A DNA stretch of 64,000 nt from Rufibacter hautae. Lineage in GTDB: Bacteria; Bacteroidota; Bacteroidia; Cytophagales; Hymenobacteraceae. The translations under genes and the position numbers were made by a program. The stretch is from the NCBI RefSeq assembly GCF_008271695.1, contig NZ_VKKY01000003.1:682001-746000 (forward strand), in the 5' to 3' direction. Below the pieces are notes generated by a model. The model saw only the letters and a program-made list of their open reading frames with translations, was not told the DNA's origin and ran no database searches. How positions within the stretch are numbered: the stretch's first letter is position 1; every line of letters begins with the position of its first letter. Of the stretch, positions 1-64,000 are shown piece by piece.

Positions 1-1221
1 GGCGAAACCAGGCGTCTGGGCAGCTAATTTCTTCGCATCTACGTCACTGGCTAAGGTCAAGGGACCCAAGTGCACGCCAAAGATGTGGGTACGGCCGTTG
101 ATGTCTGGTTTGTCAATGCTGATCTGGCGGTCAAAACGTCCCGGACGCAGCAAGGCCGAATCCAAGATGTCAGGGCGGTTAGTGGCGGCCAGGATAATTA
201 CCCCGGAATCCGTTGCGAAACCGTCCATCTCTACCAACAGGGAGTTCAGGGTGTTCTCGCGCTCATCGTTACCGCCTGGCATCTGCCCACGGCTACGGGA
301 ACGACCAATGGCGTCAATCTCGTCAATGAAGATGATACACGGGGCTTTGGCTTTCGCTTGCTTGAACAGGTCACGCACACGGGCAGCACCCACCCCTACG
401 AACATCTCCACGAAGTCTGAACCAGACAGAGAGAAGAACGGAACCTCGGCCTCACCGGCAACAGCTTTCGCCAACAAGGTTTTACCGGTACCCGGAGGGC
501 CTACCAGCAACGCACCTTTCGGGATTTTACCTCCCAGAATGGTGAATTTGGTGGGGTTCTTCAGGAATTCCACAATCTCCTGTATCTCTTCTTTGGCTTC
601 TTCCAGCCCGGCTACGTCTTTGAAGGTGATTTTCACGCGGTTCTCGGCGTCAAACAACGCGGCGCGCGATTTCCCGATGTTGAAGATTTGTCCACCGGCT
701 CCTCCGCCCGCCATGCGGCGCATCAGGAACCAGAAACCTACCATCAGCAGGATGAAGAACGGCCAGCCCATTAAGAGCTCCAGAAGTCCGGTGCGCTTCT
801 CAATCTCCAACGGCACGCGCTGCTCACGCGGGATCTGAGCCTGCAATTGGTCCAGGTCCTGTTTGAAGCTCTCGGCGGTGATGATAGGGAAGTGGTAGTG
901 CGCGCCCTGGGTGTTCATGCTGAACCCACCGCCGCGGCTCTCCAATTCTGACCGGTACTTGTCGTTCTTCAGGGCTTCCTCTTTCAAGGTCACCTCTGCT
1001 ACGTTGTTGTTCACAACCGCTACCTTCTTCACATCCTGGGCCAACAGCATCTCCTCAAAGCGAGGCTGCCGGATTTCAATGGTGGCGTTGAGGTTGTTAT
1101 AGTAAGTAAGGCCGAAAATAAAGATCACCAAAGCCGCCAGCACCCAGATCTGCATGGTAGGGCGGGGCGGGGTGTTGGGTATTATTTTTCTTTTTCTCTT
1201 TTTTTCTGGTTTGTCTGTCAT
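1..1221 (-). CDS. ftsH: ATP-dependent zinc metalloprotease FtsH (N-terminal 407 residues; 3' end outside window)
   Basis: Membrane-anchored AAA+ protease that degrades misfolded membrane proteins and short-lived regulators. Translating the minus strand from the ATG at 1221 gives an unbroken frame to base 1. Seen: a basic cytoplasmic start, a first membrane segment at about residues 24-40, a periplasmic domain, a second membrane segment at about 150-168, a Gly-rich linker, Walker A GPPGTGKT at 241-248, Walker B FIDEID at 298-303, then the second region of homology with GRFDRQI. The HExxH zinc site lies beyond the window edge. The stop of rsfS is 48 bp upstream, so rsfS-ftsH is probably one operon. 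The long N-terminal part before the AAA domain is usual for Bacteroidota FtsH. Confidence 0.96.
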
Positions 1222-1269
1222 GGGTTGTTCTCTCTCAATAAAAAGTAAACCTCAGGGCCGGCGCTTTGT

Positions 1270-1668
1270 TTACCGCACAGCCGATGTAGTGCCTTCCGTA
1301 GGCGCTACGTGCGTAATCTCAGCATCACCCCAAAGTTCTTCCAGGGCGTAGAAATTACGTTTGTCCTTGAGAAAGATGTGGGCCACTACGTCTACGTAGT
1401 CCAGTACCACCCACTCACGGTTGGTGCGGCCTTCACTCTGCCAGGGATTTTCTTTGGTAAGCTTGAAAACTTCTTCTTCAATAGACGTAGCAATGGCATC
1501 CAGTTGCGTGTCTGAGCTAGCGGAGCTTATGATAAAGTAGTCTGAGACGGCATTCTTTAAGTGTTTCAGGTTGAGAACGACAATATCAGCTGCTTTTCTT
1601 TCTTGCATGCCTTTTACCACCAGTTCTGCCAATATGTCGGAATTGTCCTGAATCGTGTTGTGTTTCAT
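1270..1668 (-). CDS. rsfS: Ribosome silencing factor RsfS (Iojap family)
   Basis: Binds ribosomal protein L14 and blocks joining of the subunits when nutrients are short. The 132-residue product starts MKHNTIQDNSDILAE and carries the family core: a D-I-V-V-L-N-L strand, SDYFIISSASSDTQLDAIA, the GRTNREWVVLDYVDVVAHIF segment, and the YALEELWGDA end. A longer reading frame extends upstream, but residues before the Met at 1668 have no family counterpart and overlap birA, so 1668 is the start. It is divergent from birA (about 40 bp apart) and sits directly upstream of ftsH, a common Bacteroidota arrangement. Confidence 0.93.
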   Translation of the reverse strand: MKHNTIQDNSDILAELVVKGMQERKAADIVVLNLKHLKNAVSDYFIISSASSDTQLDAIATSIEEEVFKLTKENPWQSEGRTNREWVVLDYVDVVAHIFLKDKRNFYALEELWGDAEITHVAPTEGTTSAVR

Positions 1669-1708
1669 TTGGGAAATATAAATTTGATCTTCAAAAATAC
1701 TAAAGTCT

Positions 1709-2473
1709 TTGCATAAATTTTCGCCAAATACCCTTTTTATAGGCCAGCAATTAGTCTTTATGCCAGAATGCGCCTCCACTAACACAGAGGCACATCTGCT
1801 TCTTAACAAAAATGGCGCCACGGATGGTTGTGTCATAGTGGCGGGTGCCCAAACCAGTGGGCGCGGCCAACGTGGCAATACCTGGGACGTGGAGCCTGAC
1901 AAAAACCTTACGTTATCTGTCATATTAAAGCCAACCTTTTTAGAGGCTCAGCATCAGTTTTCGCTCAACATTGCCGTGTCCCTAGCGGCCCTTGACCTTC
2001 TGCGGGAGTACGTCCCCCAAGGAGTCACCCTTAAATGGCCAAATGATCTGTACTACAAAGACCAGAAATCCGGTGGCATTCTGATCGAGAACGCGGTGAG
2101 CGGCCGTTTTCTGCAACACAGCGTCATTGGCATTGGCATCAACGTAAACCAGGTTTCCTTCGTCCACGCACGGGCTACCTCTCTGGCTTTGCTCATCGGT
2201 GAACAACTTCCGTTGCCCAAGGTCATCAGCAAGTTACTGGAAAATCTGGAGCGACGGTACCTGGCTTTGCGAAGCGGCGCTGCCGAGGCTCAGAAAAGGG
2301 AGTACCTGCAGCACCTGTACCGGTACCAGGAATGGCACTCTTTTGAGGTAGAAGGGCAGGTAACACCCGGGCAGATAACCGGGGTTGATGCGGCCGGACG
2401 GTTGGCGGTACTCATGGAACAGAAATTGCAGTTCTTCCAGTTCCAAGAGATCAAGTTTGTGATTCCGGAATGA
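1709..2473 (+). CDS. birA: Biotin--[acetyl-CoA-carboxylase] ligase
   Basis: Attaches biotin to the carboxyl-carrier protein of acetyl-CoA carboxylase via biotinyl-AMP. The 254-residue protein has the STNTEAH substrate region (about 24-30), the GRGQRGNTWD biotinyl-AMP loop (about 51-60), LKWPNDLYY and GGILIE. It lacks an N-terminal helix-turn-helix, so it is the non-regulatory type. The best start is a TTG at 1709, because the family needs the NTLFIG segment that precedes the first ATG (1760). The start remains the uncertain part. Confidence 0.93.
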   Translation: MHKFSPNTLFIGQQLVFMPECASTNTEAHLLLNKNGATDGCVIVAGAQTSGRGQRGNTWDVEPDKNLTLSVILKPTFLEAQHQFSLNIAVSLAALDLLREYVPQGVTLKWPNDLYYKDQKSGGILIENAVSGRFLQHSVIGIGINVNQVSFVHARATSLALLIGEQLPLPKVISKLLENLERRYLALRSGAAEAQKREYLQHLYRYQEWHSFEVEGQVTPGQITGVDAAGRLAVLMEQKLQFFQFQEIKFVIPE

Positions 2474-2475
2474 TG

Positions 2476-2510
2476 GTTTTTGGCCCAGTTTTTGAAATAC
2501 AGGCTGAAAG
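2476..2510. repeat. Dispersed 36-bp palindrome, copy 1
   Basis: Starts 2 bp after the birA stop codon. Left arm GTTTTTGGCC, right arm CAGGCTGAAAG; imperfect. Confidence 0.6.
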
Positions 2511-2579
2511 AAGCTTGTACAGAACAAAGGGCTTATTGATTTTTTTATAGATAAAGATAGGAAATATTCTATAGTTTAG

Positions 2580-2610
2580 TTTGTAGTTTAAAGTTCCGTT
2601 GCTATATTTG
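2580..2610 (+). promoter_or_regulatory. Bacteroidota-type promoter for the T9SS cargo gene
   Basis: TTTG at 2580-2583 and TATATTTG at 2603-2610, separated by 19 bp, match the -33/-7 consensus of Bacteroidota sigma factor. Transcription would begin near 2617, so the in-frame start at 2599 cannot be used and the ATG at 2653 is supported. Confidence 0.7.
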
Positions 2611-2652
2611 AACGATTCCGCATTTGATCACCAACTTCTTGGCATATATGGT

Positions 2653-3288
2653 ATGAAAATTTTTACACGCGTTTTCCTGGGCATTTTAACCCTGGGCATA
2701 GTTTTAGGTAGTAAAGCATCTTCTCTGGGTGAGATGAGGGGTGGTCTGCCCCTGGGTTCCCGTACCGTCAGCACGTCTGGTTCTGATACCGTTTTCCTGA
2801 ACTGGCGAACCAACGCCAATTTAGCGATCACGGATTTTGGGATATCGGCATCCTCTGCTCTTTCTTCCTACAACCCCAACGTGAAAAAGTATTCTCCATT
2901 GTTGTACCTGACCAAAAATACAGGTGCCAAGACGGCTAAACCCGGATTGCGCCAGCTTACCACGGCCTTGTACGCCAGCACAAGCAAGATCCTTTCGGGG
3001 AACCAGGGGGTGAAGGAGCCCAAGCTTATTCCGTCCCTCAGCGCGTACCCTAACCCGTCCAGGGGCATGACCCGGATCTCGTTGAGCTCGCTGGGCGATG
3101 ACAACTACAAGATCAGGATCTCCAATGCCATTGGAAAGGTGTACAAAGAGATTCCGGTGACCAAGCCCGCCAACTCTGAGACCATCATGGTGGACCTTTC
3201 GCCTTTGCCGGCCGGTATCTATTTCTATAGCCTGCTGGTTAACGAAAAGATGGTGGAAACCAAACGACTCATTCTGCAGCAGCAATAA
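2653..3288 (+). CDS. Small secreted protein with T9SS type A sorting domain
   Basis: A 211-residue protein: Sec signal peptide (residues 1 to about 22, MKIFTRVFLGILTLG), a short middle part with no recognised domain, and a C-terminal sorting domain of about 75 residues beginning at the SAYPNPSRG motif and ending in PLPAGIYFYSLLVNEKMVETKRLIL. This tail directs export across the outer membrane by the Por/type IX system and is normally cleaved off. The mature passenger is therefore only about 110 residues, unusually small. Start at 2653 is chosen because the promoter lies downstream of the alternative start and because the signal peptide begins there. Own promoter upstream and a strong terminator downstream make it monocistronic. 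Confidence 0.85.
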   Translation: MKIFTRVFLGILTLGIVLGSKASSLGEMRGGLPLGSRTVSTSGSDTVFLNWRTNANLAITDFGISASSALSSYNPNVKKYSPLLYLTKNTGAKTAKPGLRQLTTALYASTSKILSGNQGVKEPKLIPSLSAYPNPSRGMTRISLSSLGDDNYKIRISNAIGKVYKEIPVTKPANSETIMVDLSPLPAGIYFYSLLVNEKMVETKRLILQQQ

Positions 3289-3311
3289 TTTTAAGCTGCC
3301 CAAGTTATAGA

Positions 3312-3340
3312 AGAGCCAGCCTGCGCTGGCTCTTTTTTTA
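3312..3340 (+). terminator. Intrinsic terminator
   Basis: Stem AGAGCCAGC / GCTGGCTCT with a 4-nt loop, then seven T. It ends the T9SS cargo transcript. Confidence 0.85.
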
Positions 3341-3411
3341 TTTATTGGGGTTATCAAGCGCCTAGACGTGGAGAAAATTGCTAATTTCGAGGGTTCAATC
3401 TTAAACACATC

Positions 3412-6400
3412 ATGTTGCAATACAATCGGATCAACAATCTGGTAGGTTGGTTGGTATTTGCGGTGGCCACCATCGCGTACGTACTTACACTGGAGCCAAC
3501 GGCCAGTTTCTGGGACAGCGGAGAATTCATTGCCTGCTCTTACAAACTTCTGGTCCCACACCCTCCCGGAGCTCCTTTTTACCTTTTGCTAGGCCGTATT
3601 TTCTCTTTGTTTGCGAGCGATCCTTCGCAAGTGGCCTGGTGGGTGAACCTGCTTTCCGCGCTTTCCAGCTCGTTTACGGTATTGTTCCTTTTCTGGACCA
3701 TCAGCATCCTGGCTCGCAAACTGCTGGTGCCTTCCGCTGCGGCGGCCTCCCGGCTGTCTTACTCAGCGGCAGACGCTGAAACCGTGGTAAAGCCAACCCT
3801 GGGGCAGACCATCGCCATTATGGGCGCCGCCGCCGTAGGTGCGCTGGCTTTCACATTCTCTGACTCTTTCTGGTTTTCAGCGGTAGAGGCCGAGGTATAT
3901 GCCTTTTCGTCTTTCTTCACTGCCTTTGTGGTATGGGCCATGCTCCGTTGGGAAAGCCGCGCGCATGATGCCGTTTCTGACAAATGGCTGATTCTTATCG
4001 CCTACATGGTGGGTCTGTCTATCGGGGTCCATTTGCTGAACCTGGTAGCCATTCCTGCTTTGGCCTTCATTTTCTTTTTCCGGCTTAAAAAGTACTCCAA
4101 CAAGGGCGCCATCATCACCTTGGTGGTAAGTGCTCTGATTCTGGGTATCGTGCTGGTGGGGATTATTCCAGGCTTGCCTTCCATTGCCGGTTCCTTCGAG
4201 GTGATGTTCGTGAACAGCTTCGGGCTGCCGTTTGGCTCTGGGGTGATCTTCTTTGTGGTGTTGTTCATCGCAGCTATTGTGTGGGCGGTGCGTTATGCCA
4301 TCAAAACCGGCAACCGCACGCTGCACACCGCCTTGCTGAGTTTCATTTTCGTGCTCATCGGGTACTCTTCTTACCTCATCATTCCTATCCGGTCTGGCTA
4401 CGACCCCACCATTGACGAGAACGACCCAGAGAACATCGTGAGCTTTGTGTCTTACCTCAAGCGTGAGCAGTACGGCGACCGTCCGCTTTTATTCGGGCCG
4501 CAGTTCAATGCTGAGCCGGTAGACCAGAAAGAAGGCGCTGCGCAATACATCAAGGGCAAGGACAAGTACATTGAGGTGGGCCGCAAGGTAGAGCCAGTGT
4601 ATGATTCCAATGACAAGACCCTGTTGCCGCGCCTGTACAGCAACCAGCCCGGGCACATTGCCCAGTACAAGAAATGGGTAGACATACAGGAAGGCCAGAA
4701 ACCAAGCTTCGGCGAGAACATGAGCTTCCTGTTCCGTTACCAAATGGGCCACATGTTCTGGCGTTATTTCGGGTGGAACTTCGTGGGGCGTGAGGGCGAT
4801 ATCCAACAGTCTGGCGTGCTATGGCCTTGGGAGGGCAATGATGGGCTTCCGGCCCGCATTGCCGAGAGCAAAGCCCGCAACAATTTCTACATGCTGCCGC
4901 TGGCGCTGGGGGTTTTGGGCTTGATTTTCCAAATCAGGAGAAAACAGCGCGATGCCTTTGTGGTGGGGCTTTTGTTCTTCTTCACCGGTATTGCCATTGT
5001 CATCTACCTGAATCAGCCGCCTATTGAGCCGCGCGAGCGCGATTACACCTTTGCCGGTGCCTTCTACGCCTACTGTATCTGGATTGGCCTGGGCGTATTG
5101 GCGGTCGCCGATTTCCTGCGCCGTGCTTTGAAGTCTGATGTGCTGGCCGGGGTGGTGGCTACCGTAGTGGGTTTACTTATCCCCGGTATTATGGCGGCCC
5201 AGGGTTGGGACGACCATGACCGCTCAGACCGTTACCACTCCGTTGACTCGGCTAAAAACCTGTTGAGCTCCGTGGCGCCGAATGCCATCTTGTTCACCAA
5301 CGGTGACAACGACACCTTCCCGCTTTGGTACGCCCAGGAAGTGGAAGGTTTCCGGACCGATGTTCGCGTAGCGGTACTCTCTTACATGAACACCGACTGG
5401 TACCTGGATCAGATGAAGCGCCAGGCCTACAAGTCTGAGCCGTTCCCGATGAGCCTGGAAAACGAGAACTACCGCCAGGGCATCAACGACTACCTGCCGT
5501 ATGTAGAGCGCCCCGAGGTGGCCAATGGCATTGACCTGAAACAATACATCCAGTTGGTGAAGCAGAACCACCAGGCGCTGCAGATAGGCGACCGCGCCGG
5601 CCGGACGTACCTGTCTTTCCCAACGAAGAACTTCTTCCTGAACGTGGACAAGAACGCTGTCATCACGGCCAACGCGGTACCGGCGGCCTACAGAGACTCC
5701 ATCGTGAGCCAGATGCGCTTTACCATTGACAAAGGCGGCCTGGAGAAAAAGCATTTGGCTATCCTTGACCTGTTGGCCAACAACAACTGGAAACGCCCCG
5801 TGTACTTCTCTACCACTGCCGATAATTCTGACTTCATGGGCTTGGACAACTACCTGCAACTGGAAGGCCTGGCCTACAGAATTGTGCCGGTGCAGAGCCG
5901 TAGCGAAGATCAGATGGGCTACATCGCCAAGGACATCATGTATGACAACATGATGAACAAGTTCTCCTGGCGCAACCTAGACCGCACCGATATTTTCTAC
6001 GATGAGAACTACCTGCGTTTCCCGGCCAACGCCCGCGATAAGTATTACCAATTGACTCTGGAGTACCTGAAAGCAGGCGACAAAGCCACCGCCAAGAAGA
6101 TCATGGACTACGTCTTCACGCAGTTGCCAGACAAATCTATTCCGTACGACTACTACATTCCGCCGTTTGTGGTGCCGTTGTACGAGGTAGGCGAGCAGAA
6201 ACGCGCCCAGGAGATCGTGAATACCATGTCAGCAAGGTCAGATGCCGCGCTGCGGTACTACTTCACGCAGAGCTCTATGTTTGAGACCGAGATCCGGATT
6301 AACCTGTTCATCATGCAGCAGTTGATCCAAGTGTCGCGCCAGGTAGGATTGACCCAGAAATCTGCCGAGATTGAGCAGAAGTTCATGCAGTACTACGGCC

Positions 6401-6414
6401 AAATGGGCAAGTAA
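3412..6414 (+). CDS. DUF2723 / glycosyltransferase family 117 membrane protein
   Basis: A 1000-residue inner-membrane protein of a family nearly confined to Bacteroidota. The N-terminal half is a multi-span GT-C-like core with the conserved TASFWDSGEFIACSYKL segment (about 30-46) and PHPPGAPFY next to it. These resemble the acidic first-loop motif of lipid-linked sugar transferases. Further membrane spans follow up to about residue 600, then a soluble C-terminal region (about 600-1000) with an NGDNDTFPLWYAQE segment and TPR-like helices near the end. Transfer of a sugar from a lipid carrier to protein is an inference from family annotation. It appears to be a single-gene unit followed by a terminator. 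Confidence 0.85.
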   Translation: MLQYNRINNLVGWLVFAVATIAYVLTLEPTASFWDSGEFIACSYKLLVPHPPGAPFYLLLGRIFSLFASDPSQVAWWVNLLSALSSSFTVLFLFWTISILARKLLVPSAAAASRLSYSAADAETVVKPTLGQTIAIMGAAAVGALAFTFSDSFWFSAVEAEVYAFSSFFTAFVVWAMLRWESRAHDAVSDKWLILIAYMVGLSIGVHLLNLVAIPALAFIFFFRLKKYSNKGAIITLVVSALILGIVLVGIIPGLPSIAGSFEVMFVNSFGLPFGSGVIFFVVLFIAAIVWAVRYAIKTGNRTLHTALLSFIFVLIGYSSYLIIPIRSGYDPTIDENDPENIVSFVSYLKREQYGDRPLLFGPQFNAEPVDQKEGAAQYIKGKDKYIEVGRKVEPVYDSNDKTLLPRLYSNQPGHIAQYKKWVDIQEGQKPSFGENMSFLFRYQMGHMFWRYFGWNFVGREGDIQQSGVLWPWEGNDGLPARIAESKARNNFYMLPLALGVLGLIFQIRRKQRDAFVVGLLFFFTGIAIVIYLNQPPIEPRERDYTFAGAFYAYCIWIGLGVLAVADFLRRALKSDVLAGVVATVVGLLIPGIMAAQGWDDHDRSDRYHSVDSAKNLLSSVAPNAILFTNGDNDTFPLWYAQEVEGFRTDVRVAVLSYMNTDWYLDQMKRQAYKSEPFPMSLENENYRQGINDYLPYVERPEVANGIDLKQYIQLVKQNHQALQIGDRAGRTYLSFPTKNFFLNVDKNAVITANAVPAAYRDSIVSQMRFTIDKGGLEKKHLAILDLLANNNWKRPVYFSTTADNSDFMGLDNYLQLEGLAYRIVPVQSRSEDQMGYIAKDIMYDNMMNKFSWRNLDRTDIFYDENYLRFPANARDKYYQLTLEYLKAGDKATAKKIMDYVFTQLPDKSIPYDYYIPPFVVPLYEVGEQKRAQEIVNTMSARSDAALRYYFTQSSMFETEIRINLFIMQQLIQVSRQVGLTQKSAEIEQKFMQYYGQMGK

Positions 6415-6432
6415 CCTCAATAGATCATTATG

Positions 6433-6470
6433 GAAGGGCCGGGTAGAAATATCCGGCCCTTCTGCTTTTT
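6433..6470 (+). terminator. Intrinsic terminator
   Basis: Ten-bp perfect stem GAAGGGCCGG / CCGGCCCTTC, 10-nt loop, followed by TGCTTTTT. Lies 18 bp after the GT117 gene. Confidence 0.85.
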
Positions 6471-6480
6471 GGAGGCTTCC

Positions 6481-6516
6481 GTTTGTGGCCTCTTTTCAGG
6501 AAATCGGGTTAAAAAC
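6481..6516. repeat. Dispersed 36-bp palindrome, copy 2
   Basis: Follows the terminator of the GT117 gene. Left GTTTGTGGCC, centre TTTTCAGGAAA, right end GGGTTAAAAAC. Confidence 0.55.
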
Positions 6517-6615
6517 AGGAGCCTTGTTCTTACGTACTTTAGAAAGGAGAGCGTAGAAGTTGATGACCGCCTTACCAGGGCAGAAGCTTCTGCTACATTT
6601 CTGCGGAAATACGGC

Positions 6616-6623
6616 TACCTTTG
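6616..6623 (+). promoter_or_regulatory. -7 element TACCTTTG upstream of rlmB
   Basis: TACCTTTG fits TAnnTTTG; no convincing -33 TTTG at the expected distance. It implies a transcript start near 6630, which rules out the in-frame codon at 6621 and supports the ATG at 6672. Confidence 0.5.
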
Positions 6624-6671
6624 CAGGCAAATCAGAAGTGCAGCCTGGCTGCAGATCAACGCATAACATCC

Positions 6672-7484
6672 ATGGAGAACAGAAATTACAGAGATAGAGA
6701 AGGTGGCGGCAAGCCAAGACACTATACCCAACCCAAGGTAGATAAAATGGAGATGGTGTTCGGCCTGCGGCCGATACTGGAAGCCTTGCACGCCGGCAAG
6801 ACCATGGAGAAGATTTATCTGCTCAAAGGCACGAAGCACAGCATCAGCCAGGAGATCACCGAGCTGGCCCGTGAGGCACAGATTCCCATCTCCCTGGTGC
6901 CCAACGAGAAGCTGGACCAACTGACCCGCAAAAACCACCAGGGTGCAGTGGCGTATCTTTCTGCCATTTCCTATTCTCCGCTGGATGAGATTGTGGCCTC
7001 TCTTTTTGAAAAAGGCAAAGATCCGTTGCTGTTGGTGCTGGACCGCATCACCGATGTGCGGAACTTCGGGGCCATTGCCCGTAACGCCGAGTGTATGGGC
7101 GTAGATGCCATTGTGATCCCTAGCCGCGGAGCCGCCCAGATCAACGCCGATGCCCTGAAAACCTCGGCCGGTGCCCTGAACCTGATTCCGGTGTGCCGCG
7201 AGCAGAACCTCAAAGATACTCTGCACTTCCTGAAGCAGTCGGGCATCAGGGTAGTGGCCTGTACCGAGAAAGCCGATGATAACCTCACCGATGCCGCCGT
7301 GGATTTGACCGGTCCTATTGCCGTGCTCATGGGCAGCGAGGAAGACGGTATTTCTCCTGAGTACCTCAAGCGCGCCGATGTGCGCGTGAAAATCCCGATG
7401 ATCGGTCAGGTGCAATCCCTGAACGTATCGGTGGCTAGCGGCATCATCCTGTACGAAGCCCTGAGACAGCGCAAGGCAGAATAG
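6672..7484 (+). CDS. rlmB: 23S rRNA (guanosine-2'-O)-methyltransferase RlmB (SpoU/TrmH family)
   Basis: Uses S-adenosylmethionine to methylate a guanosine ribose in domain V of 23S rRNA (G2251 in E. coli). The 270-residue protein has the N-terminal SpoU substrate-binding domain beginning at VFGLRPILEALHAG, then the knotted SPOUT domain with its three motifs: LDRITDVRNFGAIARNAE (motif 1), the MGSEEDGIS segment (motif 2), and IPMIGQVQSLNVSVASGI (motif 3). The start ATG at 6672 is downstream of the -7 box; the basic N-terminal MENRNYRDREGGGK extension is common in this phylum. Confidence 0.93.
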   Translation: MENRNYRDREGGGKPRHYTQPKVDKMEMVFGLRPILEALHAGKTMEKIYLLKGTKHSISQEITELAREAQIPISLVPNEKLDQLTRKNHQGAVAYLSAISYSPLDEIVASLFEKGKDPLLLVLDRITDVRNFGAIARNAECMGVDAIVIPSRGAAQINADALKTSAGALNLIPVCREQNLKDTLHFLKQSGIRVVACTEKADDNLTDAAVDLTGPIAVLMGSEEDGISPEYLKRADVRVKIPMIGQVQSLNVSVASGIILYEALRQRKAE

Positions 7485-7509
7485 CCCAACCCTAGCCGAT
7501 TAAAACCAA

Positions 7510-7555
7510 AGCGCTTCGGGCCTGTTTTTAAGAAAACAGGCCCGAAGCGCTTTTT
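7510..7555 (+). terminator. rlmB terminator built around a copy of the dispersed palindrome (copy 3)
   Basis: Perfect 19-bp arms, AGCGCTTCGGGCCTGTTTT and its complement, with a 4-nt TAAG loop, then TTTTT. The core GGCCTGTTTT / AAAACAGGCC is the best-preserved palindrome copy in the window. The outer arms are unique sequence that is nevertheless fully complementary. Confidence 0.85.
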
Positions 7556-7744
7556 ATGCCTTATTGCTCCATTCCCTACAGCACCTGGCTAATATGACAC
7601 CATTGGTCATGTATGAGGGATAACTAACAACACCAACTGATGCAGGTAACGCCATCGTGAAAAGAAGTTAAAAATTGATGATCTTTAGAAAGTAAGGTGC
7701 AGCCTTTTGGCCTTAGGTTGGGTCTTGAAGAAAAAGCCACTGTT

Positions 7745-8149
7745 ATGAAAAAGAACTTACTACTCCTGTTGCTGGCGTTCATTTCGTTTTCCTGCTTTGA
7801 CAAAGACGAGGAACCGGCTGTGATTCCTAGCGGTACCTATGTGGGGCAGTTTCAGAGATCAAGCCCCACCGCGGATTATGATGTGGCCAATGTCACGTTG
7901 GTGCTGGACGGAAACTCATTTTCTGGGAGCAGTGACCGCGTGAAATATCCGGCCATCGGCCAGGGCACCTACCATGTGGAGGGGCAGGAGATAGTGTTTA
8001 AGGACAAATCTTTTTGGACCGCAGAGTTCGATTGGACCTTGATTCTGGATGGTGCCTATACGGTAAGCACCAATGACCAGGACATCACCTTCACCCGCAA
8101 GCGCGGCGATATCACGGATGTTTACAGGTTGAGATTGCAGCAGCCTTAG
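7745..8149 (+). CDS. Putative lipoprotein of unknown function
   Basis: A 134-residue protein starting at the ATG at 7745: hydrophobic signal MKKNLLLLLLAFISFSC with a lipobox-like FSC (Cys17) followed by an acidic DKDEE stretch, as expected for a surface or outer-membrane lipoprotein. The rest is a compact beta-rich domain (GTYVGQF, a central GTYHVEGQEIVFKD, and a C-terminal ITFTRKRGD) resembling small lipocalin-like or DUF-type barrels. No family was recognised. The longer upstream frame would remove the signal peptide and is rejected. Confidence 0.7.
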   Translation: MKKNLLLLLLAFISFSCFDKDEEPAVIPSGTYVGQFQRSSPTADYDVANVTLVLDGNSFSGSSDRVKYPAIGQGTYHVEGQEIVFKDKSFWTAEFDWTLILDGAYTVSTNDQDITFTRKRGDITDVYRLRLQQP

Positions 8150-8170
8150 TCATAGATTTTTCAATAGCAT

Positions 8171-8220
8171 ATAAAAAGCGTCGGGGCTCCTGCAAAACAG
8201 GAGCCCCGACGCTTTTTATA
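8171..8220. terminator. Bidirectional terminator between the lipoprotein gene and manC
   Basis: Near-perfect hairpin of about 20 bp (arms AAAAAGCGTCGGGGCTCCTG) with A-run and T-run at the two ends, so it can stop transcription from both convergent genes. Confidence 0.85.
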
Positions 8221-8233
8221 GGGAAAGGGAATC

Positions 8234-9310
8234 TTAGATGAAGTTTTGGCCTTTCATGGCCTTGGCATCGGCCACGAAGTCTTTTACTTTCTGCTCATCT
8301 TCCCGGCGGCAGACCATGAACACGTTGTCATGGGCGGCCACAATGTAGTCTTCCAAGCCTTGCAGCACCACCAGTTGGTTTGCCGGTGTTTTTATGATGC
8401 AGTTCTTTACATCGTAGGCCAGCACATTGCCTTCAATGACGTTGCCCTCGGAAGTTTTCTCAGACAGGCTGTAGAGGGAATCCCAGCTGCCCAGGTCAGA
8501 CCAGCCAAAATCGCCCAGGATTACGAACACATTATCGGCTTTCTCCATGATGCCGTAGTCAATGGAGATGTTGCGGCAATGGGAATAGGCTCGGTTAATG
8601 AACTGCTCTTCCTGATCGGTGTCCAGCACGGGAATGCCTTCGTCAAAGGTCTCGGCCATGTCGCCCAGGTACTGGTGAAAAGCCTTTACAATGGCTTGGG
8701 CGTTCCAGATGAAGATACCCGCGTTCCAGACAAACTCGCCGCTGTCCAGGAACATCTGGGCAATCTCCAGCGATGGTTTCTCGGTGAACGTCTTTACTTT
8801 TTTCAGGCTGTTCTGGGCATCGTCAATAAACTGGATGTAGCCATAGCCGGTATGCGGACGGGTGGGTTTGATACCCAAGGTTACCAGAATCTCGCTTTTC
8901 GCCGTGGCTTCCAGCGCCTCGCGCACGCAGTTCTTGAAAGACTCTTCGCGCAGGATTACGTGGTCTGCCGGGGCAATCACAATGTTGGCGTTGGGGTTGC
9001 GCTTGGCAATCTTGAAGCAGGCGTAGGCAATACAGGCGGCCGTGTTTCGGCCAATGGGTTCCAGCAGTATCTGGTTGTCGGTGAGGTCTGGGAGGTGCTC
9101 CCGTACCAGGCTGTCATAATCACGGTGCGTCACCACGAAAACGTTCTCCGGAGGGCAAATGCCCTGAAACCGCTTTACCGTGGTTTGGATCATGCTTTCG
9201 CCAATGCCCAGTACATCATGGAATTGTTTGGGATGGTTTACCCTACTAACCGGCCAGAAGCGGCTTCCAATGCCTCCTGCCATGATTACCACATAGGTAT
9301 TGTCGTTCAT
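8234..9310 (-). CDS. manC: Mannose-1-phosphate guanylyltransferase (first of two)
   Basis: Makes GDP-mannose from mannose-1-phosphate and GTP, for polysaccharide and glycan synthesis. The 358-residue protein starts with the nucleotidyltransferase signature MAGGIGSRFWPVSR and PKQF (about 10-28), and carries EPIGRNTAACIAYA, APADHVI, FTEKP, WNAGIFIW and DYGIMEK. It is the short form without a fused phosphomannose-isomerase domain. Its start codon is one base from the stop of kdsD, so the two are translationally coupled. A paralogue lies at 55690-56775. Confidence 0.93.
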   Translation of the reverse strand: MNDNTYVVIMAGGIGSRFWPVSRVNHPKQFHDVLGIGESMIQTTVKRFQGICPPENVFVVTHRDYDSLVREHLPDLTDNQILLEPIGRNTAACIAYACFKIAKRNPNANIVIAPADHVILREESFKNCVREALEATAKSEILVTLGIKPTRPHTGYGYIQFIDDAQNSLKKVKTFTEKPSLEIAQMFLDSGEFVWNAGIFIWNAQAIVKAFHQYLGDMAETFDEGIPVLDTDQEEQFINRAYSHCRNISIDYGIMEKADNVFVILGDFGWSDLGSWDSLYSLSEKTSEGNVIEGNVLAYDVKNCIIKTPANQLVVLQGLEDYIVAAHDNVFMVCRREDEQKVKDFVADAKAMKGQNFI

Positions 9311-9311
9311 G

Positions 9312-10280
9312 TTATACTAATCCTTCTTTAAGTAAATCATGCAAGTGCACAAAGCCGGTGAAAGTGCCGTTCTTGGTGACAATGAGTTGCGTAATGTTTT
9401 TCTTCTGCATCGTGACTAAGGCTTCTACGGCATATTCATCACAATCGATGGTGAGCGGCGAGGGCGTCATGATATCTGCGGCCGTAATCCCGGCTAGATT
9501 CTCAAAGTTGGAGAGCATGCGCCGTAGGTCCCCGTCGGTGATAATACCCGTTAAGTTACCAGAATTATCCAGAACCGCAGTAGCCCCCAAGCGTTTTGAG
9601 GAGATTTCAATGATGATCTCTTTCAGGGTAGCGGCTGTGTTCACCTGCGGCGCGGCGTTAAGCGTGTAAATATCACCCACTTTCAGGTAAAGCCTTTTGC
9701 CCAGAGCGCCGCCGGGGTGCAAGGCGCCAAAATCCTCTTTGCTGAAGTTGCGGGACTCCAACAAACATACAGCTAGCGCATCGCCCAGGGCCAGGTGCGC
9801 GGTGGTGCTGGTGGTAGGGGCCAGGTTGTTGGGGCAGGCTTCGCGCTCAATGGTGGCATTCAAGACAAAATCGGCCTGCTGGGCCAGGTAAGAGTCTACG
9901 TTAGACACCAGGGCCGCCAATTGGGTGCCTTTGCGCTTGAGCAGCGGTACCAGAACCTTAATCTCTGGGGTATTGCCGCTCTTGGAGAGGCAGATCACGA
10001 AATCATCGGCCTGGATCATGCCCAAGTCTCCGTGGATGGCATCGGCGGCGTGCATGAAAAGGGCCGGGGTGCCAGTGGAGTTCAGCGTAGCCACAATCTT
10101 GGAAGCGATGTTGGCGCTTTTGCCAATGCCCGTGACCACCACACGGCCTTTGATGGCCAGAATTGCCTCCACACAAGCCTCAAAATCCTCATTGATATAA
10201 TCAGCGAGTTTAAGGATGGCGGTGGCTTCCTCTTCCAACACTTTTTTTGCGATGCTTTTGATATTTTTCGTGATATTCAA
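9312..10280 (-). CDS. kdsD: KpsF/GutQ family arabinose-5-phosphate isomerase
   Basis: Interconverts ribulose-5-phosphate and arabinose-5-phosphate, the first step to KDO of lipopolysaccharide. The 322-residue protein has a SIS domain (about 30-175) with VVTGIGKSANIASKIVATLNSTGTPA and CLSKSGNTPE, then two CBS domains (about 200-320) including GIITDGDLRR. The frame opens with TTG at 10280; an in-frame stop lies just upstream, so no longer form exists. First gene of the kdsD-manC operon and divergent from recQ. Confidence 0.92.
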   Translation of the reverse strand: MNITKNIKSIAKKVLEEEATAILKLADYINEDFEACVEAILAIKGRVVVTGIGKSANIASKIVATLNSTGTPALFMHAADAIHGDLGMIQADDFVICLSKSGNTPEIKVLVPLLKRKGTQLAALVSNVDSYLAQQADFVLNATIEREACPNNLAPTTSTTAHLALGDALAVCLLESRNFSKEDFGALHPGGALGKRLYLKVGDIYTLNAAPQVNTAATLKEIIIEISSKRLGATAVLDNSGNLTGIITDGDLRRMLSNFENLAGITAADIMTPSPLTIDCDEYAVEALVTMQKKNITQLIVTKNGTFTGFVHLHDLLKEGLV

Positions 10281-10349
10281 GTTAGATTTGTATTAGACAA
10301 GACAACAACAGAAAGTACAAACCCTTGTTTCTCACAACAAGCATATTAC

Positions 10350-12527
10350 ATGTTAGTAAAACAAGAATCATTAAAGAACAAATTAAAGGAAGTTTTCGGC
10401 TATAGTCAATTCAGGGGCAACCAGGAGGCGATTATAGAGAACATCATGGCCGGCAAGAATACCTTTGTGATCATGCCAACCGGTGCCGGAAAGTCACTTT
10501 GCTACCAGTTGCCCGCTCTGGCCATGGAAGGCACGGCTATTGTGATTTCCCCGCTTATTGCGCTTATGAAAAACCAGGTGGACCAGTTGAACGCGTTTGG
10601 GGTGAATGCCCAGTTCCTGAACTCCACGCTCTCCAAGGCGGAGATGAACAAGGTGAAAAAGGAAACGGTGAGCGGCGAGGTGAAACTACTCTACGTAGCC
10701 CCCGAGTCTCTCACCAAAGAAGATACCCTGGATTTCCTGAAACAAGCCAAAATCGCGTTTGTAGCCATTGACGAAGCCCACTGTATCTCTGAGTGGGGCC
10801 ATGACTTCAGGCCGGAGTACCGCAAGATCAGAGGCATCATTGACAACATCGGCAACCTGCCTATCATTGCCTTGACGGCAACGGCCACGCCCAAGGTGCA
10901 GCTAGACATTCAGAAGAACCTGCAGATGGACGATGCCTCTGTGTTCAAGTCCTCTTTCAATCGTACAAATTTGTACTATGAGGTAAGACCTAAACACAAT
11001 ACCAAAAAGCAGCTTATCCAGTACATCAAAAAGCACAAAGGCAAGAGCGGAATTATCTACTGCCTGAGCCGCAAGAAGGTGGAGGAGATTGCCGAGCTGC
11101 TGCAGGTGAACGACATCAAAGCGCTGCCGTACCACGCCGGACTGGACTCCAACGTGCGCATGGCCAACCAGGACGCTTTCCTGAACGAGGACGTGGACGT
11201 GATTGTGGCTACTATTGCCTTCGGGATGGGGATTGACAAGCCCGATGTCCGGTTCGTGATCCACTATGACACGCCTAAGTCCATTGAGGGTTACTACCAG
11301 GAAACCGGCCGCGGCGGACGCGACGGTTTGGAGGGTAACTGCCTCATGTTCTACAGCTACGATGACATTGTGAAGCTGGAGAAATTCAGCAAGGACAAGC
11401 CTGTAACCGAACGCGACAATTCTAAGTTATTACTACAGGAGATGGCGTCTTACGCTGACTCCGCAGTATGCCGTCGGCGCCAGTTGTTGCATTACTTTGG
11501 CGAGCAGTATGACAAAGACTGCGGCTTCTGCGACAATTGCGTACATCCTAAAGAGAAGTTTGAGGCCGAACAGGAACTCACCTACGCTTTAAAGGCCGTG
11601 GTGCAGACAAACCAGCGTTTCAATATTGATCACCTGGTCAATGTGCTCATCGGGTTCAAAGACCAATATGTAGAAAGCTACACCCACGACCAACTGGAAG
11701 TATTTGGCGTAGGCAAAGAGCAGGAACCCCAGTTCTGGAATTCAATTATCCGGCAAGCCCTTTTGTTTGACTTTTTGGAGAAAGACATTGAAAACGTAGG
11801 AACTTTGAAAATCACAGATAAAGGTGAAGAATTCTTAGAAAGCCCGCACTCCATCAAATTCGCCAAAGACCACAACTTTGACGAGGAAGTGCAGCAGGAA
11901 GAGGAGAAAGAGGAAACTCAGGCCGCCGCCGGCCATGACGCGGTTCTCTTTGACCTGCTCAAGGCACTGCGCAAGAAGCTGGCCAAGGACATGAACCTGC
12001 CGCCTTACGTGCTCTTCCAGGACCCGTCCATCAAAGAGATGGCTACCACGTACCCTACCACCAAAGAAGACCTGGCGCACATTGCCGGGGTGGGCATGGG
12101 CAAGGTGCAGAAGTTTGGGAAGCCTTTCCTGGAACTGATCTCCAAATACGTGGAGGAGAATGACATTGTGACCGCCGCCGATGTGGTGGTGAAGACCACG
12201 GTGAACAAGTCAAAGCTCAAAATCTACGTCATTCAGCAGATAGACAAAAAGATGGACCTGGAAGAGATCGCCTCCTCCAAAGGTCTCACCATGTCTGAGC
12301 TGATTGAGGAAATTGAGCACATCTGCTACTCGGGCACCAAGCTGAACCTGGACTACTACATAGACGGGGTGCTGGACGATGACCGTCAGCAGGAGGTGAT
12401 TGACTATTTCATGAGTTCCACCACAGACAACATGGCCGTTGCCATCAAAGAACTGGGCACCGATGATTACACCGAGGATGACCTCCGCCTCATGCGGATC
12501 AAGTTCCTCTCTAAATACGCGAACTAA
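10350..12527 (+). CDS. recQ: ATP-dependent DNA helicase RecQ
   Basis: 3'-5' helicase of recombination and fork repair. The 725-residue protein has motif 0 (FRGNQEAII, about 21-29), Walker A MPTGAGKSL at 42-50, the DEAH box at 141-144, LTATATPKV, the YYQETGRGGRDG motif VI, a zinc-binding cysteine set (CRRRQ...CGFCDNC), an RQC region, and an HRDC domain with the LAHIAGVGMGKVQKFG segment. A further C-terminal helical tail is usual in Bacteroidota RecQ. The start is ATG 10350 (MLVKQESLKNKLKEVFGY); the open frame continues 185 codons upstream but there it only overlaps kdsD antisense. Confidence 0.95.
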   Translation: MLVKQESLKNKLKEVFGYSQFRGNQEAIIENIMAGKNTFVIMPTGAGKSLCYQLPALAMEGTAIVISPLIALMKNQVDQLNAFGVNAQFLNSTLSKAEMNKVKKETVSGEVKLLYVAPESLTKEDTLDFLKQAKIAFVAIDEAHCISEWGHDFRPEYRKIRGIIDNIGNLPIIALTATATPKVQLDIQKNLQMDDASVFKSSFNRTNLYYEVRPKHNTKKQLIQYIKKHKGKSGIIYCLSRKKVEEIAELLQVNDIKALPYHAGLDSNVRMANQDAFLNEDVDVIVATIAFGMGIDKPDVRFVIHYDTPKSIEGYYQETGRGGRDGLEGNCLMFYSYDDIVKLEKFSKDKPVTERDNSKLLLQEMASYADSAVCRRRQLLHYFGEQYDKDCGFCDNCVHPKEKFEAEQELTYALKAVVQTNQRFNIDHLVNVLIGFKDQYVESYTHDQLEVFGVGKEQEPQFWNSIIRQALLFDFLEKDIENVGTLKITDKGEEFLESPHSIKFAKDHNFDEEVQQEEEKEETQAAAGHDAVLFDLLKALRKKLAKDMNLPPYVLFQDPSIKEMATTYPTTKEDLAHIAGVGMGKVQKFGKPFLELISKYVEENDIVTAADVVVKTTVNKSKLKIYVIQQIDKKMDLEEIASSKGLTMSELIEEIEHICYSGTKLNLDYYIDGVLDDDRQQEVIDYFMSSTTDNMAVAIKELGTDDYTEDDLRLMRIKFLSKYAN

Positions 12528-12535
12528 GATGTAGA

Positions 12536-12573
12536 AAACAGAAAAGCAGGTGGCAATACCTGCTTTTCTGTTT
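12536..12573 (+). terminator. recQ terminator
   Basis: Stem AACAGAAAAGCAGGT / ACCTGCTTTTCTGTT with a short loop, then TTCTG; A/T-rich base. Confidence 0.75.
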
Positions 12574-12588
12574 CTGTTATGTGGCACC

Positions 12589-12624
12589 ATTTTAGTGGTG
12601 TTTTATAATAAATAGCCCTAAAAC
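12589..12624. repeat. Dispersed 36-bp palindrome, copy 4
   Basis: Between the recQ terminator and purD. Right half AGCCCTAAAAC well kept, left half ATTTTAGTGG degenerate. Confidence 0.5.
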
Positions 12625-12681
12625 GGCGGAACCGTAACTCTATACCTGCCTGAGCCGCACTCAGGCGTTAACCCTGCTTGT

Positions 12682-13986
12682 ATGAACGTACTGATAATAG
12701 GAGCGGGCGGCCGTGAGCACGCCCTGGCCTGGAAAATTAGCCAAAGCCCTTACGCTGAAAGAATCTTTGTAGCCCCGGGTAATGCGGGCACTGCCCAGAT
12801 TGCCACCAACGTAGACATCTCCATCACCGATTTTGAGGAACTGGCCAAGTTCGCCACTGATTTCAACATCATGATGCTGGTGGTTGGCCAGGAAGCGGCG
12901 CTGGTAGAAGGCATTGCAGATTATTTCGCGGAGCGGGAGTACCTGCAGCACATCCTGGTGGTAGGGCCGCGCAGAGCCGGCGCCCAGCTGGAAGGCAGCA
13001 AAGATTTTTCCAAGCAGTTTCTCCTTAAGTACGGCATCCCCACGGCCCGTTATGAGACGTTCACCGCCGAGACCTTTGACCAGGGCATTGCGTACCTGCA
13101 GAACCATCCGTACCCTGTGGTACTGAAAGCCGATGGTCTGGCCGCCGGTAAAGGTGTGGTCATTGCCCAGAACTTTGAGGAGGCTCGCGCGGCCCTGTCT
13201 GGTATGCTCCAGCAGAACCAGTTTGGCGCCGCCGGCAGCAAAGTGGTGGTAGAGGAGTTCCTGCAGGGCATTGAGCTCTCGGCGTTCATTCTCACCGATG
13301 GCAAAGAGTACGTGCTCCTGCCCGAGGCCAAAGACTACAAGCGCATAGGCGAAGGCGATGCCGGCCTCAACACCGGTGGTATGGGGGCTGTTTCTCCCGT
13401 ACCATTTGCCGATGACGCCTTCATGAACAAAGTGCGCCAGCGCGTGATTGAGCCCACCTTACAGGGTTTGCAGCAGGAAGGCATTCCGTACACCGGCTTC
13501 TTGTTCATTGGGTTGATGAACACCAACGGAGACCCGTACGTGATTGAGTACAACGTGCGCCTGGGCGACCCTGAGACCGAGGCTATCTTGCCGCGCATCA
13601 ACTCAGATTTGTTTGAGCTCTTCAAGGCGCTGCATGACCATGAACTGGGGCAGTTCCAACTGGAGATAGATCCTCGTTCCGCCACTACCATTTTTTTGGT
13701 GTCCGGCGGTTACCCCGGCGACTACGAGAAAGGAAAAGAGATCCACGGCTTGCAGACCGCGCTGCCCGAGAACACCCTCTGCTTCCACGCCGGCACCAAG
13801 CAGACCCACTCCGGGCAGATTGTCACCGATGGGGGCCGCGTGATTGCCGTAACGGCCTTGGGCCAGGACATGGAAGAAGCGCTGGAGAAAGCCAACGCCG
13901 CCGCCGAGCAGATCACCTGGGAAGGCCGCAACTACCGCCGCGACATCGGGTTTGACCTGAAGCAGTATTTAGCAGAGCGACTATAA
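12682..13986 (+). CDS. purD: Phosphoribosylamine--glycine ligase
   Basis: ATP-grasp enzyme that makes GAR, second step of purine synthesis. The 434-residue protein begins MNVLIIGAGGREHALAWKI (N domain), with APGNAGTA, the ATP-grasp core VVLKADGLAAGKGVVIA (about 149-165), the LNTGGMGAVSPVPFA loop, YNVRLGDPETEAILPRI (metal binding), and the SGGYPGDYEKG C-domain start. Length matches the monofunctional family. No other pur gene is adjacent. Confidence 0.96.
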   Translation: MNVLIIGAGGREHALAWKISQSPYAERIFVAPGNAGTAQIATNVDISITDFEELAKFATDFNIMMLVVGQEAALVEGIADYFAEREYLQHILVVGPRRAGAQLEGSKDFSKQFLLKYGIPTARYETFTAETFDQGIAYLQNHPYPVVLKADGLAAGKGVVIAQNFEEARAALSGMLQQNQFGAAGSKVVVEEFLQGIELSAFILTDGKEYVLLPEAKDYKRIGEGDAGLNTGGMGAVSPVPFADDAFMNKVRQRVIEPTLQGLQQEGIPYTGFLFIGLMNTNGDPYVIEYNVRLGDPETEAILPRINSDLFELFKALHDHELGQFQLEIDPRSATTIFLVSGGYPGDYEKGKEIHGLQTALPENTLCFHAGTKQTHSGQIVTDGGRVIAVTALGQDMEEALEKANAAAEQITWEGRNYRRDIGFDLKQYLAERL

Positions 13987-14020
13987 ACAATAGTACTTCG
14001 GCTCCGCCGATGGTTGCAGC

Positions 14021-14056
14021 GTATTGAGGCTGCTTTTTAAAAATAAGACATGAAAT
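14021..14056. repeat. Dispersed 36-bp palindrome, copy 5 (weak)
   Basis: Poorly preserved; recognised by AGGCTGCTTTTTAAAAAT and the final GAAATG, at the expected place between purD and its terminator. Confidence 0.3.
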
Positions 14057-14095
14057 GACAAAGGCCAGCCCAAGTGCTGGCCTTTGTCATTTTTT
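14055..14095 (+). terminator. purD terminator
   Basis: Stem ATGACAAAGGCCAGC / GCTGGCCTTTGTCAT, 6-nt loop, six T. Confidence 0.88.
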
Positions 14096-14165
14096 CTGGG
14101 GTACACAGAATTGATCTTTGCGGCAGATTTACGTAGAACGTGAAGCATCAACCTGTAAAGATCCC

Positions 14166-15449
14166 ATGTCTCTCCAACCTGACTATACCACCGCCGAAGA
14201 AGCGGTTAAACTGATTAAATCCGGGAACCGCGTTTTTGTGCACGGGGCCGCCATGACGCCGTTGCGCCTGGTGAATGCCGTATCGGCCCGCGGTCCTGAA
14301 CTCCGGGACGTGGAGTTCATCCATATGCACACCGAGGGGCCGGCACCTTATACTTCCGCTGAGCACGCAGGGAGTTTCAAGACCAATGCCTGCTTTGTGG
14401 GAGGCAACATCCGGCAGGCCCTCAGCCAGGGGCACGCTGATTACATTCCTATTTTCCTGAGTGAGATCTCCTTCCTGTTTCGGCGCAACATTCTGCCGCT
14501 GGACGTGGCCCTGATACAAGTGTCACCGCCCGATGGGCACGGCTACTGCACCTTGGGCTCTTCCGTGGATATTGCCTTGTCGGCGGTTGAGACCGCCAAA
14601 ATCCTGATTGCCGAGGTGAATCCCCACGTGCCGCGCTCTCACGGTGATGGGGTAGTACACATCAGTAAGATACACGCCAAGGTGTGGGTGGAAGAGCCTC
14701 TGATAGAGCACGGGGGCAAGACGCCCGGCGCAGTGGAGACCCAGATTGGCAAACTAGTGGCTGAATTGGTGGATGACGGAGCCACACTGCAAATGGGCAT
14801 CGGGGGTATTCCAGACGCGGTGCTGGCGCAACTTGGTAACCATAAAGACCTGGGTATCCATACCGAGATGTTCTCCGATGGCATTATCCCTTTGGTGGAG
14901 AAGGGAGTGATTACGGGTGCCAAAAAGAAAATCCTGAAACACAAGATTGTCTCCTGTTTCGTGAACGGCACCCAGAAGGTCTTCGATTTCCTGCATGACA
15001 ACCCAACGGTGGTATTGAAAGAGGCGGTGTATACCAATGACACGGCCATCATCCGGCAGAACAACAAAGTCACCGCCATCAACAGTGCCATTGAGGTAGA
15101 CCTGACCGGCCAAGTCTGCGCCGATTCCATTGGCATGTACCAGTTCTCAGGCGTAGGCGGGCAAATGGACTTCATCAGAGGTGCGGCGCTCTCCAAAGGC
15201 GGCAAGCCGATCATTGCCCTGCCATCTATCACGAACAAAGGCGAATCAAAGATTGTGAACGTGCTGAAAGCTGGGGCTAGCGTGACCACCACGCGTGCCC
15301 ATGTGCACTACATTGTGACTGAGTTTGGGATCGCAGATTTATACGGCAAAAACCTTCGGCAACGGGCCCAGGAACTGATCAGGATTGCGCACCCCAACCA
15401 CCAGGCAGAACTGGAGCGGCTGGCTTTTGAGCGGTTTAAGGTGCTTTAA
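14166..15449 (+). CDS. Acetyl-CoA hydrolase/transferase family protein
   Basis: CoA-transferase of the acetyl-CoA hydrolase / 4-hydroxybutyrate CoA-transferase type; it moves CoA between acyl groups or releases it. The 427-residue protein has the N-terminal half with GNRVFVHGAAMTPLRL and PLDVALIQVSPPDGHGYCTLG, and the C-terminal half with LQMGIGGIPDAVL, GLHTE-like GIHTEMFSDG, the catalytic-Glu region, GVGGQMDFIRGA and the GIADLYGK end. Both halves are present, so it is full length. The substrate cannot be told from sequence. The start ATG 14166 (MSLQPDYTTAEEAV) fits the family; upstream codons do not. Confidence 0.85.
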   Translation: MSLQPDYTTAEEAVKLIKSGNRVFVHGAAMTPLRLVNAVSARGPELRDVEFIHMHTEGPAPYTSAEHAGSFKTNACFVGGNIRQALSQGHADYIPIFLSEISFLFRRNILPLDVALIQVSPPDGHGYCTLGSSVDIALSAVETAKILIAEVNPHVPRSHGDGVVHISKIHAKVWVEEPLIEHGGKTPGAVETQIGKLVAELVDDGATLQMGIGGIPDAVLAQLGNHKDLGIHTEMFSDGIIPLVEKGVITGAKKKILKHKIVSCFVNGTQKVFDFLHDNPTVVLKEAVYTNDTAIIRQNNKVTAINSAIEVDLTGQVCADSIGMYQFSGVGGQMDFIRGAALSKGGKPIIALPSITNKGESKIVNVLKAGASVTTTRAHVHYIVTEFGIADLYGKNLRQRAQELIRIAHPNHQAELERLAFERFKVL

Positions 15450-15461
15450 TTGCTGGTTGCT

Positions 15462-15502
15462 AATTGCTGATTGCTGATCAAAACAATCAGCAATCAGCAA
15501 TT
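15462..15502. repeat. Perfect 17-bp inverted repeat made of TTGCTGA units
   Basis: Arms AATTGCTGATTGCTGAT and its exact complement, 7-nt loop, beginning 12 bp after the acetyl-CoA transferase stop. Each arm is itself a near-tandem of TTGCTGA, and further TTGCT units lie just before it (15450-15461). The exact role is unknown; a 3'-end hairpin on the mRNA is likely. Confidence 0.75.
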
Positions 15503-15514
15503 CGATGTAAATCT

Positions 15515-15550
15515 GTTTAAAGCCTGATTTCCTGAAAACACTTTTAAAAC
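15515..15550. repeat. Dispersed 36-bp palindrome, copy 6
   Basis: Left GTTTAAAGCCTG, centre ATTTCCTGAAAA, right CTTTTAAAAC; runs into the terminator stem. Confidence 0.55.
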
Positions 15551-15590
15551 AGAACGGCCTGACTTATCAAAGTCAGGCCGTTCTGTTTTA
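15547..15590. terminator. Bidirectional terminator between convergent genes
   Basis: Nineteen-bp perfect stem AAAACAGAACGGCCTGACT with 5-nt loop; A-run on one side and T-run on the other serve the acetyl-CoA transferase gene and brxA. Confidence 0.88.
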
Positions 15591-15609
15591 ATTCAAGAAC
15601 TACCGCAGA

Positions 15610-16032
15610 TTAGCAGTACTCTTCAAAGGCGCCTTGCAGGTTATCTACAATGCGGGTTAAGTCATTGCCTTCAATGTGGTGGCGCTCAATCACGTGCACC
15701 AACTCGCCATCTTTGAACAACGCGATAGAAGGAGAGGACGGAGGATACGGCAGCATGAACTCACGCACTTTGGCTACGGCTTCGGTTTCCATACCGGCGA
15801 ACACGGTTACCAGTTTAGCGGGCTTTTGGTCGCTGCTGGCTACCGCCATTTTCAGGGCTGGACGCGCTTTGGCAGCGGCGCAACCGCATACAGAGTTAAC
15901 GGCTACTAACACAGTGCCTTCTTTCTGGCTCAATACAGACTCTACTTCTTCGGGCGTCATCAGTTGCTCAAAGCCAACAGAGGTAAGATCTTCCCGGATA
16001 GGGGCGACCATATATTCAGGATACATTGCCAT
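15610..16032 (-). CDS. BrxA/BrxB family bacilliredoxin
   Basis: Thioredoxin-like protein that removes bacillithiol from proteins. The 140-residue product has the CGC active site at residues 49-51 (NSVCGCAAAKARPAL), the LVTVFAGMETEAV strand, PPSSPSIALFKDGELVHVIERHHIEG, and ends EEYC, all typical of the YphP/YqiW (DUF1094) family. Length is as expected. It implies that the organism makes bacillithiol, as many Bacteroidota do. It is convergent with the upstream plus-strand gene. Confidence 0.9.
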   Translation of the reverse strand: MAMYPEYMVAPIREDLTSVGFEQLMTPEEVESVLSQKEGTVLVAVNSVCGCAAAKARPALKMAVASSDQKPAKLVTVFAGMETEAVAKVREFMLPYPPSSPSIALFKDGELVHVIERHHIEGNDLTRIVDNLQGAFEEYC

Positions 16033-16462
16033 GGGTATGGTGATTTTAAAGGTGAAAACAGTTTCAAGCGTAAAATTACGAAATCAACCGTAAAACACCG
16101 CGGTTACCTTTCTGGTTTCCAAAAGGATACTAATTCTCTGGTCAGAAACTGTTCCTAGGGAAGCGAGGAAGCCATTTACTAGTAAGTAGCTTATTTATAC
16201 AAGTGAGTTGCAGTCAAGAGGAGAAAGGATAGGGGAGTAGTCCAATAGGTATGCAAGGCGTGGGTTTCTGGTGAGAGGAGGGGTAGGAGGGAGGCCATCT
16301 ATAATGCAGCTATGGGGAAAACTTTTGCGGTAAAGCTGTACTAGCAAATGGAGAAATGTTACCTTTGCAACGCAAAAACACCCAAGCGGGGAACTCTTTC
16401 GCTTTTTCTTCCCTTGGGGGGAAGAGCAAAAGCAGAAACCCGATTAAATTTGGGGAAGTTTC
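16033..16462. other. 430-bp intergenic region upstream of brxA and rpsT
   Basis: No credible gene. It has a purine-rich stretch at about 16217-16295 with several G runs on the plus strand, and a TACCTTTG -7-like box at 16360-16367 lacking a good -33 partner. It must hold the brxA promoter on the minus strand, but no clear consensus was found. Confidence 0.4.
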
Positions 16463-16493
16463 TTGGAATTTATCCGGTAAGCTTGTAGTTTTG
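16463..16493 (+). promoter_or_regulatory. rpsT promoter
   Basis: TTG at 16463-16465, 20-bp spacer, TAGTTTTG at 16486-16493 (fits TAnnTTTG). The leader to the ATG would be about 43 nt. Confidence 0.6.
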
Positions 16494-16542
16494 CAAACTC
16501 ATTTAGAATCAGAGTCAAAAGCATTTATCTATATTCACAACC

Positions 16543-16800
16543 ATGGCTAACCATAAGTCAGCATTAAAAAGAATCAGATCTAACAACGCGAAACGCTTGC
16601 TGAATCGCTATCAGGCGAAAACGACCCGTACCTTTGTAAAGCGTTTAAAAACCACAACCGACAAAGCCGAGGCGCAAGAGCTGTTCAAGACGGTATCTGG
16701 TATGCTGGACAAGTTGGCCAAGAAGAACGTGATCCACAAAAACAAAGCAGCCAACAACAAATCGAAATTGGCTCGTTTCGTGAATAACTTAGCTGCCTAG
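16543..16800 (+). CDS. rpsT: 30S ribosomal protein S20
   Basis: Binds 16S rRNA early in assembly of the small subunit. The 85-residue, strongly basic protein begins MANHKSALKRIRSNNAKRLLNRYQAKTTR-like, then has KNVIHKNKAANNKSKLARFVNNLAA; sequence and size are standard for S20. Single-gene transcription unit with its own promoter and terminator. Confidence 0.96.
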   Translation: MANHKSALKRIRSNNAKRLLNRYQAKTTRTFVKRLKTTTDKAEAQELFKTVSGMLDKLAKKNVIHKNKAANNKSKLARFVNNLAA

Positions 16801-16836
16801 TCTTTTAGGTAGTATTTATAATCTTGGGTATTATCA

Positions 16837-16865
16837 AAAAGCCTTGCTAGCCGCAAGGCTTTTTG
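16837..16865 (+). terminator. rpsT terminator
   Basis: Stem AAAAGCCTTGC / GCAAGGCTTTT, 5-nt loop, T run. Confidence 0.88.
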
Positions 16866-16882
16866 TGTTGTAGGTGCTTGCC

Positions 16883-16918
16883 GTTTAAAGCCTCCTTTTG
16901 GAATTCAGAGCCTTAAAC
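16883..16918. repeat. Dispersed 36-bp palindrome, copy 7
   Basis: GTTTAAAGCC left, AGAGCCTTAAAC right, exactly 36 bp, between the convergent rpsT and pyk terminators. Confidence 0.6.
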
Positions 16919-17004
16919 ACTTTGCCTGATTATAGAAGCATCATCGCTTTGAAGTAGGTCAGCTAGACCTAACCCGGGGCATCTATTCTAAAGCAGCCTA
17001 AAAG

Positions 17005-17042
17005 AAGAAGGCCAGTCTCTGCAACGAGACTGGCCTTCTTTT
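17005..17042 (-). terminator. pyk terminator
   Basis: Stem AAGAAGGCCAGTCTC / GAGACTGGCCTTCTT with 6-nt loop. Confidence 0.88.
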
Positions 17043-17079
17043 ATAGCGGTCTGGATATGGAATCCAGTTCCAAGGGTTC

Positions 17080-18510
17080 TTAGTGAACCACGCTCAATTT
17101 GATCATATTGGCGCGTTTCTTCTCCATTACCGGCATGGAGCCGATGTTGATGAAGATATCGCCGGTCTCCAGGTGGCCTTCTTTCACCAGAATCTCTTTC
17201 AGGTCAGCGATGGTCTCATCGGTAGACACAAACCGGTCGTAGTAATAGCCTCTGATGCCCCAAACCAGGTTCAAGGTATTCAACAACACGCGGTTGTCTG
17301 TGAAGACGAAGATGTTGGCTTTTGGGCGGTGCTTGGCCAATTGAATGGCGGTGTACCCAGACTTAGTAAGGCAGATGAGTGCGCGGGCGTCTGTGTCGCG
17401 GGCCAGGGTTACGGCACTTGCTACCACAGTATCGTTGTAGAAAGTAGGAGCTTGTCTGTTGAATACAAAGTTGCGGTGATACACAGCGGCCTGCGACTCT
17501 ACAGACTTGATGGTGTTGTTCATGCTCCGGATAGTTTCCAGCGGATACGCACCGGCAGCGGTCTCGGCGCTCAGCATCAGTGTATCAGCACCGTCCATTA
17601 CGGCATTGGCCACGTCATTGGTCTCAGCACGGGTAGGGCGAGGGTTGGTGATCATGCTTTCCATCATCTGGGTAGCCACAATCACGGGTTTGCCCAGTTT
17701 GTTGCATTTCTCCACAATCATTTTCTGCAGCATAGGAACGCCTTCCATTCCTACTTCCACCCCAAGGTCACCACGGGCTACCATGATGGCATCGGTGGCC
17801 TCAATGATAGAGTCAATATTGCGGATGGCCTCTGGTTTTTCAATCTTGGCTACCACCTTGGCGTCTTTGCCACGCTCCGCGATGATGCTCTTGATCTCAT
17901 GAATGTCTTCTACCTTTCTTACAAAGGAAAGCGCTACCCACTCCACATCATTGTCTAACCCGAAGTGCAGGTCCTGAAGATCTTTCTCGGTGAGGGAAGG
18001 GGCGGTGACCACGGTGTCGGGCAGGTTCATGCCTTTGCGGGGTTTCACCACGCCGCCATATACCACTTCGGTGATGACCTCATTCACACCGTCGGTGCTC
18101 AAAACGCGCACTTCCAGTTTACCGTCGTCAATCAAGATAGCATCACCGGGGCGCACGTCCTGGGCCAGGCGGGCGTAGCTATGCGACAACTTCTGGGAGT
18201 TACCCATGGATTTGTCATAGACAAAAGTCAGTTGCTGGCCTTCCACAATCTCAATGGCGCCGTCCTGCACATCATTGATCCTGATCTTGGGGCCCTGCAA
18301 ATCTTGCAGCAAGCATATATTGAAGCCTTCGGCAGCGTTAATGGCGCGTACGTGTTCAATCACCTTCAGGTGTTCGTGGTGAGCGCCATGAGAGAAATTA
18401 AGACGGAAAACATCTACCCCTTCCTGAATCAGGGCGCGAAGGCGCTCAGGGGTGTTGCTGGCGGGGCCAACGGTTGCAATAATCTTGGTGTTGTTGAAGG
18501 GAATAGCCAT
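17080..18510 (-). CDS. pyk: Pyruvate kinase
   Basis: Last step of glycolysis: phosphoenolpyruvate plus ADP to pyruvate plus ATP. The 476-residue protein has the start KIIATVGPASNTPERLRALI, FRLNFSHGAHHEH, DLQGPKIRI, the active-site segment KIEKPEAIRNIDSI with the catalytic Lys, MVARGDLGVEVG, MLSAETAAGAYPLE, and the C-terminal allosteric domain with LICLTKSGYTA. No extra C-terminal phosphohistidine domain. Its start is 3 bp after the stop of the IPExxxVDY gene, so the two are co-transcribed. Confidence 0.96.
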   Translation of the reverse strand: MAIPFNNTKIIATVGPASNTPERLRALIQEGVDVFRLNFSHGAHHEHLKVIEHVRAINAAEGFNICLLQDLQGPKIRINDVQDGAIEIVEGQQLTFVYDKSMGNSQKLSHSYARLAQDVRPGDAILIDDGKLEVRVLSTDGVNEVITEVVYGGVVKPRKGMNLPDTVVTAPSLTEKDLQDLHFGLDNDVEWVALSFVRKVEDIHEIKSIIAERGKDAKVVAKIEKPEAIRNIDSIIEATDAIMVARGDLGVEVGMEGVPMLQKMIVEKCNKLGKPVIVATQMMESMITNPRPTRAETNDVANAVMDGADTLMLSAETAAGAYPLETIRSMNNTIKSVESQAAVYHRNFVFNRQAPTFYNDTVVASAVTLARDTDARALICLTKSGYTAIQLAKHRPKANIFVFTDNRVLLNTLNLVWGIRGYYYDRFVSTDETIADLKEILVKEGHLETGDIFINIGSMPVMEKKRANMIKLSVVH

Positions 18511-18513
18511 GCG

Positions 18514-18939
18514 CTAAAAAAGCAGGTTTTCTTTATAACGTAAACAATGTGGGTCAAAGGAACGCACGTACTGCACCAGCGGTACGGCATTAAGGGTCTG
18601 CAGAATCTCTTGCTGAAGCTGGCTGAGTCCGCCAGACACCTGTATTACATAATCATATTCTTTTATGTCTGGCACCAGAAAAGGCGCCGCCAGAGTGCTG
18701 GTGCCCACAGACCGGTTACGGAACAAACGAAGCGTACCGTGTTCTGCCCGGTGCAGGTAATTGGAGATGATTAACCGACCCTTGTTGAGGAAGTCAATGC
18801 ATAGGTCGGTCTGTTTCACCAGCCGTATCTTAAAGTACTTGTTCAGCGCCCAAGCCAGGGTATGCTCCTTGCTGGATGAGACAACCCCATATAAGTTGAA
18901 ATCAAAATCGTATTCAACGTCTAGACGGAAAGATTTCAT
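18514..18939 (-). CDS. IPExxxVDY family protein
   Basis: A 141-residue protein of unknown function found in Bacteroidota directly upstream of pyk, as here. The name-giving motif appears in the variant form VPDIKEYDYVI near residue 95. Also visible: MKSFRLDVEYDFDFNLYGVVSS at the start and the ending FDPHCLRYKENLLF. No catalytic motif is evident. The frame is open further upstream, but the Met at 18939 begins the conserved sequence. Confidence 0.85.
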   Translation of the reverse strand: MKSFRLDVEYDFDFNLYGVVSSSKEHTLAWALNKYFKIRLVKQTDLCIDFLNKGRLIISNYLHRAEHGTLRLFRNRSVGTSTLAAPFLVPDIKEYDYVIQVSGGLSQLQQEILQTLNAVPLVQYVRSFDPHCLRYKENLLF

Positions 18940-19116
18940 GTGAGTTGCGGTACGCTGGTTGTACTTTAGGTTGGGTTGGCAATTTAAAGAAGTCAAATGG
19001 AAACTCAAGTGAACTTCTCAGAAAAGTATCACAATAAAACAATCTCTCGTAATTTGTTTGGCATTGTGTTTCCAAATCTATTTCTTTGCACTGTGTTTTA
19101 AAAAACTTCTAAAAAA

Positions 19117-19353
19117 ATGTCAGAAATCGCAGAAAAAGTAAGAGCTATCATTATTGACAAATTAGGCGTTGAAGAATCTGAGGTAACGCCTGAGGCTAGC
19201 TTTACAAACGACCTGGGTGCCGACTCTCTTGATACTGTAGAATTGATCATGGAATTTGAAAAAGAATTCAATGTTTCTATTCCAGATGATCAAGCTGAGA
19301 ATATTGCAACGGTAGGCCAAGCGATCAGCTACCTGGAAGAGCACGCGAAGTAA
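19117..19353 (+). CDS. acpP: Acyl carrier protein
   Basis: Carries growing acyl chains in fatty acid synthesis on a phosphopantetheine arm. The 78-residue acidic protein has the [10 protein letters not shown] motif with the modified Ser37, and [28 protein letters not shown] helices III-IV. It heads an acpP-fabF-rnc cluster, the usual order in this phylum, and is divergent from the pyk operon. Confidence 0.97.
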
Positions 19354-19429
19354 TCTCCTTCCTCCTATTTCCCTTTATCGATCCAATTTTACCTAATTAA
19401 TATAGGTTCTTTTCCTCTACTAGCAGCGT

Positions 19430-20680
19430 ATGGAGCTTAAGAGAGTTGTTGTAACGGGCCTAGGCGCGCTCACCCCAATTGGAAAAACTGTGGCAGAATA
19501 CTGGCAAGGACTTTCCAATGGGGTAAGCGGCGCGGCGCCTATTACTCGCTTTAATGCCGGTAAGTTCAAAACCCAGTTTGCCTGCGAAATCAAAGGCTAC
19601 AATCCAGAAGATTACTTTGAGAAGAAAGAAGGTAGAAAGATGGATTACTTCACCCAGTTTGCCCTCATCGCCAGCAATGAAGCCATCGCTGACTCAGGCA
19701 TTCTGGAGAACGTGAACAGAGACCGCGTAGGCGTGATCTGGGGTTCTGGCATTGGCGGTTTAAAGACTTTCCAAGATGAGTCCATCCAGTTTGGTTTAGG
19801 AGACGGTACCCCACGGTACAACCCCTTCTTTATCCCTAAAATGATTGCCGACAGTTCCTCCGGCAATATCTCTATTAAGTACGGTTTCAGAGGCCCTAAC
19901 TTTGTGACTACCTCTGCCTGCGCTTCTTCTTCAGACTCTATTGTGGCGGCTTTGAACTACATTAGATTGGGCATGGCCGATGTGGTGGTGACCGGTGGTT
20001 CTGAGGCAGCCATCACGGAGTCTGGTATTGGCGGGTTTAACGCCCTCAAAGCCATGAGTGAGCGCAACGATGATCCTTTAACGGCCTCCCGGCCGTATGA
20101 CAAAGACCGTGATGGTTTTGTGTTGGGTGAAGGTGCCGGTGCGCTGGTGCTGGAAAGCTATGAGCACGCCAAAGCCCGGGGCGCTAAGATCTACGCCGAA
20201 GTGATAGGTGGTGGTCTGTCTTCAGATGCGTACCATATCACGGCCCCAGACCCTAACGGCGAAGGTGTGGTGCTGGTAATGCAGAATGCCTTGCGTGATG
20301 CAGGAATCACCCCAGACCAGGTAGATTACATCAATACCCACGGAACCAGTACCCCGCTCGGGGATGGGGCCGAGGTGACCGCGATCCAGAAAGTATTTGG
20401 AGAGCACGCCTACAACCTGAACATCAGCTCTACCAAGAGCATGACCGGGCATTTGCTGGGTGGTGCCGGTGGCGTGGAGGCAGTAGCGGCTATTCTGGCT
20501 ATCCAGAACGGCGTTGTTCCGCCTACCATCAACCACTTCACCGATGATGAGAACATTGATCCTCGCCTGAACTTTACCTTTAATGAGGCTCAGAAGCGCG
20601 AAGTAAACATTGCCCTCAGCAATACTTTCGGATTTGGCGGACATAACACCTCTGTGATTTTCAAGAAATTCACTGAATAG
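19430..20680 (+). CDS. fabF: 3-oxoacyl-[acyl-carrier-protein] synthase II
   Basis: Condenses malonyl-ACP with acyl-ACP during elongation. The 416-residue protein has active-site Cys164 in TTSACASSSDSIV, the two histidines in NTHGTSTPLGD and KSMTGHLLGGAGG, and the C-terminal SNTFGFGGHNTSVIF. Length is typical. It lies 76 bp after acpP and 2 bp before the rnc start. Confidence 0.97.
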   Translation: MELKRVVVTGLGALTPIGKTVAEYWQGLSNGVSGAAPITRFNAGKFKTQFACEIKGYNPEDYFEKKEGRKMDYFTQFALIASNEAIADSGILENVNRDRVGVIWGSGIGGLKTFQDESIQFGLGDGTPRYNPFFIPKMIADSSSGNISIKYGFRGPNFVTTSACASSSDSIVAALNYIRLGMADVVVTGGSEAAITESGIGGFNALKAMSERNDDPLTASRPYDKDRDGFVLGEGAGALVLESYEHAKARGAKIYAEVIGGGLSSDAYHITAPDPNGEGVVLVMQNALRDAGITPDQVDYINTHGTSTPLGDGAEVTAIQKVFGEHAYNLNISSTKSMTGHLLGGAGGVEAVAAILAIQNGVVPPTINHFTDDENIDPRLNFTFNEAQKREVNIALSNTFGFGGHNTSVIFKKFTE

Positions 20681-20682
20681 CA

Positions 20683-21435
20683 TTGAGCCCGATTAGACCG
20701 GTCTTTCGCGCAATCCATAAATTCTTTTACAAGGACAAGGCTTTTGTGAACGCCATTACCCATATCACGGGTATGGCACCAGATAATCTGCACTTGTACC
20801 AGTTGGCGTTCACGCACACGTCTTTCGTGCGCCAGAACCTAAAGGGGAACCAGGAAACGAATGAGCGGCTTGAGTTTTTGGGTGATGCCATTCTGGGCGC
20901 TGTCATTGCCGAATACCTTTTCAAGAAGTACCCCTACAAAGATGAAGGCTTTCTAACCGAGATCCGGTCCCGGATGGTGAACCGCGAGTCATTGAACAAC
21001 CTGGCCGTAAAGGTAGGGTTGCACTCGCTCATCAAAGTAGACAATGTCTCTGGGGTAACCCGCCACAAGTTCATTAACGGCAACGCGCTGGAGGCCTTGG
21101 TGGGTGCCGTGTACCTGGACAAAGGCTACGAAGACACCAAATCTTTCATCCTGAAGAAACTGGTGAAGCCGCACTTTGACCTGCACCAACTCACCACTAC
21201 CACCAGCAACTTTAAAAGTAAATTGATTGAGTGGGCCCAGGGCCAGAACCGCAGCATCAGGTTTGAAATTGTGGGGCAGAAGCAGTCTGGCAGCACCACT
21301 GAGTTTACCGCCGCCGTGGTGGTAGACAACGACATTATTGCGTCGGGCAGCGGGCTCTCCAAAAAGAAAGCCGAGCAAGCGGCCGCCGAGAAGAGCATGG
21401 AAGTGCTCAAATCCACTGGCATTATCCTTTCCTAG
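20683..21435 (+). CDS. rnc: Ribonuclease III
   Basis: Cuts double-stranded RNA in rRNA and mRNA processing. The 250-residue protein has the signature NERLEFLGDAILGAVIAEYLF (about 65-85), the second acidic site ALEALVGAVYLDKG, and a C-terminal dsRNA-binding domain (about 180-247, NFKSKLIEWAQGQ to KKKAEQAAAEKSM). It opens with TTG at 20683, only 2 bp after the fabF stop; the next Met is at residue 31 and would cut into the conserved N-terminal helix, so the TTG is preferred and implies coupling to fabF. Confidence 0.92.
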   Translation: MSPIRPVFRAIHKFFYKDKAFVNAITHITGMAPDNLHLYQLAFTHTSFVRQNLKGNQETNERLEFLGDAILGAVIAEYLFKKYPYKDEGFLTEIRSRMVNRESLNNLAVKVGLHSLIKVDNVSGVTRHKFINGNALEALVGAVYLDKGYEDTKSFILKKLVKPHFDLHQLTTTTSNFKSKLIEWAQGQNRSIRFEIVGQKQSGSTTEFTAAVVVDNDIIASGSGLSKKKAEQAAAEKSMEVLKSTGIILS

Positions 21436-21447
21436 AATATCCCTTCT

Positions 21448-21483
21448 ATTTTCGGTTCCTTTTACAGAAATCAGCCTCAAAAA
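21448..21483. repeat. Dispersed 36-bp palindrome, copy 8
   Basis: Starts 12 bp after the rnc stop; ATTTTCGG left, AGCCTCAAAAA right. Confidence 0.5.
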
Positions 21484-21615
21484 GGCAGAAGGTTTTTCCT
21501 TTATTGTTACTTTGTATTTTTGGGTAAATGCGCTCAATATGAACGTTTTACCTGGTAGATCATGGTGTAAATAGGGGCTTTAATAGCAGTGATCTCATCG
21601 GTGTATATCATTGCA

Positions 21616-21651
21616 GTTTCCTTCTTATTTCTTTAGAAAGCGGCCCTAATG
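21616..21651. repeat. Dispersed 36-bp palindrome, copy 9
   Basis: Left half degenerate, right half AGAAAGCGGCCCTAA recognisable; adjacent to copy 10. Confidence 0.4.
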
Positions 21652-21660
21652 AGCGCCTTT

Positions 21661-21695
21661 ATTTATGGCTTGTTTTCAGAAAATAGGCCCTTAAC
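21661..21695. repeat. Dispersed 36-bp palindrome, copy 10
   Basis: Centre TGTTTTCAGAAAATA and right arm AGGCCCTTAAC match the consensus well. Confidence 0.55.
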
Positions 21696-21868
21696 TGCTG
21701 GGTTAAAAGCGGTGAAATGACCTTAGTTTCTGCCGGTTCTCTTGGTTCTCCGAGGAGGATTTTTAGTTTTGTATCACTCAGGTTGATGGTGGATTACACT
21801 CCATAATGGCCGGGTTTTTAACTTGCAAGGCTGTTCTTGCGTTAGATAAGTATAAATACTAGCATCCT

Positions 21869-23722
21869 ATGAAACTTGCCGGCGCCGCCCTCAATCAAAC
21901 TCCCCTGGATTGGGATAACAACCTCCGCAATATCAAATCGGCCATTGAGCAGGCCAAAGAGCAGAACGTAGACATCCTTTGCCTTCCCGAGATGAGTATT
22001 CCTGGGTATGGCTGCGAGGACCTTTTCCTGAGCGAGTGGGTGAGCGTGGAATGCTTTGAGCGCTTGCTGGAGATAAAGGAATGGTGCGAGGGTGTCATCG
22101 TGTGTGTGGGTTTGCCCATCCGGTTGAACAACACCACCTATAATTGCGCCTGCGTTATCAAAGACAAAGAGATTCTGGGCTTCACGGCCAAGCAGTTCCT
22201 GGCCAACGACGGGGTGCATTATGAGCCGCGCTGGTTCAGTTCGTGGGTGCCTGATACCGTGGCTGAGTTTGAGGCCATGGGGATGACCTACCCCATCGGA
22301 GATATCATCTATGAGCACCAAGGCGTGAAGTTTGCCTTCGAGATCTGCGAAGATGCCTGGCGTAACGCCAACCGCCCGGCGTACCGGCACAAGCCCAAAG
22401 GCGTGCAGCTCATCATCAACCCTAGTGCCAGCCACTTTGCCATGAGCAAAACCGATGTGCGGTATCACCTGGTAGTGGATGCGTCCCGCGAGTTTGAGTG
22501 CACGTATCTATACGTCAACCTACTGGGCAACGAAGCCGGTAAAATGATCTATGATGGCGAGACCATCATCGCGCAAAATGGCAATCTGGTGCTCCGTAAC
22601 CAACTGCTTTCCTTCAAGAGCGTGGACTTTGAGTGTGCCGAGGTTTCCTTTGAGAATCCGCTACCCCCGGTAGAACTGGACCTCTTGCCGGTGGATGAGA
22701 ACGTGGAGTTTATCTCGGCTATCTCGTTGGCTTTGTTTGATTACCTGCGCAAAAGCCGCAGCCGCGGGTTTGTGCTTTCCCTGAGCGGTGGTGCCGATTC
22801 GTCCTTGTGTGCCGTGGCCGTGGCCGAGATGGTGCGCCGCGCCCTGGAGGAGATCAGCCTGGAGGAATTTGTGCAGAAAACCAATTGCCTCACCGCGGAA
22901 GAGCTTCCTGAATACAAGCTACTTTCCGGAAACGAGCTTAGAAATGCGTTGGTGGGTAAACTGCTGGTGACGGCCTACCAAGGCACCATCAACTCCTCCG
23001 ATGACACCTACCGCTCCGCCGAGGAACTGGCCAAGTCCATTGGGGCTGTTTTCTATAACTGGACCATTGATGAAGAAGTGAAAAGTTACCGGGGCAAAAT
23101 TGAGCACGCCATTGGCCGTGATTTAACCTGGCAGCACGATGACTTGACGCTGCAAAACATCCAGGCCCGCGTTCGCGCGCCCGGTATCTGGATGTTGGCC
23201 AACCTCAAGAATTCTTTGTTGCTAGCTACTTCAAACCGCTCAGAAGCCTCGGTGGGCTATGCCACCATGGATGGCGACACCGCCGGTAGTATCTCGCCCA
23301 TTGCGGGCGTGGATAAGGCTTTCGTCCGACAGTGGCTGATCTGGGCCCAGCAGCAACTGGGCTATGAAGGCTTGCAGTACGTGAACAACCTGCAACCCTC
23401 GGCAGAGTTGCGGCCCCTGGAAAACACCCAGACCGATGAAGAAGACCTCATGCCGTATCCGCTCCTGAACCAGATTGAGCGGCTGGCCTTCTATGACCGT
23501 CTTGCCCCGAAGCAGGTGTTTGAGAAGCTAAAAGGCACCTATCCTGATGAGCAATTAAAGCAGTTCATCCAACGGTTCTACTCACTCTGGAGCCGCAACC
23601 AATGGAAACGCGAGCGGTACGCCCCGGCCTTTCACCTGGATGACTACAACGTGGACCCGCGCAGCTGGCTTCGGTTCCCCATCCTGAGTGGTGGCTTCCG
23701 GGAAGAGCTGAGCGAGCTGTAG
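21869..23722 (+). CDS. nadE: Glutamine-dependent NAD+ synthetase
   Basis: Converts nicotinate adenine dinucleotide to NAD+, taking ammonia from glutamine. The 617-residue protein joins an N-terminal nitrilase-type glutaminase (about 1-270; catalytic Glu in LCLPEMSIPGYGCEDLF, Cys in FEICEDAWR) to a C-terminal ATP-pyrophosphatase synthetase domain (about 290-617) with the P-loop LSLSGGADSSLCAVAVAEM and the LLATSNRSEASVGYATMDGD segment. Full length and apparently intact. Confidence 0.95.
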   Translation: MKLAGAALNQTPLDWDNNLRNIKSAIEQAKEQNVDILCLPEMSIPGYGCEDLFLSEWVSVECFERLLEIKEWCEGVIVCVGLPIRLNNTTYNCACVIKDKEILGFTAKQFLANDGVHYEPRWFSSWVPDTVAEFEAMGMTYPIGDIIYEHQGVKFAFEICEDAWRNANRPAYRHKPKGVQLIINPSASHFAMSKTDVRYHLVVDASREFECTYLYVNLLGNEAGKMIYDGETIIAQNGNLVLRNQLLSFKSVDFECAEVSFENPLPPVELDLLPVDENVEFISAISLALFDYLRKSRSRGFVLSLSGGADSSLCAVAVAEMVRRALEEISLEEFVQKTNCLTAEELPEYKLLSGNELRNALVGKLLVTAYQGTINSSDDTYRSAEELAKSIGAVFYNWTIDEEVKSYRGKIEHAIGRDLTWQHDDLTLQNIQARVRAPGIWMLANLKNSLLLATSNRSEASVGYATMDGDTAGSISPIAGVDKAFVRQWLIWAQQQLGYEGLQYVNNLQPSAELRPLENTQTDEEDLMPYPLLNQIERLAFYDRLAPKQVFEKLKGTYPDEQLKQFIQRFYSLWSRNQWKRERYAPAFHLDDYNVDPRSWLRFPILSGGFREELSEL

Positions 23723-23752
23723 AAAGGCTGATTAAAAAAGAATATGATTTTC

Positions 23753-23789
23753 GTTTAGGGCCTGTTTTCTGTAAAGCAGGTCCTAAAAC
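23753..23789. repeat. Dispersed 36-bp palindrome, copy 11
   Basis: One of the best copies: CGTTTAGGGCCTGTTTTC left, AGCAGGTCCTAAAACG right; about 30 bp after nadE. Confidence 0.7.
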
Positions 23790-23798
23790 GATCAAAGG

Positions 23799-23825
23799 AA
23801 GACGCCGTAGTTGCGTCTTTTTTGT
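23799..23825 (+). terminator. nadE terminator
   Basis: Short stem AAGACGC / GCGTCTT, 7-nt loop, six T. Confidence 0.7.
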
Positions 23826-23850
23826 TTTGTCTCTGGAAGCAACTTCGGTT

Positions 23851-23885
23851 GTTTTCGGTTCATTTTCCGTAAACGGACCTTAAAC
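23851..23885. repeat. Dispersed 36-bp palindrome, copy 12
   Basis: GTTTTCGG left, TTTTCCGTAAA centre, CGGACCTTAAAC right; follows the nadE terminator. Confidence 0.6.
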
Positions 23886-23942
23886 GTTTGGTCTTCGCCG
23901 GAAGCGCTTTTGGTGGCGTGTTGGCTTATCCTGCTAGAATCC

Positions 23943-24575
23943 ATGGAAGAATTGGAGTGTCCTTCAAGTTTCAATGAGTTGGAAAGAGCCGCCTGGGCGT
24001 TCGCGGTGCAAGCCCATGGCGAGCAGCGCCGCAAGTACCACAATGAGCCCTATGTAAAGCACCTGGAACGGGTAGCCCAAACGGTGATGGCGTACAGCGG
24101 CACTACTGGCATGGTCATGGCCGCGCTCCTGCACGATGTACTGGAAGACACCCCGGTGACCGAACAGGAAATGCAATCCTTTCTGGAGGAAGTCTGCCAA
24201 GGCTCCATCGTGAAGCCAGCGGAGGTGTTGCAAATGGTCATAGATCTCACCGATCAGTTCACCAAACAGAACGCTCCCGGGCACAACCGCAAACGCCGGA
24301 AGCAGATGGAGGTAGAGCGCCTAAGCCAAATCTCTTCCCGCGCCCAAACCATCAAGCTCGCCGATATCATTGACAACACCCGCGACATCATTGCCCAGGA
24401 CATCAGCTTCGCGAAGGTGTACATCCCAGAGATTGTGGCGTTGCTGGAAGTCCTGAAAAAAGGGGAGCCGTTTAGGTTGTACATGCTGGCTTGTTATGAG
24501 GTACAGAAAGCCGTTTACCGCTTAGAGGAAGACCGGCAAAGGTTCCAGAGTCTCCCAGACCAAGAGCAAGAATAA
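23943..24575 (+). CDS. MESH1-like HD-domain protein, probable (p)ppGpp hydrolase
   Basis: A 210-residue single-domain HD protein related to the hydrolase half of RelA/SpoT. Seen: AHGEQRRKY near residue 26, PYVKHLERVA, ALLHDVLEDTPVT (HDxxED metal motif, about 62-74), and IKLADIIDNTRDI, which are the positions that bind the metal and guanine in this family. There is no synthetase, TGS or ACT domain, so it would act alone to remove the 3'-pyrophosphate of ppGpp, or of another substrate as reported for MESH1-type enzymes. Start ATG 23943; the 44 upstream codons in frame have no counterpart and overlap a palindrome copy. Confidence 0.78.
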   Translation: MEELECPSSFNELERAAWAFAVQAHGEQRRKYHNEPYVKHLERVAQTVMAYSGTTGMVMAALLHDVLEDTPVTEQEMQSFLEEVCQGSIVKPAEVLQMVIDLTDQFTKQNAPGHNRKRRKQMEVERLSQISSRAQTIKLADIIDNTRDIIAQDISFAKVYIPEIVALLEVLKKGEPFRLYMLACYEVQKAVYRLEEDRQRFQSLPDQEQE

Positions 24576-24576
24576 A

Positions 24577-24625
24577 CTCGCTGGTTTAGCGCTCCTTTTT
24601 AGAAAAAGAGCGCTAAACCAGCGAG
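24577..24625. terminator. Long palindromic terminator containing palindrome copy 13
   Basis: Arms CTCGCTGGTTTAGCGCTC and its full complement flank a CTTTTTAGAAAAA centre. The inner 24584-24618 is the dispersed palindrome. It starts 2 bp after the HD gene and ends 11 bp before the convergent receptor gene stop. Confidence 0.8.
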
Positions 24626-24635
24626 AGATCTGATT

Positions 24636-27092
24636 CTATTTTCCGCCGCTCAAAGCATCATCGTTCTGAATGGATTTCTTCTGCTTCTGGCTGGCCTGCA
24701 TCTTCCCGAAAGTCCAGTCAAACCCGATTCTGAACGTGCGATTGTAGTTGATGTTCTGTACGGTTTGCTCGTAACCAGGGGTAATGACGGTGTACTTGAA
24801 GATAAAGGTGTTGGAAAACGGATTGTTCACCCCGAAGCTAATGGAGCCTTTGTCCTGCATCACTTTCTTGCGCACCGAGAAGCTGTTGTAGTAGTTCTCC
24901 CCGATATTCACCTGCAGCATCTTGCTCTTGGAGTTATAGCCGGCATTTGCTTGCGCAGTTAGGCCCTTGGCGATCTCGTAGCTGGTGCTCAGGTTCAGGT
25001 TGTATTGCAGTCCCTCTCTTTTCTGGCGGTTGTCCTCCATGCTCACGTAGTTCAGGTTCAGGCTTGGGCTGATGGTCCAGGTGGGGATTGGCTTGGTAGA
25101 ACCAGATAAACTCAGCCCGTACACGCGGTTCTTGCCGATGTTGTCATGGGTAATCAGCAATACTTCCCGCAGTTGGTTATTCACCACCAATTGCTCCGGC
25201 GCCAATACCTGCTGGATAGAGTTGTTTGTTTGGCGCAGGAACAGGGAGGCGTTGATGGAAGTGGTTTTGAAGAAAGTGTTGTAGCCAACCTCAAAGGCGT
25301 GGGTCAATTCAGCATCTAAGGTTGGATTTCCGCGGTACCCGAAGTTGAAGTCTTCCAGCTGCAGGAAAGGGTTCAGCGAGTAGATCTGCGGCCGCTGGAT
25401 GCGCTGGGTGTAGCTTACCCGTACGGTATGGATGGTGTCAATGGTGCGCGACACGCTTAGGCTGGGGATCACGTTCTGGTACGCGTCTTTGAAGGCGCTT
25501 CTCACCAGTTGGGTTTCTTTGGCGTCGTCGTTCCATTGCGAATTCAGGAACACGCCTTTGGTGGTGGTGTGCTCATAGCGGGTACCTAGGTTCACGTCAA
25601 ATTTTCTCAGCTGGAAAGCGTAGGTGGCGTACGCGGCCTTTACATCCTGGTCATAGTCAAAGTTGTTGATGACGGTAGAATCTGTCTGGGTGGGGAACGT
25701 GTACGCGTAAGTGGTGCGGCTATGCGCATCCCGGAAGATAGCTTTGGCGCCCAACTCCAGTTTGCCTCCGTTTTTGTAGGTCTGGGTGTAATCTAGCTGC
25801 AGGGTTTTCTCTTCACTGGGCGAGGTGTTGTCGTTTACCTGGCGTTGCACCAAAGGCGCCTCGGGGGAGTAGAGCAGGTTATCGTAAAGGTCATTGGATT
25901 CATTGTGGTTCAGTTGGGCCAGAAAGGTCAATTCCTGCTTGGGCTTGAAGGTGCGGGTGTACCCGAAATTCACATCATAGCCAGAGCCGTTCCAGGGGTT
26001 TTCCAGGTCTGAGTACGCCACCGGAAGCTGCTCAGAGCCAGCGCCTCGGTTAAGGGTAGTCTGGTAGCCAGAACCCAAGAAGTAATTCCGCCGGGTAGAA
26101 ACTCCCAGGTTGAAGGCGTTCATGGTATCTGGGTCAAAGGTGAGTTCTGCCTTGGCATTGAACCCGTGGTTCAGAGAAAGATTGCGGCTTTCTTGTTGCA
26201 GGGTAGATTGGCCGTCGGTGGTACGGTTTGTCAGATTAAGTCGGCGGTTGTTGCTGTCATAGCCACTCACGCTGGTGCTCAGCCCAAACTTGCCTTTCTT
26301 CACGTTTAAACTGCCATTCACGTTGCGGTACCGGCTGCCTAAAGAAAGGCTGGTCTTTCCGCTCACCCCTTGCAGGCTGTTCTTTTTAGTGACGATGTTG
26401 ATGATGCCAGCCGTTCCCTCCGCGTCATACTTCGCCGAGGGACTGGTGATCACTTCGATGCTTTTAATAATATCCGCCGGGATCTGCTTCAGGGCATCGG
26501 CTAGGTTGTTGGCCAGAATACTGGAGGGTTTGCCATCCATGAGGACCCTGAAATTAGCGCTGCCCCGCAACTGCACGTTGCCGTCTCCGTCTACCGTCAC
26601 CGAAGGCACTTTCCGGAGCACCTCTGAAGCGGTGGTTCCCTGGTTGCTGATATCCTGCTCGGCGTTGTACACCAACTTGTCTCCTTTATCTTCGATGAGA
26701 GCTTTCTGGCCCACCACAGTCACTTCCTGCAACTTGGTGGCATTTGATCTCAGGTTGATGTTGGGTAGGGAGATCTCCTGTTTATCGGCTGAAATAGTAA
26801 AAGAAGGCACAGACTGGGACACGTACCCCAAGTAACTCACCGAGAGGGAGTAAGTGCCCTTCGCTACTTTGGTGAAGGTGAAGGTGCCTTTTTCATCGGT
26901 GATGGTGCCATCCACGGGCTTTCCGGTGGCGGTGCTGGTCAGCGAAACGGTGGCAAATTCCACGGGTTTGGTAGTAGCCGAATCCAATACTTGGCCCGTT
27001 ATTTTACCGGCTGGGGTTTGGGCCTGCGCCCGCAGGGGAGAGGCTATGATGAAACAAAGAACGAACAGAGTAGCAAGGATGGAGAGACGCAT
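24636..27092 (-). CDS. TonB-dependent-receptor-like outer membrane protein (CarboxypepD_reg + plug + barrel), paralogue A
   Basis: An 818-residue outer membrane protein. Order: signal peptide (about 1-24, ending RAQAQ), CarboxypepD_reg-like domain (about 28-110, KITGQVLDSATTKPVEFATVSL), plug domain (about 120-230) with VPSVTVDGDGNVQLRGSANF, ALKQIPADIIKSIEVITSPSAKYDAEGTAGIINIVTKKN, then a long beta-barrel of the OMP_b-brl_3 type ending FRIGFDWTFGKMQ and a charged tail KKSIQNDDALSGGK. Family members import or sense ligands at the outer membrane; no ligand can be named, and no SusD partner lies beside it. The start is the Met at 27092, which begins the signal peptide. Confidence 0.85.
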   Translation of the reverse strand: MRLSILATLFVLCFIIASPLRAQAQTPAGKITGQVLDSATTKPVEFATVSLTSTATGKPVDGTITDEKGTFTFTKVAKGTYSLSVSYLGYVSQSVPSFTISADKQEISLPNINLRSNATKLQEVTVVGQKALIEDKGDKLVYNAEQDISNQGTTASEVLRKVPSVTVDGDGNVQLRGSANFRVLMDGKPSSILANNLADALKQIPADIIKSIEVITSPSAKYDAEGTAGIINIVTKKNSLQGVSGKTSLSLGSRYRNVNGSLNVKKGKFGLSTSVSGYDSNNRRLNLTNRTTDGQSTLQQESRNLSLNHGFNAKAELTFDPDTMNAFNLGVSTRRNYFLGSGYQTTLNRGAGSEQLPVAYSDLENPWNGSGYDVNFGYTRTFKPKQELTFLAQLNHNESNDLYDNLLYSPEAPLVQRQVNDNTSPSEEKTLQLDYTQTYKNGGKLELGAKAIFRDAHSRTTYAYTFPTQTDSTVINNFDYDQDVKAAYATYAFQLRKFDVNLGTRYEHTTTKGVFLNSQWNDDAKETQLVRSAFKDAYQNVIPSLSVSRTIDTIHTVRVSYTQRIQRPQIYSLNPFLQLEDFNFGYRGNPTLDAELTHAFEVGYNTFFKTTSINASLFLRQTNNSIQQVLAPEQLVVNNQLREVLLITHDNIGKNRVYGLSLSGSTKPIPTWTISPSLNLNYVSMEDNRQKREGLQYNLNLSTSYEIAKGLTAQANAGYNSKSKMLQVNIGENYYNSFSVRKKVMQDKGSISFGVNNPFSNTFIFKYTVITPGYEQTVQNINYNRTFRIGFDWTFGKMQASQKQKKSIQNDDALSGGK

Positions 27093-27392
27093 TGGGATTT
27101 CTTTTGCAGGTTTAGGGTGTATCACATCAGGTTCACAGGGACGCACTTCTTCCAGCCGCCGCTACCACCTGGTAGCCGCGTGGGGCGGAATAGGACATCT
27201 TTCGTGGGATTGGGTAAGCAGTTGATGCGCGCAACTGTCTATTAGATGTGAGACTTTCTTCGGCGGTTGCCTGAGTTGCAAACTTTTTTCGTTTTCGTGC
27301 TATTTCTGGCAAAACAAGCTGAAAACGCCTAGTTAATTTTTCAAGGCTGAAGAAATCCTTTCAAGGAAAGCGATCTCCCAAATTGGTAAGGG
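27093..27392. other. Intergenic region between receptor paralogues A and B
   Basis: Holds palindrome copy 14 and the presumed promoter of paralogue A. No clear TAnnTTTG box on the minus strand near the start. Confidence 0.35.
27291..27326. repeat. Dispersed 36-bp palindrome, copy 14
   Basis: GTTTTCGTGC left, CAAGCTGAAAAC right, 36 bp. Confidence 0.55.
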
Positions 27393-27426
27393 CAAAAAAA
27401 AGAAGCACCACGTAAGGAGTGCTTCT
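27393..27426 (-). terminator. Terminator of receptor paralogue B
   Basis: On the minus strand: stem AGAAGCAC / GTGCTTCT followed by seven T. Confidence 0.82.
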
Positions 27427-27449
27427 GGTAAATTGGAAGAAAGGTAAAC

Positions 27450-29972
27450 TTAGTTGCCTTCTCCGCCTTTGGCGTCATCGTTTCGGATGGACTTGCTGCG
27501 GCGCGGCTTCTGGTTCATCTCCATTTTCCCGAAACGGTACGAGAAACTCACCCGCACGCTTCGGTTGTAATTCTGGTTGATGCTGTTCTGCTCAAAGGTG
27601 GTGCTGCGCAAATCAGAAGTGAACTTGATGGTCTTGGAAAACGGATTATCCACGCCCAGGCTCAGGCTGCCTTTCTTGTCCCACAGCTGTTTCCTGATGC
27701 TGAAGCTGGAGTAATAGTACCCCGAGAATTTCCCCTGTATGGTGGGTCTAGGTGAGCTGTAATTCCCGAAGAACTGCACCGCCAGGTCTTTCCCGAAATC
27801 ATAGCTGGAGTTGAGGCTGGTGTTGTACTGCATGGCGGAGTTGCTTTGGAGCGTACTCTTAAGCGTGATGTAGTTCAGGTTGAAAGAGCCCCCGATGGTC
27901 CACTTAGGCATCGGCTTGGTGTTCCCCGAGAAACTGAGGCCGTAGGTAGCGTTCTTCCCGATGTTCTGGTAGGTGTTATAGGAGACACCGGGCTGTTGCC
28001 AGGTACCGTCCAGCACGGGCAAAGCACCTTCGTCGCCCACAATGCGGCGGATGGATTCAATGGCGTTATTGGTCTGTCGCAAGTACAAAGACACGTTCAC
28101 TGAGCTGGTCTTGAAGTAGTTGCTGTAGCCCAACTCATAGGCATGCGACAACTCCGGCTCCAACTCCGGGTTCCCGAACGACACGTTCTTTGCGTCTATG
28201 ATATTCACGTATGGGTTCAGGTACCAGATCTGCGGCCGCTGGATGCGTTGGGTGTACCCCACCCGCACCGTCTGGCTTTTGAAGTTGCGGGAGATCAGAA
28301 TATTGGGGATGAAATTGTAGTAGTTGTCTGTGAACGGGTCTTGGTAAGGTTGGATGTACTTGCCGTCAATGGCCGTGTACTCAAAGCGGGCCCCAGATTT
28401 CACGTTGTAGTTTTTAAACAGTTTGAAGCCGTAAGAAGCGTAGGTAGAGTACACGTCCTGGTCATAGGAGAACTCATTGGGCCGCAAATCTTCCGCGCCG
28501 GTAGAAAGTCTGAGTCTGCGGTACATCGCATCGCTTTCGGCGTGGCGCAGGATGCCTTTGGTACCTACCTCCAGTTGGGTTTTGTTCTGGAACGGATGCA
28601 CGTAATCTACCTGGAACGTCATCTCGCGGTTGGAGCCGTCATTGGTGTTGCGCAAAAGCGTGTCCAGGGTGTAGTTCTGGTTCAGGAAGATGTCCTGGTC
28701 TGAGGAGCTGTTGTTCTGACCTTTGTTCCATTGCGCCAATACCGACAATTCCTGCTGTGGCTTGAAGATGTGGGTGTACCCGATGTTCGCGTCTACAGAA
28801 GCATTCTTGTTGGCACCCCTCAGGTCATTCTCAATCTGCTGCAGGCCATTGGGGTCTCTGGTCAGGGAGTTCTGGAAGCCCTGGTTGCGGTAATTACCCC
28901 GGTAAATATTGATCCCCGCATTGATGGTGTTGGAAGAATCCAGGTCGGCGTCGAACCCAACTTGGCCATAGACCCCGCCGCCACGCCGTTTAGATTCTCC
29001 CATCTGATCCAGGAAAGAATCAAACTTCTCAAGATTGGGTCTGCTTTTGGTAGAGCGGTGCAGTTCGCTGTCGTTTTGGTTGTTGTATTGTTGGTGGGTA
29101 CCCAAACTGGCATTGAAGCCTACCTTTCCGCGCCGCACGTTCACGTTACCGTTTCCGCTGGAGTTTCGGTTGCCCACAGAGGTACTCACGCTGCCGTTCA
29201 CGCCGTACAAAGTGTTCTTTTTGGTGATGATGTTGATGATCCCCGCCGTACCCTCTGCGTCATACTTGGCCGAGGGGCTGGTAATCACCTCCACGGTTTT
29301 GATCATGTCTGATGGGATCTGCTTCAAGGCATCGGCCACGCTGTTGGCCATGATGCTGGAGGGCTTGTTGTTGATGAGCACCCGCACGTTGGAGGAGCCG
29401 CGCAACTGCACGTTCCCGTCCAAATCCACCGTAAGCGAAGGCACCTTTTTGAGCACGTCTGAGGCGTTGCCGCCAATGTTGGTGATGTCCTGATCGGCGT
29501 TGTAGACCATGCGGTCCACTTTGTCTTCCACCAGCGGTTTCTCGCCTACCACGGTCACCTCCTTCAGCTTGTTTTGGATGGGTTTCAGCACAATGCGGCC
29601 CAACACTATCTCAGGGTCTTTGTCTGACACGATTATCCCGGCGCGGGTGAAACTCTCGTAGCCAATAAAACTCACCGAAACAGAATAAGTGCCGTTCGCC
29701 ACCCGTGACAAAGTGAAGCGGCCCCGATCATCGGTCACGGTGCCGTCAATGGGTTTTCCGGTGGCGGTGCTCACCAAAGAAATCGTCGCGAACTCCACAG
29801 GCTTGGTGGTGGAAGAATCAGTGACTACGCCGCTTATCTTCCCGGCTACCCGCTGCACCCCTCCGCCCGCTGCGGTGGCCGTAGAAGGAGTAGGGACAAG
29901 GGAGGAGGTTTGTGCCCGCAAGGAGGCCACAGTTGCCAGGCTAAGGCAGGCAATAAGTAAAGGGTGACGCAT
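27450..29972 (-). CDS. TonB-dependent-receptor-like outer membrane protein, paralogue B
   Basis: An 840-residue paralogue of the neighbouring gene with the same order: signal peptide (MRHPLLIACLSLATVASLRAQ), CarboxypepD_reg domain (GKISGVVTDSSTTKPVEFATISL, about 43-125), plug domain (VPSLTVDLDGNVQLRGSSNVRVLINNKPSS, ALKQIPSDMIKTVEVITSPSAKY), and a large barrel ending VSFSYRFGKMEMNQKPRRSKSIRNDDAKGG. Identity to paralogues A and C is highest in the plug and C-terminal tail and low in the barrel loops, which suggests the same machinery with different ligands. No SusD-like lipoprotein is adjacent. Confidence 0.85.
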   Translation of the reverse strand: MRHPLLIACLSLATVASLRAQTSSLVPTPSTATAAGGGVQRVAGKISGVVTDSSTTKPVEFATISLVSTATGKPIDGTVTDDRGRFTLSRVANGTYSVSVSFIGYESFTRAGIIVSDKDPEIVLGRIVLKPIQNKLKEVTVVGEKPLVEDKVDRMVYNADQDITNIGGNASDVLKKVPSLTVDLDGNVQLRGSSNVRVLINNKPSSIMANSVADALKQIPSDMIKTVEVITSPSAKYDAEGTAGIINIITKKNTLYGVNGSVSTSVGNRNSSGNGNVNVRRGKVGFNASLGTHQQYNNQNDSELHRSTKSRPNLEKFDSFLDQMGESKRRGGGVYGQVGFDADLDSSNTINAGINIYRGNYRNQGFQNSLTRDPNGLQQIENDLRGANKNASVDANIGYTHIFKPQQELSVLAQWNKGQNNSSSDQDIFLNQNYTLDTLLRNTNDGSNREMTFQVDYVHPFQNKTQLEVGTKGILRHAESDAMYRRLRLSTGAEDLRPNEFSYDQDVYSTYASYGFKLFKNYNVKSGARFEYTAIDGKYIQPYQDPFTDNYYNFIPNILISRNFKSQTVRVGYTQRIQRPQIWYLNPYVNIIDAKNVSFGNPELEPELSHAYELGYSNYFKTSSVNVSLYLRQTNNAIESIRRIVGDEGALPVLDGTWQQPGVSYNTYQNIGKNATYGLSFSGNTKPMPKWTIGGSFNLNYITLKSTLQSNSAMQYNTSLNSSYDFGKDLAVQFFGNYSSPRPTIQGKFSGYYYSSFSIRKQLWDKKGSLSLGVDNPFSKTIKFTSDLRSTTFEQNSINQNYNRSVRVSFSYRFGKMEMNQKPRRSKSIRNDDAKGGEGN

Positions 29973-30208
29973 GAAGGGAGAGTTGGAAGATAGAGAAAGG
30001 GTTGAACGATAGGTTAATTGATTTAATAAGTAATAGAAGAAAAGCTAATTTGGTATTCAGAAACAGGTATATGCAGAATGATTTTTTGGGGATAAATTGT
30101 CTGTAGAGCAGTCAGTGAATTAGACCTTTTTTCAGAGCGATGGTTTAAATCACTTTCCAAAGACAGACAAAAAAGAACGAGGTTGCGCCGCCTAATGGGA
30201 GGACGGTT

Positions 30209-30244
30209 GTTTTAAGCTTGATTTTCTTAAATGCTGGCTAAAAC
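30209..30244. repeat. Dispersed 36-bp palindrome, copy 15
   Basis: GTTTTAAGCTTG left, GGCTAAAAC right; 16 bp downstream of the stop of the minus-strand CarboxypepD_reg gene. Confidence 0.62.
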
Positions 30245-30260
30245 AGAAAGTAGAAGGCGG

Positions 30261-31175
30261 TTAGTTTTGGCGCTGCACCTCCACGTTCATGCCCATGCCA
30301 AAAGAGGTTATTTTCTCCCATTTGGCCTGGCTGGCATCTTTATGGAACGTGGTATGGAAACCGGGCAAGGCGCCCGCAATGGTTAAAGCCAACGCATCTT
30401 TTTTAGGCAGGCAGTCTATCCATTCCAAAGAAACCACAAAATCGTCTTGGACATACAAGTTGTAGGGCTCCAGGTCAACCGCAATCCAGCCTCTTTTCTG
30501 GTTTTCAACGGTCACGTAAATGTCTTTTGGGGCAAGGTTCTGATAGGGTAGGTTGTCTTTGACCGAATAAACATTTAACCTGAATTTGACCAGATCATAC
30601 TTGTTCATGGTGAGGCAGAAATTCAGCTTGTTCAGGAACGCGGTTTTGGGGCCGTTTTTGATCAGAATGCCCATTTCATGCCCCAGGTTTTCGTGCAGGG
30701 AGCGCTGAAACATGGCAAAGTTGTGGTGCACCATGGTGACAGGCCCGGCACTGCCGCCCAGTTTTTTCGTCTTCCATTTCTTTACATGAACGTCTACCTC
30801 GGCAAGCTGCACAGGCTGGGCATCCAGGGCAATAACGAGTTTATTTTCCGGGGTTCTGGCCTGCCACAGGTTGCTGACTTTCACTTCTTTGGCCGCAAAG
30901 CCAATGGCGGAAATCCTGACCATTTCCTCCAGTTTTTCCTGAGAAACCGAAAAGCTGAAGTTCCCTTTCTCGTCTGAGATGGTGCCCTCTGACCCGTTCA
31001 AAATCCCGATGCTGGCATACGCAATCGGCTGCCCCGTCTGGCTCTCGGTGATGGTGCCGGAAAGAGTTATTTTCTCCCTTTTTACCAACACCTCACCCTC
31101 CCACGAGGGGATGGTAAAGGAGCATAGCAAGAGAAATAAACCAAAAAATGCAAAGGTTATGTAGGATCGGTTCAT
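30261..31175 (-). CDS. CarboxypepD_reg-like domain envelope protein
   Basis: A 304-residue exported protein: signal peptide (about 1-24, FAFFGLFLLLCSF), then a CarboxypepD_reg-like beta-sandwich (about 37-120, ITLSGTITESQTGQPIAYASIGIL and GTISDEKGNFSF). The remaining 180 residues have no recognised family but are strand-rich and contain a KTAFLNKLNFCLTMNKYDLVKFRLNVYSVKD segment. No barrel or plug follows, so it is not a receptor. It sits inside the receptor island on the same strand and may be co-regulated. A perfect hairpin lies just upstream of its start codon. Confidence 0.65.
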   Translation of the reverse strand: MNRSYITFAFFGLFLLLCSFTIPSWEGEVLVKREKITLSGTITESQTGQPIAYASIGILNGSEGTISDEKGNFSFSVSQEKLEEMVRISAIGFAAKEVKVSNLWQARTPENKLVIALDAQPVQLAEVDVHVKKWKTKKLGGSAGPVTMVHHNFAMFQRSLHENLGHEMGILIKNGPKTAFLNKLNFCLTMNKYDLVKFRLNVYSVKDNLPYQNLAPKDIYVTVENQKRGWIAVDLEPYNLYVQDDFVVSLEWIDCLPKKDALALTIAGALPGFHTTFHKDASQAKWEKITSFGMGMNVEVQRQN

Positions 31176-31384
31176 GTCGGGGGAATCCTGAATAAGATGG
31201 GCTCTTATTCAGGATAATAGATTAAATATTGGATGGAATATTAGATTGTAATATTTAATAAAAGATAACAGTGTAAACATTCATTGGGCTAAAAGGCAGT
31301 ATGATTATTCAACGCGAGGTATATCAATTAAATTGTATATAGAATAATTATATATTATCCGGAATTCAACCGACCTTCTTTTCT
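31176..31384. other. AT-rich intergenic region upstream of the CarboxypepD_reg gene
   Basis: Apart from the 31186-31214 hairpin it is a low-complexity AT-rich stretch (about 31215-31370) with no gene and no exact minus-strand promoter consensus. Confidence 0.35.
31186..31214 (-). promoter_or_regulatory. Perfect 11-bp inverted repeat in the 5' leader
   Basis: Arms TCCTGAATAAG / CTTATTCAGGA with a 7-nt loop, ending 10 bp before the ATG at 31175. In RNA it would place a stable hairpin at the ribosome binding region. It could also be an operator. Confidence 0.5.
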
Positions 31385-31420
31385 GTTTTAAGGCCGTTTT
31401 ATCAGAAGCAGGCTCAAAAC
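31385..31420. repeat. Dispersed 36-bp palindrome, copy 16
   Basis: GTTTTAAGGCCG left and CAGGCTCAAAAC right, both outer ends intact, exactly 36 bp. Confidence 0.7.
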
Positions 31421-31423
31421 CTT

Positions 31424-31466
31424 TGAAAAGCAGAAGAGCGATAACTGGGTAGTCATCGCTCTTCTT
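31424..31466 (-). terminator. Terminator of receptor paralogue C
   Basis: Fifteen-bp stem starting AGAAGAGCGAT with a 4-nt loop; its single non-Watson-Crick pair is G-U only in minus-strand RNA, so it acts for the minus-strand gene. TTTT follows. Confidence 0.78.
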
Positions 31467-31483
31467 ATGGGTGCTAAAACGGC

Positions 31484-34015
31484 TTACTGAACTCCGCCGC
31501 CGTCGCCTTGTTTGGCGTCATCGTTGCGGATAGATTTCTTGCGCTTAGGCGGTCCTTGCTGCTGCATCTTCCCAAAGCGGTACTCAAAGGTTAACCGGAA
31601 ACCGCGGTTGTATTGAGTAACCAAGGTCTGCGTGCTGAAAGGTAGTCTCTCCTCGGTGTTTTGGTTTACGCCAGACAACTCGTTTCTGAACTTCAGGGCT
31701 CTTCTGAACGGATTGTCCATCCCTAAGCTTAAAGCTCCTTTTTTCTCAAACAGTTCTTTCCGGATAGCCAGGTTATGGTAAGAGAACGAAGAGGCAATTC
31801 CTTGCAGTTGAACCCTGTCAGAGTTGAAGCCCCCGGAGAACTGAGCACTCACGCCCTTCCCGAAGGTATAGCCAGAGCTTACGTTAATGTTGTACATCAC
31901 ACCTGAGTTAGACGCGAAGGGGGCGTTCAAATCCACGTAGTACACGTTCACATTTCCGTTGATGTTCCAGGCCGGAACAGGCTTGGTAGAGCCAGACAAG
32001 GTCATGCCGTAGGTCTTGTTCTTGGCGATGTTGTTGAACGTCACAAAGGTGGTGTCTCGCAGCACTTCAGAAACAGACTCAATGGCATTATCAGTGATGC
32101 GCATGTACGCCGACACGTTGATAGAAGTAGTCTTGAAGAAAGTGCTGTAGTTCAGTTCATAGGAGTCGGTTAGCTCGGCATCCAGTCGTGGGTTACCGTA
32201 CACCACCAGGTTAGGGCCTTGTTGCTGGCGGTACGGATTCAGGAAGAACAACTGCGGCCGCTGGATACGCTGGGTGAACGTAGTACGCAGTTTGCTGTTC
32301 TGCGTCAGGTCATAGGCCAGGGTGATGTTGGGGATGAAGTTGTCGTAATTGGCGGTGAAATCTTGCTGTGGGTTGACAAAATCACCGGCAACATCGGTGT
32401 ACTCATAGCGTCCGCCAAACTTCAAGGCAGTCTTCTTATTCAGGTTGAAGCCATAAGACAGGTAAGAGGCAATCACGTTCTGGTCATAGGAGAAGTCTCC
32501 ATTCAGGTCTTTGCCGTTATACAGAGAGGAGCTGGATACATCGCGCAGAATGCCTTTGGCGCCTACTTCCAGCAAGGTGTTTTTAGGCATTGGGTGCGCG
32601 TAATCTGCCTGGAAGGTGAGTTCCTTGTTAAGGCCTTCGTTTTCATTGATGGTAGTGGAACGCAAGGGGCCCTCAATCTCATACCTTAATTGGTTTACCT
32701 CATTGTCTTGGTCAGTCTGGCTGTAGAGCGCCAGCAACGTAAGCTCCTGCTGCGGTTTTTTGAACTGGTGGGTAAAGTCCAGGTTCAGGTCCATGCTCAA
32801 ACGGTTATTATTGTTCTTCATGGACAGGTTGTACTCATCGGTGAGCATTGGCTCCTGGAAACCAGTGGTTGCTTCGTTCTGCGCTGCCTGAAAGGTGTTG
32901 GCGTTCTGGTGTGACCGCATCTTGAAAGAACCTGTGTTCACCCGGATACCGGCTGACAAGCTGTTCTTCTCATTGATGTCATAATCCAAACCTAACTGCC
33001 CGAAGCCAAACATCCCGTCAACGGTGCTGGTACCTAATTGGGTAGTGGTGTTCTCAAACAATTCCTCTGCTTCGTTTCTGGCTTGGTTCACTTGGCGCAG
33101 GTTCATGGACCCTTTGCTGTAGAACCGGTTCACGCCTGCATTCACGTTCACGCCTACCTTACCCTGTTTCATACTCACATTGGCGTTTCCGTTGCTGCCG
33201 CGGGTACCGGCGGTAAGGGTGGTAGAACCCGTAACGCCCTGGAGGCTGTTTTTCTTCGTCACAATGTTGATGATCCCGGCAGTACCTTCCGCGTCATACT
33301 TGGCCGAGGGGCTGGTGATCACTTCTACGTTTTTGATGACATCAGCGGGGATTTGCTTTAAGGCATCGGCCACGCTTCCGGCCATCACGGTAGAAGGTTT
33401 TCCGTTGATAAGTACCCGCACGTTGGAAGAACCCCGCAGTTGGAGGTTACCATCTTGGTCCAAAGCCACGGAAGGTACTTTCTGCATCACGTCGGCGGCA
33501 GTACCACCGGTGTTTGTGATGTCTTTTTCGGCGTTATACACCAGGCGGTCTACCTTGTCTTCAATCAAAGGCTTTTCCCCCACCACGGTTACTTCCTGTA
33601 ATTTGGTCTGGGCAGGAGCTAAGGCTACTTTGTTCAGGTTCGCGGTTTGGTCCTCTGCGGAGATGGTCACCTGCTTCATTTCCTTGGTCTCATACCCAAT
33701 GAAGCTGATGTTAAGCGTATAGGTACCGTTGGGCACCCGGTTTAGGGTGAAACGACCTTTCTCATCGGTAACGGTGCCGTCTACGGTCTTGCCGTTGGCG
33801 GTATTGATCAGGGCAATGGTAGCGAACTCAACCGGCTTGGAAGATTCTGAGTCTACCACCGTGCCGGTGATTTTGCCGGCTCCCTGGGGAGTTTGGATGG
33901 CAGGAGCAGCCCCGGCGGGAGCCCCTTGCGGGCGTGGGGAATTCACTGGATTCTGCGCCCAGAGCGGGGCAGAGGTAGCGCAGCTTAACAAGGTTAAGAG
34001 CAGAAGTTTTTTCAT
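31484..34015 (-). CDS. TonB-dependent-receptor-like outer membrane protein, paralogue C
   Basis: An 843-residue third paralogue: signal peptide (MKKLLLLTLLSCATSAPLWAQ), a Pro/Ala/Gly-rich linker (about 22-45), CarboxypepD_reg domain (GKITGTVVDSESSKPVEFATIAL), plug domain (VPSVALDQDGNLQLRGSSNVRV, KYDAEGTAGIINIVTKKN) and barrel ending LTFEYRFGKMQQQGPPKRKKSIRNDDAKQGDGG. The start at 34015 is supported by the minus-strand -7 box 37 bp upstream; the frame upstream of it is spurious. It is the first barrel gene downstream of the LuxR-type regulator. Confidence 0.86.
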   Translation of the reverse strand: MKKLLLLTLLSCATSAPLWAQNPVNSPRPQGAPAGAAPAIQTPQGAGKITGTVVDSESSKPVEFATIALINTANGKTVDGTVTDEKGRFTLNRVPNGTYTLNISFIGYETKEMKQVTISAEDQTANLNKVALAPAQTKLQEVTVVGEKPLIEDKVDRLVYNAEKDITNTGGTAADVMQKVPSVALDQDGNLQLRGSSNVRVLINGKPSTVMAGSVADALKQIPADVIKNVEVITSPSAKYDAEGTAGIINIVTKKNSLQGVTGSTTLTAGTRGSNGNANVSMKQGKVGVNVNAGVNRFYSKGSMNLRQVNQARNEAEELFENTTTQLGTSTVDGMFGFGQLGLDYDINEKNSLSAGIRVNTGSFKMRSHQNANTFQAAQNEATTGFQEPMLTDEYNLSMKNNNNRLSMDLNLDFTHQFKKPQQELTLLALYSQTDQDNEVNQLRYEIEGPLRSTTINENEGLNKELTFQADYAHPMPKNTLLEVGAKGILRDVSSSSLYNGKDLNGDFSYDQNVIASYLSYGFNLNKKTALKFGGRYEYTDVAGDFVNPQQDFTANYDNFIPNITLAYDLTQNSKLRTTFTQRIQRPQLFFLNPYRQQQGPNLVVYGNPRLDAELTDSYELNYSTFFKTTSINVSAYMRITDNAIESVSEVLRDTTFVTFNNIAKNKTYGMTLSGSTKPVPAWNINGNVNVYYVDLNAPFASNSGVMYNINVSSGYTFGKGVSAQFSGGFNSDRVQLQGIASSFSYHNLAIRKELFEKKGALSLGMDNPFRRALKFRNELSGVNQNTEERLPFSTQTLVTQYNRGFRLTFEYRFGKMQQQGPPKRKKSIRNDDAKQGDGGGVQ

Positions 34016-34431
34016 ACAGAGGTTAAAGAAGATAATTGCTTTTGGGGCTGACAAAGGTAACCAATGATTTGCGGGGATTCGGGTATTAGTGTAACACCCG
34101 TCCGCAGAGCACCAGTATTTATTCAGTTGTAGCATTAGTATGCCCGGCCGGGCGATTATTACAGCCCCAAAAACAAAAAGAAGCTTTTTAACAGAACCTT
34201 AACATTTTCGCTAACAGGTCATCTGCGTAATAGGCGTGATATGAAGTGGTTGCCTTCTTCTGGTTTGCTTTCCCGGAAAGGCCTTGAAGCAGCGGAAAGG
34301 AACAGATGAGCTATCCTTTGAATGTTCTTCCAAGAAACAACAAGACGATTGGCAGAACTTAAAAAGGAAGCCGAAATCAGCTTTGTTCTGAAGAGTTTTT
34401 CTGCTAACCGTTAACAAAGAGGTGAGGAGCT
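34016..34431. other. Intergenic region upstream of receptor paralogue C
   Basis: Carries the paralogue C promoter near 34052-34059. The rest (34060-34431) shows no credible gene; a 68-codon minus-strand frame at 34211-34417 has no recognisable product. Confidence 0.4.
34052..34059 (-). promoter_or_regulatory. -7 element TACCTTTG upstream of receptor paralogue C
   Basis: Minus-strand TACCTTTG; no TTTG at -33. Predicted leader of about 30 nt to the ATG at 34015. Absence of the -33 box could mean activator dependence. Confidence 0.5.
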
Positions 34432-34467
34432 GTTTCTAAGCTGATTTCAAGAAAAGCGCCGTAAAAC
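34432..34467. repeat. Dispersed 36-bp palindrome, copy 17
   Basis: Left GTTTCTAAGCTG, centre ATTTCAAGAAAA, right GCCGTAAAAC; 14 bp downstream of the LuxR gene stop. Confidence 0.58.
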
Positions 34468-34481
34468 GAAGATAGGTTAAC

Positions 34482-35246
34482 TTACAGCCAGCCTTCCCGC
34501 ACAGCCCGGGCAATGAGTTCAGAGGTGCTGGCGGCCCCGGTTTTGGACAGCATATTCTTGCGGTGCGTGTTCACGGTGTGCTGGCTGATGTAAAGTTTCT
34601 CGCTGATTTGGGAACTGGGGAGCCCGGCAATAAGCAGGGACAGAATCTCCTTTTCCCTTTTGCTCAGGAGTTCCCGGTCTGGGGAAAAGACGTTTTTGGC
34701 CTGGACGTTTATGTAAGAGGGTTCCCCTTCCAACCCGATGTAGGAAAGCATTGGCAAGCCATCTTTCTTCAGGTGCGAGATGTCTGTGTGTATCCCCAAG
34801 GTGCGTAACACTCCCCCAGAAACATCTACCTGTATGGGCAGCACCTGCTGAAGTATGCGGAGATACTCGCCGTTGGCCTTCTTGATCCGGTAATCATAGC
34901 GTATTTTGTACTTCAGGCTTCTGTCGGGCGGTAAGCTCAGTAGGAAATCCTTGGCCGCGTCTTCATATTTCAGGAACCAGGCCAGATCATCGGGGTGAAT
35001 TCTATCCAGAATAAAAGGGGTGGTGATCTCCTGTGGGTCGTAGCCCAGTACCGGCAGTACGTTGTGGTGCACAAAGTCTACCTTGGCTTCCTGGCAGTTG
35101 AAAATGTAGTGGTAATAATCGCCTACCTGAAAGATGTTCAGGAGTTTTTTACGCACTTTCAGCTCAAACTTGAGTTCAGGAACTATGGCTTCTTTTGAGA
35201 TTTCTTTCCAGATTCTTTGCGCTTCTTCAAAAGCAGTGAGTGGCAT
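34482..35246 (-). CDS. PAS-LuxR transcriptional regulator
   Basis: A 254-residue cytoplasmic regulator. Residues about 50-165 form a PAS-like fold (YHYIFNCQEAKVDFVHHNVLPVLGYDPQEI, then RIHPDDLAWF and a PAC-type GGVLRTLGIHTDISHLK end). Residues about 190-254 are a LuxR/GerE helix-turn-helix (LSKREKEILSLLIAGLPSSQISEKLYISQHTVNTHRKNM). There is no receiver domain, so the PAS domain, not a kinase, probably provides the input. It stands upstream of the receptor island on the same strand and may control it; this is inference from position. Confidence 0.82.
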   Translation of the reverse strand: MPLTAFEEAQRIWKEISKEAIVPELKFELKVRKKLLNIFQVGDYYHYIFNCQEAKVDFVHHNVLPVLGYDPQEITTPFILDRIHPDDLAWFLKYEDAAKDFLLSLPPDRSLKYKIRYDYRIKKANGEYLRILQQVLPIQVDVSGGVLRTLGIHTDISHLKKDGLPMLSYIGLEGEPSYINVQAKNVFSPDRELLSKREKEILSLLIAGLPSSQISEKLYISQHTVNTHRKNMLSKTGAASTSELIARAVREGWL

Positions 35247-35441
35247 TGGAAGGTTTTTTTAGTATTAAATATTTTATATATCTATCTTTTTAAATTTGCT
35301 TCAAGGTACAACTTTAGTGGAGATATTATGCAAAGTAGCCTAGAAGAAATGACTATTATTTTGCGCTATTATCCACGTTAGTGAACACACAGAAAAGGAA
35401 AATTCATATTTATTCAATCTCTGTTAATTCGTAATAGCCTT

Positions 35442-35476
35442 GTTTTGAGCTGATTTTGACAAAATAACTCTAAAAC
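35442..35476. repeat. Dispersed 36-bp palindrome, copy 18
   Basis: GTTTTGAGCTG left, AACTCTAAAAC right; just beyond the fdx terminator. Confidence 0.6.
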
Positions 35477-35478
35477 AG

Positions 35479-35519
35479 AAAGCCCCGGCCTATGCGTTTG
35501 AAACATAAGCCGGGGCTTT
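35479..35519 (-). terminator. fnr-fdx operon terminator
   Basis: Stem AAAGCCCCGGC / GCCGGGGCTTT, loop of about 19 nt with further pairing. Confidence 0.82.
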
Positions 35520-35536
35520 AAAATGCGTGGTATACT

Positions 35537-35860
35537 CTAGTGGTCAGACATCACCCGCAGCACCATGCCATCCAACTCTGGGGTAACCCTTATCTGGCAA
35601 GAAAGGCGGCTGCCGTCGCGCAGGTTGGGTAGGTTCTCCAGCATGTAGAGCTCATCGTCAGAGGCCTCGGGCAGTTCAGGGGCCTCAATAAGTTCCACGT
35701 GGCAGGTAGCACATAGAGCCATGCCGCCGCAGGTAGCCAGAATATCGAACTCGTTCGCTTTCAAGGCTTCCATTAGGCTCAGGCCCATGTCTGTGGGTAC
35801 GGGAACGGCAACGCGCTCCCCGTCTTGGTTCTCTACGTAAACGGTGATGTCTTCTTGCAT
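35537..35860 (-). CDS. [2Fe-2S] ferredoxin (adrenodoxin type)
   Basis: A 107-residue electron carrier. Cluster ligands are Cys44, Cys50, Cys53 and Cys88 (CGGMALCATC and LSCQI), the vertebrate/ISC-type C-x5-C-x2-C-xn-C spacing. Its start is 4 bp after the stop of the ferredoxin reductase gene, so the two form an operon and probably an electron-transfer pair, with the final acceptor unknown. Confidence 0.9.
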   Translation of the reverse strand: MQEDITVYVENQDGERVAVPVPTDMGLSLMEALKANEFDILATCGGMALCATCHVELIEAPELPEASDDELYMLENLPNLRDGSRLSCQIRVTPELDGMVLRVMSDH

Positions 35861-35864
35861 GGCA

Positions 35865-36878
35865 TTACATGGTTGGCACTCCGTTTACGGTAGTGTATTT
35901 CAAAACGAACTTCTTATTTGGGTTAACAATGGAGTACGCGCTCTGCGCCATCAAGGCCGCCTCATGGTAGCCGCACAAGATCAGCTTCAGTTTGCCCGGG
36001 TACGTGTTGATGTCGCCAATGGCGTAGATGCCGGGGATGTTGGTGCTGTAGTCCACGGTGTTCACCACAATAGCAGATTTCTCCAGTTCCAGACCCCAGT
36101 TCTCCAGCGGCCCCAACTTAGGCACCAACCCGAAAAGCGGGATAAAGTAATCGGTCTCTATCTGGTACGGCTCGGCTCCGTCTGGAGCCAGGGTCACGGC
36201 GTGCAGTTGCCCGTTGCCGTGTACCTCGGTCACGTTTGATTTCAGGAGCAGGCGCATGTGGCCTTCCTCGGCCAGACTGGCCACTTTCTCGGCAGATTCC
36301 GGCGCGCCTCTGAACGTGGTTCCGCGGTGCACCAGGGTAAGTTCTTTGGCTACATCGGCCAGGTAAATGGCCCAGTCCAGGGCAGAGTCACCGCCACCGG
36401 CCAGCACCACACGCTTGTCACGGTAATGCTCTGGGTCCAGGATCATGTAGTTCACGCCTTTGCCGCCTTCAAAGTTGGCTAGGTTGTCAATGGCTGGTTT
36501 GCGGGGCTCAAAAGAACCCAATCCGCCGGCAATTACCACCACCTTGCAAAAAATCTCAGTTCCTTCATTGGTCACCAGTCTGAAAGAGCCATCTTCCAGT
36601 TTCTCCAGGTCCTCTACGCGCTCGCCCAGGGTGAAGGTAGGGTGGAAAGGAGCGATCTGCTCCATCTGGTTCTTGATCAGGTCACCGGCCAGGATGGACG
36701 GGAAGCCCGGGATGTCATAGATGGGTTTCTTGGGGTATATCTCAGAAAGCTGGCCGCCCACCTGAGGCAAGGCGTCTACCACGTGGCACTTCATTTTGAG
36801 AAGACCTGCTTCAAACACGGCAAAAAGCCCAACCGGCCCGGCGCCAATAATACAGATATCAGTAGTTACAGTTGACAT
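35865..36878 (-). CDS. Ferredoxin--NADP+ reductase (thioredoxin-reductase-like type)
   Basis: A 337-residue FAD/NAD(P) flavoprotein. GAGPVGLFAVFEAG (about 12-25) binds FAD and GGGDSALDWAIYLAD (about 161-175) binds the nicotinamide nucleotide; YAIGDINTYPGKLKLILCGYHEAALMA is the C-terminal FAD motif. It lacks the CxxC of thioredoxin reductase, which places it with YumC-type ferredoxin reductases. Co-transcribed with the [2Fe-2S] ferredoxin downstream. Two inverted repeats lie upstream of the start. Confidence 0.9.
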   Translation of the reverse strand: MSTVTTDICIIGAGPVGLFAVFEAGLLKMKCHVVDALPQVGGQLSEIYPKKPIYDIPGFPSILAGDLIKNQMEQIAPFHPTFTLGERVEDLEKLEDGSFRLVTNEGTEIFCKVVVIAGGLGSFEPRKPAIDNLANFEGGKGVNYMILDPEHYRDKRVVLAGGGDSALDWAIYLADVAKELTLVHRGTTFRGAPESAEKVASLAEEGHMRLLLKSNVTEVHGNGQLHAVTLAPDGAEPYQIETDYFIPLFGLVPKLGPLENWGLELEKSAIVVNTVDYSTNIPGIYAIGDINTYPGKLKLILCGYHEAALMAQSAYSIVNPNKKFVLKYTTVNGVPTM

Positions 36879-36924
36879 AAATGGTATAGTAATTCACACA
36901 GGCAGTCTGGCATCTGCTTTCCCG

Positions 36925-36967
36925 CCAATATTGGTGGTGCGCAAACGTTACACTTTATGGTTTGCGC
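36925..36967 (-). promoter_or_regulatory. Two inverted repeats in the fnr-fdx upstream region
   Basis: A 10-bp palindrome CCAATATTGG (36925-36934), and GCGCAAAC / GTTTGCGC arms (36939-36946, 36960-36967) separated by 13 bp. They lie 47-90 bp upstream of the start codon, where a regulator could bind. Confidence 0.45.
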
Positions 36968-37072
36968 CCACAAAGTAACATCATTTTCGGGTAAAGTGTT
37001 TCCTCAGAAGCAGAAGTGATTCTTGCCACTCCTAGATTAAATTGTAATTTTAGCCCCACTAACCTGTTTTAC

Positions 37073-37903
37073 ATGCTAAATTTTATCACCTGGGACGTTT
37101 CTCCCGATATTTTTTCCTTAGGGCCGGTGACGGTACGCTGGTATGGTTTGCTTTTCGCGCTGGCTTTTGTGCTCACACAACCCATTGAGAAATACATCTA
37201 CCGCAAAGACGGCCGCACCGATGAAGACGTGGATATCCTGACCATGTACATGATCATTGGCACCGTGATTGGCGCACGCCTGGGGCACTGCCTTTTCTAC
37301 GATCCGGTGCATTACCTGTCTAACCCGCTGGAAATTTTCAAGATCTGGGAAGGCGGCCTGGCCAGCCACGGCGGTACCGTAGGTATTCTGCTGGCCCTGT
37401 ACATGTTCTGCCGCAAATACAAGTTTGATTACCTCTGGGTCTTGGACCGGATTGTGATTGTGGTAGCCGTGGGCGGTGCCTGCATCAGGTTAGGAAACCT
37501 AATGAACTCTGAGATTATCGGCCGGCCGACGGATGTGCCGTGGGCGTTCAAATTTGTGCGTAATAACGAGTTGTTCAACGGGGTACGTGCCTTTGTAGAC
37601 CCGCGCCACCCTACGCAGCTCTACGAGAGCCTTTTCTGCGTGTTTCTGTTTATCCTGCTGTATTTCCTCTGGAAAAGAGGAGCAGGCCAGGTCCGCGGCC
37701 TGTTGTTCGGGCTGTTTGTGACCTTGCTGTTCACGTTTCGGTTCCTGGTGGAGTTCCTGAAAGAAAACCAGGAAGAGTTTGAGAACGCCTTGCCGTTGAA
37801 CATGGGCCAGTGGCTGAGTATTCCGCTTATCCTCATCGGCATTGTGGTGTTGGTGAACGCCGCCCGGCAGCCCAGGCAATCGCAGCCAAGGGTAAACGCC
37901 TAG
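37073..37903 (+). CDS. lgt: Prolipoprotein diacylglyceryl transferase
   Basis: Inner-membrane enzyme that adds diacylglycerol to the lipobox cysteine of prolipoproteins. The 276-residue protein has seven or so membrane spans, VRWYGLLFALAF, the active-site GGLASHGGTVG segment, IRLGNLMNSEIIG (Lgt signature) and RHPTQLYESLFC. The Met at 37073 begins the conserved sequence; the frame is open 19 codons further upstream. Consistent with the several lipoproteins encoded here. Confidence 0.95.
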   Translation: MLNFITWDVSPDIFSLGPVTVRWYGLLFALAFVLTQPIEKYIYRKDGRTDEDVDILTMYMIIGTVIGARLGHCLFYDPVHYLSNPLEIFKIWEGGLASHGGTVGILLALYMFCRKYKFDYLWVLDRIVIVVAVGGACIRLGNLMNSEIIGRPTDVPWAFKFVRNNELFNGVRAFVDPRHPTQLYESLFCVFLFILLYFLWKRGAGQVRGLLFGLFVTLLFTFRFLVEFLKENQEEFENALPLNMGQWLSIPLILIGIVVLVNAARQPRQSQPRVNA

Positions 37904-37904
37904 C

Positions 37905-37940
37905 CTTTTTAAGCTACTTTTCAGAAAACAGCCAGTAAAC
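37905..37940. repeat. Dispersed 36-bp palindrome, copy 19
   Basis: Starts 1 bp after the lgt stop codon; centre TTTTCAGAAAACAG is perfect, outer arms CTTTTTAAGC / GCCAGTAAAC. Confidence 0.6.
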
Positions 37941-37985
37941 GCCCGGGCCTCACAAGTATACTTGTGAGGCCCGGGCGTTTTTTTG
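37938..37985. terminator. Bidirectional terminator lgt / beta-propeller gene
   Basis: Twenty-bp perfect stem AAACGCCCGGGCCTCACAAG with a TATA loop; T run on the plus side, A run on the other. Confidence 0.9.
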
Positions 37986-38016
37986 TTCTATGGATTTCTT
38001 CTCAAGAGTTACGCTT

Positions 38017-38883
38017 TTACAGCAAATACCTGAAGAGGTTGCCTTCCTCATTGGTGATGACCAGGTTCTGGTTGTCTTTGAAAAGCACGGCTTCGGCCTG
38101 CCCGATGGCTGGTAGATCCATGACTCTGGGTGTTTGGGAGAAGAACTGGGTAGAACCTTTGGTTATCGGGTACAGGTACAGTTTGCCATAGGTTAATACG
38201 GCCAGGCGGCGGCCATCGGGGCTGAGGTCAGCGGAGGTTACCAGGCCATGCAGTTCTTTCTTGCTCACTAGACGGGCGGTGTGGGTACCAGCGTCATCGG
38301 GGAGGACGTACAGTTTGGCCGTGCGCTCGGCCCCGCGGTCCTTGGAGATGAGGTACAGTTTGCCGTTCTGCCAGAAGAACGCCTCACAATCAAAGTTGCG
38401 GTTTTCCTTGGCTATCTTCCCTGCCGGCAAATCGTCATAGCTGAACTTGATTTGTTGCGCTTTAAACCCATTTCTTACCGATACTTTGTAGATGCACAGG
38501 TCTTTGCGTTTGTTGCTGTTGTTGCCCATGTCGCCTATGTAAAGGTTGCCCTGGTTGTCTTCGGTCAGGTCTTCCCAGTCGGTGTTGGTGGCGCCTGCAA
38601 TGGTCACTTCCTGCAGCAGTTTGCCTTGCTCATTGATCTTGTAGAGAACGGGCGCATTGCCGGCATCGTTGTGCGTCCAGTAGGTGTTGGGCTTATCGGC
38701 GAGTTCCAGGCCGGAGCTTTCCACCACGGCGCCGGGCAGTTTGGCCAAATGCGTGAGCGTGCTGGTTCCTGCAGCCTTAACAGATGTGTTCTCCGGAGTC
38801 TCGGCAGGATAGTAACTGCTGAAAACAAAGGCGATGGGAAGTGCCAGAACTGGCCACAGATGAAGGTGGGGGAGTCGTTTCAT
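38017..38883 (-). CDS. Exported beta-propeller-like protein of unknown function
   Basis: A 288-residue protein with an N-terminal signal (about 1-22, WPVLALPIAFVFSS) and repeating strand motifs: SSGLELADKPNTYWTHNDAGN, LYKINEQGKLLQEVTI, DWEDLTEDNQGNLYIGDMGNN, DCEAFFWQNGKLYLISKD, ADLSPDGRRLAVLTYGKLYLY, QAEAVLFKDNQNLVITNE. This looks like a four- to six-bladed propeller. The DWEDLT/NxGNLYIGDxGNN pattern recurs in periplasmic proteins without known function. It is convergent with lgt. Confidence 0.65.
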   Translation of the reverse strand: MKRLPHLHLWPVLALPIAFVFSSYYPAETPENTSVKAAGTSTLTHLAKLPGAVVESSGLELADKPNTYWTHNDAGNAPVLYKINEQGKLLQEVTIAGATNTDWEDLTEDNQGNLYIGDMGNNSNKRKDLCIYKVSVRNGFKAQQIKFSYDDLPAGKIAKENRNFDCEAFFWQNGKLYLISKDRGAERTAKLYVLPDDAGTHTARLVSKKELHGLVTSADLSPDGRRLAVLTYGKLYLYPITKGSTQFFSQTPRVMDLPAIGQAEAVLFKDNQNLVITNEEGNLFRYLL

Positions 38884-38988
38884 GTGGTCGGGTTGTAGGG
38901 TAGGTGAATGTGTTTTTCCGGCCGGGCCGGAAATTTGTTTAACGAATCACGAGTCAAGGGGTTTATAAAAATCCGGATTAGGACACCT

Positions 38989-39024
38989 GTTTTCAAACCG
39001 ATTTGACCAGAACGGGCTGAAAAC
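38989..39024. repeat. Dispersed 36-bp palindrome, copy 20
   Basis: GTTTTCAAACCG left, CGGGCTGAAAAC right; adjacent to the msrB terminator. Confidence 0.5.
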
Positions 39025-39025
39025 A

Positions 39026-39060
39026 GAAACTCCGCAGCCGGTGCAGACTGCGGAGTTTCC
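39026..39060 (-). terminator. msrB terminator
   Basis: Stem GAAACTCCGCAG / CTGCGGAGTTTC, 10-nt loop, GTTTTC on the exit side. Confidence 0.8.
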
Positions 39061-39078
39061 AGAAAGGTTTAGGTGCGG

Positions 39079-39657
39079 TTAGTTTACTTGCAGACCGGCG
39101 GAAGGCTCAAAATCCAGCGCGATGGAGTTCATGCAGTAGCGTTTGCCGGTGGGGGCGGGGCCATCGTCAAAAAGGTGCCCCAGGTGCCCGTCGCAGCGGC
39201 CGCAAAGGACCTCAATGCGCTCCATGCCGTAGGTGTGGTCTTCCTCGTAAATAACGGCTTTCTTCCGGATGGTCTCAAAGAAGCTGGGCCAGCCGCAGTC
39301 ACTCGCGAACTTGGCATCTGACTTGAAAAGTTTGTTTCCGCAGGCGGCGCAATAGTAGGTGCCGCGGCCCGTGAAGTTCCAGAGCTTGCCGCTGAAAGCC
39401 ATCTCGGTGCCTTTTCTGCGGGAAACGTGGTACACCTCATTGGGCAGCACCTTTTTCCAATCGGCGTCTGAGACGTGCAGTTTGGTGGTATCGGTGCGGG
39501 AATAGTACGGGTTCTTGGCTTGCTGTGGTGTGCCGGCCTTTTGCTGGGTGGCTACCATGGGCGGAGCTTGGCTTTCCTGGCTTATTTTAGGAGAGGCCCG
39601 CTGACAGCTGAGCAGCGTCATCAGCAAAGCGGAGTATAGCAATACAATGCGGTTCAT
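39079..39657 (-). CDS. msrB: Lipoprotein peptide-methionine (R)-S-oxide reductase
   Basis: Repairs methionine-R-sulfoxide in envelope proteins. The 192-residue protein has a lipoprotein signal with LLSC (Cys18), a linker of about 35 residues, and a complete MsrB domain: zinc cysteines 103, 106, 152 and 155, DCGWPSF with the likely resolving Cys121, and catalytic Cys175 in RYCMNS. The lipid anchor implies action in the periplasm or at the outer membrane, where it needs an exported reductant. No MsrA is fused or adjacent. Confidence 0.92.
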   Translation of the reverse strand: MNRIVLLYSALLMTLLSCQRASPKISQESQAPPMVATQQKAGTPQQAKNPYYSRTDTTKLHVSDADWKKVLPNEVYHVSRRKGTEMAFSGKLWNFTGRGTYYCAACGNKLFKSDAKFASDCGWPSFFETIRKKAVIYEEDHTYGMERIEVLCGRCDGHLGHLFDDGPAPTGKRYCMNSIALDFEPSAGLQVN

Positions 39658-39881
39658 AAGAATGGCTTTTGGAAAAGGTAAACTTGCTGGTAAACGGGGC
39701 CTGATGTATCTGGCGTCTGTACTTACGGCAAACGCCCAAGCGGCGGATTCTCTGTCTTAAGGCAGTTTTCTTCATAACGCACGCCAAGCCAGAAGAATTT
39801 CAATTGCGTGTTTCTGGGCCAAATTCCTTTACAAAGCAGTTTCCCAATAGCGCAATGCATCCGTTCTGAATCCTAGGTCAA

Positions 39882-40433
39882 CTAAGCCGAAGTCGTTTTT
39901 CGGCCGTTTTTCCTGAAGAGGCCTGAAACCAGGAAGTAAAGCAGGCACGGCAGCCCTACCCACACCAGCTCGCTTTTGATCACGGCCAATCCTTTCTCGC
40001 TGAAAAACCGCCCCGCCCCGATGGGTGACACCTGGATAGGACGCCACGGCAGAAAATAGCGCCCATTGTCAAATGGGGAGAAGACGCCCACGCCCAAGCC
40101 GCCGTTGGTCAAAGCATCCAGCAGGATATGGGAAGCCGTGCACAGAAAGAAGAACCCTATCAGTTTGAGTCCTTGGCGGCTGGCCAGCGGCACGCTGCGG
40201 GAGAAAGCAAGGGTTACCAGAATGCCCAGCAGCAGGGCAAATACCAGGGAATGGGAAAACCCCCGGTGACCCAAAAAGTGCTCATATGGAATCCCGAACT
40301 TAAACATCACCACATCTGCATCGGGGAAGATGGTGCAGAAGATGCCTAAAAGGAGAAGTTTGTGCTTGTTTTCTTTCTGGGAACGTTTTCCCAGGGTGAA
40401 AGCCATCAGGGCATGGGCAAAGGCGGAAGCCAT
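39882..40433 (-). CDS. YdjM-type membrane-bound metal-dependent hydrolase family protein
   Basis: A 183-residue integral membrane protein starting MASAFAHALMAF (ATG at 40433; the in-frame TTG 9 bp upstream is less likely). It has the family's conserved His/Asp residues: HALMAF, FCTIFPDADV, HRGFSHSL and SHILLDALTNGG. Called a metal-dependent hydrolase by family annotation; activity is unproven. The last codons, for LFRKNGRKTTSA, lie inside a copy of the dispersed palindrome, so the C-terminal tail is encoded by the repeat. Confidence 0.8.
   Translation of the reverse strand: MASAFAHALMAFTLGKRSQKENKHKLLLLGIFCTIFPDADVVMFKFGIPYEHFLGHRGFSHSLVFALLLGILVTLAFSRSVPLASRQGLKLIGFFFLCTASHILLDALTNGGLGVGVFSPFDNGRYFLPWRPIQVSPIGAGRFFSEKGLAVIKSELVWVGLPCLLYFLVSGLFRKNGRKTTSA
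39895..39929. repeat. Dispersed 36-bp palindrome, copy 21, inside a coding sequence end
   Basis: GTTTTTCGGCCG left, GAGGCCTGAAAC right; overlaps the last codons of the YdjM-type gene. Confidence 0.65.
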
Positions 40434-40457
40434 GTGGGTCAAAAACGGTTAGAAGAA

Positions 40458-40483
40458 AGGCAGCCCATCAAAAACGGGCTGCC
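40458..40483 (-). terminator. Possible terminator of the deaminase operon
   Basis: Stem GGCAGCCC / GGGCTGCC with a 9-nt loop; only a weak T-rich exit (TTTCTT). Confidence 0.5.
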
Positions 40484-40512
40484 CAAAATAATTGCCAATA
40501 TGGTGAAAGGTT

Positions 40513-40548
40513 GTTTTCGGCCAAGATTCCTTAAAAGAGGCTAAAAAC
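40513..40548. repeat. Dispersed 36-bp palindrome, copy 22
   Basis: GTTTTCGGCC left, GAGGCTAAAAAC right; 8 bp downstream of the minus-strand deaminase stop. Confidence 0.62.
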
Positions 40549-40556
40549 GGATAGGT

Positions 40557-40994
40557 TTACACGCCAATGTCTTCGTTCCAGACGGTAGGTTTCTCCTGGA
40601 TGAACCGTTGCATAAGCTCAAAGCATTCCTGGTTGTCTTCTACGGTCACCTCCACGCCGCGGGAGCGCAGCAGTTCCTCTTCGCCCATAAAGCTTTTGTT
40701 CTCGCCCACCACTACTGTAGGGATGCCATACAGCAGAATGGTGCCCGAGCACATGGAACACGGAGACAGCGTGGTGTACATCGTGCACTCGCGGTACACC
40801 GAGGCGGGTTGCCGACCGGCGTTCTCCAGCGCATCCATCTCGCCGTGCAGAATGGCGCTACCGTCCTGCACCCGTTTGTTGTGGCCCCGCCCAATGATCT
40901 TGCCGTTGTGTACCAGCACTGACCCGATGGGAATGCCCCCCTCCACGTATCCTTTTTTCGCCTCGTCTAAGGCAGCCTGCAAAAATTCATTCAT
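40557..40994 (-). CDS. Nucleoside/cytosine deaminase, closest in motifs to yeast-type cytosine deaminase
   Basis: A 145-residue zinc deaminase. Zinc ligands His50, Cys79 and Cys82, proton shuttle Glu52 (LHGEMDALEN, TTLSPCSMCSG). The sequence around them (GRGHNKRVQDGSAILHG, YTTLSPCSMC, YGIPTVVVGEN, RGVEVTV, ending WNEDIGV) closely follows fungal Fcy1 as I recall it, including Asn39 and Asp142 at the substrate-binding positions. TadA, which edits tRNA, has a different C-terminal part. Cytosine to uracil salvage is therefore the best guess. Its ATG overlaps the stop of the DUF4184 gene (ATGA), so the two are translationally coupled. Confidence 0.82.
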   Translation of the reverse strand: MNEFLQAALDEAKKGYVEGGIPIGSVLVHNGKIIGRGHNKRVQDGSAILHGEMDALENAGRQPASVYRECTMYTTLSPCSMCSGTILLYGIPTVVVGENKSFMGEEELLRSRGVEVTVEDNQECFELMQRFIQEKPTVWNEDIGV

Positions 40995-41734
40995 GATTTA
41001 GAAAATAGGTGTTCTCTTATTCTGATCAAGAAAGGCAGAATAATCAAACTTAGCAAACCCGCCGAGAGCGCCGCCACCATAATGTAGTACCGGTTCAGTT
41101 TTCCGCCGGCCATGATCCAGAGCGCCACCACCACGCACACAATCACCCCAGACATAAACCAGAAACCCAGCAGCGGCTTCTTCTCCAAGGGCCGATCTTC
41201 TTTGGGGAGCAGGTAAATAAAGATGAGCATGATAAAGCCCCCGATCACCGACAAAGTCTGCTGCAGGAACGCGTACCAGGATCTGGTGAATGGCTCCGGC
41301 AGCACCTCGCTTAAGAGAAAAGGAAACAGCCGCACGCCCAAGCCGGTGCTGTGGGTAAATGAATCCCAGGCCAGGTGCGAGACAATGCCCACCAGCAATG
41401 ACAGCAGCACCATCAGGTAATGGGTCTTGAAATACGTTTTCCAGTTAAACCGTTTGTACCGGTTAAAGCGCTGCCGCAGAAAATAGGGCAGGTGGTCAAT
41501 GAGGGCGTCGCGCACAATGAGATGGAAGACAAAGCAGAGCAGCAGCCCCATGGGCAGGTTGAAGTAGAAGATGCCCTTCCAGGTGTGGCTGTGCGGGTCA
41601 TGCAAACTCATCCGGATGAACTTCTCAAAGTCAGGGGCCATGCTGCCCACAATAAGCCCCGTTGCGGAGCGCCACCGGTACTTTAACCCAATAAATGGTA
41701 AGACAATGGCCGGATGAGAAAACGTGAAGGGCAT
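40991..41734 (-). CDS. DUF4184 family membrane protein
   Basis: A 247-residue integral membrane protein with about six spans. The DUF4184 start is clear: MPFTFSHPAIVLPF with the conserved His, GLIVGSMAPDFEKFIR, and later VSHLAWDSFTH. The spacing of His and Asp resembles the YdjM-type hydrolases, one of which lies just downstream. Function unknown. First gene of a short operon with the deaminase. Confidence 0.82.
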   Translation of the reverse strand: MPFTFSHPAIVLPFIGLKYRWRSATGLIVGSMAPDFEKFIRMSLHDPHSHTWKGIFYFNLPMGLLLCFVFHLIVRDALIDHLPYFLRQRFNRYKRFNWKTYFKTHYLMVLLSLLVGIVSHLAWDSFTHSTGLGVRLFPFLLSEVLPEPFTRSWYAFLQQTLSVIGGFIMLIFIYLLPKEDRPLEKKPLLGFWFMSGVIVCVVVALWIMAGGKLNRYYIMVAALSAGLLSLIILPFLIRIREHLFSKS

Positions 41735-41828
41735 GCGCGTGAAGCTTAAGTTTTCTTAACGTGCAGGTGGCGCAAATTGATACATTGTAGAAGGAAGCCT
41801 TGATAAAGGTATTAGCTAATAGCCACGT

Positions 41829-42239
41829 CTACTTCATTGATTTTACAAACCTGTCTAACTCTCTGGATTGATAGAACTGCAGGCAACGAAAAACTACCGC
41901 TTTTTTGTTTTCATGATCTGAGTAAGTGCTGGGAACAATGCGCTCAGATGCTTCTAAGGCAATGCTGTCTAAGTGGGAATTTTCCTCGTACAAATCTGCT
42001 ATGTCTATCAATACGCCTCTGCTAATATCTTCAGCCCAAAGTTTATCTGCCGTTTCTTTGCCCAAAGTATAGTGCAGGCACATGCAAAAGGCATAATCTT
42101 TTTTCAATTGAATCTTTTCAGCTTTCAGGGTAGAAGGGTTTCTAGGATCCAAGTTCGTTGATTTACAGGAAAATACAACAAAAACAAGAAATGTAAGCCA
42201 GGCTGACTTACCTATAATTTGGCCTTTGTAGCTCAACAT
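41829..42239 (-). CDS. Putative lipoprotein resembling Tai4-type immunity proteins
   Basis: A 136-residue protein starting at ATG 42239 with a lipoprotein signal (LTFLVFVVFSC, Cys near residue 25) and a small helical domain. The pattern YAFCMCLHYTLGK near residue 50 and RCLQFYQSRELDRFVK at the end matches what I recall of the Tai4 family (immunity to the type VI amidase Tae4): a first-helix Cys and a C-L-x-x-Y-x-S-x-E-L-D motif. No effector or T6SS gene is nearby. The similarity is by eye only; it may be a housekeeping relative. Confidence 0.45.
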   Translation of the reverse strand: MLSYKGQIIGKSAWLTFLVFVVFSCKSTNLDPRNPSTLKAEKIQLKKDYAFCMCLHYTLGKETADKLWAEDISRGVLIDIADLYEENSHLDSIALEASERIVPSTYSDHENKKAVVFRCLQFYQSRELDRFVKSMK

Positions 42240-42312
42240 CAATTTTGGGATCAGGTGGATTTAGGGTAAAAATCAGCTTTTGAAGATGTGTTTATAGGAA
42301 CTCACGACTTCG

Positions 42313-42348
42313 GCTTTCTGCTCATTTTTTCTAAAACAGCTTAAAAAC
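42313..42348. repeat. Dispersed 36-bp palindrome, copy 23
   Basis: Degenerate left end, right end CAGCTTAAAAAC; 16 bp downstream of the yidD stop. Confidence 0.5.
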
Positions 42349-42364
42349 ATGGTTCAAAATGCCC

Positions 42365-42595
42365 TTACGGCACCGGGTCATAGCCGTGCCCGCCCCAGGG
42401 TTGGCACCGGCCAATCCGTTTCAATCCCATCCAGCCGCCTTTGAAGGGACCGTACTTCACAATAGCCTGGTGCGCGTAGGCCGAGCAGGTGGGCGTGAAG
42501 CGGCAACTACCGGGCGTGAGCGGCGAGATCATGTAGCGGTATACCCACACAATGCCCAGAAAGAGGTACCTGAAAAGCCAGTTGATTGCCTGCAT
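42365..42595 (-). CDS. yidD: Membrane protein insertion efficiency factor YidD
   Basis: Small 76-residue protein that helps YidC insert membrane proteins. [27 protein letters not shown] and [17 protein letters not shown] are the standard conserved blocks, including the three cysteines. Not next to rnpA/oxaA here, which is common in Bacteroidota. Divergent from the S46 peptidase gene. Confidence 0.94.
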
Positions 42596-42620
42596 ATGCT
42601 GCTAGTTTCGGAAAAAAAAG

Positions 42621-42642
42621 CCACAAATCCTTACCTTTGTGG
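42621..42642 (+). promoter_or_regulatory. S46 peptidase promoter with an inverted repeat over the -7 box
   Basis: -7 element TACCTTTG at 42632-42639; no TTTG at -33. CCACAAA (42621-42627) and TTTGTGG (42636-42642) form an inverted repeat that covers the -7 box and may be an operator. Confidence 0.45.
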
Positions 42643-42661
42643 TTTCTAACTAACAATCGTA

Positions 42662-44968
42662 ATGCTGAAAAAGATTTATAGTTTACTTCTTATTGGTTGC
42701 CTGGGCTTGTCAATGAACGCTCGCGCCGATGAAGGCATGTGGTTGCCGCTGCTGGTGAAGCGCCTCAACCACGTGGATATGCAGAAGCAAGGCCTGCAAT
42801 TGACCGCTGAGGAAATTTACAACGTGAACAACGCCAGCCTTAAAGACGCCATCGTGCAGTTTGGGGGTTTTTGTACCGGTGAGTTCGTGTCTAAGGAAGG
42901 CCTTTTGCTCACGAATCATCACTGCGGCTACGATGCCATCGCGTCTAACTCCACCCCGCAGGACGACATCCTGAAGAACGGATTCTGGGCCATGACCCGC
43001 CAACAGGAAAAGAAAAACGAAGGCCTTTTCGTAGACATCCTGGTGCGCATGGAAGACGTAACCGGTCAGGTTTTACAAGGCATCACGCCGCAGACCGCAG
43101 AGCAGGAGCGTACCAAACTGGTTGCCGAGCGTTCCAAATCCCTCGCCGATGCCGCCAAAAACAACGGCCAGTACGTAGCGTACGTGCGCGATTTCTTCAA
43201 TGGCAACGAGTTCTACATGTTCGTGTACGAGCGTTTCTCTGATGTGCGCCTGGTAGGAACCCCGCCGGAGAGCATCGGAAAATTCGGGGGCGACACCGAC
43301 AACTGGATGTGGCCGCGCCACACCGGCGACTTCTCCATGTTTCGGGTGTACATGAGCCCAGACGGCAAACCCGCCGAGTACTCTGAGAAGAACGTGCCGT
43401 ATCGTCCTAAGCACCACCTGCCCGTGTCCATGAGCAACGTGAAAGAAGGCGATTTCGCCATGGTTTTCGGATTCCCGGGCAGAACTACGCGCTTCATGGC
43501 CGGTTCTGGTCTGAGCATGGCCGTGGAGCAGTCTAACCCCGCCCGTATCAAACTGCGTGAGCGCCGCCTGGCTTTGATGAAAGAAGCTATGGATGCCTCT
43601 TCGGCTGACCGGCTGAAACTGGCTTCCAATTACGCCAGCATCAGCAACTACTACAAATACTACATCGGGCAGAACGAAGGCATCAAGCGCATGAAAACGC
43701 TGGACAAGAAAGCCGCCGAGGAGAAAGCCTTCCAGGAGTGGGCCAATGGCTACGCCAACCGCAAAGGCCTTTATGGTACGGCCCTGACGGATATCAATGC
43801 TTCGTATGCCGGACAACGCACTTACAACTTATCAGCTATCTACCGCTCCGAGGCTGCTTTGGCTCCGCAGTTGATCGCGCATGCCTACCAGTACACGCCG
43901 CTGTACAATATGCTCAAAGCCGGTAACGTGGACAAAGCCAAACTGCAGGAATTGGTAACGGCCTACAAAGACATGAACAAGGAGTTCTACGCGAGCTACG
44001 TGCCTTCCTCTGACCAGAAGATCTTCGCCGAGCTGATGCAGATGTACTACAACGATGTGCCCAAAGCGCAGCACGCCGATATCTTCAAAGACCTGACGTC
44101 TACCTACAAAGGCGATTTCAAGAAGTGGGCCGCCGATGTGTACAGCAAATCGCTGCTTTCTTCTGAAGCCAAAGCCAACGCGTTTTTGGCCAATCCTACG
44201 CAAAAGGCCCTGGAAACAGACCCGGCATTCAAGTTCATGCGCGCGGTGCAAACGAACTACCAGGACAACATCCTGCCGAAGCTGAACGAGTACAACGCCG
44301 CTCTGGGCAAAGCCAACCGCCTGTACGTGGCCGGCCTCCGCGAAATGCACCCAGACAAAGTGTTCTACCCCGACGCGAACTCCACGCTTCGCCTGAGCTA
44401 CGGAACCGTGCAAGACTACGAGCCCAAAGACGGCGTGCGGTATAAGTATTATACCACCATGCAAGGCATCGCGGAGAAAGAAGACCCTACCAACCCCGAG
44501 TTCGTGGTGCCGGCCAAACTGATGGAACTGTACCGCAAGAAAGACTACGGTCGCTACGGCGAGAACGGCGAGTTGCGCGTGGGCTTCATCACCAACAACG
44601 ACATCACCGGCGGTAACTCCGGTTCTCCGGTCATAAACGGCCGCGGCGAATTGATGGGCCTTGCCTTTGACGGCAACTGGGAAGCCATGACCGGTGACCT
44701 GGTGTTTGACCCCGAGTACAAGCGCTGCATCAACGTAGACATCAAGTACGTGCTCTTCGTGATTGATAAACTCTCCGGCGCCGGGCACCTGGTGAACGAG
44801 ATGACCCTGGTAGACAAAGGCAATCCCAACACCACCTTCAACCCCGCCATCAATGACGTGAAGATGGACGGCAAGATGGAGATTGAGACGCCGGAAGGCC
44901 AAATCAAAATCAAGAAGAAAAAGAACGAGACCAAGATCAAAAAAGAAACAAAAAAGCAGAACAGCTAA
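42662..44968 (+). CDS. S46 family dipeptidyl peptidase, DPP7-like
   Basis: Periplasmic serine exopeptidase that removes dipeptides from the N-terminus, used in peptide nutrition. The 768-residue protein has a signal peptide (about 1-22, ending NARA), catalytic His87 in TNHHCGYD, the DNWMWPRHTGDFS segment with the catalytic Asp, and Ser653 in GGNSGSPV. The residue 18 after the Ser is Gly671; DPP7 has Gly here and the Asp/Glu-specific DPP11 has Arg, so a preference for hydrophobic P1 residues is inferred. The C-terminus is a Lys-rich tail of about 25 residues (KIKKKKNETKIKKETKK) not usual in the family. Followed at once by a palindrome copy and a strong terminator. Confidence 0.93.
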   Translation: MLKKIYSLLLIGCLGLSMNARADEGMWLPLLVKRLNHVDMQKQGLQLTAEEIYNVNNASLKDAIVQFGGFCTGEFVSKEGLLLTNHHCGYDAIASNSTPQDDILKNGFWAMTRQQEKKNEGLFVDILVRMEDVTGQVLQGITPQTAEQERTKLVAERSKSLADAAKNNGQYVAYVRDFFNGNEFYMFVYERFSDVRLVGTPPESIGKFGGDTDNWMWPRHTGDFSMFRVYMSPDGKPAEYSEKNVPYRPKHHLPVSMSNVKEGDFAMVFGFPGRTTRFMAGSGLSMAVEQSNPARIKLRERRLALMKEAMDASSADRLKLASNYASISNYYKYYIGQNEGIKRMKTLDKKAAEEKAFQEWANGYANRKGLYGTALTDINASYAGQRTYNLSAIYRSEAALAPQLIAHAYQYTPLYNMLKAGNVDKAKLQELVTAYKDMNKEFYASYVPSSDQKIFAELMQMYYNDVPKAQHADIFKDLTSTYKGDFKKWAADVYSKSLLSSEAKANAFLANPTQKALETDPAFKFMRAVQTNYQDNILPKLNEYNAALGKANRLYVAGLREMHPDKVFYPDANSTLRLSYGTVQDYEPKDGVRYKYYTTMQGIAEKEDPTNPEFVVPAKLMELYRKKDYGRYGENGELRVGFITNNDITGGNSGSPVINGRGELMGLAFDGNWEAMTGDLVFDPEYKRCINVDIKYVLFVIDKLSGAGHLVNEMTLVDKGNPNTTFNPAINDVKMDGKMEIETPEGQIKIKKKKNETKIKKETKKQNS

Positions 44969-44971
44969 GCC

Positions 44972-45006
44972 GTTTCGAGCCTCTTTTTTGAAAAACACAC
45001 AAAAAC
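44972..45006. repeat. Dispersed 36-bp palindrome, copy 24
   Basis: GTTTCGAGCCTC left, ACACAAAAAC right; starts 3 bp after the S46 stop. Confidence 0.5.
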
Positions 45007-45035
45007 GCCCGGAGAGCATCTCTCCGGGCGTTTTT
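45001..45035 (+). terminator. S46 peptidase terminator
   Basis: Stem AAAAACGCCCGGAGAG / CTCTCCGGGCGTTTTT with a 3-nt CAT loop. Confidence 0.88.
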
Positions 45036-45114
45036 GTTTCTATCTGATAGAAGAAGGCTGTCCTTTATGCCAAGGCTAGAGGATTCTTGAAACTTATCCG
45101 TGCGGTGAAATAAT

Positions 45115-45318
45115 CTACTTGCAATGCACGTAGCAAAGCACCTGCTCGCACTTACCCCATTGTCGGTTCTTGCACTGTTTACCGGTTGATTTGGCAGTGG
45201 CCGTGCATTGCGGGTTGTAGACGGTAGCAGCGTCAGTGGAGGGTTGGGAGGGCGCTGAAAAGGACAGAAGGAACCCCAAAGTAACAGTGGAAGTAATAGC
45301 GGTAAAAATTCTTTTCAT
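45115..45318 (-). CDS. Tiny secreted Cys-rich protein
   Basis: A 67-residue protein: signal peptide (about 1-22, TLGFLLSFSA), then a short domain with five Cys and one His in the pattern QCTATAKSTGKQCKNRQWGKC...CYVHC. This resembles the small zinc-binding motif C-x-A-x-T-K-K-G-x-x-C-x-R...Y-C-x-x-H found in DUF5763-type proteins. Function unknown. A stand-alone gene. Confidence 0.55.
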   Translation of the reverse strand: MKRIFTAITSTVTLGFLLSFSAPSQPSTDAATVYNPQCTATAKSTGKQCKNRQWGKCEQVLCYVHCK

Positions 45319-45440
45319 AGTTCTGATAAAGTAGGAGAAAGCTGAACAATTGCGCGTATAAATATAGTAAAACTAAATATTTAAGTACTACCATTTTGAA
45401 ACGAGATTCGTAAAGTAGAAGCCCACCATGTCCTCTGCCT

Positions 45441-46277
45441 ATGCCACGACTGCTACGCTTGTGTCTGCTTATCTCTTTACTGTACAATCCCTTCTCCGCA
45501 AAGGGTCAAATGGGCAATGCAACCGTAGGTGCCAGAGGCGTAAGCCTGGGCGGGGCCGCCGTTACCTTACCCGATGTCTGGGCCTTGAGCAATAATCCGG
45601 CGGGCATCGCCGCTTTGAAAAGCCTGGAACTGGGTGCCTATGCCCATAATCGGTTTTCTATCAAAGAACTCACTACGGTAGGTTTGCTGGCGGTTTACCC
45701 AACGGCTAAGTATGGGACCATCGGGGTGGAGGTGCAGCGTTTCGGGGGAGAGCTGTACAATGAGCAACGGCTGGGCATTGGGCTGGCGCATCAGTTAGGC
45801 GTAGTGCGGTTGGGCTTAAAGGCCGATCTGCTGCAGGTGCGGGTGAAAGAATGGGGCAGCCGCAAAGCCGTGGCCCTGAGCATGGGCCTGCAGTCAGATT
45901 TGCTGCCGAAACTCACCTTTGGGGCGCACATCTACAACCTGAACCAAGCCAAACTGGCGCAGTTTGAAGACGAGCGCGTACCCACGGTCATGAAGATCGG
46001 GCTGAGTTACCAGGCTGCTACCAAGGTGCTGCTGGTGCTGGAGGCCGAGAAAGAACTGGCGTTTCCGGTGGCGGTGAAAGGCGGGGTGGAGTACCGGGTA
46101 ATGCCGGCCTTGGGACTACGCACCGGTTTCAACACCGGCACTAGATCGGGCACCGCTGGCGTGGATATCAAGTTCAAGCAGTTCCAGGTGGCCTACGCCT
46201 TGGGGGCGCAGAACCAATTGGGCATGAGCAACTACCTCTCAATTGGCTACAAGCTGGAGAAGGAGAAGAGGCCATGA
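45441..46277 (+). CDS. PorV/PorQ-like outer membrane beta-barrel protein
   Basis: A 278-residue protein: signal peptide (about 1-22, ending AKG), then a conserved N-terminal hatch region GNATVGARGVSLGGAAVTLPDVWALSNNPAGIAAL, shared by PorV, PorQ and FadL-like barrels, and about ten amphipathic strands ending LSIGYKLEKE. PorV and PorQ help type IX secretion at the outer membrane; this one is shorter and may be a relative with another role. Its stop overlaps the start of the HhH-barrel gene by 4 bp (ATGA), so the two proteins are made together and probably work together. Confidence 0.65.
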   Translation: MPRLLRLCLLISLLYNPFSAKGQMGNATVGARGVSLGGAAVTLPDVWALSNNPAGIAALKSLELGAYAHNRFSIKELTTVGLLAVYPTAKYGTIGVEVQRFGGELYNEQRLGIGLAHQLGVVRLGLKADLLQVRVKEWGSRKAVALSMGLQSDLLPKLTFGAHIYNLNQAKLAQFEDERVPTVMKIGLSYQAATKVLLVLEAEKELAFPVAVKGGVEYRVMPALGLRTGFNTGTRSGTAGVDIKFKQFQVAYALGAQNQLGMSNYLSIGYKLEKEKRP

Positions 46278-48355
46278 AGTATGGTTTTTGGCTCATTTTC
46301 CTGATGATAGGCCTGAAACAGGTAGCTGCCGGACAGGAAATTCCGCGCCCGCCCGTGGATGTGGAACTGCTGGTGCAGGAACTCTTCGCGCAGCAGGACG
46401 ATGAAAACTCCGTGGCCTACGAAGATCTTTACGAAACGCTGCTCCAGTACTACCGCCAGCCCTTGGACCTGAATCGCGCCTCCCGAGAGGAACTCCGCAG
46501 CCTGTGGCTTCTCTCCGAAGGGCAGATTTCTGCGCTGTTGCAGCACATCCAAGAAAACGGCCGCCTTTTGAGTCTCTATGAACTGCAGTCGGTGCCCGGC
46601 TTTGATCTGATCTCTATCCGAAGGTTGCTGCCTTTTGTAACCGTGCAATCTTTGGGTCAGATAGGTCAGAGATCCTGGCAAGAACGCCTGAAAAATGCCG
46701 ATAACCATTCGCTCTTGCTTCGGTATGACCGCACGGTGCAGGAGCGACGTGGCTACACGCCTCCCGAGGGCCGCTCAACCACCCGCTACCTCGGCTCCCC
46801 AGATAAGTTTCTGTTGCGTTACCGCCTCAGCCACCCGCGGGATTTCAGCTTTGGCGTCACCGCCGAGAAGGATGCAGGCGAGTCGTTCACGTGGAACCCC
46901 GGGCAGCGGGTTTACGGCTTCGATTTCCTTTCGGCGCACGCCCAATTATATGACCGGGGCGCTTTCAAGACCATCGCCCTGGGCGATTACCAACTGCAGT
47001 TTGGTCAGGGCTTGCTACTCTCCAGCGGCTTCAGTGTGGGCAAAGGAGGGGAGACCATCACCACTATCCGGCGCAGTCAACTAGGCATCAGGCCCCATAC
47101 CTCTACCCTGGAAGCGAACTTTTTCCGGGGTGCGGCCGCTACCCACCGCTGGAAAAGGCTAGAAACCACCTTGTTCTATTCTAACCGCCGGGTAGATGCC
47201 TCCGCGGGAGACGTACCGGCAGAGGATTCCACCACTGCCACCTTGGGCGGACTACAAACCTCGGGGCTGCACCGCACACCCACCGAGCTGGCGAACCGAC
47301 AGCGGGCGTGGGAGCAAGTTATGGGCGCAAACGTCACCTACCGGAATCCTACGCAAACCTTCAGCCTTGGCTTCACCGGCCTGCATACTATGTTTGATCT
47401 GGCGCTGCAACCTCGCCCCGAGCCGTACAACCTGTTTACCTTCAGCGGAACCCGGAATATGGTAGCCGGATTGCACTATAGCTATCTGTGGCAGAACCTA
47501 AATTTCTTCGGAGAGACGGCCTTGTCTGGTACCGGTGGTTTGGGAACCGTGAACGGGCTTTTGGCGAGCCTTTCAGAGAAAGTGGAAGTTTCCCTGTTGT
47601 ATCGCTATTACGCCCGGGACTTCCAAACGCTGTATGGAGCGGCTTTCGGGGAGGGCAGCCGGAACCAGAATGAGAGCGGCTTGTACACCGGCCTGAAAGT
47701 CAGGTTAAGTGACCGCTGGCAACTCACCGGTTACTATGACCGCTTTTCCTTTCCGTGGCTCCGCTACCGGGTAGATGCCCCCTCTGATGGGGAGGAATAC
47801 CTGCTGCGTCTGCAGTTCATGCCGTCTAAAACCACCCTTCTCTACGGCCAATACCAGTACGAGCGCAAAGCCCGCAATGAAACCGTAGAAAGTGAGTCCC
47901 TGCGGCAAGTCACCGATACGAACGCCCACAGGTTCCTGCTGCTCCTGGATGTTAGCCCTTTGCCTTCCCTGCGCCTGCGTTCCAGAGTGCAGGCCAGTAG
48001 GTTCAGGCAAAGTGGCCCCGTCCGCACCGGCTTTTTCGCGGCGCAGGATGTGAGTTGGGAGTATAACAATACCCGCCTGAGTGCGCGCTACGCCCTCTTT
48101 GATACCGATGATTACGATACCCGCCTTTACGCGCCGGAACAAGATGTGCTCTACGGATTCTCCATTCCAGCTTTTGCCGGTCAGGGTACCCGGGTCTACT
48201 TGCTGGCCCAACAGCGCCTCACCCGCCACTTGGATGCCTGGTTCAAGCTCAGCCACACGCATTACCGCGGACAGAGCACCATCGGCTCTGGCCTGGAGCA
48301 GATCCAAGGTCCCCAGCGCACCGATGTCCGGCTTCAGGTCCGCTACCGTTTTTAG
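46274..48355 (+). CDS. Exported helix-hairpin-helix protein with outer-membrane barrel
   Basis: A 693-residue protein: signal peptide (about 1-20, MKYGFWLIFLMIGLKQVAAG), an acidic linker, a ComEA-like helix-hairpin-helix region (about 60-115, LDLNRASREELRSLWLLS and LYELQSVPGFD), and about 550 residues of alternating beta strands rich in Tyr and Arg that end in QVRYRF, the C-terminal aromatic of outer-membrane barrels. HhH domains usually bind DNA; at the cell surface this could mean DNA uptake, but that is inference. Its signal-peptide codons overlap one palindrome copy and its stop codon lies inside another. Confidence 0.7.
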   Translation: MKYGFWLIFLMIGLKQVAAGQEIPRPPVDVELLVQELFAQQDDENSVAYEDLYETLLQYYRQPLDLNRASREELRSLWLLSEGQISALLQHIQENGRLLSLYELQSVPGFDLISIRRLLPFVTVQSLGQIGQRSWQERLKNADNHSLLLRYDRTVQERRGYTPPEGRSTTRYLGSPDKFLLRYRLSHPRDFSFGVTAEKDAGESFTWNPGQRVYGFDFLSAHAQLYDRGAFKTIALGDYQLQFGQGLLLSSGFSVGKGGETITTIRRSQLGIRPHTSTLEANFFRGAAATHRWKRLETTLFYSNRRVDASAGDVPAEDSTTATLGGLQTSGLHRTPTELANRQRAWEQVMGANVTYRNPTQTFSLGFTGLHTMFDLALQPRPEPYNLFTFSGTRNMVAGLHYSYLWQNLNFFGETALSGTGGLGTVNGLLASLSEKVEVSLLYRYYARDFQTLYGAAFGEGSRNQNESGLYTGLKVRLSDRWQLTGYYDRFSFPWLRYRVDAPSDGEEYLLRLQFMPSKTTLLYGQYQYERKARNETVESESLRQVTDTNAHRFLLLLDVSPLPSLRLRSRVQASRFRQSGPVRTGFFAAQDVSWEYNNTRLSARYALFDTDDYDTRLYAPEQDVLYGFSIPAFAGQGTRVYLLAQQRLTRHLDAWFKLSHTHYRGQSTIGSGLEQIQGPQRTDVRLQVRYRF
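46284..46319. repeat. Dispersed 36-bp palindrome, copy 25, inside the signal-peptide codons
   Basis: GTTTTTGG left, TTTTCCTGA centre, AGGCCTGAAAC right, exactly 36 bp, within codons 4-15 of the HhH-barrel gene. Confidence 0.55.
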
Positions 48356-48383
48356 GCTGTTTTTAGGAAATCAGGTCTGAAAT
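48348..48383. repeat. Dispersed 36-bp palindrome, copy 26, supplying a stop codon
   Basis: Begins GTTTTTAGGC; the TAG in it is the stop codon of the HhH-barrel gene. The convergent gene stops 8 bp beyond. Confidence 0.6.
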
Positions 48384-48391
48384 GGAAATTG

Positions 48392-49936
48392 CTATTTGAC
48401 AAGGTTGGGACGAAGAGCACCTTGAGGTGTGCCCGCCACAAAATCCGCCTTCGGAAAAGGAGCGGGGGTAATCTGATACAGGTAGAAGAAATGATGGGTG
48501 ATGTTAGGCGCATCAAAACGAGCCAGTAATTTCACTGGGTAAGGATACCAATTCAAGTCAATTTCCTGCGATGAGACCAAGACAACGCGCCTGCTTTCCC
48601 TCTGTGCTAAAGCTTTTGCCCAATCCAGCAGTTGGTAGAGGGTTAACTCATTTTCCTCCGGACTGTTTGGTTGAAAAAAAGTAGTGGGAGTTAACGTCGG
48701 CAGGTAAAGAATCGGCTTGCCGTAGTAAGCCACAATGGAGGATAGAATGATGTCGTCTTCCAGAACAACCAGGTCAGTTGACGGTACTTGCGCCTGCAAG
48801 TAAGCCGCCGTTTGCTTGGCAGGGTGAAAAGGATGCTGGATGTCCATGGCTAGCGCATAAATGCCTACCCCAAACTGGATGAAAGTAGCCAGGAATAGAA
48901 GTTTTTGTAGTTGTTTAAAGGAAATCAGGGCAGGTGTGGAGGTGCCCTGGTGGTAGCTTAGCAGCCAACTAAATGCCAGGGTAAAGACAAAATAATGCCC
49001 AAAGTGCCGAAGGCTGCCCATGTATTTAAACGCGAAGAACAGGGTAAGCAGCATAAAAAGCGCTACCAATGGCAAGAACAGGCGTTTCACCGGCATAAAA
49101 CACCGAAGTACAAAAGCGACAATAGCCACTGAGAGAACAGCTTCGCAGGTATACCCAATTAAGGAGGGAGTTAAGATGTAGGAATTCCAGAATTCAACAA
49201 CGAAGTGCGGAATGGGAAAGAATGCCTGCCAAGGCCTGGTGGCAGATCTGAGATTCACCATGACCAACTCACCCTCAGACGGCCTGATCATGCTGTACAG
49301 CGAATAAATAAAGCCCAGAGCCCATATGCCTAATCCTAGCCATTTTTTCAGAGGAGAGATGGTTAGTGATTGTGGCGCATCTTTCCAGAAACCAAATGCC
49401 TCGGAAAACAGCATAAGGCCCATGACCCCAGAAAAGAAAAGCCCAAAGAGATGGGTTTGCGCATTGAGTACCAACATAAGTAAGAAGAAGTACCAATGGG
49501 AGAACCGCTTGGGGTAGAGGACACAAATAAGGAAAGTGGTGAACAGTTCCAGCGCATAAAGCCTGCTGATCATGCCGTACTCAAACAACCCGTAGTATCC
49601 AAAACAGAACAGCAGCCGCACTAGCCAATGAAATGGGGCATACCGCAGGAAAACAAATACAAACCCCACAGCAAATATGAACTGTGCTGCCTGTAAAGCC
49701 AGTAATTCATGGGTGAACCTGGTTCCTATAAACAAAAGGCTATACCACAGGTTCGGGTGCCCTTCATACACTTTGTTGTTTAATAGTTCAGTATAAGAAT
49801 CACTGTACAGGGCCAAGAGCCAGGGTTCGGTTTCATCAAACCAAAGTTCATGGTGCTGCATAAGCCAAGCCAGCAACAAGGCGTAAAGCAAGGTGAAGGA
49901 AATGGTAAAAGACCAGTTGCGAGAGAGAGGGCGCAT
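48392..49936 (-). CDS. GT-C-type multi-span membrane protein, paralogue 1
   Basis: A 514-residue polytopic membrane protein with about eleven hydrophobic segments. The first loop has HHELWFDETEPWLLAL, an acidic motif where GT-C glycosyltransferases (PMT/ArnT type) keep their catalytic Asp/Glu, followed by EGHPNLWYSLLFIG. The C-terminal 120 residues are soluble (LVVLEDDIILSSIVAYYGKPI). Probably transfers a sugar from a polyprenyl carrier. The Met at 49936 is chosen because 49978 adds only a polar non-conserved stretch. Paralogue of the upstream gene in the same operon. Confidence 0.7.
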   Translation of the reverse strand: MRPLSRNWSFTISFTLLYALLLAWLMQHHELWFDETEPWLLALYSDSYTELLNNKVYEGHPNLWYSLLFIGTRFTHELLALQAAQFIFAVGFVFVFLRYAPFHWLVRLLFCFGYYGLFEYGMISRLYALELFTTFLICVLYPKRFSHWYFFLLMLVLNAQTHLFGLFFSGVMGLMLFSEAFGFWKDAPQSLTISPLKKWLGLGIWALGFIYSLYSMIRPSEGELVMVNLRSATRPWQAFFPIPHFVVEFWNSYILTPSLIGYTCEAVLSVAIVAFVLRCFMPVKRLFLPLVALFMLLTLFFAFKYMGSLRHFGHYFVFTLAFSWLLSYHQGTSTPALISFKQLQKLLFLATFIQFGVGIYALAMDIQHPFHPAKQTAAYLQAQVPSTDLVVLEDDIILSSIVAYYGKPILYLPTLTPTTFFQPNSPEENELTLYQLLDWAKALAQRESRRVVLVSSQEIDLNWYPYPVKLLARFDAPNITHHFFYLYQITPAPFPKADFVAGTPQGALRPNLVK

Positions 49937-49979
49937 TTGTTTGACCTTACATGATTTTTTCCTAGAGGGTAAACACAAA

Positions 49980-51530
49980 TCACTCCGCTTTAACGGAGGG
50001 GTATTCAGCTGTCATCTGCTTCGGAGCAATTGTGAGGGGATTGATTTTGTACACGAAGAAAGCAAAAGGTGTGATGGCGTCTCCCCGGAAGATGGCCATT
50101 GGTTCCACTGGAATGAAAGCCCATTGATAAGGCAACTCAAATCGGCAAACAAGGATTACAGGAGTGTTTCTCTGTTGTGCCAAGGCTAAGGCCCAGTCCA
50201 ATATAATATAAGGGCGTAGGTCATTCACTTCATTGGGGTCAAGGGTGTAGAAACTTTTGAGGTTGCCTTTGGGCAAATTATAGATAGGCTTCCCTAAGTA
50301 CGCTGTGATATTGGATGAAACAACTCCTTCATCAGTGGCAAGTGTATAGGTAGGGGGCAAGGATCTTAGGAAGGTGGCTACCTTCTTGCCCACAAAAAAT
50401 GGGTGTTGCCAATCCAGTGCCAAAGCATATACCCCGGCAATTACTTGAAAGAACGCTGCTGTTACTAAAAGCGCACGAAACACTGGAGTAAGCTTCTGTT
50501 GAAAAGGTATTGAGGGGGAGATACCAGTCTGGGTATAGTATGTCTTAATCCAAAGAAAGGCAATCGTGAAAAAGAAGAAGTGGGCATGGTGCCTCATACT
50601 GCCTTCCATTTTAAGCACGAAAAGACAGAAGGAGGCAAAAAACAGTAAGAAGAGAGAGAGTAATAGCCGCTTTGTGCGGTAGAACACCCCACAGAGTATT
50701 ACTAAGATAATAGCGGACAATAGTATTTCATACCTCGTAGGCAGGTAGGAGGTGTTCCAGAAAGTAGTAGTGAAATTGGGTACAGGAACAAAGGCTTGCC
50801 AGACCCGCGCCGCAGCTTGGTAAAGATAGTAAGGATGAAATTGAGTGAAGGCAGATTCGTTTGTCTCATTGGGCCGTACCATGCTCCAGAGTGAGAATAG
50901 ATAACCTGCCGCCAAGATAATAGCACCTGCGGTTATTTGTAAGAAAGAAGGGGCCTCCCAGTTTGGCGAATCTTTCCAAATTCGAAGAGCTTCTGAAAAC
51001 AGAAGTAACCCTAAGACACCTGCCATGAAAAAACCAAAAAGGTTGGTTTGGGCCAGCAAGACAAGTAGCGTAAGGTACCAATACCAATGGGAGAAGCGCT
51101 TTGGGTAAAAGGTGCAAACCAGAAACAGAAAAAACAATTCAATGGCGTAAAGCCGACTTAAAATCCCGTACTCAAACAGCCCATAGTACCCAAAGCAAAC
51201 CAATAGCCTGAAAACCTTGGGAAAAGGGGAAAAACTAAGGAAGACAAATACAAAGCTTACCGCAAAAATACCCTGCGTGACTTGTAGAACCTTGAGGTTT
51301 GAAGTGAATTTAGTGATAATGAACAATAAACTATACCACAGATTTGGATGGCCTTCAAAGCGCTTATTGTAAAGTAATTCGCCATATGTGTCGCTGTACA
51401 GGGCCAGTAGCCAGGGTTCCGTTTCATCAAACCACATCTCATGATTCTGCATGAGCCAGGCAAGCAGTATGCCATACAGTAAGGTAAAACCTATCGCAAA
51501 GGAGTTATCCCGGATAAAAGCGCGCATCAT
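49980..51530 (-). CDS. GT-C-type multi-span membrane protein, paralogue 2
   Basis: A 516-residue protein with the same plan as its downstream neighbour: NHEMWFDETEPWLLALYSDTYGELL in the first loop, FEGHPNLWYSLLF, FCFGYYGLFEYGxxSRLYA-like central motif and a soluble C-terminal part with LATDEGVVSSNITAYLGKPIYNLP. Similarity to paralogue 1 runs over the whole length, so they arose by tandem duplication. Starts 6 bp after the stop of the flavoprotein gene. Confidence 0.7.
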   Translation of the reverse strand: MMRAFIRDNSFAIGFTLLYGILLAWLMQNHEMWFDETEPWLLALYSDTYGELLYNKRFEGHPNLWYSLLFIITKFTSNLKVLQVTQGIFAVSFVFVFLSFSPFPKVFRLLVCFGYYGLFEYGILSRLYAIELFFLFLVCTFYPKRFSHWYWYLTLLVLLAQTNLFGFFMAGVLGLLLFSEALRIWKDSPNWEAPSFLQITAGAIILAAGYLFSLWSMVRPNETNESAFTQFHPYYLYQAAARVWQAFVPVPNFTTTFWNTSYLPTRYEILLSAIILVILCGVFYRTKRLLLSLFLLFFASFCLFVLKMEGSMRHHAHFFFFTIAFLWIKTYYTQTGISPSIPFQQKLTPVFRALLVTAAFFQVIAGVYALALDWQHPFFVGKKVATFLRSLPPTYTLATDEGVVSSNITAYLGKPIYNLPKGNLKSFYTLDPNEVNDLRPYIILDWALALAQQRNTPVILVCRFELPYQWAFIPVEPMAIFRGDAITPFAFFVYKINPLTIAPKQMTAEYPSVKAE

Positions 51531-51536
51531 TTGGTC

Positions 51537-53117
51537 CTAGAGAGAATCAGCTTGTTCATGGTACTCCTGTTCTGTGTTCACCGCCCATAAGTTAGCTTTG
51601 TCAATGCGGCCAGCAGTGATGTTTTCCACGGCCAGCATGGCGGTAAGCATGGAATGGTCCTGGTTGTTGTACTTGTGCATGCCGTTGCGACCCACCAGAA
51701 ACAGGTTCTCAATACCGTCTAAATAGGCCTGCACTTTTGGAAACTCGTTGTAAGAACCAAAATAAGCTGGATAGGCCTTCGGCATCTTTACTACGGTGCC
51801 ATCCAGCACTTGATCCGCGGAGATGATACCTAGTTTATGCAGTTCATCAATGGCCAATTGCTGTAAATCGGTTTCAGACATTTGCCAGAGATCGTCTTCT
51901 TCCTGGCAGAAATACTCTACGCCCAGCCAGACTTTAGCAGGATCGGTGACCAGATAGGGACTCCAATTATTGAACAGTTGAAGGCGGCCGGCCTGCACAT
52001 CCGGTTCCTGAATGTAAATCCAATTATCCTGTATGAGATGGTTGTTCTCCTGTTGAATAGCCAGTTTGTGCAGCAGTAAGCCCACTGAGATAAAGTTTCG
52101 GTAGGGTAGATTTTCCGCAATCTCTCGCACATCGGCAGGTACTACTTCCCCTAGGGCCCGAATCAAGCTTCGGACAGGCATGGTGGAAATGACGTGTTCT
52201 GGCTGCATCTGGTAAGTAGCGCCGGTGGCGGTTTCCTGAATAGTGGCGGAAACGATCCGATTGCCTTGTAACTGCAACCCGACTACTTTTTGCTGCATGT
52301 GCACTTCGCCGCCTAACTCCTGAACCTGACGCGTTACTACTTCCCAAAGGTGCCCTGGCCCCAGTTTAGGATACAGGAACTGTTCTATTAAAGATGTCTG
52401 GGTATCTTTCTGGGTAAAATCCTCTGGAGAAGAGGAGAATTGCTGCCGAAAAAAGTGTTTCAAGGCCTCGGTAATAGAAAGCGCCTTAATACGCTGGGCG
52501 CCCCATTCGGCACTAATCTGCTGGCAGGGTACGCCCCACACCTTCTCCGTATAAGCCTTGAAAAAAGTCTCGTACAAGTGCTTACCAAAGCGATTGATGA
52601 AAAACTCCTCCAGGTTCTGCTCCTCTTTGATAGGTCGCACCACTTGTTTCAGGTAGCTGAACACGGCCTTCGTGGACCAGCCTATTCCCAATTGCGCAAG
52701 GGTGTTCAGTGAGAAGGAAAGCGGGTAATCAAAGAACTTCCGGCGGAAGAAAATGCGGGACTTGCGTTGGCGCAACAGCATCACATTGTCTCCAACAGAT
52801 GGGTCAGTTGCAGAAACAATAGGGATAGAACGGCTTTTGCCTCGGTAATTGAGCGCGCCAATGGTTTGCCCGGCCTCCAGTTGCAGGGGCAAAATGGAGA
52901 GCCACCAATCCATAACGCGATCCGACTTAGAGAAAAAGCGATGCCCGCCTATGTCCATGCGGTTCCCTTTGTAATTGATGGTGGCCGAGATGCCGCCAAT
53001 TCGGTCTGTGGCTTCCACTACGTAAGGATGCACTTGAGAATTTTGCAGGAATTCATGGGCAGCCGTTAATCCGGCCGGTCCAGCCCCAATAATAAGAGCT
53101 GTAGAGGAAGTTGACAT
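51537..53117 (-). CDS. FAD-dependent amine-oxidase/UDP-galactopyranose-mutase-like protein
   Basis: A 526-residue flavoprotein starting [24 protein letters not shown] (Rossmann FAD motif, about 8-25), with [33 protein letters not shown] and later [16 protein letters not shown] and [24 protein letters not shown] near the end. This is the protoporphyrinogen-oxidase/UGM-like group often found in polysaccharide clusters, where it may rearrange or oxidise a sugar nucleotide. Operon partner of the two GT-C paralogues. A good promoter lies just upstream of this start. Confidence 0.78.
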
Positions 53118-53137
53118 AAAAGCACAATAAGCCACCT

Positions 53138-53169
53138 CAAAGATAGCAGGCAAAAGGGGTTCTGCCAAA
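53138..53169 (-). promoter_or_regulatory. Promoter of the flavoprotein/GT-C operon
   Basis: On the minus strand TTTG (53169-53166), 20-bp spacer, TATCTTTG (53145-53138). Expected leader of about 14 nt, which favours the start at 53117. Confidence 0.65.
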
Positions 53170-53405
53170 GTTCTGCACTGGCAACCCTATGCCTACCATG
53201 TTTAGACTTTGAGCCCAATAAGCAAATGCAGATTTGTTTTTGCTAAACCTGATTTAAGGATATTCACTAGCAAGAAAACCTATTAAAAGTGGAACAAGAG
53301 CCTGTGGTGCTTTTCCTAGTATTTAAAAGGTTTACCAAAGTCTTCTAATAAAAGCCCTAACTAAGCTAATTAGACAGAATTCGGTCTTAAGAAAGATTGG
53401 TATGA

Positions 53406-53466
53406 GCATAAACATTTAGGGCCTGTTTTTGTAAAAACTGGCCCTAAATGTTTATGCCCTTTTTGA
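53406..53466. terminator. Long hairpin built on palindrome copy 27
   Basis: Arms GCATAAACATTTAGGGCC and complement (53406-53423, 53440-53457), inner GTTTTTGTAAAAAC, then five T on the plus side. The inner 53414-53449 is the dispersed palindrome. The T run faces the plus strand although the only upstream gene within reach is sigZ on the minus strand, 14 bp away. Confidence 0.6.
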
Positions 53467-53470
53467 TAGT

Positions 53471-54082
53471 TTAAGGTCTGCAATTTTGTAGAACTTGGCA
53501 ATTTGGCTTGATCTCCGCACTGATGAGGCGGCCTTGTCGGTCTAGTTCCAAGTGGCAGCACTCCAGGAAAACCGCTTTCAGTTTCTCGCGTCCGCGCTGT
53601 ATCCTTGATTTGGCACCGGATAGGGATAGTCCTAATTGATTAGCGATCTCCTGTTGCGGTACACCTTCCAGGTCACTCAGGCGCAGTGGCTCGGCGTATT
53701 CTGGCGGAAGCAATTGCAGGAGTGGGAGCACGCAACTCTCCAGATCGTGTAGCGGATTCTCATGGGACAGGTCTACTATCTCGGTGCCTTCTGGCAGGGC
53801 AGTTTCTCGCTGGCGTTCGCGGAAGAAGTCATGTACCACGTGGCGGGTGATCTCGTAAAGCCAGGCCCGAACGTTACGGACCTCGGGTAACTTCTCGCAG
53901 TGCCGGTGTACCTTCAGCAGCACCTGCTGGGAAAGATCCTCGGCATCGGCAGGGCTGGGTACCCGTTTGCGGATGAATCCTTTTAGCGCTTCCTGATAGG
54001 TAAGGAAAATTGGTGCTACCGCAGCACAAGGATCCTGTGAGGCACACTCAGGAGAGGAACTACAGTTGGAGTTATTTCCCAT
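53471..54082 (-). CDS. sigZ: RNA polymerase sigma factor, SigZ family (ECF)
   Basis: A 203-residue ECF sigma factor. Region 2 (about 25-95) has RVPSPADAEDLSQQVLLKVHRH and RAWLYEITRHVVHDFFRERQR; region 4 (about 125-175) has LPPEYAEPLRLSDLEGVPQQEIANQLGLSLSGAKSRIQRGREKL. The tail with ECCHLELDRQGRLISAEIKPNC is typical of SigZ and puts several Cys at both ends (also CSSSPECASQDPC), a possible metal or metalloid sensor. No anti-sigma gene follows. It is the last of three genes with arsI and arsN1. Confidence 0.88.
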   Translation of the reverse strand: MGNNSNCSSSPECASQDPCAAVAPIFLTYQEALKGFIRKRVPSPADAEDLSQQVLLKVHRHCEKLPEVRNVRAWLYEITRHVVHDFFRERQRETALPEGTEIVDLSHENPLHDLESCVLPLLQLLPPEYAEPLRLSDLEGVPQQEIANQLGLSLSGAKSRIQRGREKLKAVFLECCHLELDRQGRLISAEIKPNCQVLQNCRP

Positions 54083-54175
54083 AAGGAAGTGAAATTAACA
54101 AATGCCAGAAAAGTAGATAGTTTTTATAGCAGCCTTTGCCAACCTAATTAAGTTTCATGAGCCAAAGGAAATTCA

Positions 54176-54211
54176 GTTTTGGGCTTATATTATTAGAAGT
54201 AGGCCTAAAAC
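54176..54211. repeat. Dispersed 36-bp palindrome, copy 28
   Basis: GTTTTGGGC left, GTAGGCCTAAAAC right, 36 bp; 19 bp downstream of the arsN1 stop and 94 bp upstream of sigZ. Confidence 0.65.
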
Positions 54212-54230
54212 GGATCTATTCGCCTACAAC

Positions 54231-54740
54231 TTACAAGCCTACTAAGTTGCTGCGGCGTTCCAGCAAAATAGTGTCTCGCCATTTGCCGTGCAGTTTTCCG
54301 ATGCGCTCCCGCATGCCTACCATCCGGAACCCGCATTTCTGGTGCAGGGCCACGCTGGCTTCGTTTTCCTTGAAAATTCCCGCCTGCAGAGTCCAAATTC
54401 CGTTGGCTTCAGATTCTGTGATCAACTGGTTCAGCAGCCTTGCACCCAAGCCTTGTCCCCGAAAATTCTCGTGCACGTAGACGCTCACCTCGGCCACGCC
54501 GCCGTACACGCACCTACCGGAAACCGGACTGAGGGCTGCCCAACCCCCCACTTCTCCAGCATCGGTGAGCGCCACAAACCGGCTATGTGGCAGATGGCTC
54601 ATATTCCAAGTCTCCCAAGTGGGAGCGGTGGTCTCAAAAGTGGCATTACCAGTAGCGATGCCCTGCTCGTAGATGGCTTTTACCTGAGGGTAGTGCTCAG
54701 ACTGGAGTGGCTGTAGGATTGTTTTGGTAAGCGTATCCAT
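54231..54740 (-). CDS. arsN1: GNAT N-acetyltransferase, ArsN1/PAT type
   Basis: A 169-residue acetyltransferase of the phosphinothricin/arsinothricin family: IYEQGIATGNATFETTAPTWETW at about 23-45, the acetyl-CoA motif VSVYVHENFRGQGLGARLLNQLI (about 86-108), and LHQKCGFRMVGMRERIGKLHGKWRDTILLERR. Members acetylate the amino group of phosphinothricin or arsinothricin and so inactivate them. Its start is 21 bp after arsI, which favours the arsenic version. Confidence 0.78.
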   Translation of the reverse strand: MDTLTKTILQPLQSEHYPQVKAIYEQGIATGNATFETTAPTWETWNMSHLPHSRFVALTDAGEVGGWAALSPVSGRCVYGGVAEVSVYVHENFRGQGLGARLLNQLITESEANGIWTLQAGIFKENEASVALHQKCGFRMVGMRERIGKLHGKWRDTILLERRSNLVGL

Positions 54741-54761
54741 GGAGTCAATGTTTTCTGGAGA

Positions 54762-55208
54762 TTAAGCACTTGCAATTTCTTGAGTGACGGTGGAGCAGCA
54801 AGTAGGGGCGCAGCAGGCATTTTCTTTAGTCTCGCCGCCGTAGGTAGTGGAAGTTCCAAAGGTATAAAACGTTTCCCATTCGACTCCCTGCGGATCCTGA
54901 ATCCAGGATTTTTCAGATTGAGCATAGCAGCAGGTAGTTTCACCTTCGTTCCGGATGGTGCCTTTGGCTCTCTCCAACCGACTGTATACCTCCTGCAACT
55001 CCTCCGGAGTCTCCGCCTGGATGCCCAGGTGCTCAATCCCTATGCTCGTGTTTTTGCTGGAGATAGCAAAATTTACGCGCGGGTCTTCTAACATCCACTT
55101 AGCGTAATCGGTTTTCAGAACAGTGGGTTTGGCAGCGAACAGGGCAGAGTAGAACTCCACAGATTCCGGCAGGTCTTTTACACTAATGTTTATGTGCAAT
55201 CTTTTCAT
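54762..55208 (-). CDS. arsI: ArsI/CadI family organoarsenical C-As lyase
   Basis: A 148-residue vicinal-oxygen-chelate dioxygenase that splits the carbon-arsenic bond of trivalent organoarsenicals. Seen: MKRLHINISVKDLPESVEFYSALFAAKPTVLK, YAKWMLEDPRVNFAIS, GIEHLGIQAETPEEL, and the arsenic-binding Cys pair in GETTCCYAQSEKSWIQDPQGVEWETF. The C-terminal Cys-rich tail ACCAPTCC is also usual. First gene of the arsI-arsN1-sigZ cluster. No arsR, arsM or arsenite pump lies in the window. Confidence 0.9.
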   Translation of the reverse strand: MKRLHINISVKDLPESVEFYSALFAAKPTVLKTDYAKWMLEDPRVNFAISSKNTSIGIEHLGIQAETPEELQEVYSRLERAKGTIRNEGETTCCYAQSEKSWIQDPQGVEWETFYTFGTSTTYGGETKENACCAPTCCSTVTQEIASA

Positions 55209-55590
55209 GGCAGTAAGTTTTAGAATAACTTGATTTTTGCCCTGATGACGGAGTACCTGCCCAAAAGACGCATGTTTTTTGAAAAATATTTTAAAAGTTG
55301 TTTGTAAGCCCTTTTTAGCAAATTAAGCTCAAAACAGGTTTGCTATGTATTTCAATTTAAAAGGAAAGCTGTTCCCAATTGGCAAGTTGTAGTGTTGAAG
55401 GCGAACAGAAGTTCCCACAAAGATTATTGACCACAAATTATTGACCACAAAGACTCTTGACTTATGAGTGAGAGGAGAAGCTAGGTCAGGTACTTGCAAA
55501 TTTGCTGCACAGAAATGATGCGTTATGGTAAGTAGTTACATGTAAGGACAAAGCTTGTCTGCAGTCTTTTTTAACTGCTTTGATGTAAAA
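55209..55590. other. Intergenic region between arsI and the second manC
   Basis: Holds palindrome copy 29 and a 14-bp direct repeat ATTATTGACCACAA twice in tandem (55423-55450). No gene or clear promoter. Confidence 0.4.
55300..55335. repeat. Dispersed 36-bp palindrome, copy 29
   Basis: GTTTGTAAGCCC left, TTAAGCTCAAAAC right; not close to any stop codon, upstream of the arsI start. Confidence 0.5.
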
Positions 55591-55639
55591 TGGGTCGTGG
55601 GCTTAACCAGCAGTTTCCTCTGATTAAGCCCATGACCCA
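55587..55639 (-). terminator. Terminator of the second manC
   Basis: Sixteen-bp stem TGGGTCGTGGGCTTAA with one G-U pair, 17-nt loop, TTTTAC at the minus-strand exit. Confidence 0.75.
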
Positions 55640-55689
55640 GCAGGTATAAAATACGAAATTCTTAAAAGAGCATCCTTAGCAATAAGGAA

Positions 55690-56775
55690 CTATACATACT
55701 CTAATCCTTTGCTTGCCTTCGCATGGGAAACAAAATCCTTAACCTGTTGCTCATTTTTCCGCTGACAGATCATAAGTACATTGTCATGCTCTGCTACAAT
55801 GTAGTCCTGCAGACCTTGGATAACCACTAATTTGTCTTGGGGAGTTTTGATGATGCAGTTTTGGGTATCGTACAGCATAGTGTCGCCGTCTACCACGTTT
55901 CCTTCGGGCGTCTTGTCAGCGATGCTGTACAGCGAATTCCAGGTGCCCACATCTGACCAGCCTAAGTCGCCTAAAATCACCTGTACGTTTTCCGCCTTCT
56001 CCATGATCCCGTAGTCAATGGAAACGTTGCGGCAGTTGGCGTAAGTAGCATCAATGAAGGCATCCTCCTCATGGGTGTAAAATGAGGCAGCGCCGTCCTC
56101 AAAAAGATCTGCTACGTCTTTCAGGTGCGTTCTAAAGGCTTTAAGGATAGATTGTGCGTTCCAGATGAAAATACCCGCATTCCAAACAAAATCCCCGCTT
56201 TCAATGAATTTCAATGCCTTTTCCAAAGTAGGCTTCTCCGCAAAGGTTTTTACCTTCATCGCGCATCTGGTGCTTTCCGGTAAATATTGGATGTAACCAT
56301 AACCTGTATCAGGACGCGTGGGTTTTATGCCGATGGTGACGAGGATATCCTCTTGGGAGGCAACCTCCAATCCTTGCTGGATGCAGTTCAGAAAAGCCTG
56401 TTCACGGAGGATAACATGGTCAGCGGGGGCTACTATTATATTAGCCGCGGGGTTTCTTTGTGCGATTTTGAAACAAGCATAGGCTATGCACGGGGCGGTG
56501 TTCCGACCGATAGGTTCTTGTAGTATTTGCTCCTCACTGAAATCAGGGAAGTGAAGCTTTACTAGATTTTTATATTCTCTGTTCGTTACGATGTATATGT
56601 TCTCTTTGGGGCAGACCGTGGAGAAACGCTTTACCGTGGTTTGAATCATGCTCTCCCCAATGCCCAGAACATCATGAAACTGTTTTGGGTAGTTATTTCT
56701 GCTGAAAGGCCAAAACCTGCTGCCAACTCCGCCAGCCATCACAACTACAAATGTGTTCTCAGATAAACATTTCAT
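55690..56775 (-). CDS. manC: Mannose-1-phosphate guanylyltransferase (second of two)
   Basis: A 361-residue paralogue of the protein encoded at 8234-9310, with the same signature (MAGGVGSRFWPFSR, PKQF), EPIGRNTAPCIAYACFKIAQRNP, APADHVILREQAF, WNAGIFIWNAQ and DYGIMEKAENVQVILGDLGWSD. The two copies are collinear throughout. This one is monocistronic with its own promoter and lies in the exopolysaccharide precursor region, which suggests it serves that polymer. Confidence 0.93.
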   Translation of the reverse strand: MKCLSENTFVVVMAGGVGSRFWPFSRNNYPKQFHDVLGIGESMIQTTVKRFSTVCPKENIYIVTNREYKNLVKLHFPDFSEEQILQEPIGRNTAPCIAYACFKIAQRNPAANIIVAPADHVILREQAFLNCIQQGLEVASQEDILVTIGIKPTRPDTGYGYIQYLPESTRCAMKVKTFAEKPTLEKALKFIESGDFVWNAGIFIWNAQSILKAFRTHLKDVADLFEDGAASFYTHEEDAFIDATYANCRNVSIDYGIMEKAENVQVILGDLGWSDVGTWNSLYSIADKTPEGNVVDGDTMLYDTQNCIIKTPQDKLVVIQGLQDYIVAEHDNVLMICQRKNEQQVKDFVSHAKASKGLEYV

Positions 56776-56827
56776 AAACTTAGACTTGAGTGAAAATGGT
56801 AAGATACTGACGCTTTTTGAAGTGAAA

Positions 56828-56858
56828 CAAAGTTACAGTTGTGTAGGTAATATACAAA
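56828..56858 (-). promoter_or_regulatory. Promoter of the second manC
   Basis: Minus strand TTTG (56858-56855), 19-bp spacer, TAACTTTG (56835-56828), an exact fit to the consensus. Leader of about 46 nt. Confidence 0.72.
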
Positions 56859-56985
56859 AAAATATTTAATTTATTAAAATATGTAATGCAAACGTTGGAA
56901 AGAAGTAGATAATTTCAAATTTGTAAGCTGTGCATAGCTTTTATTATGTGATTTTCAAGAAATGTACCAGAAATATGACTGTTGA

Positions 56986-57017
56986 TTTGTCTGAAATATA
57001 GAAGCATTGTAACTTTT
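56986..57017 (+). promoter_or_regulatory. Possible promoter of the first ugd
   Basis: TTTG at 56986-56989, 20-bp spacer, TAACTTTT at 57010-57017 (one mismatch to TAnnTTTG), in a very AT-rich 338-bp region between the divergent manC and ugd. Confidence 0.4.
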
Positions 57018-57113
57018 TTTGCTTTTGTTTAGAATACAGGTATGTTTGTATAAAGAAATTGTAAGAGGAACCTATTTTTAGTTCTAATAAAGTATAATTC
57101 TAATATATCTATT

Positions 57114-58466
57114 ATGAGAATCGCAGTAGTAGGCACAGGGTACGTAGGCCTGGTGACGGGCACGTGTTTCGCGGAGGTGGGCATCGACGTGACGTGCATC
57201 GACGTGAACGTCAAGAAGATCGAGGACCTGAAACAAGGTATTTTGCCCATCTACGAGCCGGGCCTGGAGGAGATGGTGCTCCGCAACGTGGAGAAGGGGC
57301 GGTTGCAGTTTTCCACGGACCTGGCCTCGGCGATCCAGGGCTGCGACGCGGCCTTCATCGCGGTGGGCACCCCGCCCGGCGAGGACGGCTCGGCGGACCT
57401 GAAGTACGTGCTGGGCGTGGCCCGGGAGATCGGCCAGCACATGGACGACTACCTGGTCGTGGTGACCAAGAGCACCGTGCCGGTGGGCACGGCCCAGAAG
57501 GTGAAGCAGGCAGTGGCAGAAGAACTGGAGAAGAGAAACTCCAGCCTTTCCTTCGACGTGGCCTCGAACCCCGAGTTCCTCAAGGAGGGCGCCGCGATCG
57601 ACGACTTCCTCAAGCCCGACCGGATCGTGATCGGGGTGGAGAGCGAGCAGGCCGAGGAGGTGATGCGCAAATTGTACAAGCCGTTCCTTTTGAACGGGCA
57701 CCCGATCATCTTCATGGACGTGCCCTCGGCGGAGATGACCAAGTACGCGGCCAACTCGATGCTGGCCACCAAGATCAGCTTCATGAACGACATCGCCAAC
57801 CTGTGCGAGCTGATGGGGGCGGACGTGAACATGGTGCGCCGCGGCATCGGCTCGGACTCGCGCATCGGCAACAAGTTCATCTACCCGGGCATCGGCTACG
57901 GCGGCTCCTGCTTCCCCAAGGACGTGAAGGCGCTGATAAAGACGGCCCAGGAGAACGGCTATGAGATGCAGATCCTGCAAGCGGTGGAGAGCGTGAACGA
58001 GAACCAGAAGGAGGTGCTCTTCAACAAGGTGATGCGGCACTTCTCAGGCGACATCAGCGGGAAGACCTTCGCGCTGTGGGGGCTCTCCTTCAAGCCCAAG
58101 ACCGACGACATGCGCGAGGCGCCCTCGCTGGTGATCATCGACAAGCTCCTCGCGGAGGGCGCCTCTGTGGTGGCCTACGACCCGGTAGCCATCAAAGAGG
58201 CCCGGCACATGATCGGGGAGAACGATAAGGTCCAATACGCCAAGGACGAGTACGAGGCCCTCATCGACGCCGACGCGCTGCTGATCGTGACCGAGTGGCC
58301 CGAGTTCCGCTCGCCCAATTTCCAGGTCATCGGCAAGCTGCTGAAAAGCAGGGTCATCATCGACGGCCGCAACATCTACGAGGCCAAGGAGCTGCAGGAG
58401 CTGGGCTTCTGCTACTACGGCATCGGGGTGAAGGAGGTGCTGCCCATCGTGGAGACCACGAACTAA
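57114..58466 (+). CDS. ugd: UDP-glucose 6-dehydrogenase, GC-rich copy
   Basis: Oxidises UDP-glucose to UDP-glucuronate with two NAD+, for acidic exopolysaccharide. The 450-residue protein has GTGYVG at residues 7-12 (NAD), [33 protein letters not shown], and the catalytic Cys266 in [10 protein letters not shown]; the C-terminal domain has [16 protein letters not shown]. Third codon positions are almost all G or C over most of its length, unlike neighbours. It is nearly identical in protein to the copy at 61937-63289. The uxs gene follows 42 bp downstream. Confidence 0.95.
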   Translation: MRIAVVGTGYVGLVTGTCFAEVGIDVTCIDVNVKKIEDLKQGILPIYEPGLEEMVLRNVEKGRLQFSTDLASAIQGCDAAFIAVGTPPGEDGSADLKYVLGVAREIGQHMDDYLVVVTKSTVPVGTAQKVKQAVAEELEKRNSSLSFDVASNPEFLKEGAAIDDFLKPDRIVIGVESEQAEEVMRKLYKPFLLNGHPIIFMDVPSAEMTKYAANSMLATKISFMNDIANLCELMGADVNMVRRGIGSDSRIGNKFIYPGIGYGGSCFPKDVKALIKTAQENGYEMQILQAVESVNENQKEVLFNKVMRHFSGDISGKTFALWGLSFKPKTDDMREAPSLVIIDKLLAEGASVVAYDPVAIKEARHMIGENDKVQYAKDEYEALIDADALLIVTEWPEFRSPNFQVIGKLLKSRVIIDGRNIYEAKELQELGFCYYGIGVKEVLPIVETTN

Positions 58467-58508
58467 AAGACAGAGAAGACACTAAAAAGACGCTACTTCA
58501 AGGCTATA

Positions 58509-59486
58509 ATGGCAAAAACGGATAGAAAACGCGTGCTCATCACCGGCGCCGCCGGTTTCCTCGGCTCGCACCTGTGCGACCGCTTCATCAAGGAGGGCTA
58601 CCACGTGATCGGGATGGACAACCTGATCACCGGGGACCTCAAAAACATCGAGCACCTATTCAAATTAGGGCAGTTCGAGTTCTACCACCACGACGTGTCC
58701 AAGTACGTGCACGTGCCGGGCGAGCTGGACTACATCCTGCACTTCGCCTCGCCGGCCTCGCCCATCGACTACCTCAAGATCCCGATCCAGACGCTGAAGG
58801 TGGGGTCCCTGGGCACGCACAACCTGCTGGGGCTGGCGCGGGCGAAGGGCGCGCGGATGCTGATCGCCTCCACCTCGGAGGTGTACGGCGACCCGGAGGT
58901 GCACCCGCAGGTGGAGGAGTACTGGGGGAACGTGAACCCCGTCGGTCCCCGCGGCTGCTACGACGAGGCCAAGCGCTTCCAGGAGGCCATCACCATGGCC
59001 TACCATATGCACCACGGCCTGGAGACGCGCATCGTCAGGATCTTCAACACCTACGGGCCCAGGATGCGCCTCAACGACGGCCGCGTGCTGCCCGCCTTCA
59101 TGGGCCAGGCGCTCAGGGGCGAGGAATTGTCCATCTTCGGGGACGGCTCCCAGACGCGCTCCTTCTGCTACGTGGACGACTTGGTGGAGGGCATCTACCG
59201 GCTGCTCTTGAGCGACTACGCCCTGCCGGTGAACATCGGCAACCCCTCGGAGGTGACCATCAGGGAGTTCGCCGAGGAGATCTGCAAGCTGACGGGCGTG
59301 GAGCTGAAGCTGGGCTACCAGCCCCTGCCCGAGAACGACCCGCAGAAACGCAGGCCGGATATCTCCAAGGCCAAGGCCCTGCTGGGCTGGGAGCCCCAGG
59401 TCTCCCGGGCGGAGGGCCTCAAAAGGACCCTGGAGTACTTCCGGGAGAACGTCCACGCGGAAGAGGTCGAGCATCGGGCGTTTTAG
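58509..59486 (+). CDS. UDP-glucuronic acid decarboxylase (SDR), GC-rich copy
   Basis: Converts UDP-glucuronate to UDP-xylose with bound NAD+. The 325-residue protein has [10 protein letters not shown] (Gly13, Gly16 and Gly19), [14 protein letters not shown], the YDEAK catalytic pair, [10 protein letters not shown] and [13 protein letters not shown]. It directly follows ugd, so UDP-glucose goes to UDP-xylose in two steps. The codon use is as GC-rich as in the adjacent ugd. Its TAG stop is part of palindrome copy 30. Confidence 0.93.
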
Positions 59487-59515
59487 AACTCTTTTTCAAA
59501 AAAATAGGCTGAAAA
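59480..59515. repeat. Dispersed 36-bp palindrome, copy 30, supplying a stop codon
   Basis: Begins GTTTTAGAAC; the TAG is the stop of the GC-rich uxs gene. Right end AGGCTGAAAA. It is AT-rich, in contrast to the gene before it. Confidence 0.58.
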
Positions 59516-59552
59516 GGGTTTGCTACCAAGAGGTGGCAAACCCTTTTTTTTA
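59514..59552 (+). terminator. Terminator of the first ugd-uxs unit
   Basis: Stem AGGGTTTGCTACC / GGTGGCAAACCCT with one G-U pair, then eight T. Confidence 0.88.
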
Positions 59553-59958
59553 TTAATGAACAACTGTTTCATGTTGAAAGATTAGGGAGCCAGCAGCGCC
59601 ACAAAGTTCAGGATGGATGTCTCAAAGATGAGTTTCTTTAAGAGGGTTACTGTTTGCTTTTTGGCCTGTTTAAAGGATATCCTAATGATCCAACTAGAAC
59701 AAAGTTCAATGCAGAGGACGGTTCTGGGTGAAGATATTTGAAATTGTTTTGCTTGGATTAATTATAAAATTAACAAAAAACACAAATGGTGATATAAAAA
59801 GTTAAAACCAAGGATAAATCCTTAACAATTTGTTTTTTGTTTGTTAAGTGGTTGGTTATTAATTATTTGCTTTTGTTTTAAGGCTTCAGGTAGAAATGCA
59901 TTTGAGTGGAGAAGTATAATCTATCCGATATAGTAAAACCATCTCAAGGATATGTCGT
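59553..59958. other. AT-rich region upstream of asnB
   Basis: About 400 bp without a gene. At 59821-59848 the arms CTTAACAA / TTGTTAAG form an inverted repeat. A weak palindrome-like stretch may lie near 59654-59690. Otherwise nothing recognised. Confidence 0.35.
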
Positions 59959-59966
59959 ACCTTTGC
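59959..59966 (+). promoter_or_regulatory. -7 element TACCTTTG immediately before asnB
   Basis: Ends only 6 bp before the ATG at 59973. If used, the transcript would be leaderless or nearly so. No TTTG at -33. Confidence 0.4.
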
Positions 59967-59972
59967 GGCAAT

Positions 59973-61880
59973 ATGTGCGGTATATCAGGAATCTACGCTT
60001 TTACTCAGGAGGGCCGGTTGGCCCTCGAACGTTTACCAGACTCAACTGACGCGCTTCAACTGCGCGGCCCAGACTCCGGCGGGCATTTTACCCACGGAAA
60101 CGTAGGGTTAGGCCATCGGCGACTATCCATCATTGACGTAAGTGATGTGGCATGTCAGCCCATGCATACAGAAAATGAGCGCTATACCATTGTCTTCAAC
60201 GGCGAAATCTTTAACTATCAGGAGCTTAAAAAGCAACTTGTAGACAAAGGGTATTCCTTCTTTTCGCAGTCAGATACCGAGGTATTGCTGAAATACTACA
60301 TAGAAGAAGGACCTTCGTTTCTCAAGAAACTGAATGGCTTTTTCGCCTTTGCCATCTACGACAAAGAGGAGGATACCTTGTTTGTAGCCCGGGACCGGTA
60401 TGGCGTTAAGCCCCTCCTGATGTTCCAGGACGAGGATAGACTGGTGTTTGCGTCTGAGATGAAGTCCTTGCTGGCCTTCGGGATACCGCGCAAACTGGAT
60501 TATGCCTCATTGTACGAGTACCTTCAGCTAAATTACATCCCCGGACCTGCTTCCATTTTCAAAGGTGTCAAAAAACTGATGCCGGGCCATTATTTCATGG
60601 TGGGGAAGAAGGGCAAAGTGGAGATAAAGCGGTGGTACAAGATTCCGTACGATGAGAAAAAGGTAAAGCACAACACGCTCTCCTATGAGGCACAGCAGAA
60701 AAAACTGGTAGACCTGATGGACGGTGCGGTGCAGCGCCGCATGATCTCTGATGTTCCTTTGGGAGCGTTCCTGAGCGGCGGAATTGATTCTTCGGCGATT
60801 GTGGCCTTGGCTTCCCGTCATACACAACATCTGAATACCTTCTCCATCGGGTACAAAGACGAGCCCTTCTTTGACGAGACCAAGTACGCCAAATTGGTGG
60901 CCGATAAATACAAGACCAACCACACGGTCTTCTCGCTTACGAACAATGACCTATACGATCATCTGTTCCGAGCCCTCGATTACATAGATGAGCCATTCGC
61001 TGATTCATCAGCCCTGGCTGTAAATATCCTAAGCCACTATACTCGCCAGAAAGTGACCGTTGCCTTGTCAGGTGACGGCGCTGATGAGCTTTTTGCCGGC
61101 TATAACAAGCACATGGCCGAGTACAAAGTCCGTCAAGGCGGATTTGCCGCCGAAGCAGTGGCCGCTTTGCTGCCGGTTTGGGAAATGATGCCCAAATCCA
61201 GGAACTCTTCCTTCGGTAACCGCATGCGGCAGTTTCAAAGGTTTGGTGAGGGCATGAACCTTTCCGCTAAGGACCGGTACTGGCGCTGGGCTTCCTTCGC
61301 CACCGAAGAAGACGCCAAATCCTTACTCAGCGGCAAATCCAAAAAGATACTTTCCAAGGATGTCTACAAAAAGCGTCGCCAAAAGATTTTAAGTCACCTT
61401 TCCCAAAAAGGGGACATAAACGAGGTGCTCTTAACCGATATGCAACTCGTGTTGCCAAATGACATGCTCACCAAGGTGGATCTGATGTCGATGGCCAACA
61501 GCTTAGAGGTACGTACTCCTTTCCTGGATTACAAAGTGGTCAACTTCGCCTTCTCTTTGCCCCAGTCCTCCAAGATTGATGGCGGCATGAAGAAGAAGAT
61601 CGTGCAGGATGCCTTCCGCGAGATGTTGCCTGCTGAATTGTACAAACGCCCGAAGCACGGTTTTGAGGTTCCTTTGCTAAAATGGTTCCAAAACGAGTTG
61701 CGGCCTATGATTATGGATGACCTTCTTTCGGACTCCTTTATAGAAGCCCAGGGAATTTTTAACCTTAAAGAGATTCAGCGGTTGAAAGCTCAGCTATTCT
61801 CTAAAAATCCAGGCGACATCCATGCCCGCATTTGGGCGTTGGTAGTGTTCCAGCACTGGTGGAAAAAGTGGATGGCATAA
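59973..61880 (+). CDS. asnB: Asparagine synthase (glutamine-hydrolysing)
   Basis: A 635-residue amidotransferase: N-terminal glutaminase with Cys2 as nucleophile (MCGISGIYAF), RGPDSGG and GHRRLSIID; C-terminal synthetase domain with the ATP P-loop LSGGIDSS at 267-274 and ALSGDGADELFAGY. The start must be 59973, because the enzyme needs Cys right after the initiator Met; the in-frame codon at 59952 would bury it. In polysaccharide clusters such enzymes often amidate sugar carboxylates (for example glucuronate) rather than Asp; placement between two ugd-uxs pairs supports that reading, by inference. Confidence 0.92.
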   Translation: MCGISGIYAFTQEGRLALERLPDSTDALQLRGPDSGGHFTHGNVGLGHRRLSIIDVSDVACQPMHTENERYTIVFNGEIFNYQELKKQLVDKGYSFFSQSDTEVLLKYYIEEGPSFLKKLNGFFAFAIYDKEEDTLFVARDRYGVKPLLMFQDEDRLVFASEMKSLLAFGIPRKLDYASLYEYLQLNYIPGPASIFKGVKKLMPGHYFMVGKKGKVEIKRWYKIPYDEKKVKHNTLSYEAQQKKLVDLMDGAVQRRMISDVPLGAFLSGGIDSSAIVALASRHTQHLNTFSIGYKDEPFFDETKYAKLVADKYKTNHTVFSLTNNDLYDHLFRALDYIDEPFADSSALAVNILSHYTRQKVTVALSGDGADELFAGYNKHMAEYKVRQGGFAAEAVAALLPVWEMMPKSRNSSFGNRMRQFQRFGEGMNLSAKDRYWRWASFATEEDAKSLLSGKSKKILSKDVYKKRRQKILSHLSQKGDINEVLLTDMQLVLPNDMLTKVDLMSMANSLEVRTPFLDYKVVNFAFSLPQSSKIDGGMKKKIVQDAFREMLPAELYKRPKHGFEVPLLKWFQNELRPMIMDDLLSDSFIEAQGIFNLKEIQRLKAQLFSKNPGDIHARIWALVVFQHWWKKWMA

Positions 61881-61936
61881 GAGTTTCTACCATTAACCTT
61901 TATTTCTAGAACAATCTTAATTTTTAAATTTCTCCC

Positions 61937-63289
61937 ATGAAAATTGCAGTTGTAGGAACAGGCTATGTAGGCTTGGTGACAGGTACTTGCTTCGCTGAAG
62001 TAGGTATAGATGTAACTTGTATTGATGTCAATGTCAAAAAGATTGAGGATTTAAAGCAAGGTATTTTGCCTATCTACGAGCCGGGGCTGGAGGAGATGGT
62101 GATGCGGAACGTTGCAAAAGACAGACTGCATTTCACTACAGATTTAGCTACTGCCATTCAGGGATGTGATGCAGCTTTTATTGCTGTTGGTACCCCTCCA
62201 GGTGAAGATGGTTCTGCTGACCTGAAATATGTATTGGGTGTGGCCCGGGAGATCGGTCAGCACATGAACGACTACCTGGTAGTGGTGACCAAGAGCACAG
62301 TGCCGGTGGGCACGGCCCAGAAAGTAAAACAGGCTGTGACAGGAGAATTGGAAAAGAGAGGTTTTAACCTAACTTTTGACGTGGCTTCGAACCCCGAGTT
62401 CCTGAAAGAAGGTGCTGCTATTGACGACTTCCTCAAGCCAGATAGAATTGTCATAGGAGTTGAGAGTGAGCAAGCCGAGGAAGTGATGCGCAAGCTCTAC
62501 AAACCGTTCCTCTTGAATGGCCACCCCATTATTTTTATGGACGTTCCTTCGGCGGAGATGACCAAATATGCGGCCAATTCGATGCTCGCCACCAAAATCA
62601 GCTTCATGAATGACATCGCCAACCTGTGCGAGATCATGGGCGCAGATGTAAATATGGTGCGCCGTGGCATAGGTAGCGATAGCCGCATTGGTAATAAATT
62701 CATCTACCCAGGCATAGGTTATGGAGGCTCTTGCTTCCCTAAAGATGTGAAAGCCTTGATCAAAACTGCGGCAGAGAATGGATATCAGATGCAGATACTG
62801 CAGGCAGTAGAAACTGTGAACGAGAACCAGAAAGAAGTCCTTTTCAATAAAGTGATGAAGCACTTTGGAGGGGATCTTGCTGGTAAAACCTTTGCGCTAT
62901 GGGGGCTTTCCTTCAAGCCTAAAACAGATGATATGCGTGAGGCTCCTTCATTGGTCATTATTGAAAAGCTTTTGGCAGAGGGTGCTAGTGTGAAAGCGTA
63001 TGATCCAGTAGCCATAAAAGAGGCGCAGCATATGATTGGGGAGAACGACAGGGTGGAATACGCCAAGGACGAGTACGAGGCCCTCATCGACGCCGACGCG
63101 CTGCTGATTGTGACCGAGTGGCCCGAGTTCCGCTCGCCCAACTTCCAGGTCATCGGCAAACTGCTAAAAAATAAGGTTATCATAGACGGCCGCAACATCT
63201 ATGAGGCAAAGGAACTTCAGGAACAGGGCTTTGCTTATTATGGTATAGGCGTCCAAGAAGTACAACCAGTAACAGAAATAACAAACTAA
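61937..63289 (+). CDS. ugd: UDP-glucose 6-dehydrogenase, AT-richer mosaic copy
   Basis: A 450-residue protein with the same motifs as the first copy: GTGYVG at 7-12, Cys266 in [26 protein letters not shown]. By eye only about one residue in twenty differs, mostly conservative and near the C-terminus. The DNA is ordinary for this genome over most of its length but has short tracts (for example about 62230-62335 and 63056-63165) that follow the GC-rich copy nearly base for base. The second uxs starts 1 bp after its stop. Confidence 0.95.
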
Positions 63290-63290
63290 A

Positions 63291-64000
63291 ATGGCAGAAG
63301 ATAGAAAACGAATTCTTATAACTGGTGGTGCTGGCTTTTTAGGTTCACATTTGTGTGATCGGTTTATAAAAGAAGGATACCATGTTATTGCAATGGATAA
63401 CCTTATTACCGGAGACCTGCGGAACATTGAGCACCTGTTTAAATTAGAGCAGTTTGAATTTTATAACCACGATGTGTCTAAGTATGTGCACGTGCCGGGT
63501 CACTTAGATTATATCCTTCATTTTGCTTCTCCAGCCTCACCAATTGACTACCTTAAGATTCCAATCCAGACCTTAAAAGTAGGATCTCTGGGTACTCATA
63601 ATCTCTTAGGCTTGGCAAAGTCTAAAGGTGCACGCATGCTTATTGCTTCTACTTCAGAAGTATACGGCGACCCAGAAGTGCATCCACAAGTTGAAGAATA
63701 TTGGGGTAATGTGAATCCTGTAGGACCTCGGGGTTGTTATGACGAGGCTAAACGGTTCCAGGAAGCTATCACTATGGCCTACCATATGCATCACGGTTTG
63801 GAGACTCGCATTGTGCGAATCTTCAACACTTATGGTCCTCGCATGCGCCTCAACGACGGCAGAGTATTGCCCGCCTTCATGAGCCAAGCATTACGTGGCG
63901 AGGAGTTGTCAATTTTTGGAGATGGGTCTCAAACCCGCTCGTTCTGCTACGTGGATGACCTGGTGGAGGGCATTTACCGCTTGCTCCTGAGCGACTACGC
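63291..64000 (+). CDS. UDP-glucuronic acid decarboxylase, second copy (3' end outside window)
   Basis: The first 236 residues are present: [73 protein letters not shown]. The protein is close to the copy at 58509-59486 throughout; the DNA is AT-rich until about 63840 and then nears the GC-rich copy. Coupled to the second ugd. Confidence 0.93.

What the first reader, a model, noticed from the sequence alone, without database searches (positions are those of the whole stretch)
2476..59515. A dispersed family of about 30 degenerate 36-bp palindromes in intergenic spaces
Reading the intergenic spaces side by side gives a shared 35-37 bp unit: left arm GTTTTnGGCCTG, centre TTTTCnGAAAA, right arm CAGGCCTAAAAC. 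I found about 30 copies (positions in the feature list), roughly one per 2 kb, nearly all outside genes, each different in detail but keeping total length and symmetry. Clear examples: 15515-15550, 16883-16918, 23753-23789, 31385-31420, 40513-40548, 54176-54211. The size and the intergenic habit recall REP/BIME elements of enterobacteria, but the sequence is not one I know. No transposase or tyrosine REP-associated transposase is in the window.
Basis: seen in the sequence. Interest (0 to 1): 0.78.

Follow-up and report, generated by a model that had tools for sequence, protein, structure and literature searches.

The report
Genus-specific dispersed DNA recognition sites
Rufibacter bacteria carry an estimated one to three thousand copies of a 36-40 base palindromic DNA site, often one in the gap behind the end of a gene and kept in the same places across the genus, while related bacteria use quite different words, which looks like a genome-wide 'self' signal read by an unknown protein.

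Summary
The family is real. A profile finds 39 copies in the window (0-1 in each of 20 shuffles) and 28 in its intergenic DNA (50 shuffles: 45 with none, at most 2). Extrapolated, the genome holds about 3,100. The site is in 16 of 16 genomes of the genus and in 0 of 193 other genomes of the order.

It is not REP/RAYT. One genome has 991 near-consensus hits and no RAYT; the own RAYTs carry different repeats. Presence per gap agrees in 140 of 150 cross-species comparisons. Mirror positions barely covary, so it is mainly a double-stranded protein-binding palindrome.

Sites sit behind stop codons or terminators, before the next promoter, often one per gap, and are scarce in coding DNA, plasmid-like contigs and low-GC islands.

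Sister lineages carry unrelated dispersed words, like dialects.

Best reading, inferred: a self-recognition site maintained by drive, comparable to DNA uptake sequences (0.4). Main rival: a chromosome-organising or transcription-boundary site (0.3). The binding protein is unknown.

The parts
2476..2511 (.). site, 2 nt after a stop codon
   Evidence: profile 30.2 bits; site in the same gap in 5 of 5 species
6481..6516 (.). site behind a terminator
   Evidence: 42.5 bits; same gap in 5 of 5 species; alignment
7513..7548 (.). near-perfect palindrome forming the stem of a terminator (T-run follows)
   Evidence: 37.3 bits; 13 of 13 variable pairs
12589..12624 (.). site behind the terminator of the recQ-type gene
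   Evidence: 32.7 bits; present in all 10 aligned species
14021..14056 (.). site between the purD-type gene's stop and its terminator
   Evidence: 26.4 bits
15515..15550 (.). site in a convergent gap, abutting a terminator
   Evidence: 42.4 bits
16061..16096 (.). site in a divergent gap
   Evidence: 25.2 bits; same gap in 5 of 5 species
16883..16918 (.). site about 15 nt behind a terminator (convergent gap)
   Evidence: 30.7 bits
21448..21483 (.). site 12 nt after stop
   Evidence: 33.4 bits
21661..21696 (.). second site in the same gap
   Evidence: 32.5 bits
23753..23788 (.). site 30 nt after stop
   Evidence: 34.4 bits
23850..23885 (.). second site in the same gap
   Evidence: 27.7 bits
24584..24619 (.). 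site in a 60-bp convergent gap
   Evidence: 31.5 bits
27291..27326 (.). site in a gap between co-directional genes
   Evidence: 34.9 bits
30209..30244 (.). site 16 nt after stop
   Evidence: 33.9 bits
31385..31420 (.). site behind a terminator
   Evidence: 34.8 bits
34432..34467 (.). site 14 nt after stop
   Evidence: 39.2 bits
35441..35476 (.). site behind a terminator
   Evidence: 35.1 bits
37905..37940 (.). site in a convergent gap
   Evidence: 37.2 bits; 5 of 5 species
38989..39024 (.). site behind a terminator
   Evidence: 33.8 bits
39895..39930 (.). site inside the 3' end of a gene (13 nt before its end)
   Evidence: 28.3 bits
40513..40548 (.). site 8 nt after stop
   Evidence: 36.9 bits
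42313..42348 (.). site in a gap whose flanking gene calls differ between my two gene lists
   Evidence: 30.2 bits
44972..45007 (.). site 3 nt after stop, abutting a terminator
   Evidence: 30.8 bits
46284..46319 (.). site at a gene start as called (start possibly mis-called); site-like sequence in orthologues of 5 species
   Evidence: 25.0 bits
48348..48383 (.). site overlapping a stop codon in a 36-bp convergent gap
   Evidence: 44.5 bits
53414..53449 (.). near-perfect palindrome 21 nt after stop, flanks also pair
   Evidence: 34.5 bits
54176..54211 (.). site 19 nt after stop
   Evidence: 32.2 bits
55300..55335 (.). site in a 481-bp gap
   Evidence: 35.3 bits
59480..59515 (.). site overlapping a stop codon, followed by a terminator
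   Evidence: 26.4 bits

Best explanation
The unit is a double-stranded DNA recognition site of about 38-40 bp for a symmetric (dimeric or tetrameric) DNA-binding protein. Four T/A tracts centred near positions 3, 14, 23 and 34 lie roughly on one face of the helix, with G+C between them. Shown by calls: high copy number; restriction to one genus; fixed positions across the genus; key T/A positions kept while arms and flanks change; half-sites varying almost independently; placement in the permissive strip behind a stop codon or terminator and before the next promoter. Inferred: the protein itself, and that copies are kept by a genome-wide drive rather than by a separate function at each gene. 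The most likely drive is that a DNA-uptake or self-recognition receptor prefers DNA carrying the site, so that recombination keeps restoring it, as with DNA uptake sequences of Neisseriaceae. Sister lineages would then carry other 'dialects'. A minority of copies also serve as terminator stems.
For: 16 of 16 genus genomes, 0 of 193 others in the order. Presence or absence per orthologous gap agrees in 140 of 150. Identity of orthologous sites with five species: key T/A positions .88-.95, arms .51-.71, flanks .28-.54. Information 33, 46 and 51 bits in three species against about 12 bits needed to find that many sites, an excess expected of drive rather than of ordinary site-by-site selection. 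WC pairing of mirror positions about what independent columns give once the ~12% best-paired copies are left out. Coding DNA has few but real-looking sites, some mid-gene. Plasmid-like contigs and low-GC stretches are depleted. In 2 of 3 genomes sites are more evenly spaced than gap type and length predict, and site-free gaps lie nearer to another site. Unrelated dispersed words in sister lineages: a 29-bp asymmetric motif in g2 (844 v 0 in G016, 43 v 0 in G021), AAAGTATAAA in 9 of 14 g3 genomes at 377 to 2,020 copies, TTTATATATAG in one other (322 v 4). The g3 word is enriched inside genes in both orientations (58 v 2 control). Published: DUS dialects, permissive regions and terminator pairs (PMC3630211, passages); Riemerella columbina, a member of Flavobacteriaceae, prefers its own DNA (PMC7965970, passages).
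Against: I know of no uptake test for Rufibacter. ComEC is in 16 of 16 but also in 12 of 13 relatives outside the genus, so it says nothing. Known uptake sequences are short and often intragenic; this one is long, palindromic and mostly intergenic. One site per gap, with few gaps holding two, also fits a boundary function. Even spacing was not seen on CV in G006 (.88 v .78 simulated), where site-free and occupied gaps were also equally far from the next site (p=.95), nor for the g2 motif (CV 1.06). The unrelated motifs of sister genera may not be the same system; the DUS dialects described in PMC3630211 differ from each other by little. I found no convincing word in g4, g5 or g6. Mirror pairs covary slightly more than every one of 300 permutations in G000 and G005.
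Confidence: 0.4

Rival explanations
1. Gene-boundary or nucleoid site: an abundant symmetric DNA-binding protein sits on one site per transcription-unit end and blocks read-through from both sides or organises the chromosome.
For: Counts per gap are under-dispersed (variance/mean .22-.77 in all 12 convergent and co-directional length classes; short gaps can hold only one, which lowers it); 22 of 28 convergent gaps of 100-150 bp hold exactly one site; short divergent gaps hold few; 88 of 218 single-site co-directional gaps have the site <25 nt after the stop, and my simple rule finds a terminator in only 23 of those 88; in the 49 of 110 more distant cases with a terminator before the site, 29 sites start -4 to 12 nt from its stem; promoter-like TAnnTTTG after the site in 37, before it in 4 of 218. 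Positions conserved.
Against: Wholesale different motifs in sister lineages are hard to get by selection on each site; information far above need; strong sites inside genes; site-free gaps lie nearer to other sites in 2 of 3 genomes, unlike an operon effect; divergent gaps over 300 bp also hold sites (22 of 45); many sites follow an existing terminator.
Confidence: 0.3
2. REPIN-like or MITE-like mobile repeat family, active or domesticated.
For: High copy number, palindromic, extragenic; tight consensus in some species, loose in others.
Against: Static positions (140 of 150 gap comparisons agree); no RAYT in G006; own RAYTs have other flanking repeats; mirror arms do not covary as hairpins should; conservation is very uneven along the unit, unlike neutral decay; few copies on plasmid-like contigs and low-GC stretches.
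Confidence: 0.08
3. RNA hairpin or intrinsic terminator at mRNA 3' ends.
For: 3% of sites in the own genome, 25% in G005 and 20% in G006 are near-perfect palindromes, more than any of 300 permutations gave, with pairing continuing into the flanks; some are followed by a T-run.
Against: No general covariation; GT and AC mismatches on the sense strand nearly equal (178 v 169); of the listed copies most lie behind a separate terminator or lack a T-run.
Confidence: 0.04
4. Highly iterated motif kept by an unknown process, like cyanobacterial HIP1.
For: Lineage-specific, high copy number, unknown function.
Against: HIP1 is an octamer linked to DNA methyltransferases (PMC4390886, listing); the Rufibacter unit is 36-40 bp and mostly outside genes. 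Methyltransferases were not searched.
Confidence: 0.1

Closest known systems
DNA uptake sequences (DUS) and their dialects, Neisseriaceae (PMC3630211, passages seen)
   Same: high copy number, lineage dialects, permissive and intergenic places, inverted pairs at terminators (seen for the Pontibacter word)
   Different: DUS are 10-12-mers (recalled) with an uptake effect and the binding protein ComP; here the unit is a 36-40 bp palindrome, often one per gap, and uptake is untested
Uptake signal sequences of Pasteurellaceae (recalled)
   Same: long motif with A/T tracts about a helical turn apart, high copy number
   Different: not palindromic, mostly inside genes; other phylum
REP / REPIN elements with RAYT (PMC3733652, search listing and one passage; PMC8049555, passages)
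   Same: 20-40 bp extragenic palindromes, many copies
   Different: no RAYT link, no GTAG/CGTC tag, no general hairpin covariation, static positions
HIP1 of cyanobacteria (PMC4390886, start of abstract in the search listing)
   Same: hyper-abundant palindrome, role not settled, lineage-dependent
   Different: 8 bp; associated with orphan methyltransferases

Membership tests
REP/REPIN-RAYT | short extragenic palindrome in high copy | tested here: met
REP/REPIN-RAYT | hairpin with compensating changes in the arms | tested here: not met
   WC pairs as expected from independent columns except in a minority; small whole-set excess in G000 and G005, none in G006
REP/REPIN-RAYT | GTAG or CGTC tag at one end | tested here: not met
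   no such tetranucleotide in the flanks of the profiles, read by eye; tags named in the title of PMC3733652
REP/REPIN-RAYT | cognate RAYT gene in the genome, flanked by the repeat | tested here: not met
   G006 has none at E<=0.001; own RAYTs flanked by other repeats; but ordinary 36-bp sites also lie near both, one 12 nt after a RAYT stop
DUS/USS-like uptake sequence | hundreds to thousands of copies, far above chance, lineage-specific | tested here: met
DUS/USS-like uptake sequence | dialects in related lineages | tested here: inconclusive
   related lineages have other dispersed words, but unrelated in sequence to the Rufibacter unit
DUS/USS-like uptake sequence | common inside genes | tested here: not met
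   44 of 236, 12 of 177, 9 of 134 sites in called coding DNA in three Rufibacter genomes; met for the g3 word (58 of 111)
DUS/USS-like uptake sequence | biases DNA uptake through a receptor | not testable with these tools
   needs a transformation assay
DUS/USS-like uptake sequence | host has a DNA-uptake channel | tested here: met
   ComEC domain PF03772 in 16 of 16 genus genomes, but also in 12 of 13 others, so not discriminating
Intrinsic terminator | GC stem followed by a T-run on the transcribed strand | tested here: not met
   only a minority; sites mostly follow a separate terminator or directly follow the stop
KOPS/Chi-type oriented motif | strand bias along replichores | tested here: not met
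   unit is palindromic; the asymmetric g2 motif shows no consistent strand bias with GC skew over 14 pieces

The most novel reading that the evidence does not exclude
A whole bacterial family (that of Rufibacter, Pontibacter and Adhaeribacter) uses fast-changing genome-wide self-recognition codes: a 40-bp palindrome in Rufibacter, a 29-bp asymmetric site in the lineage of Adhaeribacter soli, and 10-11-mers in Pontibacter-like genomes, each read by an unknown protein. To my knowledge these would be the first uptake-signal-like dialects in Bacteroidota (searches listed none) and the most information-rich ones.
Probability: 0.33. Interest if true: 0.92.

Novelty: new variant of a known kind. Interest (0 to 1): 0.8.

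Why it matters
If the sites are uptake or self-recognition signals, they would bring molecular drive by DNA uptake to a phylum where own-DNA preference has been reported (R. columbina) with no signal named in the passages I read, and give a concrete motif to test. If they are boundary or nucleoid sites, Rufibacter would punctuate most gene ends with one protein-binding site, a form of chromosome organisation I know of in no bacterium. Either way the site is a ready bait to pull out an unknown, sequence-specific DNA-binding protein, and the unrelated motifs of sister lineages make its evolution testable.

Tried and rejected
Chance AT palindromes: rejected by shuffles and reversed-pattern controls. 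RNA hairpin: rejected for the family, kept for a minority. REP/RAYT: rejected. Mobile repeat: strained. Phage carriage: 0 exact hits in viral contigs, a strict pattern, so weak. Plasmid records: one 46-base query gave no match, weak. Replichore orientation of the g2 motif: none. A depletion of contig C2 suspected from the mismatch-limited list was not borne out by density in 80 kb of it, though mean scores there were somewhat lower. The half-site trade-off test was uninformative (Spearman -.12, +.29, +.13). The model search R1 scores at most about 112 candidates per genome, so it gives no copy numbers. Other lineages: G018 gave an AT-rich word (37 v 0 shuffled at >=18 bits) that vanished on refitting (0 hits); G019 gave nothing clear; the G029 word TTGATTATCAA (57 v 0) has 36 of 59 hits in called genes and is a lead only. 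The shuffle column was computed wrongly and is not used. Paper searches listed nothing that describes such a site in Rufibacter or its family; the library lacks most subscription journals. Gene calls are my own hexamer caller: stops are reliable, starts less so, and some called ORFs may be spurious.
Full report
OBSERVATION. The window belongs to an unnamed 5.84-Mb genome in 8 contigs (window = C3:682001-746000). Its nearest named relatives are Rufibacter species and Sabulibacter ruber, so it is taken as Rufibacter. EM on the window plus 383 kb of the same genome converges on 243 copies >=14 bits in 447 kb, against 0-2 in three shuffles. The 236 copies >=16 bits extrapolate to about 3,100 per genome. 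In the window 39 copies score >=16 bits: 27 intergenic, 3 partly in a gene, 9 in called genes.

ANATOMY. T3 T4, T14-16, A21-23, A33 A34 are 86-99% conserved; the GC arms are about 40-70%. The four boxes are centred near 3, 14, 23 and 34, about one helical turn apart, with G+C between. Across 181 intergenic copies the Watson-Crick frequency of mirror positions is about that of independent columns at most pairs (exceptions: 0-37 .48 v .39, 5-32 .58 v .46, 6-31 .35 v .28, 17-20 .36 v .28), and sense-strand GT and AC mismatches are nearly equal, 178 v 169. Whole-set permutation shows a small real excess in G000 (.614 v .593) and G005 (.767 v .726), none in G006 (.786 v .781). It comes largely from near-perfect palindromes (13 of 181 with >=11 of 13 variable pairs, 1.8 expected), whose pairing runs into the flanks. 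Without the ~12% best-paired copies observed and expected agree (.469/.477.647/.627.675/.694), though dropping them itself lowers the observed value. I read this as a dsDNA protein site, with a minority doubling as terminator stems.

PLACEMENT. Over three Rufibacter genomes (1.25 Mb sampled), 187 of 236, 164 of 177 and 125 of 134 sites are outside called coding DNA. Of 119 intergenic sites between co-directional genes in the own genome, 29 start within 10 nt after the stop or overlap it, and 20 lie at 60-80 nt, many just behind a terminator. In 689 gaps pooled over the three genomes (40-700 bp), convergent and co-directional gaps rise to about one site with variance/mean .22-.77. Divergent gaps have few when short (0 of 7, 1 of 12, 4 of 22, 12 of 28 for rising lengths up to 300 bp) and more when long (11 of 26 and 11 of 19). 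Of 218 single-site co-directional gaps, 88 have the site <25 nt after the stop; promoter-like TAnnTTTG lies after the site in 37 and before it in 4. Deep coding DNA still has 38, 10 and 7 hits against 0 for the reversed profile; some are mid-gene and strong, others are weak and come and go with synonymous changes.

DISTRIBUTION. 16 of 16 genus genomes have the pattern (13 to 1,848 hits over both strands, controls 0); 0 of 193 other genomes of the order have it. Named loci: 9 of 9 Rufibacter/Sabulibacter loci hold 10-13 sites per 22.7 kb; of 71 other loci 69 hold none and 2 hold one. Consensus tightness differs: 33, 46 and 51 bits in G000, G005 and G006 against about 12 bits needed, with species-specific letters.

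EVOLUTION. For orthologous gaps of the window in five species (only gaps whose two flanking genes were found adjacent, short gaps included), site present/present 83, own only 6, other only 4, absent/absent 57, i.e. 140 of 150 agree. At 10-20 single-site pairs per species, identity is .88-.95 at key positions.51-.71 in the arms and .28-.54 in the flanks (sites were found with the profile, which favours key positions, but presence itself was not preselected). Alignments of four gaps over ten species show arms changing wholesale with the frame of T/A boxes kept; after gene 3412-6414, R. roseus and R. ruber show no site in the stretch aligned. Depleted DNA: contig C4 of the own genome (1 site in 40 of 67 kb; its ORFs read to me like a conjugative element, no family search), C5 (1 in 20 of 42 kb), C7 (0 in 5 kb), and two low-GC pieces of G006 (2 sites each in 20 kb). 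Contig C6 (7.5 kb) has 3 sites.

NOT REP. PF01797 is found in 15 of 16 genomes and not in G006, which has 503+488 hits. One own RAYT is bracketed by a different inverted repeat with 3 copies in the genome, the other by a similar repeat; ordinary 36-bp sites lie near both, one 12 nt after a RAYT stop.

SISTER LINEAGES. g2 (G016, and the named locus of Adhaeribacter soli with 6 hits): an asymmetric 29-bp site, 197 in 280 kb against 0-1 shuffled; 137 outside and 59 inside called genes; 7 of 8 convergent 100-150 bp gaps hold exactly one, but divergent gaps are not spared (15 of 24 occupied). Genome-wide 453+391 v 0 in G016 and 23+20 v 0 in G021. g3 (probably Pontibacter, whose two named loci carry it): AAAGTATAAA, 964+1,056 v 12 in G034; 9 of 14 g3 genomes have 377 or more, the other 5 between 28 and 106. 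In G034 it is enriched inside (58 v 2) and outside genes (53 v 3) and depleted on contig C6 (7 in 80 kb v 206 in 280 kb of other contigs). G017 of g3 has TTTATATATAG instead (173+149 v 4). I did not find a convincing word in g4, g5 or g6. That these are one system is inference.

MECHANISM. Shown: a protein-type palindrome, static, genus-wide, in permissive DNA. Inferred: drive. The excess information, the wholesale change between lineages, sites in genes, depletion on plasmid-like contigs and low-GC stretches, and partly even spacing fit an uptake-type signal better than a need at each gene. On spacing: own genome 3.8% of distances <800 bp v 10.0% simulated, CV .68 v .77; G005 CV .62 v .77; G006 CV .88 v .78, i.e. 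not even. DUS are described as lying in permissive regions and at terminators, with dialects (PMC3630211, passages); R. columbina prefers its own DNA (PMC7965970, passages). The one-per-gap habit keeps a boundary or nucleoid role alive. I put 0.4 on the first and 0.3 on the second.

Noticed in passing
L055:12698-12987, 14270-14407; L091; G034 (L213-L247): Pontibacter-type genomes carry a dispersed 10-mer AAAGTATAAA, up to about 2,000 exact copies, in genes and at terminators as inverted pairs, depleted on one 139-kb contig.
   Followed up: partly
L209-L212, L223-L232 (G016): The lineage of Adhaeribacter soli carries an asymmetric 29-bp dispersed site, mostly between genes.
   Followed up: partly
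L205-L208 (G029), also Adhaeribacter loci: Palindromic word TAAnnnnTTGATTATCAAnnnnTTA above shuffles; 36 of 59 hits fall in called genes, so unclear.
   Followed up: no
L011:5685-6620; L012:4990-5790: Two IS200-like/RAYT genes, each flanked by its own inverted repeats around CAAGTTTRAGCGA...GTAACTTG, a small separate REP-like family.
   Followed up: partly
window 24636-34135: Three large minus-strand paralogues of about 836-883 aa with long direct repeats between them and a CarboxypepD_reg protein in between.
   Followed up: no
G022, G026, G035 (other genera): A handful of strong matches to the Rufibacter profile (best E 4.7e-9, 2.1e-4, 1.5e-7) in genera that otherwise lack it, possibly imported Rufibacter DNA.
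   Followed up: no
L144 (G006:C1:2665001-2685000): A stretch of 33% GC in a chromosome whose other sampled pieces are mostly near 50%, with only 2 sites.
   Followed up: no
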